NCBI RefSeq assembly: GCF_051014685.1
Contig: NW_027478420.1
Coordinates: 930,001-994,000 of the forward strand
Length of the DNA: 64,000 bases
Reading direction: 5' to 3'
Source: Ptiloglossa arizonensis
Taxonomy: Eukaryota > Arthropoda > Insecta > Hymenoptera > Colletidae
The position numbers were made by a program, and so were the translations under genes. Below are positions 1 to 64,000 of this stretch, piece by piece; position 1 is the first letter of the stretch, and the number at the start of each line of letters is the position of its first letter. The notes beneath the pieces are model-generated. The model did not search any database, was not told the DNA's origin, and saw nothing but the letters and a program-made list of their open reading frames with translations.

Positions 1-256
1 ACAACGTATAACGTACAACGTATAACGTACAACGTATAACGTACAACAAATAACGTATAAAGTATAACGTATAGCGTACAACGTATAACGTATAACGTAT
101 ATCGTATAACGTATAACGTATAACGTATAACGTATAACGTATAACGTATAACGTATAACGTATAACGTATAACGTATAACGTATAACGTATAACGTATAA
201 CGTATAACGTATAACGTATAACGTATAACGTATAACGTATAACGTATAACGTATAA

Positions 257-291
257 CGCATAACGTATAACGCATAACGTATAACGCATAA
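257..291. repeat. Short 14-bp dimer run (cgcataa-cgtataa), A1 copy
   Basis: Units cgcataa begin at 257, 271 and 285, alternating with canonical units. The same three-copy run recurs at 11013 (A2) and 21019 (A3), and a six-copy version lies at 9352. Confidence 0.95.
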
Positions 292-431
292 CGTATAACG
301 TATAACATGTAATGTATAACGTATAACGTATATCGAATAACGTATAACGTATAACGTATAACGTATAACGTATAACGTATAACGTATAACGTATAACGTA
401 TAACGTATAACGTATAACGTATAACGTATAA

Positions 432-991
432 CGCATAACGTATAACGTATAACGTATAACGTGTAACGTATAACGTATAACGTATAACATGTAATGTATA
501 ACGTATAACGTATAATGTGTAACGTATAACGTATAACGTATAACATGTAATGTATAACGTATAACGTATAATGTGTAACGTATAACGTATAACGTATAAC
601 GTACAACGTATAACGTATCACGTATAACGTATTACGAATAACGTATAACGTATAACGTATAACGTAACACCTATAACGTATAGAGTATAACGTATAGCGT
701 ACAACGTATAACGCATAACGTATAACGTATAACGTATAACGTGTAACGTATAACGTATAACGTATAACATGTAATGTATAACGTATAACGTATAATGTGT
801 AACGTATAACGTATAACGTATAACATGTAATGTATAACGTATAACGTATAATGTGTAACGTATAACGTATAACGTATAACGTACAACGTATAACGTATCA
901 CGTATAACGTATTACGAATAACGTATAACGTATAACGTATAACGTAACACCTATAACGTATAGAGTATAACGTATAGCGTACAACGTATAA
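432..991. repeat. 280-bp (40-unit) tandem pair, A1 copy
   Basis: Two 280-bp halves (432-711 and 712-991) each begin at a cgcataa unit. They carry the same ordered variants: two acatgtaatg motifs 56 bp apart (first at 488 and 544), each followed by taatgtgtaacg, then cgtacaa, cgtatca, cgtatta, cgaataa, gtaacacct, gagtataacg and tagcgtacaa. The second half is followed by a canonical unit instead of cgcataa. The same pair is present in A2 and A3, so it predates the 10-kb copies. Confidence 0.93.
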
Positions 992-1306
992 CGTATAACG
1001 TATATCGTATAACGTATAACGTATAACGTGTAACGTATAACGTATAACGTATAACGCATAACGTATAACGTATAACGTATAACGTATAAAGTATAACGTA
1101 TAACGTATAACGTATAACGTATAACGTATAACGTATAACGTATAACGTATAACATGTAATGTATAACGTATAACGTATAACGAATAACGTATAACGTATA
1201 ACGTATAACGTACAACGTATAACGTATAACGTATAACGTATAACGTATAACGTATAACGTATAACGTATAACGTATAACGTATAACGTATAACGTATAAC
1301 GTATAA

Positions 1307-1355
1307 CGTACAACGTACAACGTACAACGTACAACGTACAACGTACAACGTACAA
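1307..1355. repeat. Seven consecutive cgtacaa units (A1 copy)
   Basis: Units start every 7 bp from 1307 to 1349. The matching runs in A2 (12070-12118) and A3 (22075-22123) also hold seven units, but their second unit is agtacaa. That marks A2 and A3 as closer to each other than to A1. Confidence 0.94.
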
Positions 1356-2587
1356 CGTATAACGTATAACGTATAACGTATAACGTATAACGTATAACGT
1401 ACAACGTATAACGTATAACGTATAACGTATAACGTATAACGTATAACGTATAACGTATAACGTATAACGTATAACGTATAACGTATAACGTATAACGTAT
1501 AACGTACAACGTATAACGTATCGCGTATAACGTATTACGAATGACGTATAACGTATGACGTATAACGTATAACGTATAACGTATAACGTATAACGTATAA
1601 CGTATAACGTATAACGTATAACGTATAACGTATAACGTATAACGTAAAACATGCAATGTATAACGTATAACGTATAACGAATAACGTATAACGTATAACG
1701 TATAACGTATAACGTACAACGTATAACGTATAACGTATAACGTATAACGTATAACGTATAACGTATAACGTACAACGTATAACGTATCACGTATAACGTA
1801 TTACGAATGACGTATAACGTATGACCTATAACGTATAACGTATAACGTATAACGTATAACGTATAACGTATAACGTATAACGTATAACGTATAACGTATA
1901 ACGTATAACGTAAAACATGTAATGTATAACGTATAACGTATAACGAATAACGTATAACGTATAACGTATAACGTATAACGTACAACGTATAACGTATAAC
2001 GTATCACGTATAACGTATTACGAATAACGTATAACGTATAACGTATAACGTATAACGTAACACCTATAACGTATAACGTATGACGTATAACGTATAACGT
2101 ATAACGTATAACGTATTACGTATAACGTATAACGTATAACGTATAACAAGTAATGTATAACGTATAACGTATAACGAATAACATATAACGTATAACGTAT
2201 AACGTACAACGTATAACGTATAACGTATAACGTATAACGTATAACGTATAACGTATAACGTATAACGTATAACGTATAACGTATAACGTATAACATGTAA
2301 TGTATAACGTATAACGTATAATGTGTAACGTATAACGTATAACGTATAACGTATAACGTATAACGTAACACCTATAACGTATAACGTATGACGTATAACG
2401 TATAACGTATAACGTATAACGTATTACGTATAACGTATAACGTATAACGTATAACGTATAACGTATAACGTATAACGTATAACGTATAACGTATAACGTA
2501 TAACGTATAACGTATAACTCATAACGTATAACGTATAACGTATAACGTATAACGTATAACGAATAACGTATAACGTATAACGTATAA

Positions 2588-2596
2588 CGTATAATC
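2588..2596. repeat. Length-variant 9-bp unit cgtataatc (A1)
   Basis: The unit is followed by cgtataa and cctatga, and moves the array phase by +2. It is the first phase break in the window. The same 9-bp unit with the same right flank recurs at 9667, 13321 and 23342, so it is inherited and not a sequencing slip. Confidence 0.95.
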
Positions 2597-3824
2597 CGTA
2601 TAACCTATGACGTATAACGTATAACTTATAACGTATAACGTATAACGTATAACGTACAACGTATAACGTATCACGTATAACGTATTACGAATAACGTATA
2701 ACGTATGACGTATAACGTATAACGTATAACGTATAACGTATAACGTGTAACGGATAACGTATAACGAATAACGTAAAACGTATAACGCATGACGTATAAC
2801 GTATAACCTATAATGTATAACGTATAACGTATAACGTATAACGTATAACGTATAACGTATAACGTATAACGTATAACGAATAACGTATAACGTATAACGT
2901 ATAACGTATAACGTATAACGTATAACGTATAACGTATAACATGTAATGTATAACGTATAACGTATAATGTATAACGTATAACGTATAACGTATAACGTAC
3001 AACGTATAACGTATCACGTATAACGAATTACGAATAACGTATAACGTATAACGTATAACGTATAACGTAACACCTATAACGTATAACGTATGACGTATAA
3101 CGTATAACGTATAACGTATAACGTATTACGTATAACGTATAACGTATAACATATAACGTATAACCTATGACGTATAACGTATAACGTATAACGTATAACG
3201 TATAACGTATAACATGTAATGTATAACGTATAACGTATAATGTGTAACGTATAACGTATAACGTATAACGTATAACGTATAACGTGTAACGGATAACGTA
3301 TAACGAATAACGTAAAACGTATAACGCATGACGTATAAAGTATAACGTATAATGTATAACGTATAACGTATAACGTATAACGTATAACGTATAACGTATA
3401 ACGTATAACGTATAACGTATAACGTATAACGTATAACGTATAACGTATAACGTATAACGTATAACGTATAACGTATAACGTATAACATGTAATGTATAAC
3501 GTATAACGTATAATGTATAACGTATAACGTATAACGTATAACGTACAACGTATAACGTATCACGTATAACGTATTACGAATAACGTATAACGTATAACGT
3601 ATAACGTATAACGTAACACCTATAACGTATAACGTATGACGTATAACGTATAACGTATAACGTATAACGTATTACGTATGACGTATAACGTATAACATAT
3701 AACGTATAACCTATGACGTATAACGTATAACGTATAACGTATAACGTATAACGTATAACATGTAATGTATAACGTATAACGTATAATGTGTAACGTATAA
3801 CGTATAACGTATAACGTACAACGT

Positions 3825-5574
3825 ATAACGTATCACGTATAACGTATTACGAATAACGTATAACGTATAACGTATAACGTAACACCTATAACGTATAAAG
3901 TATAACGTATAGCGTACAACGTATAACGTATAACGTATATCGTATAACGTATAACGTATAACGTGTAACGTATAACGTATAACATGTAATGTATAACGTA
4001 TAACGTATAACGAATAACGTATAACGTATAACGTATAACGTACAACGTATAACGTATAACGTATAACGTATAACGTATAACGTATAATGTATAACGTATA
4101 ACGTATAACGTATAACGTATAACGTATAACGTATAACGTATAACGTATAACGTATAAAGTATAACGTACAACGTACAACGTACAACGTATAACGTATAAC
4201 GTATAACGTATAACGTATAACGTATAACGTATAACGTATAACGTATAACGTATAACGTATAACGTATAACGTATAACGTATAACGTATAACGTATAACGT
4301 ATAACGTATAACGTATAACGTATAACGTATAACGTATAACGTATAACGTATAACGTATAACGTACAACGTATAACGTATCACGTATGACGTATTACGAAT
4401 GACGTATAACGTATGACGTATAACGTATAACGTATAACGTATAACGTATAACGTATAACGTATAACGTATATCGTATAACGTATAACGTATAACGTATCA
4501 CGTATAACGTATCACGAATAACGTATAACGTATAACGTATAACGTATAACGTAACACCTATAACGTATAACGTATGACGTATAACGTATAACGTATAACG
4601 TATATCGTATTACGTATAACGTATAACGTATAACATATAACGTATAACCTATGACGTATTACGTATAACGTATAACGTATAACGTATAACGTATAACATG
4701 TAATGTATAACGTATAACGTATAATGTGTAACGTATAACGTATAACGTATAACGTATAACGTATAACGTATAACGTATAACGTATAACGTAAAACATGTA
4801 ATGTATAACGTATAACGTATAACGAATAACGTATAACGTATAACGTATAACGTATAACGTATAACGTATAACATGTAATGTATAACGTATAACGTATAAC
4901 GAATAACGTAGAACGTATAACGTATAACGTACAACGTATAACGTATAACGTACAACGTACAACGTACAACGTATAACGTATAACGTATAACGAATAACGT
5001 ATAACGTATAACGTATAACGTATAACATGTAACGGATAACGTATAACGAATAACGTAAAACGTATAACGCATGACGTATAACGTATAACGTATAACGTAT
5101 AACGTATAACGTATAACGTATAACGTATAACGTATAACGTATAACGTATAACGTATAACGTATAACGTATAACGTATAACGTACAACGTATAACGTATAA
5201 CGTATAACATGTAATGTATAACGTATAACGTATAACGAATAACGTATAACGTATAACGTATAACGTATAACGTATAACGTATAACGTATAACGTATAACG
5301 TATAACGTATAACGTATAACGTATAACGTACAACGTACAACGTACAACGTATAACGTATAACGTATAACGTATAACGTATAACATGTAATGTATAACGTA
5401 TAACGTATAACGAATAACGTATAACGTATAACGTATAACGTGTAACGTATAACGTACAACGTATAACGTATCACGTATAACGTATTACGAATAACGTATA
5501 ACGTATGACGTATAACGTATAACGTATAACGTATAACGTATAACGTATAACGTATAACGTATAACGTATAACGT
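3825..5574. repeat. 1,750-bp tandem duplication, left unit
   Basis: This is 250 heptamers, repeated immediately downstream at an offset of exactly 1,750 bp. Landmarks include gtaacacct near 3889 and 4551, cgtatat near 4612 and the acatgtaatg motifs. I see three single-base differences from the right unit: t4088 versus c5838, t4660 versus a6410, and g5076 versus c6826. A2 and A3 have only one equivalent unit, so the duplication is specific to A1. The ends fall in pure repeat and are approximate. Confidence 0.92.
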
Positions 5575-7324
5575 ATAACGTATCACGTATAACGTATTAC
5601 GAATAACGTATAACGTATAACGTATAACGTAACACCTATAACGTATAAAGTATAACGTATAGCGTACAACGTATAACGTATAACGTATATCGTATAACGT
5701 ATAACGTATAACGTGTAACGTATAACGTATAACATGTAATGTATAACGTATAACGTATAACGAATAACGTATAACGTATAACGTATAACGTACAACGTAT
5801 AACGTATAACGTATAACGTATAACGTATAACGTATAACGTATAACGTATAACGTATAACGTATAACGTATAACGTATAACGTATAACGTATAACGTATAA
5901 CGTATAAAGTATAACGTACAACGTACAACGTACAACGTATAACGTATAACGTATAACGTATAACGTATAACGTATAACGTATAACGTATAACGTATAACG
6001 TATAACGTATAACGTATAACGTATAACGTATAACGTATAACGTATAACGTATAACGTATAACGTATAACGTATAACGTATAACGTATAACGTATAACGTA
6101 TAACGTATAACGTACAACGTATAACGTATCACGTATGACGTATTACGAATGACGTATAACGTATGACGTATAACGTATAACGTATAACGTATAACGTATA
6201 ACGTATAACGTATAACGTATATCGTATAACGTATAACGTATAACGTATCACGTATAACGTATCACGAATAACGTATAACGTATAACGTATAACGTATAAC
6301 GTAACACCTATAACGTATAACGTATGACGTATAACGTATAACGTATAACGTATATCGTATTACGTATAACGTATAACGTATAACATATAACGTATAACCT
6401 ATGACGTATAACGTATAACGTATAACGTATAACGTATAACGTATAACATGTAATGTATAACGTATAACGTATAATGTGTAACGTATAACGTATAACGTAT
6501 AACGTATAACGTATAACGTATAACGTATAACGTATAACGTAAAACATGTAATGTATAACGTATAACGTATAACGAATAACGTATAACGTATAACGTATAA
6601 CGTATAACGTATAACGTATAACATGTAATGTATAACGTATAACGTATAACGAATAACGTAGAACGTATAACGTATAACGTACAACGTATAACGTATAACG
6701 TACAACGTACAACGTACAACGTATAACGTATAACGTATAACGAATAACGTATAACGTATAACGTATAACGTATAACATGTAACGGATAACGTATAACGAA
6801 TAACGTAAAACGTATAACGCATGACCTATAACGTATAACGTATAACGTATAACGTATAACGTATAACGTATAACGTATAACGTATAACGTATAACGTATA
6901 ACGTATAACGTATAACGTATAACGTATAACGTACAACGTATAACGTATAACGTATAACATGTAATGTATAACGTATAACGTATAACGAATAACGTATAAC
7001 GTATAACGTATAACGTATAACGTATAACGTATAACGTATAACGTATAACGTATAACGTATAACGTATAACGTATAACGTACAACGTACAACGTACAACGT
7101 ATAACGTATAACGTATAACGTATAACGTATAACATGTAATGTATAACGTATAACGTATAACGAATAACGTATAACGTATAACGTATAACGTGTAACGTAT
7201 AACGTACAACGTATAACGTATCACGTATAACGTATTACGAATAACGTATAACGTATGACGTATAACGTATAACGTATAACGTATAACGTATAACGTATAA
7301 CGTATAACGTATAACGTATAACGT
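5575..7324. repeat. 1,750-bp tandem duplication, right unit
   Basis: This is the near-identical second copy of 3825-5574. It carries canonical bases at 5838 and 6410 where the left unit is variant, and a private cctataa unit at 6825. The last 100 bp or so grade into segment B, so the right edge is uncertain. Confidence 0.9.
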
Positions 7325-8385
7325 ATAACGTATAACGTATAACGTATAACGTATAACGTATAACGTATAACGTATAACGTATAACGTATAACGTATAACG
7401 TATAACGTATAAAGTATAACGTATAACGTATAACGTATAACGTATAACGTACAACGTATAACGTATAACATGTAATGTATAACGTATAACGTATAACGAA
7501 TAACATATAACGTATGACGTATAACGTACAACGTATAACGTATAACGTATAACGTATAACGTATAACGTATAACGTATAACGTATAACGTATAACGTATA
7601 ACGTATAACGTATAACGTATAACGTATAACGTATAACGTATAACGTACAACGTATAACGTACAACGTATAACGTATAACGTATAACGTATAACGTATAAC
7701 GTATAACGTATAACGTATAACGTATAACGTATAACGTATAACGTATAACGTATAACGTATAACGTATAACGTATAACGTATAACGTATAACGTATAACGT
7801 ATAACGTATAACGTATAACGTATAACATGTAATGTATAACGTATAACGTATAACGTATAACGAATAACGTATAACGTATAACGCATCACGTATAACGTAT
7901 TACGAATAACGTATAACGTATGACGTATAACGTATAACGTATAACGTATAACGTATAACGTATAACGTATAACATGTAATGTACAACGTATAACGTATAA
8001 CGAATAACGTATAACGTATAACGTATAACGTACAACGTATAACGTATAACGTATAACGTATAACGTATAGCGTATCACGTATAACGTATTACGAATAACG
8101 TATAACGTATGACGTATAACGTATAACGTATAACGTATAACGTATAACGTATAACGTATAACGTATAACGTATAACGTATAACGTATAACGTATAACATG
8201 TAATGTATAACGTATAACGTATATCGAATAACGTATAACGTATAACGTATAACGTACAACGTATAACGTATAACGTATAACGTATAACGTATAACGTACA
8301 ACGTATAACGTATAACGTATAACGTATAACGTATAACGTATATCGTATAACGTATAACGTATAACGTATAACGTATAACTTATAA

Positions 8386-8455
8386 CGTACAACGTATAAC
8401 GTACAACGTATAACGTACAACGTATAACGTACAACGTATAACGTACAACGTATAA
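8386..8455. repeat. 14-bp dimer array cgtacaacgtataa x5
   Basis: cgtacaa units start at 8386, 8400, 8414, 8428 and 8442, alternating with canonical units. A cgtatat unit lies about six units upstream and agtataa and cgtatag follow. This is the first complete member of a family seen at 17 more places. Confidence 0.95.
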
Positions 8456-9106
8456 CGTATAAAGTATAACGTATAGCGTACAACGTATAACGTATAACGT
8501 ATATCGTATAACGTATAACGTATAACGTATAACGTATAACGTATAACGTATAACGTATAACGTATAACATGTAATGTACAACGTATAACGTATAACGAAT
8601 AACGTAAAACGTATAACGTATAACGTACAACGTATAACGTATAACGTATAACGTATAACGTATAGCGTATCACGTATAACGTATTACGAATAACGTATAA
8701 CGTATGACGTATAACGTATAACGTATAACGCATAACGTATAACGTATAACGTATAACGTATAACGTATAACGTATAACGTATAACGTATAACATGTAATG
8801 TATAACGTATAACGTATATCGAATAACGTATAACGTATAACGTATAACGTACAACGTATAACGTGTAACGTATAACGTATAACGTATAACGTATAACGTA
8901 TAACGTATAACGTATAACGTATAACGTATAACGTATAACGTATAACCTATAACGTATAACGTATAACATGTAATGTATAACGTATAACGTATAACGTATA
9001 ACGTATAACGTATAACGTACAACGTATAACGTATAACGTATAACGTATAACGTATAACGTATATCGTATAACGTATAACGTATAACGTATAACGTATAAC
9101 GTATAA

Positions 9107-9176
9107 CGTACAACGTATAACGTACAACGTATAACGTACAACGTATAACGTACAACGTATAACGTACAACGTATAA
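9107..9176. repeat. 14-bp dimer array cgtacaacgtataa x5
   Basis: cgtacaa units start at 9107, 9121, 9135, 9149 and 9163, with the same flanks as the array at 8386 (721 bp, 103 units, upstream). Confidence 0.95.
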
Positions 9177-9351
9177 CGTATAAAGTATAACGTATAGCGT
9201 ACAACGTATAACGTATAACGTATATCGTATAACGTATAACGTATAACGTATAACGTATAACGTATAACGTATAACGTATAACGTATAACGTATAACGTAT
9301 AACGTATAACGTATAACGTATAACGTATAACGTATAACGTATAACGTATAA

Positions 9352-9428
9352 CGCATAACGTATAACGCATAACGTATAACGCATAACGTATAACGCATAA
9401 CGTATAACGCATAACGTATAACGCATAA
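9352..9428. repeat. Expanded 14-bp dimer run of cgcataa-cgtataa, six copies
   Basis: cgcataa units start at 9352, 9366, 9380, 9394, 9408 and 9422. Only three copies exist at 257, 11013 and 21019, so this run has expanded or the others have contracted. Confidence 0.95.
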
Positions 9429-9666
9429 CGTATAACGTATAACGTATAACGTATAACGTATAACGTATAACGTATAACGTATAACGTATAACGTATAACG
9501 TATAACGTATAACGTATAACGTATAACGTATAACGTATAACGTATAACGTATAACGTATAACGTATAACGTATAACGTATAACGTATAACTCATAACGTA
9601 TAACCTATAACGTATAACGTATAACGTATAACGTATAACGAATAACGTATAACGTATAACGTATAA

Positions 9667-9675
9667 CGTATAATC
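9667..9675. repeat. Length-variant 9-bp unit cgtataatc (segment B)
   Basis: The same 9-bp unit and right flank (cgtataa, cctatga) as at 2588. It moves the phase by another +2 and ties part of segment B to segment A. Confidence 0.95.
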
Positions 9676-10739
9676 CGTATAACCTATGACGTATAACGTA
9701 TAACTTATAACGTATAACGTATAACGTGTAACGTATAACGTACAACGTATAACGTATCACGTATAACGTATTACGAATAACGTATAACGTATGACGTATA
9801 ACGTATAACGTATAACGTATAACGTATAACGTATAACGTATAACGTATAACGTATAACGTATAACGTATAACGTATAACGTATAACGTACAACGTATAAC
9901 GTATAACGTATAACGTATAACGTATAACGTATAACGTATAACGTATAACGTATAACGTATAACGTATAACGTATAACGTATAACGTATAACGTACAACGT
10001 ATAACGTACAACGTATAACGTATAACGTATAACGTATAACGTATAACGTATAACGTATAACGTATAACGTATAACGTATAACGTATAACGTATAACGTAT
10101 AACGTATAACGTATAACGTATAACGTATAACGTATAACGTATAACGTATAACGTATAACGTATAACGTATAACATGTAATGTATAACGTATAACGTATAA
10201 CGTATAACGAATAACGTATAACGTATAACGCATCACGTATAACGTATTACGAATAACGTATAACGTATGACGTATAACGTATAACGTATAACGTATAACG
10301 TATAACGTATAACGTATAACGTATAACATGTAATGTACAACGTATAACGTATAACGAATAACGTATAACGTATAACGTATAACGTACAACGTATAACGTA
10401 TAACGTATAACGTATAACGTATAGCGTATCACGTATAACGTATTACGAATAACGTATAACGTATGACGTATAACGTATAACGTATAACGTATAACGTATA
10501 ACGTATAACGTATAACGTATAACGTATAACGTATAACGTATAACGTATAACATGTAATGTATAACGTATAACGTATATCGAATAACGTATAACGTATAAC
10601 GTATAACGTACAACGTATAACGTATAACGTATAACGTATAACGTATAACGTACAACGTATAACGTATAACGTATAACGTATAACGTATAACGTATATCGT
10701 ATAACGTATAACGTATAACGTATAACGTATAACGTATAA

Positions 10740-10809
10740 CGTACAACGTATAACGTACAACGTATAACGTACAACGTATAACGTACAACGTATAACGTAC
10801 AACGTATAA
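10740..10809. repeat. 14-bp dimer array cgtacaacgtataa x5 spanning the B/A2 edge
   Basis: cgtacaa units start at 10740, 10754, 10768, 10782 and 10796. The window's first 53 bases are the right half of an equivalent array (cgtacaa at 12, 26 and 40), which fixes the A1/A2 offset at 10,756 bp. Confidence 0.94.
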
Positions 10810-11012
10810 CGTATAAAGTATAACGTATAGCGTACAACGTATAACGTATAACGTATATCGTATAACGTATAACGTATAACGTATAACGTATAACGTATAA
10901 CGTATAACGTATAACGTATAACGTATAACGTATAACGTATAACGTATAACGTATAACGTATAACGTATAACGTATAACGTATAACGTATAACGTATAACG
11001 TATAACGTATAA

Positions 11013-11047
11013 CGCATAACGTATAACGCATAACGTATAACGCATAA
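11013..11047. repeat. 14-bp dimer run of cgcataa-cgtataa, A2 copy
   Basis: cgcataa units start at 11013, 11027 and 11041, equivalent to 257 and 21019. Confidence 0.95.
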
Positions 11048-11194
11048 CGTATAACGTATAACATGTAATGTATAACGTATAACGTATATCGAATAACGTA
11101 TAACGTATAACGTATAACGTATAACGTATAACGTATAACGTATAACGTATAACGTATAACGTATAACGTATAACGTATAACGTATAACGTATAA

Positions 11195-11754
11195 CGCATA
11201 ACGTATAACGTATAACGTATAACGTGTAACGTATAACGTATAACGTATAACATGTAATGTATAACGTATAACGTATAATGTGTAACGTATAACGTATAAC
11301 GTATAACATGTAATGTATAACGTATAACGTATAATGTGTAACGTATAACGTATAACGTATAACGTACAACGTATAACGTATCACGTATAACGTATTACGA
11401 ATATCGTATAACGTATAACGTATAACGTAACACCTATAACGTATAGAGTATAACGTATAGCGTACAACGTATAACGCATAACGTATAACGTATAACATAT
11501 AACGTGTAACGTATAACGTATAACGTATAACATGTAATGTATAACGTATAACGTATAATGTGTAACGTATAACGTATAACGTATAACATGTAATGTATAA
11601 CGTATAACGTATAATGTGTAACGTATAACGTATAACGTATAACGTACAACGTATAACGTATCACGTATAACGTATTACGAATAACGTATAACGTATAACG
11701 TATAACGTAACACCTATAACGTATAGAGTATAACGTATAGCGTACAACGTATAA
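11195..11754. repeat. 280-bp tandem pair, A2 copy
   Basis: The two halves start at the cgcataa units at 11195 and 11475. Variant order is as in A1 (432-991), with private changes such as cgaatat near 11399 and catataa near 11496. Confidence 0.93.
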
Positions 11755-12202
11755 CGTATAACGTATATCGTATAACGTATAACGTATAACGTGTAACGTA
11801 TAACGTATAACGTATAACGCATAACGTATAACGTATAACGTATAACGTATAAAGTATAACGTATAACGTATAACGTATAACGTATAACGTATAACGTATA
11901 ACGTATAACGTATAACATGTAATGTATAACGTATAACGTATAACGAATAACGTATAACGTATAACGTATAACGTACAACGTATAACGTATAACGTATAAC
12001 GTATAACGTATAACGTATAACGTATAACGTATAACGTATAACGTATAACGTATAACGTATAACGTATAACGTACAAAGTACAACGTACAACGTACAACGT
12101 ACAACGTACAACGTACAACGTATAACGTATAACGTATAACGTATAACGTATAACGTATAACGTACAACGTATAACGTATAACGTATAACGTATAACGTAT
12201 AA

Positions 12203-13884
12203 CGTATTTATAACGTATAACGTATAACGTATAACGTATAACGTATAACGTATAACGTATAACGTACAACGTATAACGTATCGCGTATAACGTATTACGA
12301 ATGACGTATAACGTATGACGTATAACGTATAACGTATAACGTATAACGTATAACGTATAACGTATAACGTATAACGTAAAACATGCAATGTATAACGTAT
12401 AACGTATAACGAATAACGTATAACGTATAACGTATAACGTATAACGTACAACGTATAACGTATAACGTATAACGTTAACGTATAACGTATAACGTATAAC
12501 GTACAACGTATAACGTATCACGTATAACGTATTACGAATGACGTATAACGTATGACCTATAACGTATAACGTATAACGTATAACGTATAACGTATAACGT
12601 ATAACGTATAACGTATAACGTATAACGTATAACGTATAACGTAAAACATGTAATGTATAACGTATAACGTATAACGAATAACGTATAACGTATAACGTAT
12701 AACGTATAACGTACAACGTATAACGTATAACGTATCACGTATAACGTATTACGAATAACGTATAACGTATAACGTATAACGTATAACGTAACACTTATAA
12801 CGTATAACGTATGACGTATAACGTATAACGTATAACGTATAACGTATTACGTATAACGTATAACGTATAACGTATAACATGTAATGTATAACGTATAACG
12901 TATAACGAATAACATATAACGTATAACGTATAACGTACAACGTATAACGTATAACGTATAACGTATAACGTATAACGTATAACGTATAACGTATAACGTA
13001 TAACGTATAACGTATAACGTATAACATGTAATGTATAACGTATAACGTATAATGTGTAACGTATAACGTATAACGTATAACGTATAAACGTATAACGTAA
13101 CACCTATAACGTATAACGTATGACGTATAACGTATAACGTATAACGTATAACGTATTACGTATAACGTATAACGTATAACGTATAACGTATAACGTATAA
13201 ACGTATAACGTATAACGTATAACGTATAACGTATAACGTATAACGTATAACTCATAACGTATAACGTATAACGTATAACGTATAACGTATAACGAATAAC
13301 GTATAACGTATAACGTATAACGTATAATCCGTATAACCTATGACGTATAACGTATAACTTATAACGTATAACGTATAACGTATAACGTACAACGTATAAC
13401 GTATCACGTATAACGTATTACGAATAACGTATAACGTATGACGTATAACGTATAACGTATAACGTATAACGTATAACGTGTAACGGATAACGTATAACGA
13501 ATAACGTAAAACGTATAACGCATGACGTATAACGTATAACGTATAATGTATAACGTATAACGTATAACGTATAACGTATAACGTATAACGTATAACGTAT
13601 AACGTATAACGAATAACGTATAACGTATAACGTATAACGTATAACGTATAACGTATAGTAACGTATAACGTATAACATGTAATGTATAACGTATAACGTA
13701 TAATGTATAACGTATAACGTATAACGTATAACGTACAACGTATAACGTATCACGTATAACGAATTACGAATAACGTATAACGTATAACGTATAACGTATA
13801 ACGTAACACCTATAACGTATAACGTATGACGTATAACGTATAACGTATAACGTATAACGTATTACGTATAACGTATAACGATAA
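12203..13884. repeat. Indel-bearing patch in A2
   Basis: Six units here are not 7 bp long and are absent from the matching parts of A1 and A3. They are 11 bp at 12203, 6 bp at 12473, 8 bp at 13081, 8 bp at 13194, 10 bp at 13652 and 6 bp at 13879. The shared 9-bp unit at 13321 is a seventh but is inherited. Such a cluster in one of three otherwise near-identical copies suggests consensus error or local damage. Confidence 0.85.
13321..13329. repeat. Length-variant 9-bp unit cgtataatc (A2)
   Basis: Counterpart of 2588 and 23342, with the same cgtataa-cctatga right flank. Confidence 0.95.
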
Positions 13885-16499
13885 CATATAACGTATAACC
13901 TATGACGTATAACGTATAACGTATAACGTATAACGTATAACGTATAACGTATAACATGTAATGTATAACGTATAACGTATAATGTGTAACGTATAACGTA
14001 TAACGTATAACGTATAACGTATAACGTGTAACGGATAACGTATAACGAATAACGTAAAACGTATAACGCATGACGTATAAAGTATAACGTATAATGTATA
14101 ACGTATAACGTATAACGTATAACGTATAACGTATAACGTATAACGTATAACGTATAACGTATAACGTATAACGTATAACGTATAACGTATAACGTATAAC
14201 GTATAACGTATAACGTATAACGTATAACGTATAACATGTAATGTATAACGTATAACGTATAATGTATAACGTATAACGTATAACGTATAACGTATAACGT
14301 ACAACGTATAACGTATCACGTATAACGTATTACGAATAACGTATAACGTATAACGTATAACGTATAACGTAACACCTATAACGTATAACGTATGACGTAT
14401 AACGTATAACGTATAACGTATAACGTATTACGTATGACGTATAACGTATAACATATAACGTATAACCTATGACGTATAACGTATAACGTATAACGTATAA
14501 CGTATAACGTATAAGATGTAATGTATAACGTATAACGTATAATGTGTAACGTATAACGTATAACGTATAACGTACAACGTATAACGTATCACGTATAACG
14601 TATTACGAATAACGTATAACGTATAACGTATAACGTAACACCTATAACGTATAAAGTATAACGTATAGCGTACAACGTATAACGTATAACGTATATCGTA
14701 TAACGTATAACGTATAACGTGTAACGTATAACGTATAACATGTAATGTATAACGTATAACGTATAACGAATAACGTATAACGTATAACGTATAACGTACA
14801 ACGTATAACGTATAACGTATAACGTATAACGTATAACGTATAACGTATAACGTATAACGTATAACGTATAACGTATAACGTATAACGTATAACGTATAAC
14901 GTATAACGTATAAAGTATCACGTACAACGTACAACGTACAACGTATAACGTATAACGTATAACGTATAACGTATAACGTATAACGTATAACGTATAACGT
15001 ATAACGTATAACGTATAACGTATAACGTATAACGTATAACGTATAACGTATAACGTATAACGTATAACGTATAACGTATAACGTATAACGTATAACGTAC
15101 AACGTATAACGTATCACGTATGACGTATTACGAATGACGTATAACGTATGACGTATAACGTATAACGTATAACGTATAACGTATAACGTATAACGTATAT
15201 CGTATAACGTATAACGTATAACGTATCACGTATAACGTATCACGAATAACGTATAACGTATAACGTATAACGTATAACGTATAACGTAACACCTATAACG
15301 TATAACGTATGACGTATAACGTATAACGTATAACGTATATCGTATTACGTATAACGTATAACGTATAACATATAACGTATAACCTATGACGTATAACGTA
15401 TAACGTATAACGTATAACGTATAACGTATAACATGTAATGTATAACGTATAACGTATAATGTGTAACGTATAACGTATAACGTATAACGTATAACGTATA
15501 ACGTATAACGTATAACGTATAACGTAAAACATGTAATGTATAACGTATAACGTATAACGAATAACGTATAACGTATAACGTATAACGTATAACGTATAAC
15601 GTATAACATGTAATGTATAACGTATAACGTATAACGTATAACGAATAACGTATAACGTATAACGTATAACGTACAACGTATAACGTATAACGTACAACGT
15701 ACAACGTACAACGTATAACGTATAACGTATAACGAATAACGTATAACGTATAACGTATAACGTATAACATGTAACGGATAACGTATAACGAATAACGTAA
15801 AACGTATAACGCATGACGTATAACGTATAACGTATAACGTATAACGTATAACGTATAACGTATAACGTATAACGTATAACGTATAACGTATAACGTATAA
15901 CGTATAACGTATAACGTATAACGTACAACGTATAACGTATAACGTATAACATGTAATGTATAACGTATAACGTATAACGAATAACGTATAACGTATAACG
16001 TATAACGTATAACGTATAACGTATAACGTATAACGTATAACGTATAACGTATAACGTATAACGTATAACGTACAACGTACAACGTACAACGTATAACGTA
16101 TAACGTATAACGTATAACGTATAACATGTAATGTATAACGTATAACGTATAACGAATAACGTATAACGTATAACGTATAACGTATAACGTAACACCTATA
16201 ACGTATAACGTATGACGTATAACGTATAACGTATAACGTATAACCTATTACGTATAACGTATAACGTATAACATATAACGTATAACCTATGACGTATAAC
16301 GTATAACGTATAACGTATAACGTATAACGTATAACGTATAACGTATAACGTATAACGTATAACGTATAACGTATAACGTATAACGTATAACGTATAACGT
16401 ATAACGTATAACGTATAACGTATAACGTATAACGTATAACGTATAACGTATAACGTATAACGTATAACGTATAACGTATAACGTACAACGTATAACGTA

Positions 16500-17112
16500 T
16501 CACGTATGACGTATTACGAATGACGTATAACGTATGACGTATAACGTATAACGTATAACGTATAACGTATAACGTATAGCGTACAACGTATAACGTATAA
16601 CGTATATCGTATAACGTATAACGTATAACGTGTAACGTATAACGTATAACATGTAATGTATAACGTATAACGTATAACGAATAACGTATAACGTATAACG
16701 TCTAACGTATAAAGTATAACGTACAACGTACAACGTACAACGTATAACGTATAACGTATAACGTATAACGTATAACGTATAACGTATAACGTATAACGTA
16801 TAACGTATAACGTATAACGTATAACGTATAACGTATAACGTATAACGTATAACGTATAACGTATAACGTATAACGTATAACGTATAACGTATAACGTATA
16901 ACGTACAACGTATAACGTATCACGTATGACGTATTACGTATGACGTATAACGTATAACGTATAACGTATAACGTATAACGTATAACGTATAACGTATTAC
17001 GTATAACGTATAACGTATAACGTATAACATGTAATGTATAACGTATAACGTATAATGTATAACGTATAACGTATAACGTATAACGTATAACGTACAACGT
17101 ATAACGTATCAC
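16500..17112. repeat. Y block, copy 1 (613 bp)
   Basis: The variant order includes cgtatga, cgtatta, cgaatga, cgtatag, cgtatat, acatgtaatg, cgaataa, cgtctaa at 16699, agtataa and three cgtacaa units. The same block recurs at 30554-31166 and 32640-33252. In all three the next X block (or its start) begins 753 bp after the Y start. Confidence 0.88.
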
Positions 17113-17252
17113 GTATAACGTATTACGAATAACGTATAACGTATAACGTATAACGTAACACCTATAACGTATAACGTATGACGTATAACGTATAACGTAT
17201 AACGTATAACGTATTACGTATAACGTATAACGTATAACATATAACGTATAAC

Positions 17253-17917
17253 CTATGACGTATAACGTATAACGTATAACGTATAACGTATAACGTATAA
17301 CATGTAATGTATAACGTATAACGTATAATGTGTAACGTATAACGTATAACGTATAACGTACAACGTATAACGTATCACGTATAACGTATTACGAATAACG
17401 TATAACGTATAACGTATAACGTAACACCTATAACGTATAAAGTATAACGTATAGCGTACAACGTATAACGTATAACGTATATCGTATAACGTATAACGTA
17501 TAACGTGTAACGTATAACGTATAACATGTAATGTATAACGTATAACGTATAACGAATAACGTATAACGTATAACGTATAACGTACAACGTATAACGTATA
17601 ACGTATAACGTATAACGTATAACGTATAACGTATAACGTATAACGTATAACGTATAACGTATAACGTATAACGTATAACGTATAACGTCTAACGTATAAA
17701 GTATAACGTACAACGTACAACGTACAACGTATAACGTATAACGTATAACGTATAACGTATAACGTATAACGTATAACGTATAACGTATAACGTATAACGT
17801 ATAACGTATAACGTATAACGTATAACGTATAACGTATAACGTATAACGTATAACGTATAACGTATAACGTATAACGTATAACGTATAACGTATAACGTAC
17901 AACGTATAACGTATCAC
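17253..17917. repeat. X block, copy 1 (665 bp)
   Basis: Five full copies of exactly 665 bp (also at 29417, 31307, 36998 and 39126) show the same variants in the same order, and their conceptual frame-by-frame readings are identical. Landmarks are acatgtaatg with taatgtgtaacg, gtaacacct, agtataa, cgtatag, cgtatat, a second acatgtaatg with cgaataa, cgtctaa and three cgtacaa units. Confidence 0.9.
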
Positions 17918-18392
17918 GTATGACGTATTACGAATGACGTATAACGTATGACGTATAACGTATAACGTATAACGTATAACGTATAACGTATAACGTATAA
18001 CGTATAACGTATAACGTATAACGTATAACGTATCACGTATAACGTATCACGAATAACGTATAACGTATAACGTATAACGTATAACGTAACACCTATAACG
18101 TATAACGTATGACGTATAACGTATAACGTATAACGTATAACGTATAACGTATAACGTGTAACGGATAACGTATAACGAATAACGTAAAACGTATAACGCA
18201 TGACGTATAACGTATAACGTATAACGTATAACGTATAACGTATAACGTATAACGTATAACGTATAACGTATAACGTATAACGTATAACGTATAACGTATA
18301 ACGTATAACGTATAACGTATAACGTATAACGTATAACGTATAACGTATATCGTATAACGTATAACGTATAACGTATAACGTATAACGTATAA

Positions 18393-18721
18393 CGTACAAC
18401 GTATAACGTACGACGTATAACGTACAACGTATAACGTACAACGTATAACGTACAACGTATAACGTAGAACGTATAACGTATAACGTATAACGTATAACGT
18501 ATAACGTATATCGTATAACATGTAATGTATAACGTATAACGAATAACGTATAACGTATAACGTATAACGTATAACGTATAACGTATAACGTATAACGTAT
18601 AACGTATAACGTATAACGTATAACGTATATCGTATAACGTATAACGTATAACGTACAACGTATAACGTACAACGTATAACGTACAACGTATAACGTACAA
18701 CGTATAACGTACAACGTATAA
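18393..18721. repeat. Two 14-bp dimer arrays (18393-18462 and 18652-18721)
   Basis: Each has five cgtacaacgtataa copies ending in a cgtagaa unit (18463 and 18722). In the first the second copy is cgtacga at 18407. Equivalents lie at 26579 and 26831 (C2), and at 34190 and 34442 (C3). Confidence 0.94.
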
Positions 18722-20443
18722 CGTAGAACGTATAACGTATAACGTATAACGTATAACGTATAACGTATAACGTGTAACGGATAACGTATAACGAATAACG
18801 TAAAACGTATAACTCATGACGTATAACGTATAACGTATAATGTATAACGTATAACGTATAACCTATGACGTATAACGTATAACGTATAACGTATAACGTA
18901 TAACGTATAACATGTAATGTATAACGTATAACGTATAATGTGTAACGTATAACGTATAACGTATAACGTACAACGTATAACGTATCACGTATAACGTATT
19001 ACGAATAACGTATAACGTATAACGTATAACGTAACACCTATAACGTATAAAGTATAACGTATAGCGTACAACGTATAACGTATAACGTATAACGTATAAC
19101 GTATAACGTATAACGTATAACGTATAACGTATAACGTATATCGTATAACGTACAACGTACAACGTACAACGTATAACGTATAACGTATAACGTATAACGT
19201 ATAACGTATAACGTATAACGTATAACGTATAACGTGTAACGTGTAACGGATAACGTATAACGAATAACGTAAAACGTATAACGCATGACGTATAACGTAT
19301 AACGTATAACGTATAACGTATAACGTATAACGAATAACGTATAACGTATAACGTATAACGTATAACATGTAACGGATAACGTATAACGAATAACGTAAAA
19401 CGTATAACGCATGACGTATAACGTATAACGTATAACGTATAACGTATAACGTATAACGTATAACGTATAACGTATAACGTATAACGTATAACGTATAACG
19501 TATAACGTATAACGTATAACGTACAACGTATAACGTATAACGTATAACATGTAATGTATAACGTATAACGTATAACGAATAACGTATAACGTATAACGTA
19601 TAACGTATAACGTATAACGTATAACGTATAACGTATAACGTATAACGTATAACGTATAACGTATAACGTATAACGTACAACGTACAACGTACAACGTATA
19701 ACGTATAACGTATAACGTATAACGTATAACATGTAATGTATAACGTATAACGTATAACGAATAACGTATAACGTATAACGTATAACGTACAACGTATAAC
19801 GTATAACGTATAACGTATAACGTATAACGTATAACGTATAACGTATAACGTATAACGTATAACGTATAACGTATAACGTATAACGTATAACGTATAACGT
19901 ATAACGTATATCGTATAACGTATAACGTATAACGTATAACGTATAACGTATAACGTATAACGTATAACGTATAACGTATAACGTATAACGTACAACGTAC
20001 AACGTACAACGTATAACGTATAACGTATAACGTATAACGTATAACGTATAACGTATAACGTATAACGTATAACGTGTAACGGATAACGTATAACGAATAA
20101 CGTAAAACGTATAACGCATGACGTATAACGTATAACGTATAACGTATAACGTATAACGTATAACGTATAACGTATAACGTATAACGTATAACGTATAACG
20201 TATAACGTATAACGTATAACGTATAACGTATAACGTATAACGTATAACGTATAACGTATAACGTATAACGTATAACGTATATCGTATAACATGTAATGTA
20301 TAACGTATAACGAATAACGTATAACGTATAACGTATAACGTATAACGTATAACGTATAACGTATAACGTATAACGTATAACGTATAACGTATAACGTATA
20401 TCGTATAACGTATAACGTATATCGTATAACGTATAACGTATAA

Positions 20444-20513
20444 CGTACAACGTATAACGTACAACGTATAACGTACAACGTATAACGTACAACGTATAAC
20501 GTACAACGTATAA
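20444..20513. repeat. 14-bp dimer array cgtacaacgtataa x5
   Basis: cgtacaa units start at 20444, 20458, 20472, 20486 and 20500, and cgtagaa follows at 20514. Equivalents are at 28644 and 36234. Confidence 0.95.
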
Positions 20514-21018
20514 CGTAGAACGTATAACGTATAACGTATAACGTATAACGTATAACGTATAACGTATAACGTATAACGTATAACGTATAACGTATAACGT
20601 ATAACGTATAACGTATAACGTATAACGTATAACGTATAACGTATAACGTATAACGCACATCGTATAACGTATAACATATAACGAATAACGTAAAACGCAT
20701 AACGTATAACGTATAACGTATAACGTATAACGTATAACGTATAACGTATAACGTATAACGTATAACGTATAACGTATAACGTATAACGTGTAACGGATAA
20801 CGTATAACGAATAACGTAAAACGTATAACTCATGACGTATAACGTATAACGTATAATGTATAACGTATAACGTATAACGTATAACGTATAACGTATAACG
20901 TATAACGTATAACGTATAACGTATAACGAATAACGTATAACGTATAACGTATAACGTATAACGTATAACGTATAACGTATAACGTATAACGTATAACGTA
21001 TAACGTATAACGTATAAC

Positions 21019-21053
21019 GCATAACGTATAACGCATAACGTATAACGCATAAC
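21019..21053. repeat. 14-bp dimer run of cgcataa-cgtataa, A3 copy
   Basis: cgcataa units start at 21019, 21033 and 21047. Confidence 0.95.
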
Positions 21054-21199
21054 GTATAACGTATAACATGTAATGTATAACGTATAACGTATATCGAATA
21101 ACGTATAACGTATAACGTATAACGTATAACGTATAACGTATAACGTATAACGTATAACGTATAACGTATAACGTATAACGTATAACGTATAACGTATAA

Positions 21200-21759
21200 C
21201 GCATAACGTATAACGTATAACGTATAACGTGTAACGTATAACGTATAACGTATAACATGTAATGTATAACGTATAACGTATAATGTGTAACGTATAACGT
21301 ATAACGTATAACATGTAATGTATAACGTATAACGTATAATGTGTAACGTATAACGTATAACGTATAACGTACAACGTATAACGTATCACGTATAACGTAT
21401 TACGAATAACGTATAACGTATAACGTATAACGTAACACCTATAACGTATAGAGTATAACGTATAGCGTACAACGTATAACGCATAACGTATAACGTATAA
21501 CGTATAACGTGTAACGTATAACGTATAACGTATAACATGTAATGTATAACGTATAACGTATAATGTGTAACGTATAACGTATAACGTATAACATGTAATG
21601 TATAACGTATAACGTATAATGTGTAACGTATAACGTATAACGTATAACGTACAACGTATAACGTATCACGTATAACGTATTACGAATAACGTATAACGTA
21701 TAACGTATAACGTAACACCTATAACGTATAGAGTATAACGTATAGCGTACAACGTATAA
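21200..21759. repeat. 280-bp tandem pair, A3 copy
   Basis: The halves start at the cgcataa units at 21200 and 21480, with the same internal variant order as the A1 and A2 pairs. Confidence 0.93.
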
Positions 21760-23341
21760 CGTATAACGTATATCGTATAACGTATAACGTATAACGTGTA
21801 ACGTATAACGTATAACGTATAACGCATAACGTATAACGTATAACGTATAACGTATAAAGTATAACGTATAACGTATAACGTATAACGTATAACGTATAAC
21901 GTATAACGTATAACGTATAACATGTAATGTATAACGTATAACGTATAACGAATAACGTATAACGTATAACGTATAACGTACAACGTATAACGTATAACGT
22001 ATAACGTATAACGTATAACGTATAACGTATAACGTATAACGTATAACGTATAACGTATAACGTATAACGTATAACGTACAAAGTACAACGTACAACGTAC
22101 AACGTACAACGTACAACGTACAACGTATAACGTATAACGTATAACGTATAACGTATAACGTATAACGTACAACGTATAACGTATAACGTATAACGTATAA
22201 CGTATAACGTATAACGTATAACGTATAACGTATAACGTATAACGTATAACGTATAACGTATAACGTATAACGTACAACGTATAACGTATCGCGTATAACG
22301 TATTACGAATGACGTATAACGTATGACGTATAACGTATAACGTATAACGTATAACGTATAACGTATAACGTATAACGTATAACGTAAAACATGCAATGTA
22401 TAACGTATAACGTATAACGAATAACGTATAACGTATAACGTATAACGTATAACGTACAACGTATAACGTATAACGTATAACGTATAACGTATAACGTATA
22501 ACGTATAACGTATAACGTACAACGTATAACGTATCACGTATAACGTATTACGAATGACGTATAACGTATGACCTATAACGTATAACGTATAACGTATAAC
22601 GTATAACGTATAACGTATAACGTATAACGTATAACGTATAACGTATAACGTATAACGTATAACGTAAAACATGTAATGTATAACGTATAACGTATAACGA
22701 ATAACGTATAACGTATAACGTATAACGTATAACGTACAACGTATAACGTATAACGTATCACGTATAACGTATTACGAATAACGTATAACGTATAACGTAT
22801 AACGTATAACGTAACACTTATAACGTATAACGTATGACGTATAACGTATAACGTATAACGTATAACGTATTACGTATAACGTATAACGTATAACGTATAA
22901 CATGTAATGTATAACGTATAACGTATAACGAATAACATATAACGTATAACGTATAACGTACAACGTATAACGTATAACGTATAACGTATAACGTATAACG
23001 TATAACGTATAACGTATAACGTATAACGTATAACGTATAACGTATAACATGTAATGTATAACGTATAACGTATAATGTGTAACGTATAACGTATAACGTA
23101 TAACGTATAACGTATAACGTAACACCTATAACGTATAACGTATGACGTATAACGTATAACGTATAACGTATAACGTATTACGTATAACGTATAACGTATA
23201 ACGTATAACGTATAACGTATAACGTATAACGTATAACGTATAACGTATAACGTATAACGTATAACGTATAACTCATAACGTATAACGTATAACGTATAAC
23301 GTATAACGTATAACGAATAACGTATAACGTATAACGTATAA

Positions 23342-23350
23342 CGTATAATC
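23342..23350. repeat. Length-variant 9-bp unit cgtataatc (A3)
   Basis: Counterpart of 2588 and 13321. It is the only phase break between 13885 and 26445. Confidence 0.95.
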
Positions 23351-26220
23351 CGTATAACCTATGACGTATAACGTATAACTTATAACGTATAACGTATAAC
23401 GTATAACGTACAACGTATAACGTATCACGTATAACGTATTACGAATAACGTATAACGTATGACGTATAACGTATAACGTATAACGTATAACGTATAACGT
23501 GTAACGGATAACGTATAACGAATAACGTAAAACGTATAACGCATGACGTATAACGTATAACGTATAATGTATAACGTATAACGTATAACGTATAACGTAT
23601 AACGTATAACGTATAACGTATAACGTATAACGAATAACGTATAACGTATAACGTATAACGTATAACGTATAACGTATAACGTATAACGTATAACATGTAA
23701 TGTATAACGTATAACGTATAATGTATAACGTATAACGTATAACGTATAACGTACAACGTATAACGTATCACGTATAACGAATTACGAATAACGTATAACG
23801 TATAACGTATAACGTATAACGTAACACCTATAACGTATAACGTATGACGTATAACGTATAACGTATAACGTATAACGTATTACGTATAACGTATAACGTA
23901 TAACATATAACGTATAACCTATGACGTATAACGTATAACGTATAACGTATAACGTATAACGTATAACGTATAACATGTAATGTATAACGTATAACGTATA
24001 ATGTGTAACGTATAACGTATAACGTATAACGTATAACGTATAACGTGTAACGGATAACGTATAACGAATAACGTAAAACGTATAACGCATGACGTATAAA
24101 GTATAACGTATAATGTATAACGTATAACGTATAACGTATAACGTATAACGTATAACGTATAACGTATAACGTATAACGTATAACGTATAACGTATAACGT
24201 ATAACGTATAACGTATAACGTATAACGTATAACGTATAACGTATAACGTATAACATGTAATGTATAACGTATAACGTATAATGTATAACGTATAACGTAT
24301 AACGTATAACGTATAACGTACAACGTATAACGTATCACGTATAACGTATTACGAATAACGTATAACGTATAACGTATAACGTATAACGTAACACCTATAA
24401 CGTATAACGTATGACGTATAACGTATAACGTATAACGTATAACGTATTACGTATGACGTATAACGTATAACATATAACGTATAACCTATGACGTATAACG
24501 TATAACGTATAACGTATAACGTATAACGTATAACATGTAATGTATAACGTATAACGTATAATGTGTAACGTATAACGTATAACGTATAACGTACAACGTA
24601 TAACGTATCACGTATAACGTATTACGAATAACGTATAACGTATAACGTATAACGTAACACCTATAACGTATAAAGTATAACGTATAGCGTACAACGTATA
24701 ACGTATAACGTATATCGTATAACGTATAACGTATAACGTGTAACGTATATCGTATAACATGTAATGTATAACGTATAACGTATAACGAATAACGTATAAC
24801 GTATAACGTATAACGTACAACGTATAACGTATAACGTATAACGTATAACGTATAACGTATAACGTATAACGTATAACGTATAACGTATAACGTATAACGT
24901 ATAACGTATAACGTATAACGTATAACGTATAAAGTATCACGTACAACGTACAACGTACAACGTATAACGTATAACGTATAACGTATAACGTATAACGTAT
25001 AACGTATAACGTATAACGTATAACGTATAACGTATAACGTATAACGTATAACGTATAACGTATAACGTATAACGTATAACGTATAACGTATAACGTATAA
25101 CGTATAACGTATAACGTATAACGTATAACGTATAACGTACAACGTATAACGTATCACGTATGACGTATTACGAATGACGTATAACGTATGACGTATAACG
25201 TATAACGTATAACGTATAACGTATAACGTATAACGTATATCGTATAACGTATAACGTATAACGTATCACGTATAACGTATCACGAATAACGTATAACGTA
25301 TAACGTATAACGTATAACGTAACACCTATAACGTATAACGTATGACGTATAACGTATAACGTATAACGTATATCGTATTACGTATAACGTATAACGTATA
25401 ACATATAACGTATAACCTATGACGTATAACGTATAACGTATAACGTATAACGTATAACGTATAACATGTAATGTATAACGTATAACGTATAATGTGTAAC
25501 GTATAACGTATAACGTATAACGTATAACGTATAACGTATAACGTATAACGTATAACGTAAAACATGTAATGTATAACGTATAACGTATAACGAATAACGT
25601 ATAACGTATAACGTATAACGTATAACGTATAACGTATAACATGTAATGTATAACGTATAACGTATAACGAATAACGTATAACGTATAACGTATAACGTAC
25701 AACGTATAACGTATAACGTACAACGTACAACGTACAACGTATAACGTATAACGTATAACGAATAACGTATAACGTATAACGTATAACGTATAACATGTAA
25801 CGGATAACGTATAACGAATAACGTAAAACGTATAACGCATGACGTATAACGTATAACGTATAACGTATAACGTATAACGTATAACGTATAACGTATAACG
25901 TATAACGTATAACGTATAACGTATAACGTATAACGTATAACGTATAACGTACAACGTATAACGTATAACGTATAACATGTAATGTATAACGTATAACGTA
26001 TAACGAATAACGTATAACGTATAACGTATAACGTATAACGTATAACGTATAACGTATAACGTATAACGTATAACGTATAACGTATAACGTATAACGTACA
26101 ACGTACAACGTACAACGTATAACGTATAACGTATAACGTATAACGTATAACATGTAATGTATAACGTATAACGTATAACGAATAACGTATAACGTATAAC
26201 GTATAACGTATAACGTATAA

Positions 26221-29163
26221 CGTACAACGTATAACGTATAACGTATAACGTATAACGTATAACGTATAACGTATAACGTATAACGTATAACGTATAACGT
26301 ATAACGTATAACGTATAACGTATAACGTATAACGTATAACGTATAACGTATAACGTATAACGTATAACGTATAACGTATAACGTATAACGTATAACGTAT
26401 AACGTATAACGTATAACGTATATCGTATAACATGTAATGTATAACGTTATAACGAATAACGTATAACGTATAACGTATAACGTATAACGTATAACGTATA
26501 ACGTATAACGTATAACGTATAACGTATAACGTATATCGTATAACGTATAACGTATAACGTATAACGTATAACGTATAACGTACAACGTATAACGTACAAC
26601 GTATAACGTACAACGTATAACGTACAACGTATAACGTACAACGTATAACGTAGAACGTATAACGTATAACGTATAACGTATAACGTATAACGTATATCGT
26701 ATAACATGTAATGTATAACGTATAACGAATAACGTATAACGTATAACGTATAACGTATAACGTATAACGTATAACGTATAACGTATAACGTATAACGTAT
26801 AACGTATATCGTATAACGTATAACGTATAACGTACAACGTATAACGTAAAACGTATAACGTACAACGTATAACGTACAACGTATAACGTACAACGTATAA
26901 CGTAGAACGTATAACGTATAACGTATAACGTATAACGTATAACGTATAACGTGTAACGGATAACGTATAACGAATAACGTAAAACGTATAACTCATGACG
27001 TATAACGTATAACGTATAATGTATAAACGTATAACGTATAACCTATGACGTATAACGTATAACGTATAACGTATAACGTATAACGTATAACATGTAATGT
27101 ATAACGTATAACGTATAATGTGTAACGTATAACGTATAACGTATAACGTACAACGTATAACGTATCACGTATAACGTATTACGAATAACGTATAACGTAT
27201 AACGTATAACGTAACACCTATAACGTATAAAGTATAACGTATAGCGTACAACGTATAACGTATAACGTATAACGTATAACGTATAACGTATAACGTATAA
27301 CGTATAACGTATAACGTATAACGTATAACGTACAACGTACAACGTACAACGTATAACGTATAACGTATAACGTATAACGTATAACGTATAACGTATAACG
27401 TATAACGTATAACGTGTAACGGATAACGTATAACGAATAACGTAAAACGTATAAACGCATGACGTATAACGTATAACGTATAACGTATAACGTATAACGT
27501 ATAACGAATAACGTATAACGTATAACGTATAACGTATAACATGTAACGGATAACGTATAAAGAATAACGTAAAACGTATAACGCATGACGTATAACGTAT
27601 AACGTATAACGTATAACGTATAACGTATAACGGTATAAACGTATAACGTATAACGTATAACGTATAACGTATAACGTATAACGTATAACGTATAACGTAT
27701 AACGTATAACGTATAACGTACAACGTATAACGTATAACGTATAACATGTAATGTATAACGTATAACGTATAACGAATAACGTATAACGTATAACGTATAA
27801 CGTATAACGTATAACGTATAACGTATAACGTATAACGTATAACGTATAACGTATAACGTATAACGTATAACGTACAACGTACAACGTACAACGTATAACG
27901 TATAACGTATAACGTATAACGTATAACATGTAATGTATAACGTATAACGTATAACGAATAACGTATAAACGTATAACGTATAACGTACAACGTATAACGT
28001 ATAACGTATAACGTATAACGTATAACGTATAACGTATAACGTATAACGTATAACGTATAACGTATAACGTATAACGTATAACGTATAACGTATAACGTAT
28101 AACGTATAACGTATATCGTATAACGTATAACGTATAACGTATAACGTATAACGTATAACGTATAACGTATAACGTATAACGTATAAACGTATAACGTACA
28201 ACGTACAACGTACAACGTATAACGTATAACGTATAACGTATAACGTATAACGTATAACGTATAACGTATAACGTATAACGTGTAACGGATAACGTATAAC
28301 GAATAACGTAAAACGTATAACGCATGACGTATAACGTATAACGTATAACGTATAACGTATAACGTATAACGTATAACGTATAACGTATAACGTATAACGT
28401 ATAACGTATAACGTATAACGTATAACGTATAACGTATAACGTATAACGTATAACGTATAACGTATAACGTATAACGTATATCGTATAACATGTAATGTAT
28501 AACGTATAACGAATAACGTATAACGTATAACGTATAAACGTATAACGTATAACGTATAACGTATAACGTATAACGTATAACGTATAACGTATAACGTATA
28601 TCGTATAACGTATAACGTATATCGTATAACGTATAACGTATAACGTACAACGTATAACGTACAACGTATAACGTACAACGTATAACGTACAACGTATAAC
28701 GTACAACGTATAACGTAGAACGTATAACGTATAACGTATAACGTACAACGTATAACGTACAACGTATAACGTACAACGTATAACGTTACAACGTATAACG
28801 TACAACGTATAACGTAGAACGTATAACGTATAACGTATAACGTATAACGTATAACGTATAACGTATAACGTATAACGTATAACGTATAACGTATAACGTA
28901 TAACGTATAACGTATAACGTATAACGTATAACGTATAACGTATAACGTATAACGTATAACGTATAACGTATAACGTATAACGTGTAACGGATAACGTATA
29001 ACGAATAACGTAAAAACGTATAACTCATGACGTAATAACGTATAACGTATAATGTATAACGTATAACGTATAACGTATAACGTATAACGTATAACGTATA
29101 ACGTATAACGTATAACGTATAACGAATAACGTATAACGTATAACGTATAACGTATAACGTATA
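26221..29163. repeat. Segment C2, indel-rich partial copy of C1/C3
   Basis: Variant order follows C1 (26996 corresponds to 18817 and to 34607). Dimer arrays lie at 26579, 26831 and 28644, with a fourth, interrupted one from 28742. The cgcacat block found near 20655 and 36445 is missing here. Eleven units have odd length: 26445, 27020, 27448, 27631, 27962, 28180, 28531, 28784, 29009, 29031 and 29158. Ten are insertions, mostly one A or T. C1 and C3 show no phase breaks over the same stretch. Confidence 0.87.
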
Positions 29164-29416
29164 CGTATAACGTATAACGTATAACGTATAACATGTAATG
29201 TATAACGTATAACGTATAATGTATAACGTATAACGTATAACGTATAACGTATAACGTACAACGTATAACGTATCACGTATAACGTATTACGAATAACGTA
29301 TAACGTATAACGTATAACGTAACACCTATAACGTATAACGTATGACGTATAACGTATAACGTATAACGTATAACGTATTACGTATAACGTATAACGTATA
29401 ACATATAACGTATAAC

Positions 29417-30081
29417 CTATGACGTATAACGTATAACGTATAACGTATAACGTATAACGTATAACATGTAATGTATAACGTATAACGTATAATGTGTAAC
29501 GTATAACGTATAACGTATAACGTACAACGTATAACGTATCACGTATAACGTATTACGAATAACGTATAACGTATAACGTATAACGTAACACCTATAACGT
29601 ATAAAGTATAACGTATAGCGTACAACGTATAACGTATAACGTATATCGTATAACGTATAACGTATAACGTGTAACGTATAACGTATAACATGTAATGTAT
29701 AACGTATAACGTATAACGAATAACGTATAACGTATAACGTATAACGTACAACGTATAACGTATAACGTATAACGTATAACGTATAACGTATAACGTATAA
29801 CGTATAACGTATAACGTATAACGTATAACGTATAACGTATAACGTATAACGTCTAACGTATAAAGTATAACGTACAACGTACAACGTACAACGTATAACG
29901 TATAACGTATAACGTATAACGTATAACGTATAACGTATAACGTATAACGTATAACGTATAACGTATAACGTATAACGTATAACGTATAACGTATAACGTA
30001 TAACGTATAACGTATAACGTATAACGTATAACGTATAACGTATAACGTATAACGTATAACGTACAACGTATAACGTATCAC
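29417..30081. repeat. X block, copy 2 (665 bp)
   Basis: Same variant order and exact length as 17253-17917, with cgtctaa near 29850. Confidence 0.9.
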
Positions 30082-30553
30082 GTATGACGTATTACGAATG
30101 ACGTATAACGTATGACGTATAACGTATAACGTATAACGTATAACGTATAACGTATAACGTATAACGTATAACGTATAACGTATAACGTATAACGTATCAC
30201 GTATAACGTATCACGAATAACGTATAACGTATAACGTATAACGTATAACGTAACACCTATAACGTATAACGTATGACGTATAACGTATAACGTATAACGT
30301 ATAACGTATTACGTATAACGTATAACGTATAACATATAACGTATAACCTATGACGTATAACGTATAACGTATAACGTATAACGTATAACGTATAACGTAT
30401 AACGTATAACGTATAACGTATAACGTATAACGTATAACGTATAACGTATAACGTATAACGTATAACGTATAACGTATAACGTATAACGTATAACGTATAA
30501 CGTATAACGTATAACGTATAACGTATAACGTATAACGTACAACGTATAACGTA

Positions 30554-31166
30554 TCACGTATGACGTATTACGAATGACGTATAACGTATGACGTATAACG
30601 TATAACGTATAACGTATAACGTATAACGTATAGCGTACAACGTATAACGTATAACGTATATCGTATAACGTATAACGTATAACGTGTAACGTATAACGTA
30701 TAACATGTAATGTATAACGTATAACGTATAACGAATAACGTATAACGTATAACGTCTAACGTATAAAGTATAACGTACAACGTACAACGTACAACGTATA
30801 ACGTATAACGTATAACGTATAACGTATAACGTATAACGTATAACGTATAACGTATAACGTATAACGTATAACGTATAACGTATAACGTATAACGTATAAC
30901 GTATAACGTATAACGTATAACGTATAACGTATAACGTATAACGTATAACGTATAACGTACAACGTATAACGTATCACGTATGACGTATTACGTATGACGT
31001 ATAACGTATAACGTATAACGTATAACGTATAACGTATAACGTATAACGTATTACGTATAACGTATAACGTATAACGTATAACATGTAATGTATAACGTAT
31101 AACGTATAATGTATAACGTATAACGTATAACGTATAACGTATAACGTACAACGTATAACGTATCAC
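30554..31166. repeat. Y block, copy 2 (613 bp)
   Basis: Matches 16500-17112 unit for unit. It lies 753 bp upstream of the next X block, as in C1. Confidence 0.88.
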
Positions 31167-31306
31167 GTATAACGTATTACGAATAACGTATAACGTATAA
31201 CGTATAACGTAACACCTATAACGTATAACGTATGACGTATAACGTATAACGTATAACGTATAACGTATTACGTATAACGTATAACGTATAACATATAACG
31301 TATAAC

Positions 31307-31971
31307 CTATGACGTATAACGTATAACGTATAACGTATAACGTATAACGTATAACATGTAATGTATAACGTATAACGTATAATGTGTAACGTATAACGTA
31401 TAACGTATAACGTACAACGTATAACGTATCACGTATAACGTATTACGAATAACGTATAACGTATAACGTATAACGTAACACCTATAACGTATAAAGTATA
31501 ACGTATAGCGTACAACGTATAACGTATAACGTATATCGTATAACGTATAACGTATAACGTGTAACGTATAACGTATAACATGTAATGTATAACGTATAAC
31601 GTATAACGAATAACGTATAACGTATAACGTATAACGTACAACGTATAACGTATAACGTATAACGTATAACGTATAACGTATAACGTATAACGTATAACGT
31701 ATAACGTATAACGTATAACGTATAACGTATAACGTATAACGTCTAACGTATAAAGTATAACGTACAACGTACAACGTACAACGTATAACGTATAACGTAT
31801 AACGTATAACGTATAACGTATAACGTATAACGTATAACGTATAACGTATAACGTATAACGTATAACGTATAACGTATAACGTATAACGTATAACGTATAA
31901 CGTATAACGTATAACGTATAACGTATAACGTATAACGTATAACGTATAACGTACAACGTATAACGTATCAC
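31307..31971. repeat. X block, copy 3 (665 bp)
   Basis: Same variant order and length as copies 1 and 2. Confidence 0.9.
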
Positions 31972-32600
31972 GTATGACGTATTACGAATGACGTATAACG
32001 TATGACGTATAACGTATAACGTATAACGTATAACGTATAACGTATAACGTATAACGTATAACGTATAACGTATAACGTATAACGTATCACGTATAACGTA
32101 TCACGAATAACGTATAACGTATAACGTATAACGTATAACGTAACACCTATAACGTATAACGTATGACGTATAACGTATAACGTATAACGTATAACGTATA
32201 ACGTATAACGTGTAACGGATAACGTATAACGAATAACGTAAAACGTATAACGCATGACGTATAACGTATAACGTATAACGTATAACGTATAACGTATAAC
32301 GTATAACGTATAACGTATAACGTATAACGTATAACGTATAACGTATAACGTATAACGTATAACGTATAACGTATAACGTATAACGTATAACGTATAACGT
32401 ATATCGTATAACGTATAACGTATAACGTATAACGTATAACGTATAACGTACAACGTATAACGTACAACGTATAACGTACAACGTATAACGTATAACGTAT
32501 AACGTATAACGTATAACGTATAACGTATAACGTATAACGTATAACGTATAACGTATAACGTATAACGTATAACGTATAACGTATAACGTATAACGTATAA

Positions 32601-35600
32601 CGTATAACGTATAACGTATAACGTACAACGTATAACGTATCACGTATGACGTATTACGAATGACGTATAACGTATGACGTATAACGTATAACGTATAACG
32701 TATAACGTATAACGTATAGCGTACAACGTATAACGTATAACGTATATCGTATAACGTATAACGTATAACGTGTAACGTATAACGTATAACATGTAATGTA
32801 TAACGTATAACGTATAACGAATAACGTATAACGTATAACGTCTAACGTATAAAGTATAACGTACAACGTACAACGTACAACGTATAACGTATAACGTATA
32901 ACGTATAACGTATAACGTATAACGTATAACGTATAACGTATAACGTATAACGTATAACGTATAACGTATAACGTATAACGTATAACGTATAACGTATAAC
33001 GTATAACGTATAACGTATAACGTATAACGTATAACGTATAACGTACAACGTATAACGTATCACGTATGACGTATTACGTATGACGTATAACGTATAACGT
33101 ATAACGTATAACGTATAACGTATAACGTATAACGTATTACGTATAACGTATAACGTATAACGTATAACATGTAATGTATAACGTATAACGTATAATGTAT
33201 AACGTATAACGTATAACGTATAACGTATAACGTACAACGTATAACGTATCACGTATAACGTATTACGAATAACGTATAACGTATAACGTATAACGTAACA
33301 CCTATAACGTATAACGTATGACGTATAACGTATAACGTATAACGTATAACGTATTACGTATAACGTATAACGTATAACATATAACGTATAACCTATGACG
33401 TATAACGTATAACGTATAACGTATAACGTATAACGTATAACATGTAATGTATAACGTATAACGTATAATGTGTAACGTATAACGTATAACGTATAACGTA
33501 CAACGTATAACGTATCACGTATAACGTATTACGAATAACGTATAACGTATAACGTATAACGTAACACCTATAACGTATAAAGTATAACGTATAGCGTACA
33601 ACGTATAACGTATAACGTATATCGTATAACGTATAACGTATAACGTGTAACGTATAACGTATAACATGTAATGTATAACGTATAACGTATAACGAATAAC
33701 GTATAACGTATAACGTATAACGTACAACGTATAACGTATAACGTATAACGTATAACGTATAACGTATAATGTATAACGTATAACGTATAACGTATAACGT
33801 ATAACGTATAACGTATAACGTATAACGTATCACGTATAACGTATCACGAATAACGTATAACGTATAACGTATAACGTATAACGTAACACCTATAACGTAT
33901 AACGTATGACGTATAACGTATAACGTATAACGTATAACGTATAACGTATAACGTGTAACGGATAACGTATAACGAATAACGTAAAACGTATAACGCATGA
34001 CGTATAACGTATAACGTATAACGTATAACGTATAACGTATAACGTATAACGTATAACGTATAACGTATAACGTATAACGTATAACGTATAACGTATAACG
34101 TATAACGTATAACGTATAACGTATAACGTATAACGTATAACGTATATCGTATAACGTATAACGTATAACGTATAACGTATAACGTATAACGTACAACGTA
34201 TAACGTACAACGTATAACGTACAACGTATAACGTACAACGTATAACGTACAACGTATAACGTAGAACGTATAACGTATAACGTATAACGTATAACGTATA
34301 ACGTATATCGTATAACATGTAATGTATAACGTATAACGAATAACGTATAACGTATAACGTATAACGTATAACGTATAACGTATAACGTATAACGTATAAC
34401 GTATAACGTATAACGTATATCGTATAACGTATAACGTATAACGTACAACGTATAACGTACAACGTATAACGTACAACGTATAACGTACAACGTATAACGT
34501 ACAACGTATAACGTAGAACGTATAACGTATAACGTATAACGTATAACGTATAACGTATAACGTGTAACGGATAACGTATAACGAATAACGTAAAACGTAT
34601 AACTCATGACGTATAACGTATAACGTATAATGTATAACGTATAACGTATAACCTATGACGTATAACGTATAACGTATAACGTATAACGTATAACGTATAA
34701 CATGTAATGTATAACGTATAACGTATAATGTGTAACGTATAACGTATAACGTATAACGTACAACGTATAACGTATCACGTATAACGTATTACGAATAACG
34801 TATAACGTATAACGTATAACGTAACACCTATAACGTATAAAGTATAACGTATAGCGTACAACGTATAACGTATAACGTATAACGTATAACGTATAACGTA
34901 TAACGTATAACGTATAACGTATAACGTATATCGTATAACGTACAACGTACAACGTACAACGTATAACGTATAACGTATAACGTATAACGTATAACGTATA
35001 ACGTATAACGTATAACGTATAACGTGTAACGGATAACGTATAACGAATAACGTAAAACGTATAACGCATGACGTATAACGTATAACGTATAACGTATAAC
35101 GTATAACGTATAACGAATAACGTATAACGTATAACGTATAACGTATAACATGTAACGGATAACGTATAACGAATAACGTAAAACGTATAACGCATGACGT
35201 ATAACGTATAACGTATAACGTATAACGTATAACGTATAACGTATAACGTATAACGTATAACGTATAACGTATAACGTATAACGTATAACGTATAACGTAT
35301 AACGTACAACGTATAACGTATAACGTATAACATGTAATGTATAACGTATAACGTATAACGAATAACGTATAACGTATAACGTATAACGTATAACGTATAA
35401 CGTATAACGTATAACGTATAACGTATAACGTATAACGTATAACGTATAACGTATAACGTACAACGTACAACGTACAACGTATAACGTATAACGTATAACG
35501 TATAACGTATAACGTATAACATGTAATGTATAACGTATAACGTATAACGAATAACGTATAACGTATAACGTATAACGTACAACGTATAACGTATAACGTA

Positions 35601-36750
35601 TAACGTATAACGTATAACGTATAACGTATAACGTATAACGTATAACGTATAACGTATAACGTATAACGTATAACGTATAACGTATAACGTATAACGTATA
35701 ACGTATATCGTATAACGTATAACGTATAACGTATAACGTATAACGTATAACGTATAACGTATAACGTATAACGTATAACGTATAACGTACAACGTACAAC
35801 GTACAACGTATAACGTATAACGTATAACGTATAACGTATAACGTATAACGTATAACGTATAACGTATAACGTGTAACGGATAACGTATAACGAATAACGT
35901 AAAACGTATAACGCATGACGTATAACGTATAACGTATAACGTATAACGTATAACGTATAACGTATAACGTATAACGTATAACGTATAACGTATAACGTAT
36001 AACGTATAACGTATAACGTATAACGTATAACGTATAACGTATAACGTATAACGTATAACGTATAACGTATATCGTATAACATGTAATGTATAACGTATAA
36101 CGAATAACGTATAACGTATAACGTATAACGTATAACGTATAACGTATAACGTATAACGTATAACGTATAACGTATAACGTATAACGTATATCGTATAACG
36201 TATAACGTATATCGTATAACGTATAACGTATAACGTACAACGTATAACGTACAACGTATAACGTACAACGTATAACGTACAACGTATAACGTACAACGTA
36301 TAACGTAGAACGCATAACGTATAACGTATAACGTATAACGTATAACGTATAACGTATAACGTATAACGTATAACGTATAACGTATAACGTATAACGTATA
36401 ACGTATAACGTATAACGTATAACGTATAACGTATAACGTATAACGCACATCGTATAACGTATAACATATAACGAATAACGTAAAACGCATAACGTATAAC
36501 GTATAACGTATAACGTATAACGTATAACGTATAACGTATAACGTATAACGTATAACGTATAACGTATAACGTGTAACGGATAACGTATAACGAATAACGT
36601 AAAACGTATAACTCATGACGTATAACGTATAACGTATAATGTATAACGTATAACGTATAACGTATAACGTATAACGTATAACGTATAACGTATAACGTAT
36701 AACGTATAACGAATAACGTATAACGTATAACGTATAACGTATAACGTATA
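32601..36750. repeat. Segment C3 (copy of C1 with a 49-unit deletion)
   Basis: It begins with Y block copy 3 (32640-33252) and a truncated X block from 33393. At about 33766 the offset to C1 falls from 16,140 to 15,797 bp, a loss of 343 bp or exactly 49 units, and a tgtataa unit sits at the junction. From there to about 36750 it tracks C1 at 15,797/15,790 bp. Dimer arrays are at 34190, 34442 and 36234, and cgcacat near 36445. There are no phase breaks. Confidence 0.88.
32640..33252. repeat. Y block, copy 3 (613 bp)
   Basis: 2,086 bp (298 units) downstream of copy 2, with the same variant order including cgtctaa at 32839. Confidence 0.88.
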
Positions 36751-36997
36751 ACGTATAACGTATAACGTATAACATGTAATGTATAACGTATAACGTATAA
36801 TGTATAACGTATAACGTATAACGTATAACGTATAACGTACAACGTATAACGTATCACGTATAACGTATTACGAATAACGTATAACGTATAACGTATAACG
36901 TAACACCTATAACGTATAACGTATGACGTATAACGTATAACGTATAACGTATAACGTATTACGTATAACGTATAACGTATAACATATAACGTATAAC

Positions 36998-37662
36998 CTA
37001 TGACGTATAACGTATAACGTATAACGTATAACGTATAACGTATAACATGTAATGTATAACGTATAACGTATAATGTGTAACGTATAACGTATAACGTATA
37101 ACGTACAACGTATAACGTATCACGTATAACGTATTACGAATAACGTATAACGTATAACGTATAACGTAACACCTATAACGTATAAAGTATAACGTATAGC
37201 GTACAACGTATAACGTATAACGTATATCGTATAACGTATAACGTATAACGTGTAACGTATAACGTATAACATGTAATGTATAACGTATAACGTATAACGA
37301 ATAACGTATAACGTATAACGTATAACGTACAACGTATAACGTATAACGTATAACGTATAACGTATAACGTATAACGTATAACGTATAACGTATAACGTAT
37401 AACGTATAACGTATAACGTATAACGTATAACGTCTAACGTATAAAGTATAACGTACAACGTACAACGTACAACGTATAACGTATAACGTATAACGTATAA
37501 CGTATAACGTATAACGTATAACGTATAACGTATAACGTATAACGTATAACGTATAACGTATAACGTATAACGTATAACGTATAACGTATAACGTATAACG
37601 TATAACGTATAACGTATAACGTATAACGTATAACGTATAACGTACAACGTATAACGTATCAC
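36998..37662. repeat. X block, copy 4 (665 bp)
   Basis: Same variant order and exact length as the other four full copies. Confidence 0.9.
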
Positions 37663-38029
37663 GTATGACGTATTACGAATGACGTATAACGTATGACGTA
37701 TAACGTATAACGTATAACGTATAACGTATAACGTATAACGTATAACGTATAACGTATAACGTATAACGTATAACGTATCACGTATAACGTATCACGAATA
37801 ACGTATAACGTATAACGTATAACGTATAACGTAACACCTATAACGTATAACGTATGACGTATAACGTATAACGTATAACGTATAACGTATTACGTATAAC
37901 GTATAACGTATAACATATAACGTATAACGTATAACGTATAACGTATAACGTATAACGTATAACGTATAACGTATAACGTATAACGTATAACGTATAACGT
38001 ATAACGTATAACGTACAACGTATAACGTA

Positions 38030-38453
38030 TCACGTATGACGTATTACGAATGACGTATAACGTATGACGTATAACGTATAACGTATAACGTATAACGTAT
38101 AACGTATAGCGTACAACGTATAACGTATAACGTATATCGTATAACGTATAACGTATAACGTGTAACGTATAACGTATAACATGTAATGTATAACGTATAA
38201 CGTATAACGAATAACGTATAACGTATAACGTCTAACGTATAAAGTATAACGTACAACGTACAACGTACAACGTATAACGTATAACGTATAACGTATAACG
38301 TATAACGTATAACGTATAACGTATAACGTATAACGTATAACGTATAACGTATAACGTATAACGTATAACGTATAACGTATAACGTATAACGTATAACGTA
38401 TAACGTATAACGTATAACGTATAACGTATAACGTACAACGTATAACGTATCAC
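38030..38453. repeat. Truncated Y block
   Basis: The first 234 bp (38030-38263) match the start of the three full Y blocks, including cgtatag, acatgtaatg and cgtctaa. After the three cgtacaa units it runs through pure repeat into cgtatca/cgtatga, and lacks the cgtatta and acatgtaatg part of full Y blocks. Confidence 0.82.
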
Positions 38454-39125
38454 GTATGACGTATTACGAATGACGTATAACGTATGACGTATAACGTATA
38501 ACGTATAACGTATAACGTATAACGTATAACGTATAACGTATAACGTATAACGTATAACGTATAACGTATCACGTATAACGTATCACGAATAACGTATAAC
38601 GTATAACGTATAACGTATAACGTAACACCTATAACGTATAACGTATGACGTATAACGTATAACGTATAACGTATAACGTATAACGTATAACGTATAACGT
38701 GTAACGGATAACGTATAACGAATAACGTAAAACGTATAACTCATGACGTATAACGTATAACGTATAATGTATAACGTATAACGTATAACGTATAACGTAT
38801 AACGTATAACGTATAACGTATAACGTATAACGTATAACGAATAACGTATAACGTATAACGTATAACGTATAACGTATAACGTATAACGTATAACGTATAA
38901 CATGTAATGTATAACGTATAACGTATAATGTATAACGTATAACGTATAACGTATAACGTATAACGTACAACGTATAACGTATCACGTATAACGTATTACG
39001 AATAACGTATAACGTATAACGTATAACGTAACACCTATAACGTATAACGTATGACGTATAACGTATAACGTATAACGTATAACGTATTACGTATAACGTA
39101 TAACGTATAACATATAACGTATAAC

Positions 39126-39790
39126 CTATGACGTATAACGTATAACGTATAACGTATAACGTATAACGTATAACATGTAATGTATAACGTATAACGTATA
39201 ATGTGTAACGTATAACGTATAACGTATAACGTACAACGTATAACGTATCACGTATAACGTATTACGAATAACGTATAACGTATAACGTATAACGTAACAC
39301 CTATAACGTATAAAGTATAACGTATAGCGTACAACGTATAACGTATAACGTATATCGTATAACGTATAACGTATAACGTGTAACGTATAACGTATAACAT
39401 GTAATGTATAACGTATAACGTATAACGAATAACGTATAACGTATAACGTATAACGTACAACGTATAACGTATAACGTATAACGTATAACGTATAACGTAT
39501 AACGTATAACGTATAACGTATAACGTATAACGTATAACGTATAACGTATAACGTATAACGTCTAACGTATAAAGTATAACGTACAACGTACAACGTACAA
39601 CGTATAACGTATAACGTATAACGTATAACGTATAACGTATAACGTATAACGTATAACGTATAACGTATAACGTATAACGTATAACGTATAACGTATAACG
39701 TATAACGTATAACGTATAACGTATAACGTATAACGTATAACGTATAACGTATAACGTATAACGTATAACGTACAACGTATAACGTATCAC
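39126..39790. repeat. X block, copy 5 (665 bp)
   Basis: Same variant order and length. A sister copy follows 1,904 bp downstream from 41030. Confidence 0.9.
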
Positions 39791-41784
39791 GTATGACGTA
39801 TTACGAATGACGTATAACGTATGACGTATAACGTATAACGTATAACGTATAACGTATAACGTATAACGTATAACGTATAACGTATAACGTATAACGTATA
39901 ACGTATCACGTATAACGTATCACGAATAACGTATAACGTATAACGTATAACGTATAACGTAACACCTATAACGTATAACGTATGACGTATAACGTATAAC
40001 GTATAACGTATAACGTATTACGTATAACGTATAACGTATAACATATAACGTATAACCTATGACGTATAACGTATAACGTATAACGTATAACGTATAACGT
40101 ATAACGTATAACATGTAATGTATAACGTATAACGTATAACGTGTAACGTATAACGTATAACGTATAACGTATAACGTATAACGTATAACGTATAACGTAA
40201 AACATGTAATGTATAACGTATAACGTATAACGAATAACGTATAACGTATAACGTATAACGTATAACGTATAACGTATAACATGTAATGTATAACGTATAA
40301 CGTATAACGAATAACGTATAACGTATAACGTATAACGTACAACGTATAACGTATAACGTACAACGTACAACGTACAACGTATAACGTATAACGTATAACG
40401 AATAACGTATAACGTATAACGTATCACGTATAACGTATAACGTATAACGTATAACGTATAACGTATAACGTATCACGTATAACGTATCACGAATAACGTA
40501 TAACGTATAACGTATAACGTATAACGTAACACCTATAACGTATAACGTATGACGTATAACGTATAACGTATAACGTATAACGTATAACGTATAACGTATA
40601 ACGTGTAACGGATAACGTATAACGAATAACGTAAAACGTATAACTCATGACGTATAACGTATAACGTATAATGTATAACGTATAACGTATAACGTATAAC
40701 GTATAACGTATAACGTATAACGTATAACGTATAACGTATAACGAATAACGTATAACGTATAACGTATAACGTATAACGTATAACGTATAACGTATAACGT
40801 ATAACATGTAATGTATAACGTATAACGTATAATGTATAACGTATAACGTATAACGTATAACGTATAACGTACAACGTATAACGTATCACGTATAACGTAT
40901 TACGAATAACGTATAACGTATAACGTATAACGTAACACCTATAACGTATAACGTATGACGTATAACGTATAACGTATAACGTATAACGTATTACGTATAA
41001 CGTATAACGTATAACATATAACGTATAACCTATGACGTATAACGTATAACGTATAACGTATAACGTATAACGTATAACATGTAATGTATAACGTATAACG
41101 TATAATGTGTAACGTATAACGTATAACGTATAACGTACAACGTATAACGTATCACGTATAACGTATTACGAATAACGTATAACGTATAACGTATAACGTA
41201 ACACCTATAACGTATAAAGTATAACGTATAGCGTACAACGTATAACGTATAACGTATATCGTATAACGTATAACGTATAACGTGTAACGTATAACGTATA
41301 ACATGTAATGTATAACGTATAACGTATAACGAATAACGTATAACGTATAACGTATAACGTACAACGTATAACGTATAACGTATAACGTATAACGTATAAC
41401 GTATAACGTATAACGTATAACGTATAACGTATAACGTATAACGTATAACGTATAACGTCTAACGTATAAAGTATAACGTACAACGTACAACGTACAACGT
41501 ATAACGTATAACGTATAACGTATAACGTATAACGTATAACGTATAACGTATAACGTATAACGTATAACGTATAACGTATAACGTATAACGTATAACGTAT
41601 AACGTATAACGTATAACGTATAACGTATAACGTATAACGTATAACGTACAACGTATAACGTATCACGTATGACGTATTACGAATGACGTATAACGTATGA
41701 CGTATAACGTATAACGTATAACGTATAACGTATAACGTATAACGTATAACGTATAACGTATAACGTATAACGTATAACGTATAA

Positions 41785-41794
41785 CGTAGTATCA
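41785..41794. repeat. Length-variant 10-bp unit cgtagtatca
   Basis: Sister positions read cgtataacgtatca, so this unit looks like a 4-bp loss (taac) from two units. It sets the phase that is then kept unbroken to position 64000. Confidence 0.93.
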
Positions 41795-42520
41795 CGTATA
41801 ACGTATCACGAATAACGTATAACGTATAACGTATAACGTATAACGTAACACCTATAACGTATAACGTATGACGTATAACGTATAACGTATAACGTATAAC
41901 GTATTACGTATAACGTATAACGTATAACATATAACGTATAACCTATGACGTATAACGTATAACGTATAACGTATAACGTATAACGTATAACGTATAACAT
42001 GTAATGTATAACGTATAACGTATAACGTGTAACGTATAACGTATAACGTATAACGTATAACGTATAACGTATAACGTATAACGCATGACGTATAACGTAT
42101 AACGTATAACGTATAACGTATAACGTATAACGTATAACGTATAACGTATAACGTATAACGCATAACGTATAACGTATAACGTATAACGTATAACGTATAA
42201 CGTATAACATGTAATGTATAACGTATAACGTATAACGAATAACGTATAACGTATAACGTATAACGTATAACGTATAACGTATAACGTATAACGTATAACG
42301 TATAACGTATAACGTATAACGTATAACGTATAACGTATAACGTATAACGTATAACGTATAACGTATAACGTACAACGTACAACGTACAACGTATAACGTA
42401 TAACGTATAACGTATAACGTATAACGTATAACGTATAACGTACAACGTATAACGTATAACGTATAACGTATAACGTATAACGTATATCGTATAACGTATA
42501 ACGTATAACGTTTAACGTAT

Positions 42521-44260
42521 AACGTATAACGTACAACGTATAACGTACAACGTATAACGTACAACGTATAACGTACAACGTATAACGTACAACGTATAAC
42601 GTACAACGTATAACGAATAACGTAAAACGCATAACGTATAACGTATAACGTATAACGTATAACGTATAACGTATAACGTATAACGTATAACGTATAACGT
42701 ATAACGTATAACGTGTAACGGATAACGTATAACGAATAACGTAAAACGTATAACGCATGACGTATAACGTATAACGTATAACGTATAATGTATAACGTAT
42801 AACGTATAACGTATTACGAATAACGTATAACGTATAACGTATAACGTAACACCTATAACGTATAAAGTATAACGTATAGCGTACAACGTATAACGTATAA
42901 CGTATATCGTATAACGTATAACGTATAACGTGTAACGTATAACGTATAACATGTAATGTATAACGTATAACTTATAACGAATAACGTATAACGTATAACG
43001 TATAACGTACAACGTATAACGTATAACGTATAACGTATAACGTATAACGTATAACGTACAACGTACAACGTACAACGTATAACGTATAACGTATAACGTA
43101 TAACGTATAACGTATAACGTATAACGTATAACGTATAACGTATAACGTATAACGTATAACGTGTAACGGATAACGTATAACGAATAACGTAAAACGTATA
43201 ACGCATGACGTATAACGTATAACGTATAACGTATAACGTATAACGTATAACGTATAACGTATAACGTATAACGTATAACGTATAACGTATAACGTATAAC
43301 GTATAACGTATAACGTATAACGTATAACGTATAACGTATATCGTATAACATGTAATGTATAACGTATAACGAATAACGTATAACGTATAACGTATAACGT
43401 ATAACGTATAACGTATAACGTATAACGTATAACGTATAACGTATAACGTATATCGTATAACGTATAACGTATAACGTATAACGTATAACGTATAACGTAC
43501 AACGTATAACGTACAACGTATAACGTACAACGTATAACGTACAACGTATAACGTACAACGTATAACGTAGAACGTATAACGTATAACGTATAACGTATAA
43601 CGTATAACGTATAACGTATAACGTATAACGTATAACGTATAACGTATAACGTATAACGTATAACGTATAACGTATAACGTATAACGTATAACGTATAACG
43701 TATAACGTATAACGTATAACGTATAACGCACATCGTATAACGTATAACATATAACGAATAACGTAAAACGCATAACGTATAACGTATAACGTATAACGTA
43801 TAACGTATAACGTATAACGTATAACGTATAACGTATAACGTATAACGTATAACGTGTAACGGATAACGTATAACGAATAACGTAAAACGTATAACGCATG
43901 ACGTATAACGTATAACGTATAATGTATAACGTATAACGTATAACGTATAACGTATAACGTATAACGTATAACGTATAACGTATAACGTATAACGAATAAC
44001 GTATAACGTATAACGTATAACGTATAACGTATAACGTATAACGTATAACGTATAACATGTAATGTATAACGTATAACGTATAATGTATAACGTATAACGT
44101 ATAACGTATAACGTACAACGTATAACGTATCACGTATAACGTATTACGAATAACGTATAACGTATAACGTATAACGTATAACGTAACACCTATAACGTAT
44201 AACGTATGACGTATAACGTATAACGTATAACGTATAACGTATTACGTATAACGTATAACG
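42521..44260. repeat. Segment E, left unit of a 1.73-kb tandem pair
   Basis: The offset to the right unit is 1,715-1,736 bp depending on position. It starts with a six-copy dimer array (42530-42613) and then cgaataa, cgtaaaa and cgcataa. It later has a five-copy dimer array (43496-43565), cgcacat near 43727 and gtaacacct near 44185. Confidence 0.88.
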
Positions 44261-45996
44261 TATAACGTACAACGTATAACGTACAACGTATAACGTAGAA
44301 CGTATAACGTACAACGTATAACGTACAACGTATAACGAATAACGTAAAACGCATAACGTATAACGTATAACGTATAACGTATAACGTATAACGTATAACG
44401 TATAACGTATAACGTATAACGTATAACGTGTAACGGATAACGTATAACGAATAACGTAGAACGTATAACGCATGACGTATAACGTATAACGTATAACGTA
44501 TAATGTATAACGTATAACGTATAACGTATTACGAATAACGTATAACGTATAACGTATAACGTAACACCTATAACGTATAAAGTATAACGTATAGCGTACA
44601 ACGTATAACGTATAACGTATATCGTATAACGTATAACGTATAACGTGTAACGTATAACGTATAACATGTAATGTATAACGTATAACTTATAACGAATAAC
44701 GTATAACGTATAACGTATAACGTACAACGTATAACGTATAACGTATAACGTATAACGTATAACGTATAACGTACAACGTACAACGTACAACGTATAACGT
44801 ATAACGTATAACGTATAACGTATAACGTATAACGTATAACGTATAACGTATAACGTATAACGTATAACGTATAACGTGTAACGGATAACGTATAACGAAT
44901 AACGTAAAACGTATAACGCATGACGTATAACGTATAACGTATAACGTATAACGTATAACGTATAACGTATAACGTATAACGTATAACGTATAACGTATAA
45001 CGTATAACGTATAACGTATAACGTATAACGTATAACGTATAACGTATAACGTATATCGTATAACATGTAATGTATAACGTATAACGAATAACGTATAACG
45101 TATAACGTATAACGTATAACGTATAACGTATAACGTATAACGTATAACGTATAACGTATAACGTATATCGTATAACGTATAACGTATAACGTATAACGTA
45201 TAACGTATAACGTACAACGTATAACGTACAACGTATAACGTACAACGTATAACGTACAACGTATAACGTACAACGTATAACGTACAACGTATAACGTAGA
45301 ACGTATAACGTATAACGTATAACGTATAACGTATAACGTATAACGTATAACGTATAACGTATAACGTATAACGTATAACGTATAACGTATAACGTATAAC
45401 GTATAACGTATAACGTATAACGTATAACGTATAACGTATAACGTATAACGTATAACGTATAACGCACATCGTATAACGTATAACATATAACGAATAACGT
45501 AAAACGCATAACGTATAACGTATAACGTATAACGTATAACGTATAACGTATAACGTATAACGTATAACGTATAACGTATAACGTGTAACGGATAACGTAT
45601 AACGAATAACGTAAAACGTATAACGCATGACGTATAACGTATAACGTATAATGTATAACGTATAACGTATAACGTATAACGTATAACGTATAACGTATAA
45701 CGTATAACGTATAACGTATAACGAATAACGTATAACGTATAACGTATAACGTATAACGTATAACGTATAACGTATAACGTATAACATGTAATGTATAACG
45801 TATAACGTATAATGTATAACGTATAACGTATAACGTATAACGTACAACGTATAACGTATCACGTATAACGTATTACGAATAACGTATAACGTATAACGTA
45901 TAACGTATAACGTAACACCTATAACGTATAACGTATGACGTATAACGTATAACGTATAACGTATAACGTATTACGTATAACGTATAACGTATAACA
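44261..45996. repeat. Segment E, right unit of the 1.73-kb tandem pair
   Basis: Same landmark order as 42521-44260. Its main dimer array has six copies (45211-45294) instead of five, which accounts for 14 of the 21 bp by which the spacing grows. The opening dimer array is interrupted by a cgtagaa unit. Confidence 0.88.
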
Positions 45997-46600
45997 TATA
46001 ACGTATAACCTATGACGTATAACGTATAACGTATAACGTATAACGTATAACGTATAACATGTAATGTATAACGTATAACGTATAATGTGTAACGTATAAC
46101 GTATAACGTATAACGTACAACGTATAACGTATCACGTATAACGTATTACGAATAACGTATAACGTATAACGTATAACGTAACACCTATAACGTATAAAGT
46201 ATAACGTATAGCGTACAACGTATAACGTATAACGTATATCGTATAACGTATAACGTATAACGTGTAACGTATAACGTATAACATGTAATGTATAACGTAT
46301 AACGTATAACGAATAACGTATAACGTATAACGTATAACGTACAACGTATAACGTATAACGTATAACGTATAACGTATAACGTATAACGTATAACGTATAA
46401 CGTATAACGTATAACGTATAACGTATAACGTATAACGTATAACGTATAACGCATAACGTATAAAGTATAACGTACAACGTACAACGTACAACGTATAACG
46501 TATAACGTATAACGTATAACGTATAACGTATAACGTATAACGTATAACGTATAACGTATAACGTATAACGTATAACGTACAACGTATAACGTATCACGTA
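45997..46600. repeat. D-type tail (X-like piece)
   Basis: About 45850-46450 matches 40870-41470 at an offset of 4,980 bp, including gtaacacct near 46180, agtataa, cgtatag and acatgtaatg. It has cgcataa near 46450 where X blocks have cgtctaa. This is the last gtaacacct marker for 6.7 kb. Confidence 0.85.
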
Positions 46601-49600
46601 TAACGTATTACGAATGACGTATAACGTATGGCGTATAACGTATAACGTATAACGTATAACGTATAACGTATAACGTATAACGTATAACGTATAACGTATA
46701 ACGTATAACGTATAACGTATAACGTAAATCATGTAATGTATAACGTATAACGTATAACGAATAACGTATAACGTATAACGTATAACGTATAACGTATAAC
46801 GTATAACGTATAACGTATAACGTATAACGTATAACGTATAACGTATAACGTATAACGTATAACGTATAACGTATAACGTATAACGTAAAACATGTAATGT
46901 ATAATGTATAACGTATAACGAATAACGTATAACGTATAACGTATAACGTATAACGTATAACGTATAACGTATAACGTATAACGTATAACGTATAACGTAT
47001 AACGTATAACGTATAACGTATAACGTATAACGTATAACGTATAACGTATAACGTATAACGTATAACGTACAACGTATAACGTATCACGTATAACGTATTA
47101 CGAATGACGTATAACGTATGACGTATAACGTATAACGTATAACGTATAACGTATAACGTATAACGTATAACGTATAACGTATAACGTATAACGTATAACG
47201 TATAACGTATAACGAATAACGTATAACGTATAACGTATAACGTATAACGTATAACGTATAACATGTAATGTATAACGTATAACGTATAACGAATAACGTA
47301 TAACGTATAACGTATAACGTACAACGTACAACGTACAACGTACAACGTACAACGTACAACGTATAACGTATAACGTATAACGTATAACGTATAACGTATA
47401 ACGTATAACGTATAACGTATAACGTATAACGTATAACGTATAACGTATAACGTATAACGTACAACGTATAACGTATAACGTATAACGTATAACGTATAAC
47501 GTATAACGTATAACGTATAACGTATAACGTATAACGTATAACGTATAACGTATAACGTATAACGTATAACGTACAACGTACAACGTACAACGTATAACGT
47601 ATAACGTATAACGTATAACGTATAACGTATAACGTATAACGTATAACGTATAACGTATAACGTATAACGTATAACGTATAACGTATAACGTATAACGTAT
47701 AACGTATAACGTATAACGTATAACGTATAACGTATAACGTATAACGTATAACGTACAACGTACAACGTACAACGTACAACGTATAACGTATAACGTATAA
47801 CGTGTAACGTATAACGTATAACGTATAACGTATAACGTATAACGTATAACGTATAACGTATAACGTATAACGTATAACGTACAACGTATAACGTATAACG
47901 TATAACGTATAACGTATAACGTATAACGTATAACGTATAACGTATAACGTATAACGTATAACGTATAACGTATAACGTATAACGTATAACGTACAACGTA
48001 CAACGTACAACGTATAACGTATAACGTATAACGTATAACGTATAACGTATAACGTATAACGTATAACGTATAACGTATAACGTATAACGTATAACGTATA
48101 ACGTAAAACATGTAATGTATAACGTATAACGTATAACGAATAACGTATCACGTATAACGTATTACGAATGACGTATAACGTATGACGTATAACGTATAAC
48201 GTATAACGTATAACGTATAACGTATAACGTATAACGTATAACGTATAACGTATAACGTATAACGTATAACGTATAACGAATAACGTATAACGTATAACGT
48301 ATAACGTATAACGTATAACGTATAACGTATAACGTATAACGTATAACGTATAACGTATAACGTATAACGTATAACGTATAACGTATAACGTATAACGTAT
48401 AACGTACAACGTACAACGTACAACGTATAACGTATAACGTATAACGTATAACGTATAACGTATAACGTATAACGTATAACGTATAACGTATAACGTATAA
48501 CGTATAACGTAAAACATGTAATGTATAACGTATAACGTATAACGAATAACGTATAACGTATAACGTATAACGTATAACGTATAACGTATAACGTATAACG
48601 TATAACGTATAACCTACAAAGTATAACGTATCACGTATAACGTATAACGAATGACGTATAACGTATAACGTATGACATGTAATGTATAACGTATAACGTA
48701 AAACGAATAACGTATAACGTATAACGTATAACGTACAACGTATAACGTATAACGTATAACGCATAACGTATAACGTATAACGTATAACGTATAACGTATA
48801 ACGTATAACGTATAACGTATAACGTATAACGTATAACGTATAACGTACAACGTACAACGTACAACGTATAACGTATAACGTATAACGTATAACGTATAAC
48901 GTATAACGTATAACGTATAACGTATAACGTATAAAGTATAACGTATAACGTATAACGTATAACGTATAACGTATAACGTGTAACGGATAACGTATAACGA
49001 ATAACGTAAAACGTATAACGCATGACGTATAACGTATAACGTATAACGTATAACGTATAACGTATAACGTATAACGTATAACGTATAACGTATAACGTAT
49101 AACGTATAACGTATAACGTATAACGTATAACGTATAACGTATAACGTATAACGTATAACGTATAACGTATAACGTATAACGTATAACGTATAACGTATAA
49201 CGTATAACGTATAACGTATAACGTATAACGTATAACGTATAACGTATAACGTATAACGTATAACGTATAACGTATAACGTATAACGTATAACGTATAACG
49301 TATAACGTATAACGTATAACGTATAACGTATAACGTATAACGTATAACGTATAACGTGTAACGGATAACGTATAACGTATAACGTGTAACGGATAACGTA
49401 TAACGAATAACGTATAACGTATAACGTATAACGTATAACGTATAACGTATAACGTATAACGTATGACATGTAATGTATAACGTATAACGTATAACGAATA
49501 ACGTATAACGTATAACGTACAACGTATAACGTATAACGTATAACGTATAACGTATAACGTATAACGTATAACGTACAACGTATAACGTATAACGTATAAC

Positions 49601-52300
49601 GTATAACGTATAACGTATAACGTATAACGTATGACATGTAATGTATAACGTATAACGTATAACGAATAACGTATAACGTATAACGTATAACGTACAACGT
49701 ATAACGTATAACGTATAACGTATAACGTATAACGTATAACGTATAACGTATAACGTATAACGTATAACGTACAACGTACAACGTACAACGTACAACGTAC
49801 AACGTATAACGTATAACGTATAACGTATAACGTATAACGTATAACGTATAACGTATAACGTATAACGTATAACGTATAACGTATAACGTATAACGTATAA
49901 CGTATAACGTACAACGTATAACGTATAACGTATAACGTATAACGTATAACGTATAACGTATAACGTATAACGTATAACGTATAACGTATAACGTATAACG
50001 TATAACGTATAACGTATAACGTACAACGTACAACGTACAACGTATAACGTATAACGTATAACGTATAACGTATAACGTATAACGTATAACGTATAACGTA
50101 TAACGTATAACGTATAACGTATAACGTATAACGTATAACGTATAACGTGTAACGGATAACGTATAACGTATAACGTGTAACGGATAACGTATAACGAATA
50201 ACGTATAACGTATAACGTATAACGTATAACGTATAACGTATAACGTATAACGTATGACATGTAATGTATAACGTATAACGTATAACGTATAACGTATAAC
50301 GTACAACGTATAACGTATAACGTATAACGTATAACGTATAACGTATAACGTATAACGTACAACGTATAACGTATAACGTATAACGTATAACGTATAACGT
50401 ATAACGTATAACGTATGACATGTAATGTATAACGTATAACGTATAACGAATAACGTATAACGTATAACGTATAACGTACAACGTATAACGTATAACGTAT
50501 AACGTATAACGTATAACGTATAACGTATAACGTATAACGTATAACGTATAACGTACAACGTACAACGTACAACGTACAACGTACAACGTATAACGTATAA
50601 CGTATAACGTATAACGTATAACGTATAACGTATAACGTATAACGTATAACGTATAACGTATAACGTATAACGTATAACGTATAACGTATAACGTACAACG
50701 TATAACGTATAACGTATAACGTATAACGTATAACGTATAACGTATAACGTATAACGTATAACGTATAACGTATAACGTATAACGTATAACGTATAACGTA
50801 CAACGTACAACGTACAACGTACAACGTATAACGTATAACGTATAACGTATAACGTATAACGTATAACGTATAACGTATAACGTATAACGTATAACGTATA
50901 ACGTAAAACATGTAATGTATAACGTATAACGTATAACGAATAACGTATAACGTATAACGTATAACGTATAACGTATAACGTATAACGTATAACGTATAAC
51001 GTATAACGTATAACGTATAACGTATAACGCATAACGTATAACGTATAACGTACAACGTATAACGTATCACGTATAACGTATTACGAATGACGTATAACGT
51101 ATGACGTATAACGTATAACGTATAACGTATAACGTATAACGTATAACGTATAACGTATAACGTATAACGTATAACGTATAACGTATAACGTATAACGAAT
51201 AACGTATAACGTATAACGTATAACGTATAACGTATAACGTATAACATGTAATGTATAACGTATAACGTATAACGAATAACGTATAACGTATAACGTATAA
51301 CGTACAACGTATAACGTATAACGTACAACGTACAACGTACAACGTATAACGTATAACGTATAACGAATAACGTATAACGTATAACGTATAACGTATAACG
51401 TATAACATGTAACGGATAACGTATAACGAATAACGTAAAACGTATAACGCATGACGTATAACGTATAACGTATAACGTATAACGTATAACGTATAACGTA
51501 TAACGTATAACGTATAACGTACAACGTATAACGTATCACGTATAACGTATTACGAATGACGTATAACGTATGACGTATAACGTATAACGTATAACGTATA
51601 ACGTATAACGTATAACGTATAACGTATAACGTATAACGCATAACGTATAACGTATAACGTATAACGTATAACGTATAACGTATAACGTATAACGCATAAC
51701 GTATAACGTATAACGTATAACGTATAACGTATAACGTATAACGTATAACGTATAACGTATAACGTATAACGTATAACGTATAACGTATAACGTATAACGT
51801 ATAACGTATAACGTATAACGTACAACGTATAACGTATCACGTATAACGTATTACGAATGACGTATAACGTATGACGTATAACGTATAACGTATAACGTAT
51901 AACGTATAACGTATAACGTATAACGTATAACGTATAACGCATAACGTATAACGTATAACGTATAACGTATAACGTATAACGTATAACGTATAACGTATAA
52001 CGTATAACGTATAACGTATAACGTACAACGTACAACGTACAACGTATAACGTATAACGTATAACGTATAACGTATAACGTATAACGTATAACGTATAACG
52101 TATAACGTATAACGTATAACGTATAACGTATAACGTATAACGTATAACGTATAACGTATAACGTATAACGTATAACGTATAACGTATAACGTATAACGTA
52201 CAACGTACAACGTACAACGTATAACGTATAACGTATAACGTATAACGTATAACGTATAACGTATAACGTATAACGTATAACGTATAACGTATAACGTACA
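46601..52300. repeat. Segment F, purer heptamer array with cgtacaa runs
   Basis: The gtaacacct marker is absent and long stretches are pure cgtataa, broken by runs of three to six cgtacaa units (for example near 47322, 47572, 47755, 49770, 50552 and 50795) and by isolated gtaaaacatgtaatg. A 47-unit pure run lies at 49026. About 50180-50980 matches 63200-64000 at an offset of 13,020 bp. The longest spurious open frame of the window (48162-51032, minus strand) lies here because the purest repeat gives the fewest chance stops. No genes. Confidence 0.87.
49026..49354. repeat. Pure run of 47 canonical units
   Basis: It is bounded on the left by cgcatga (49019) and on the right by cgtgtaa-cggataa (49355). 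The same flanks bound runs at 54381, 61339 and 62844. Confidence 0.93.
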
Positions 52301-52455
52301 ACGTACAACGTACGACGTATAACGTATAACGTATAACGTATAACGTATAACGTATAACGTATAACGTACAACGTATAACGTATAACGTATAACGTATAAC
52401 GTATAACGTATATCGTATAACGTATAACGTATAACGTATAACGTATAACGTATAA

Positions 52456-52539
52456 CGTACAACGTATAACGTACAACGTATAACGTACAACGTATAACGT
52501 ACAACGTATAACGTACAACGTATAACGTACAACGTATAA
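52456..52539. repeat. 14-bp dimer array cgtacaacgtataa x6
   Basis: Six copies from 52456, followed by two cgtagaa units (52540 and 52547). Equivalents are at 55578 and 58350. Confidence 0.95.
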
Positions 52540-53599
52540 CGTAGAACGTAGAACGTATAACGTATAACGTATAACGTATAACGTATAACGTATAACGTAT
52601 AACGTATAACGTATAACGTATAACGTATAACGTATAACGTATAACGTATAACGTATAACGTATAACGTATAACGTATAACGTATAACGTATAACGTATAA
52701 CGTATAACGTATAACGTATAACGCACATCGTATAACGTATAACATATAACGAATAACGTAAAACGCATAACGTATAACGTATAACGTATAACGTATAACG
52801 TATAACGTATAACGTATAACGTATAACGTATAACGTGTAACGGATAACGTATAAAGAATAACGTAAAACGTATAACGTATAACGTATAACGTAACACCTA
52901 TAACGTATAACGTATGACGTATAACGTATAACGTATAACGTATAACGTATTACGTATAACGTATAACGTATAACATATAACGTATAACCTATGACGTATA
53001 ACGTATAACGTATAACGTATAACGTATAACGTATAACATGTAATGTATAACGTATAACGTATAATGTGTAACGTATAACGTATAACGTATAACGTACAAC
53101 GTATAACGTATCACGTATAACGTATTACGAATAACGTATAACGTATAACGTATAACGTATAACATGTAATGTATAATTTATAACGTATAACGAATAACGT
53201 ATAACGTATAACGTATAACGTATAACGTACAACGTATAACGTATAACGTATAACGTATAACGTATAACGTATAACGTAGAACGTATAACGTAGAACGTAT
53301 AACGTATAACGTATAACGTATAACGTATAACGTATAACGTATAACGTATAACGTATAACGTATAACGTACAACGTACAACGTACAACGTATAATGTATAA
53401 CGTATAACGTATAACGTATAACGTATAACGTATATCGTATAACGTATAACGTATAACGTGTAACGTATAACGTATAACGTATAACGCATAACGTATAACG
53501 TATAACGTATAACGTATAAAGTATAACGTATAACGTATAACGTATAACGTATAACGTATAACGTATAACGTATAACGTATAACGTATAACGTATAACGT

Positions 53600-54100
53600 A
53601 TAACGTACAAAGTATAACGTATCACGTATAACGTATAACGAATGACGTATAACGTATGACGTATGACGTATAACGTATAACGTATAACGTATAACGTATA
53701 ACGTATAACGTATAACGTATAACGTATAACGTATAACGTAAAACATGTAATGTATAACGTATAACGTATAACGAATAACGTATAACGTATAACGTATAAC
53801 GTATAACGTATAACGTACAACGTATAACGTATAACGTATCACGTATAACGTATTGCGAATAACGTATAACGTATAACGTATAACGTATAACGTAACACCT
53901 ATAACGTATAACGTATGACGTATAACGTATAACGTATAACGTATTACGTATAACGTATAACGTATAACATATAACGTATAACCTATGACGTATAACGTAT
54001 AACGTATAACGTATAACGTATAACGTATAACATGTAATGTATAACGTATAACGTATAATGTGTAACGTATAACGTATAACGTATAACGTACAACGTATAA
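53600..54100. repeat. W block, copy 1
   Basis: Ordered variants are cgtacaa-agtataa at 53604, cgtatca, cgaatga, cgtatga, gtaaaacatgtaatg near 53740, cgtattg at 53849, gtaacacct near 53882, cctatga and acatgtaatg with taatgtgtaacg. It recurs at 57420 (3,822 bp later) and 60206, and in shortened form at 58500. Confidence 0.86.
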
Positions 54101-54380
54101 CGTATAACGTATAACGCATAACGTATAACGTATAACGTATAACGTATAACGTATAACGTATAACGTATAACGTATAACGTATAACGTATAACGTATAACG
54201 TACAACGTACAACGTACAACGTATAACGTATAACGTATAACGTATAACGTATAACGTATAACGTATAACGTATAACGTATAACGTATAAAGTATAACGTA
54301 TAACGTATAACGTATAACGTATAACGTATAACGTGTAACGGAAAACGTATAACGAATAACGTAAAACGTATAACGCATGA

Positions 54381-54681
54381 CGTATAACGTATAACGTATA
54401 ACGTATAACGTATAACGTATAACGTATAACGAATAACGTATAACGTATAACGTATAACGTATAACGTATAACGTATAACGTATAACGTATAACGTATAAC
54501 GTATAACGTATAACGTATAACGTATAACGTATAACGTATAACGTATAACGTATAACGTATAACGTATAACGTATAACGTATAACGTATAACGTATAACGT
54601 ATAACGTATAACGTATAACGTATAACGTATAACGTATAACGTATAACGTATAACGTATAACGTATAACGTATAACGTATAA
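54381..54681. repeat. Near-pure run of 43 units with one cgaataa interruption
   Basis: Seven canonical units, cgaataa at 54430, then 35 canonical units, between cgcatga (54374) and cgtgtaa (54682). The right flank has an extra cgtatga change absent from the sister loci. Confidence 0.92.
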
Positions 54682-55577
54682 CGTGTAACGGATAACGTAT
54701 GACGTATAACGTGTAACGGATAACGTATAACGAATAACGTATAACGTATAACGTATAACGTATAACGTATAACGTATAACGTATGACATGTAATGTATAA
54801 CGTATAACGTATAACGAATAACGTATAACGTATAACGTATAACGTACAACGTATAACGTATAACGTATAACGTATAACGTATAACGTATAACGTATAACG
54901 TACAACGTATAACGTATAACGTATAACGTATAACGTATAACGTATAACGTATAACGTATGACATGTAATGTATAACGTATAACGTATAACGAATAACGTA
55001 TAACGTATAACGTATAACGTACAACGTATAACGTATAACGTATAACGTATAACGTATAACGTATAACGTATAACGTATAACGTATAACGTATAACGTATA
55101 ACGTATAACGTATAACGTATAACGTATAACGTATAACGTATAACGTATAACGTATAACGTATAACGTATAACGTATAACGTATAACGTACAACGTATAAC
55201 GTATCACGTATAACGTATTACGAATGACGTATAACGTATGACGTTAAACGTATAACGTATAACGTATAACGTATAACGTATAACGTATAACGTATAACGT
55301 ATAACGTATAACGTATAACGTATAACGTATAACGTACAACGTACAACGTACAACGTATAACGTATAACGTATAACGTATAACGTATAACGTATAACGTAT
55401 AACGTATAACGTATAACGTACAACGTACAACGTACAACGTATAACGTATAACGTATAACGTATAACGTATAACGTATAACGTATAACGTACAACGTATAA
55501 CGTATAACGTATAACGTATAACGTATAACGTATATCGTATAACGTATAACGTATAACGTATAACGTATAACGTATAA

Positions 55578-55661
55578 CGTACAACGTATAACGTACAACG
55601 TATAACGTACAACGTATAACGTACAACGTATAACGTACAACGTATAACGTACAACGTATAA
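55578..55661. repeat. 14-bp dimer array cgtacaacgtataa x6
   Basis: Six copies from 55578, then cgtagaa at 55662 and 55669. Confidence 0.95.
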
Positions 55662-57419
55662 CGTAGAACGTAGAACGTATAACGTATAACGTATAACGTA
55701 TAACGTATAACGTATAACGTATAACGTATAACGTATAACGTATAACGTATAACGTATAACGTATAACGTATAACGTATAACGTATAACGTATAACGTATA
55801 ACGTATAACGTATAACGTATAACGTATAACGTATAACGTATAACGTATAACGTATAACGTATAACGCACATCGTATAACGTATAACATATAACGAATAAC
55901 GTAAAACGCATAACGTATAACGTATAACGTATAACGTATAACGTACAACGTATAACGTATAACGTATAACGTATAACGTGTAACGGATAACGTATAACGA
56001 ATAACGTAAAACGTATAACGTATAACGTATAACGTAACACCTATAACGTATAACGTATGACGTATAACGTATAACGTATAACGTATAACGTATTACGTAT
56101 AACGTATAACGTATAACATATAACGTATAACCTATGACGTATAACGTATAACGTATAACGTATAACGTATAACGTATAACATGTAATGTATAACGTATAA
56201 CGTATAATGTGTAACGTATAACGTATAACGTATAACGTACAACGTATAACGTATCACGTATAACGTATTACGAATAACGTATAACGTATAACGTATAACG
56301 TATAACATGTAATGTATAATGTATAACGTATAACGAATAACGTATAACGTATAACGTATAACGTATAACGTACAACGTATAACGTATAACGTATAACGTA
56401 TAACGTATAACGTATAACGTAGAACGTATAACGTAGAACGTATAACGTATAACGTATAACGTATAACGTATAACGTATAACGTATAACGTATAACGTATA
56501 ACGTACAACGTACAACGTACAACGTATAATGTATAACGTATAACGTATAACGTATAACGTATAACGTATATCGTATAACGTATAACGTATAACGTGTAAC
56601 GTATAACGTATAACGTATAACGCATAACGTATAACGTATAACGTATAACGTATAAAGTATAACGTATAACGTATAACGTATAACGTATAACGTATAACGT
56701 ATAACGTATAACGTATAACATGTAATGTATGACGTATAACGTATAACGAATAACGTATAACGAATAACGTATAACGTATAACGTACAACGTATATCGTAT
56801 AACGTATAACGTATAACGTATAACGTATAACGTATAACGTATAACGTATAACGTAGAACGTATAACGTATAACGTATAACGTATAACGTATAACGTATAA
56901 CGTATAACGTATAACGTAGAACGTATAACGTACAACGTACAACGTACAACGTATAACGTAGAACGTATAACGTATAACGTATAACGTATAACGTATAACG
57001 TATAACGTATAACGTATAACGTATAACGTATAACGTATAACGTATAACGTATAACGTATAACGTATAACGTATAACGTATAACGTATAACGTATAACGTA
57101 TAACGTATAACGTATAACGTATAACGTATAACGTATAACGTATAACGTACAACGTATAACGTATCACGTATAACGTATTACGAATGACGTATAACGTATG
57201 ACGTATAACGTATAACGTATAACGTATAACGTATAAGGTATAACGTATAACGTATAACGTATAACGTATAACGTAAAACATGTAATGTATAACGTATAAC
57301 GTATAACGAATAACGTATAACGTATAACGTATAACGTATAACGTACAACGTATAACGTGTAACGTATAACGTATAACGTATAACGTATAACGTATAACGT
57401 ACAACGTATAACGTATAAC

Positions 57420-57920
57420 GTATAACGTACAAAGTATAACGTATCACGTATAACGTATAACGAATGACGTATAACGTATGACGTATGACGTATAACGTAT
57501 AACGTATAACGTATAACGTATAACGTATAACGTATAACGTATAACGTATAACGTATAACGTAAAACATGTAATGTATAACGTATAACGTATAACGAATAA
57601 CGTATAACGTATAACGTATAACGTATAACGTATAACGTACAACGTATAACGTATAACGTATCACGTATAACGTATTGCGAATAACGTATAACGTATAACG
57701 TATAACGTATAACGTAACACCTATAACGTATAACGTATGACGTATAACGTATAACGTATAACGTATTACGTATAACGTATAACGTATAACATATAACGTA
57801 TAACCTATGACGTATAACGTATAACGTATAACGTATAACGTATAACGTATAACATGTAATGTATAATGTATAACGTATAACGTATAATGTGTAACGTATA
57901 ACGTATAACGTATAACGTAC
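57420..57920. repeat. W block, copy 2
   Basis: Matches copy 1 with cgtattg at 57671. It has an extra taatgtataacg unit after its acatgtaatg near 57860. Confidence 0.85.
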
Positions 57921-58349
57921 AACGTATAACGTATAACGTATAACGCATAACGTATAACGTATAACGTATAACGTATAACGTATAACGTATAACGTATATC
58001 GTATAACGTATAACGTATAACGTGTAACGTATAACGTATAACGTATAACGTATAACGTATAACGTATAACGTATAACATGTAATGTATGACGTATAACGT
58101 ATAACGAATAACGTATAACGAATAACGTATAACGTATAACGTACAACGTATATCGTATAACGTATAACGTATAACGTATAACGTATAACGTATAACGTAT
58201 AACGTAGAACGTATAACGTATAACGTATAACGTATAACGTATAACGTATAACGTATAACGTACAACGTATAACGTATAACGTATAACGTATAACGTATAA
58301 CGTATAACGTAGAACGTATAACGTATAACGTATAACGTATAACGTATAA

Positions 58350-58745
58350 CGTACAACGTATAACGTACAACGTATAACGTACAACGTATAACGTACAACG
58401 TATAACGTACAACGTATAACGTACAACGTATAACGTAGAACGTAGAACGTATAACGTATAACGTATAACGTATAACGTATAACGTATAACGTATAACGTA
58501 AAACATGTAATGTATAACGTATAACGTATAACGAATAACGTATAACGTATAACGTATAATGTATAACGTATAACGTACAACGTATAACGTATAACGTATC
58601 ACGTATAACGTATTGCGAATAACGTATAACGTATAACGTATAACGTATAACGTAACACCTATAACGTATAACGTATGACGTATAACGTATAACGTATAAC
58701 GTATTACGTATAACGTATAACGTATAACATATAACGTATAACGAA
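58350..58745. repeat. Dimer array x6 joined to a shortened W block (copy 3)
   Basis: Six cgtacaacgtataa copies (58350-58433) and two cgtagaa units are followed by gtaaaacatgtaatg near 58500, cgtattg at 58609 and gtaacacct near 58645. The block then breaks off after acatataacg, without the cctatga part present in the other W copies. Confidence 0.83.
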
Positions 58746-60205
58746 TAACGTATAACGTATAACGTACAACGTATATCGTATAACGTATAACGTATAACGT
58801 ATAACGTATAACGTATAACGTATAACGTATAACGTATAACGTATAGAGTATAACGTAGAACGTATAACGTATAACGTATAACGTATAACGTATAACGTAT
58901 AACGTATAACGTATAACGTAGAACGTATAACGTACAACGTACAACGTACAACGTATAACGTAGAACGTATAACGTATAACGTATAACGTATAACGTATAA
59001 CGTATAACGTATAACGTATAACGTATAACATGTAATGTATGACGTATAACGTATAACGAATAACGTATAACGAATAACGTATAACGTATAACGTACAACG
59101 TATATCGTATAACGTATAACGTATAACGTATAACGTATAACGTATAACGTATAACGTAGAACGTATAACGTATAACGTATAACGTATAACGTACAACGTA
59201 TAACGTATAACGTATAACGTATAACGTATAACGTATAACGTAGAACGTATAACGTATAACGTATAACGTATAACGTATAACGTATAACGTATAACGTATA
59301 ACGTATAACGTACAACGTACAACGTACAACGTATAACGTATAACGTATAACGTATAACGTATAACGTATAACGTATATCGTATAACGTATAACGTATAAC
59401 GTGTAACGTATAACGTATAACGTATAACGCATAACGTATAACGTATAACGTATAACGTATAAAGTATAACGTATAACGTATAACGTATAACGTATAACGT
59501 ATAACGTATAACGTATAACGTATAACATGTAATGTATGACGTATAACGTATAACGAATAACGTATAACGAATAACGTATAACGTATAACGTACAACGTAT
59601 ATCGTATAACGTATAACGTATAACGTATAACGTATAACGTATAACGTATAACGTAGAACGTATAACGTATAACGTATAACGTATAACGTATAACGTATAA
59701 CGTATAACGTATAACGTATAACGTAGAACGTATAACGTACAACGTACAACGTACAACGTATAACGTATAACGTATAACGTATAACGTATAACGTATAACG
59801 TATAACGTATAACGTGTAACGTATAACGTATAACGTATAACGTATAACGTATAACGTATAACGTATAACGTATAACGTATAACGTATAACGTATAACGTA
59901 TAACGTATAACGTATAACGTATAACGTACAACGTATAACGTATCACGTATAACGTGTTACGAATGACGTATAACGTATGACGTATAACGTATAACGTATA
60001 ACGTATAACGTATAAGGTATAACGTATAACGTATAACGTATAACGTATAACGTAAAACATGTAATGTATAACGTATAACGTATAACGAATAACGTATAAC
60101 GTATAACGTATAACGTATAACGTACAACGTATAACGTGTAACGTATAACGTATAACGTATAACGTATAACGTATAACGTATAACGTATAACGTATAACGT
60201 ATAAC

Positions 60206-60730
60206 GTATAACCTACAAAGTATAACGTATCACGTATAACGTATAACGAATGACGTATAACGTATGACGTATGACGTATAACGTATAACGTATAACGTAT
60301 AACGTATAACGTATAACGTATAACGTATAACGTATAACGTATAACGTATAACGTAAAACATGTAATGTATAACGTATAACGTATAACGAATAACGTATAA
60401 CGTATAACGTATAACGTATAACGTATAACGTACAACGTATAACGTATAACGTATCACGTATAACGTATTGCGAATAACGTATAACGTATAACGTATAACG
60501 TATAACGTAACACCTATAACGTATAACGTATGACGTATAACGTATAACGTATAACGTATAACGTATTACGTATAACGTATAACGTATAACATATAACGTA
60601 TAACCTATGACGTATAACGTATAACGTATAACGTATAACGTATAACGTATAACGTATAACATGTAATGTATAACGTATAACGTATAATGTGTAACGTATA
60701 ACGTATAACGTATAACGTACAACGTATAAC
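60206..60730. repeat. W block, copy 4
   Basis: It begins cctacaa-agtataa at 60212, with cgtattg at 60464 and gtaacacct near 60508. The cctacaa start is shared with 48613 in segment F. Confidence 0.85.
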
Positions 60731-61338
60731 GTATCACGTATAACGTATTACGAATAACGTATAACGTATAACGTATAACGTAACACCTATAACGTATAAA
60801 GTATAACGTATAGCGTACAACGTATAACGTATAACGTATATCGTATAACGTATAACGTATAACGTGTAACGTATAACGTATAACGTATAACGCATAACGT
60901 ATAACGTATAACGTATAACGTATAAAGTATAACGTATAACGTATAACGTATAACGTATAACGTATAACGTATAACGTATAACGTATGACATGTAATGTAT
61001 AACGTATAACGTATAACGAATAACGTATAACGTATAACGTATAACGTACAACGTATAACGTATAACGTATAACGCATAACGTATAACGTATAACGTATAA
61101 CGTATAACGTATAACGTATAACGTATAACGTATAACGTATAACGTATAACGTATAACGTACAACGTACAACGTACAACGTATAACGTATAACGTATAACG
61201 TATAACGTATAACGTATAACGTATAACGTATAACGTATAACGTATAAAGTATAACGTATAACGTATAACGTATAACGTATAACGTATAACGTGTAACGGA
61301 TAACGTATAACGAATAACGTAAAACGTATAACGCATGA

Positions 61339-61779
61339 CGTATAACGTATAACGTATAACGTATAACGTATAACGTATAACGTATAACGTATAACGTATA
61401 ACGTATAACGTATAACGTATAACGTATAACGTATAACGTATAACGTATAACGTATAACGTATAACGTATAACGTATAACGTATAACGTATAACGTATAAC
61501 GTATAACGTATAACGTATAACGTATAACGTATAACGTATAACGTATAACGTATAACGTATAACGTATAACGTATAACGTATAACGTATAACGTATAACGT
61601 ATAACGTATAACGTATAACGTATAACGTATAACGTATAACGTATAACGTATAACGTATAACGTATAACGTATAACGTATAACGTATAACGTATAACGTAT
61701 AACGTATAACGTATAACGTATAACGTATAACGTATAACGTATAACGTATAACGTATAACGTATAACGTATAACGTATAA
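61339..61779. repeat. Pure run of 63 canonical units, longest of its family
   Basis: It lies between cgcatga (61332) and cgtgtaa (61780). Sister runs have 47, 43 and 45 units, so this one has gained or the others lost units by slippage or unequal exchange. Confidence 0.92.
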
Positions 61780-62843
61780 CGTGTAACGGATAACGTATAA
61801 CGTATAACGTGTAACGGATAACGTATAACGAATAACGTATAACGTATAACGTATAACGTATAACGTATAACGTATAACGTATAACGTATGACATGTAATG
61901 TATAACGTATAACGTATAACGAATAACGTATAATGTGTAACGTATAACGTATAACGTATAACGTACAACGTATAACGTATCACGTATAACGTATTACGAA
62001 TAACGTATAACGTATAACGTATAACGTAACACCTATAACGTATAAAGTATAACGTATAGCGTACAACGTATAACGTATAACGTATATCGTATAACGTATA
62101 ACGTATAACGTGTAACGTATAACGTATAACGTATAACGCATAACGTATAACGTATAACGTATAACGTATAAAGTATAACGTATAACGTATAACGTATAAC
62201 GTATAACGTATAACGTATAACGTATAACGTATGACATGTAATGTATAACGTATAACGTATAACGAATAACGTATAACGTATAACGTATAACGTACAACGT
62301 ATAACGTATAACGTATAACGCATAACGTATAACGTATAACGTATAACGTATAACGTATAACGTATAACGTGTAACGTATAACGTATAACGTATAACGCAT
62401 AACGTATAACGTATAACGTATAACGTATAAAGTATAACGTATAACGTATAACGTATAACGTATAACGTATAACGTATAACGTATAACGTATGACATGTAA
62501 TGTATAACGTATAACGTATAACGAATAACGTATAACGTATAACGTATAACGTACAACGTATAACGTATAACGTATAACGCATAACGTATAACGTATAACG
62601 TATAACGTATAACGTATAACGTATAACGTATAACGTATAACGTATAACGTATAACGTATAACGTACAACGTACAACGTACAACGTATAACGTATAACGTA
62701 TAACGTATAACGTATAACGTATAACGTATAACGTATAACGTATAACGTATAAAGTATAACGTATAACGTATAACGTATAACGTATAACGTCTAACGTGTA
62801 ACGGATAACGTATAACGAATAACGTAAAACGTATAACGCATGA

Positions 62844-63158
62844 CGTATAACGTATAACGTATAACGTATAACGTATAACGTATAACGTATAACGTATAAC
62901 GTATAACGTATAACGTATAACGTATAACGTATAACGTATAACGTATAACGTATAACGTATAACGTATAACGTATAACGTATAACGTATAACGTATAACGT
63001 ATAACGTATAACGTATAACGTATAACGTATAACGTATAACGTATAACGTATAACGTATAACGTATAACGTATAACGTATAACGTATAACGTATAACGTAT
63101 AACGTATAACGTATAACGTATAACGTATAACGTATAACGTATAACGTATAACGTATAA
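62844..63158. repeat. Pure run of 45 canonical units
   Basis: It lies between cgcatga (62837) and cgtgtaa (63159), with the same flanks as the runs at 49026, 54381 and 61339. Confidence 0.93.
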
Positions 63159-64000
63159 CGTGTAACGGATAACGTATAACGTATAACGTGTAACGGATAA
63201 CGTATAACGAATAACGTATAACGTATAACGTATAACGTATAACGTATAACGTATAACGTATAACGTATGACATGTAATGTATAACGTATAACGTATAACG
63301 AATAACGTATAACGTATAACGTACAACGTATAACGTATAACGTATAACGTATAACGTATAACGTATAACGTATAACGTACAACGTATAACGTATAACGTA
63401 TAACGTATAACGTATAACGTATAACGTATAACGTATGACATGTAATGTATAACGTATAACGTATAACGAATAACGTATAACGTATAACGTATAACGTACA
63501 ACGTATAACGTATAACGTATAACGTATAACGTATAACGTATAACGTATAACGTATAACGTATAACGTATAACGTACAACGTACAACGTACAACGTACAAC
63601 GTACAACGTATAACGTATAACGTATAACGTATAACGTATAACGTATAACGTATAACGTATAACGTATAACGTATAACGTATAACGTACAACGTATAACGT
63701 ATAACGTACAACGTATAACGTATAACGTATAACGTATAACGTATAACGTATAACGTATAACGTATAACGTATAACGTATAACGTATAACGTATAACGTAT
63801 AACGTATAACGTATAACGTACAACGTACAACGTACAACGTATAACGTATAACGTATAACGTATAACGTATAACGTATAACGTATAACGTATAACGTATAA
63901 CGTATAACGTATAACGTATAACGTAAAACATGTAATGTATAACGTATAACGTATAACGAATAACGTATAACGTATAACGTATAACGTATAACGTATAACG

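What the first reader, a model, noticed from the sequence alone, without database searches (positions are those of the whole stretch)
1..64000. A heptamer satellite at least 64 kb long with no interruption
The sequence shows only cgtataa-derived units from the first to the last base. I see no transposon, gene or other satellite insertion, and I do not recognise the unit as a described satellite. Arrays this long and clean usually mark centromeric, pericentromeric or sex-chromosome heterochromatin.
Basis: partly seen in the sequence, partly recalled or inferred. Interest (0 to 1): 0.8.

Follow-up and report, generated by a model that had tools for sequence, protein, structure and literature searches.

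The report
Megabase seven-base satellite in bee
The whole window is one stretch of a seven-letter DNA repeat, probably from the heterochromatin of an unnamed bee with a large genome; the repeat fills a sizeable share of that genome next to a second, nucleosome-sized repeat, and it looks like a new example of a well-known kind of chromosome filler.

Summary
Confirmed, and larger than reported. The window is one unbroken heptamer array (CGTATAA; 95.4% identity, no insert). It lies at C50:930,001-994,000 of a 998.67-Mb genome. On C50 the heptamer starts at 119,787, straight after a 177-bp satellite, and is present at every sampled point to the contig end: 1.67 Mb if unbroken, 9.6% read. The four-unit word occurs 6,326,127 times genome-wide, about 123-125 Mb (range 91-215, floor 44). 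COX1 indicates a bee, nearest Colletes gigas (83%); species unnamed. Heptamer ends 5 of contigs C1-C16, never at a telomere-bearing end; 175-bp satellite ends 9. Likeliest: pericentromeric or heterochromatic-arm satellite grown by multi-kilobase duplication: 87.7% of variant-bearing 70-mers in the window are multi-copy against 1.0-1.4% after shuffling, with sharply bounded sharing along C50. CpG sites show no methylation-like mutation excess. Literature searches found no satellite with this unit. Chromosome position, heterochromatin marks and centromere activity are untested. A new member of a known kind.

The parts
1..64000 (+). Uninterrupted heptamer satellite, consensus CGTATAA (TRF consensus AACGTAT), all in one orientation, 95.4% of bases match the consensus
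   Evidence: TRF single row 3-64,000; wrap-around alignment; no gap between exact units over 43 bp
16299..18411 (+). One copy of the longest exact repeat in the window (2,113 bp; the other copy starts at 30,353, 14,054 bp away)
   Evidence: suffix comparison; identity of the two copies rechecked
30353..32465 (+). Other copy of the 2,113-bp exact repeat
1311..1353 (+). Run of the CGTACAA variant, one of three 43-bp stretches without an exact consensus unit; near-copies at 12,074 and 22,079
488..501 (+). Example of the recurrent variant pair CATGTAA-TGTATAA (the pair occurs 156 times in the window)
   Evidence: unit counts

Best explanation
The window is the interior of a megabase block of simple-sequence (7-bp) satellite DNA in proximal heterochromatin, either the pericentromere or a largely heterochromatic arm, of a bee. 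SHOWN: the array, its presence at all sampled points of C50 beyond 119,787, its genome-wide word count, its junction with a 177-bp satellite, its place at ends of large contigs that bear no telomere, and an internal history of multi-kilobase duplications with sharp limits. INFERRED: the array grew by repeated local duplication (unequal sister-chromatid exchange or replication-based copying of kilobase segments) on top of slippage, and homogenises locally. It acts as bulk constitutive heterochromatin beside the nucleosome-length 175/177-bp satellites, which are the likelier kinetochore sequence. It codes for nothing.
For: Single TRF array. 6,326,127 exact four-unit words against 0 for the backwards control. 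Base-level junction: 177-bp monomer to 119,777, heptamer from 119,787 of C50; 177-bp array upstream at 1-10 kb and 100-110 kb; heptamer at every sampled point downstream to the contig end. Of contigs C1-C16, heptamer ends 5 (C2, C3, C10, C13, C14), never both ends; the opposite end is telomere TTAGGTCTGGG in C13 and C14, a degenerate telomere-like array in C3, 177-bp in C10 and a GAAACG repeat in C2. On the 36-Mb contig C1 the listed matches lie at only 4 places, each under 500 bp (complete for C1 if the listing is in contig order, as it appears). 87.7% of variant 70-mer occurrences in the window are multi-copy against 1.0-1.4% in 5 unit-order shuffles; sharing with the window is 0.687-0.875 for the three nearest C50 pieces, 0.221 and 0.205 at 1.3 and 1.5 Mb, 0.000-0.013 at 300-860 kb and 0.000 at the far end; shuffles at most 0.022. 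No dominant higher-order period.
Against: No cytogenetic, ChIP or Hi-C data, so proximal position is inferred from contig ends. The pattern is not uniform: 7 of contigs C1-C16 start in 175-bp satellite and C15 and C16 also end in it. C10 and C2 run from heptamer to 177-bp or GAAACG satellite with no telomere seen, so a distal heterochromatic block is not excluded there. Only about 160 kb (9.6%) of the 1.67-Mb C50 block was read, and one 10-kb piece (700 kb) is more degenerate, with 2.6% of bases in exact reverse-strand units. Repeat-rich assemblies can be mis-joined or collapsed; raw reads were not available. The test for direct heptamer-telomere junctions did not complete.
Confidence: 0.75

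Rival explanations
1. The heptamer is itself a centromere core (CENP-A-bearing) on the chromosomes that have it, with 175/177-bp satellite serving as flank or as core on other chromosomes.
For: Heptamer is the last sequence at a telomere-free end of 5 of contigs C1-C16. C50 shows a more homogeneous zone (identity 0.954-0.963 at 0.92-1.5 Mb) between more diverged pieces (0.928-0.949 at 0.3-0.86 Mb; 0.936 in the last kilobase) with an abrupt limit, a pattern described for primate centromere arrays (PMC11062924, passages). CpG transitions are not in excess.
Against: Nucleosome-length satellites have larger copy floors (72 Mb for 175-bp, 104 Mb for 177-bp, against 44 Mb for the heptamer) and 175-bp ends 9 of contigs C1-C16. 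On C20 the heptamer lies outside 177-bp sequence on both sides at sampled points. Layering follows from local duplication in any satellite.
Confidence: 0.15
2. The heptamer fills a whole heterochromatic arm, as reported for one arm of Trigona chromosomes, and is not confined to a pericentromere. (Overlaps with the main statement, which leaves this open.)
For: Amount (about 12% of a 1-Gb genome by density); Trigona bees have heterochromatin mostly in one arm, with one satellite covering it (PMC9957317, passages).
Against: None of contigs C1-C16 carries heptamer and telomere at the same end; but the direct junction search did not complete.
Confidence: 0.25
3. Sex-chromosome or B-chromosome satellite.
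For: Very long clean arrays can be of this kind (general knowledge).
Against: The organism is a bee, haplodiploid (general knowledge). Heptamer ends five large contigs, two of them with a telomere at the other end, so it is inferred to lie on several chromosomes.
Confidence: 0.03
4. Assembly artefact: an array expanded or ordered falsely by the assembler.
For: C50 ends inside the array; about 656 Mb lies outside contigs C1-C15, in 2,001 other contigs.
Against: The longest exact internal repeat of the window is 2,113 bp, shorter than ordinary long accurate reads (general knowledge; the read type is not known here). Shared variant order falls with distance and then stops sharply, unlike random joining.
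Confidence: 0.07

Closest known systems
Drosophila virilis heptamer satellites 1-3 (ACAAACT, ATAAACT, ACAAATT)
   Same: 7-bp unit, non-coding, abundant, heterochromatic, Sat1 pericentromeric by FISH; about 12% to over 40% of the genome depending on method (PMC6922343, passages)
   Different: The unit is not a rotation or reverse complement: 3, 2 and 3 of 7 bases differ at best. Different insect order. Here every consensus unit carries a CpG and the array abuts a 177-bp satellite.
Chnootriba argus TTAAAA satellite (ladybird)
   Same: Very short unit, about 20% of the genome, pericentromeric heterochromatin of all chromosomes, no higher-order repeat (PMC6780895, passages)
   Different: 6-bp unit of other sequence; beetle; position shown by FISH there, only inferred here.
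Trigona hyalinata ThyaSat01-301 (stingless bee)
   Same: Bee; one satellite of similar abundance (13.774%) fills heterochromatin (PMC9957317, passages)
   Different: 301-bp unit; the eight satellites reported there have units of 145-542 bp.
Tribolium madens macro-dyad satellite arrays
   Same: Two satellites adjoin in megabase proximal blocks with changes of orientation (PMC13081366, passages); C20 here samples as heptamer(-), GC-rich repeat, 177(+), 177(-), heptamer(+)
   Different: Two satellites from one ~110-bp element, intermingled, there; here a heptamer and a 177-bp repeat of unlike sequence. The window has one orientation only, and the C20 inversion site was not read. That paper says such symmetries had been documented only in Tribolium.
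Layered alpha-satellite arrays of primate centromeres
   Same: Local layers, more homogeneous zones with more diverged surroundings (PMC11062924, passages; here)
   Different: No higher-order repeat here; no kinetochore data.

Membership tests
Satellite DNA (general) | Head-to-tail tandem repetition over long arrays | tested here: met
   TRF 3-64,000, period 7, 9,139.6 copies
Satellite DNA (general) | High genomic abundance | tested here: met
   6,326,127 four-unit words; about 123-125 Mb by density, floor 44 Mb
Satellite DNA (general) | Non-coding | tested here: met
   All 142 ORFs of at least 100 aa lie on the minus strand, overlapping one another, where the three-unit (21-base) consensus has no stop in any frame; none of that length on the plus strand. 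No protein or expression search was made
Satellite DNA (general) | Location in constitutive heterochromatin | tested here: inconclusive
   Contig ends and adjacency to other satellites only; no chromatin data
Drosophila virilis heptamer satellites | Unit ACAAACT / ATAAACT / ACAAATT or rotation | tested here: not met
   Minimum distance 3, 2 and 3 of 7 over all rotations and both strands
Telomeric repeat | Unit equals the genome's telomere motif, at contig tips | tested here: not met
   Ten of the 32 ends of C1-C16 are pure TTAGGTCTGGG (count of the motif); heptamer shares an end with it in none of the 16
Higher-order-repeat satellite | A dominant multi-unit period of variants | tested here: not met
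   Best variant-sharing lags 0.050 (14 bp) and 0.049 (20.8 kb) against median 0.013
Centromeric satellite | Binds CENP-A | not testable with these tools
   Sequence only
Macro-dyad satellite | Inverted subarrays | tested here: inconclusive
   One orientation throughout the window; orientation changes between sampled points of C20 and C10, inversion sites not read

The most novel reading that the evidence does not exclude
In this bee a seven-base satellite works as a centromere core on a subset of chromosomes while a nucleosome-length 175/177-bp satellite does so on others. That would be two unlike centromere sequence classes sharing one karyotype, turning over by layer-by-layer local duplication, with the repeat unit free to be far smaller than a nucleosome.
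Probability: 0.12. Interest if true: 0.75.

Novelty: new member of a known kind. Interest (0 to 1): 0.42.

Why it matters
Very short (5-10-bp) satellites as centromere-region sequence are a Drosophila hallmark in the review seen (PMC8122249, passages). The bee satellites in the one bee paper whose passages were seen have units of 145-542 bp (PMC9957317). A bee with about 12% of a 1-Gb assembly in a heptamer, in contigs long enough to show junctions and layers, gives a system for asking how short satellites grow, and whether heptamer or nucleosome-length repeats carry the kinetochore. The assembly is about three times the 307-314 Mb reported for the colletid bee Hylaeus dilatatus (PMC12881847, abstract start in listing); the floors of the three satellites alone sum to about 220 Mb (44 + 104 + 72).

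Tried and rejected
Rejected: telomeric repeat (motif differs); array broken by a transposon or other insert in the window; coding repeat; structured RNA of a known family; hairpin-forming unit, since single strands fold less well than all 200 shuffles, z +3.60, +3.55 and, for a window piece, +2.65; strongly methylated array, since distinct CpG-transition contexts are 52.5 per site against 92.2 at other sites, or 59.5 by my arithmetic if the hot position-5 T-to-C is left out, with transversions at 47.9; regular higher-order repeat; nucleosome-scale spacing of variants (autocorrelation within about 0.04 of zero at 21-28 units).

The four-unit word gave 0 viral matches and 27 stretches from prokaryote genomes or MAGs with 1-2 matches each, read as unrelated short tracts and not followed up. 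A search for 18S rRNA to identify the GC-rich repeat on C20 did not complete. Paper searches on bee genomes and satellites gave comparison cases but not this unit in the titles and abstract starts listed. Literature on the unit itself; of 14 rotations on both strands 12 were searched as whole words (GTTATAC and ACGTATA were not), plus 6 of the fourteen-letter forms (0 papers). The 16 papers listed were judged from titles and abstract starts, none of which concerns a satellite; none was opened.
Full report
OBSERVATION. The window is a single tandem array. TRF gives one row, 3-64,000, period 7, 9,139.6 copies. Aligning the window to an endless CGTATAA track leaves 61,056 of 64,000 bases matching, 2,917 substitutions, 27 inserted and 6 deleted bases; 6,665 of 9,141 units are exact and there are 70 unit spellings, the commonest variants being CGTACAA (543), CGAATAA (266), TGTATAA (201) and CATGTAA (171). 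No stretch longer than 43 bp lacks an exact unit. There is no sign of a gene: all 142 listed ORFs of at least 100 aa are on the minus strand, where the 21-base (three-unit) consensus lacks stops in every frame, and they overlap one another. There is no Rfam match at gathering scores.

WHERE IT LIES. The window is C50:930,001-994,000 of a genome of 998,670,959 bases in 2,016 contigs. C50 has 1,788,031 bases. Its first part is a 177-bp satellite: TRF period 177 over both sampled 10-kb pieces, 1-10 kb and 100-110 kb, and in small probes from 112 kb to 119.6 kb; 10-100 kb was not read. The 177-bp monomer breaks off at 119,777, nine bases TTAGGTTAG follow, and the heptamer begins at 119,787. From there every sampled piece is heptamer in the same main orientation: nine 10-kb pieces, the window, nine 500-bp pieces, five 200-bp pieces, one 40-bp piece and the last kilobase. 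One piece (700 kb) is more degenerate and has 2.6% of its bases in exact reverse-strand units. That is about 160 kb of 1,668,245 bases (my arithmetic; length), so the unsampled 90% is inferred. The contig ends inside the array, so the true block is probably longer.

ABUNDANCE. The word (CGTATAA)x4 occurs 3,186,447 + 3,139,680 times, and 0 + 0 times when read backwards. The window holds 3,237; eleven 10-kb heptamer pieces hold 294-697 each, 5,661 in all. This converts to 122.9 Mb (eleven pieces) or 125.1 Mb (window density), with extremes of 91 and 215 Mb. The floor, counting 7 bases per match, is 44.3 Mb. The 177-bp and 175-bp satellites have 587,948 and 411,923 exact copies of a core word, floors of 104 and 72 Mb. 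Contigs C1-C15 hold 342 Mb; 656 Mb lies in the other 2,001. Contig numbers run nearly, not strictly, by length (C15 is longer than C14), so C1-C16 are called here the first sixteen, not proven the largest. Of ten smaller contigs (C60 to C2016) sampled at their start, two begin in heptamer, two in 175-bp, five in 177-bp satellite and one in other sequence.

CONTIG ENDS. Both ends of C1-C16 were read, 500-1,000 bases each as a rule. Heptamer is at one end in five (C2, C3, C10, C13, C14). Opposite ends: telomere TTAGGTCTGGG in C13 and C14, a degenerate telomere-like array in C3, 177-bp in C10, and in C2 a GAAACG repeat, with copies of the 177-bp core from 34.2 Mb. 175-bp satellite starts C1, C4, C7, C8, C9, C11 and C12, ends C15 and is at both ends of C16; C15 starts in 177-like sequence, C5 in the GAAACG repeat and C6 in other sequence; C8 ends in other sequence. 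(The k-mer references for 175-bp and GAAACG were taken from C1, C4, C2 and C5 themselves; for C1 the core spacing of 175, and for the others the repeat period, are the independent evidence.) Telomere is at one end of C1, C4-C7, C9, C11-C14. The motif is the one reported for many aculeates (PMC10632776, passages). C2 is heptamer at all points sampled to 1.4 Mb and at none from 1.5 Mb on until 5 Mb. C1 shows only four heptamer places in 36 Mb, each under 500 bp (listing in apparent contig order). C21 runs from 177-like sequence to heptamer. C20 samples as heptamer(-) at its start, a GC-rich unidentified repeat, 177(+), 177(-), heptamer(+) at its end; the probe at 1.7 Mb matched none of these and that at 1.5 Mb only weakly. 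C10 has heptamer(-) at its start and heptamer(+) at 0.5 Mb.

ORGANISM. COX1 read with the invertebrate mitochondrial code matches bees best: Colletes gigas 83%, Andrena 81-82%, Hylaeus 79-80%. A tree of 28 rows (27 references picked by me) puts it inside the bee fork (100/99), nearest Colletes by path length, but no supported small clade holds it. No call names the species.

HOW IT GREW. Occurrences of variant-bearing 70-mers (at least three non-consensus units) in the window are multi-copy in 87.7% of cases, against 1.0-1.4% in five unit-order shuffles. Exact repeats reach 2,113 bp at 14 kb spacing and over 1 kb at spacings from 1.9 to 22 kb. Sharing with the window is 0.761, 0.875 and 0.687 for pieces at 920 kb, 994 kb and 1.1 Mb, 0.221 and 0.205 at 1.3 and 1.5 Mb, then 0.000 at 860, 700 and 500 kb, 0.013 at 300 kb and 0.000 in the last kilobase; on another contig (C2) 0.043 and 0.000; shuffled versions at most 0.022. 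Identity to consensus is 0.954-0.963 in the sharing zone, 0.928-0.949 at 300-860 kb, 0.936 in the last kilobase, and 0.959 and 0.951 in two C2 pieces. So a layer seen from 920 kb to at least 1.5 Mb has grown by local duplication of kilobase segments, with a sharp limit between 870 and 920 kb. There is no dominant higher-order period. Unequal exchange or replication-based copying is inferred; the two cannot be told apart here.

CHROMATIN HINTS. The window has 13.2 CpG per 100 bp. Distinct contexts of CpG transitions (52.5 per site) are not more frequent than other transitions (92.2 per site; 59.5 if the hot T-to-C at position 5 is left out, my arithmetic) and are close to transversions (47.9 per site). 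Heavy germline methylation is thus unlikely (inference; copies made by duplication are not fully independent). Single strands do not fold well, so a hairpin role of the unit is not supported.

KNOWN COUNTERPARTS. Heptamer satellites of Drosophila virilis (PMC6922343, passages) are the closest in kind; the unit differs by 2-3 bases of 7 at best. Short pericentromeric satellites occur in a ladybird (PMC6780895, passages), heterochromatin-filling 301-bp satellites in a stingless bee (PMC9957317, passages), and layered arrays in primate centromeres (PMC11062924, passages). A review describes satellite units as mostly nucleosome-length or 5-10 bp (PMC8122249, passages); this genome has both side by side. 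The unit was not found as a satellite in the held library (with the limits given in Tried and rejected); satellite databases were not at hand.

VERDICT. A real, very large heptamer satellite, not found described; a new member of a known kind. Position and function rest on inference from contig ends and adjacency.

Noticed in passing
G000 contigs C8, C139, C203, C443 and others: The genome holds many near-full-length copies of the mitochondrial COX1 gene: 88 of 631 candidates were scored, all 88 passed the cut-off and cover at least 430 of 436 profile positions; five of them are on C969, probably mitochondrial. An unusually large load of nuclear mitochondrial copies.
   Followed up: no
C969 (147,081 bp), L025-L029: Five identical 4,338-bp COX1 segments spaced 22-27 kb apart: a multimer of an enlarged mitochondrial genome with length variation, or a nuclear tandem insertion.
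   Followed up: no
L009, L010 (C50:1-10,000 and 100,001-110,000): Many 177-bp monomers contain TGGGTTAGGTC, a full rotation of the 11-bp telomere unit TTAGGTCTGGG (30 and 20 copies per 10 kb), where the 175-bp relative has GCGGATTGGTC. Possibly coincidence.
   Followed up: partly
C50:119,778-119,786 (L172): Nine bases TTAGGTTAG, like the common insect telomere repeat TTAGG, sit exactly between the 177-bp satellite and the heptamer.
   Followed up: no
C20, about 50-450 kb (L153-L160, L121): Mostly GC-rich sequence in which one 35-base stretch recurs about 150 kb away, between heptamer and 177-bp satellite; looks like a ribosomal or other tandem cluster, not identified because the search did not complete.
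   Followed up: partly
C2 end, C5 start, C17 start, C26 start, C60 at 0.8 Mb: A third satellite with a 20/40-bp GAAACG-type unit.
   Followed up: no
window 1-64000, minus strand: The minus strand of the heptamer consensus lacks stop codons in all frames, giving spurious ORFs up to 956 aa: a trap for automatic annotation.
   Followed up: yes
L180, L185, L189-L195 (Dysgonamonadaceae MAG JAIRZF01): A bacterial MAG has the same four-unit heptamer word on nine fetched stretches, probably its own short heptamer repeats.
   Followed up: no
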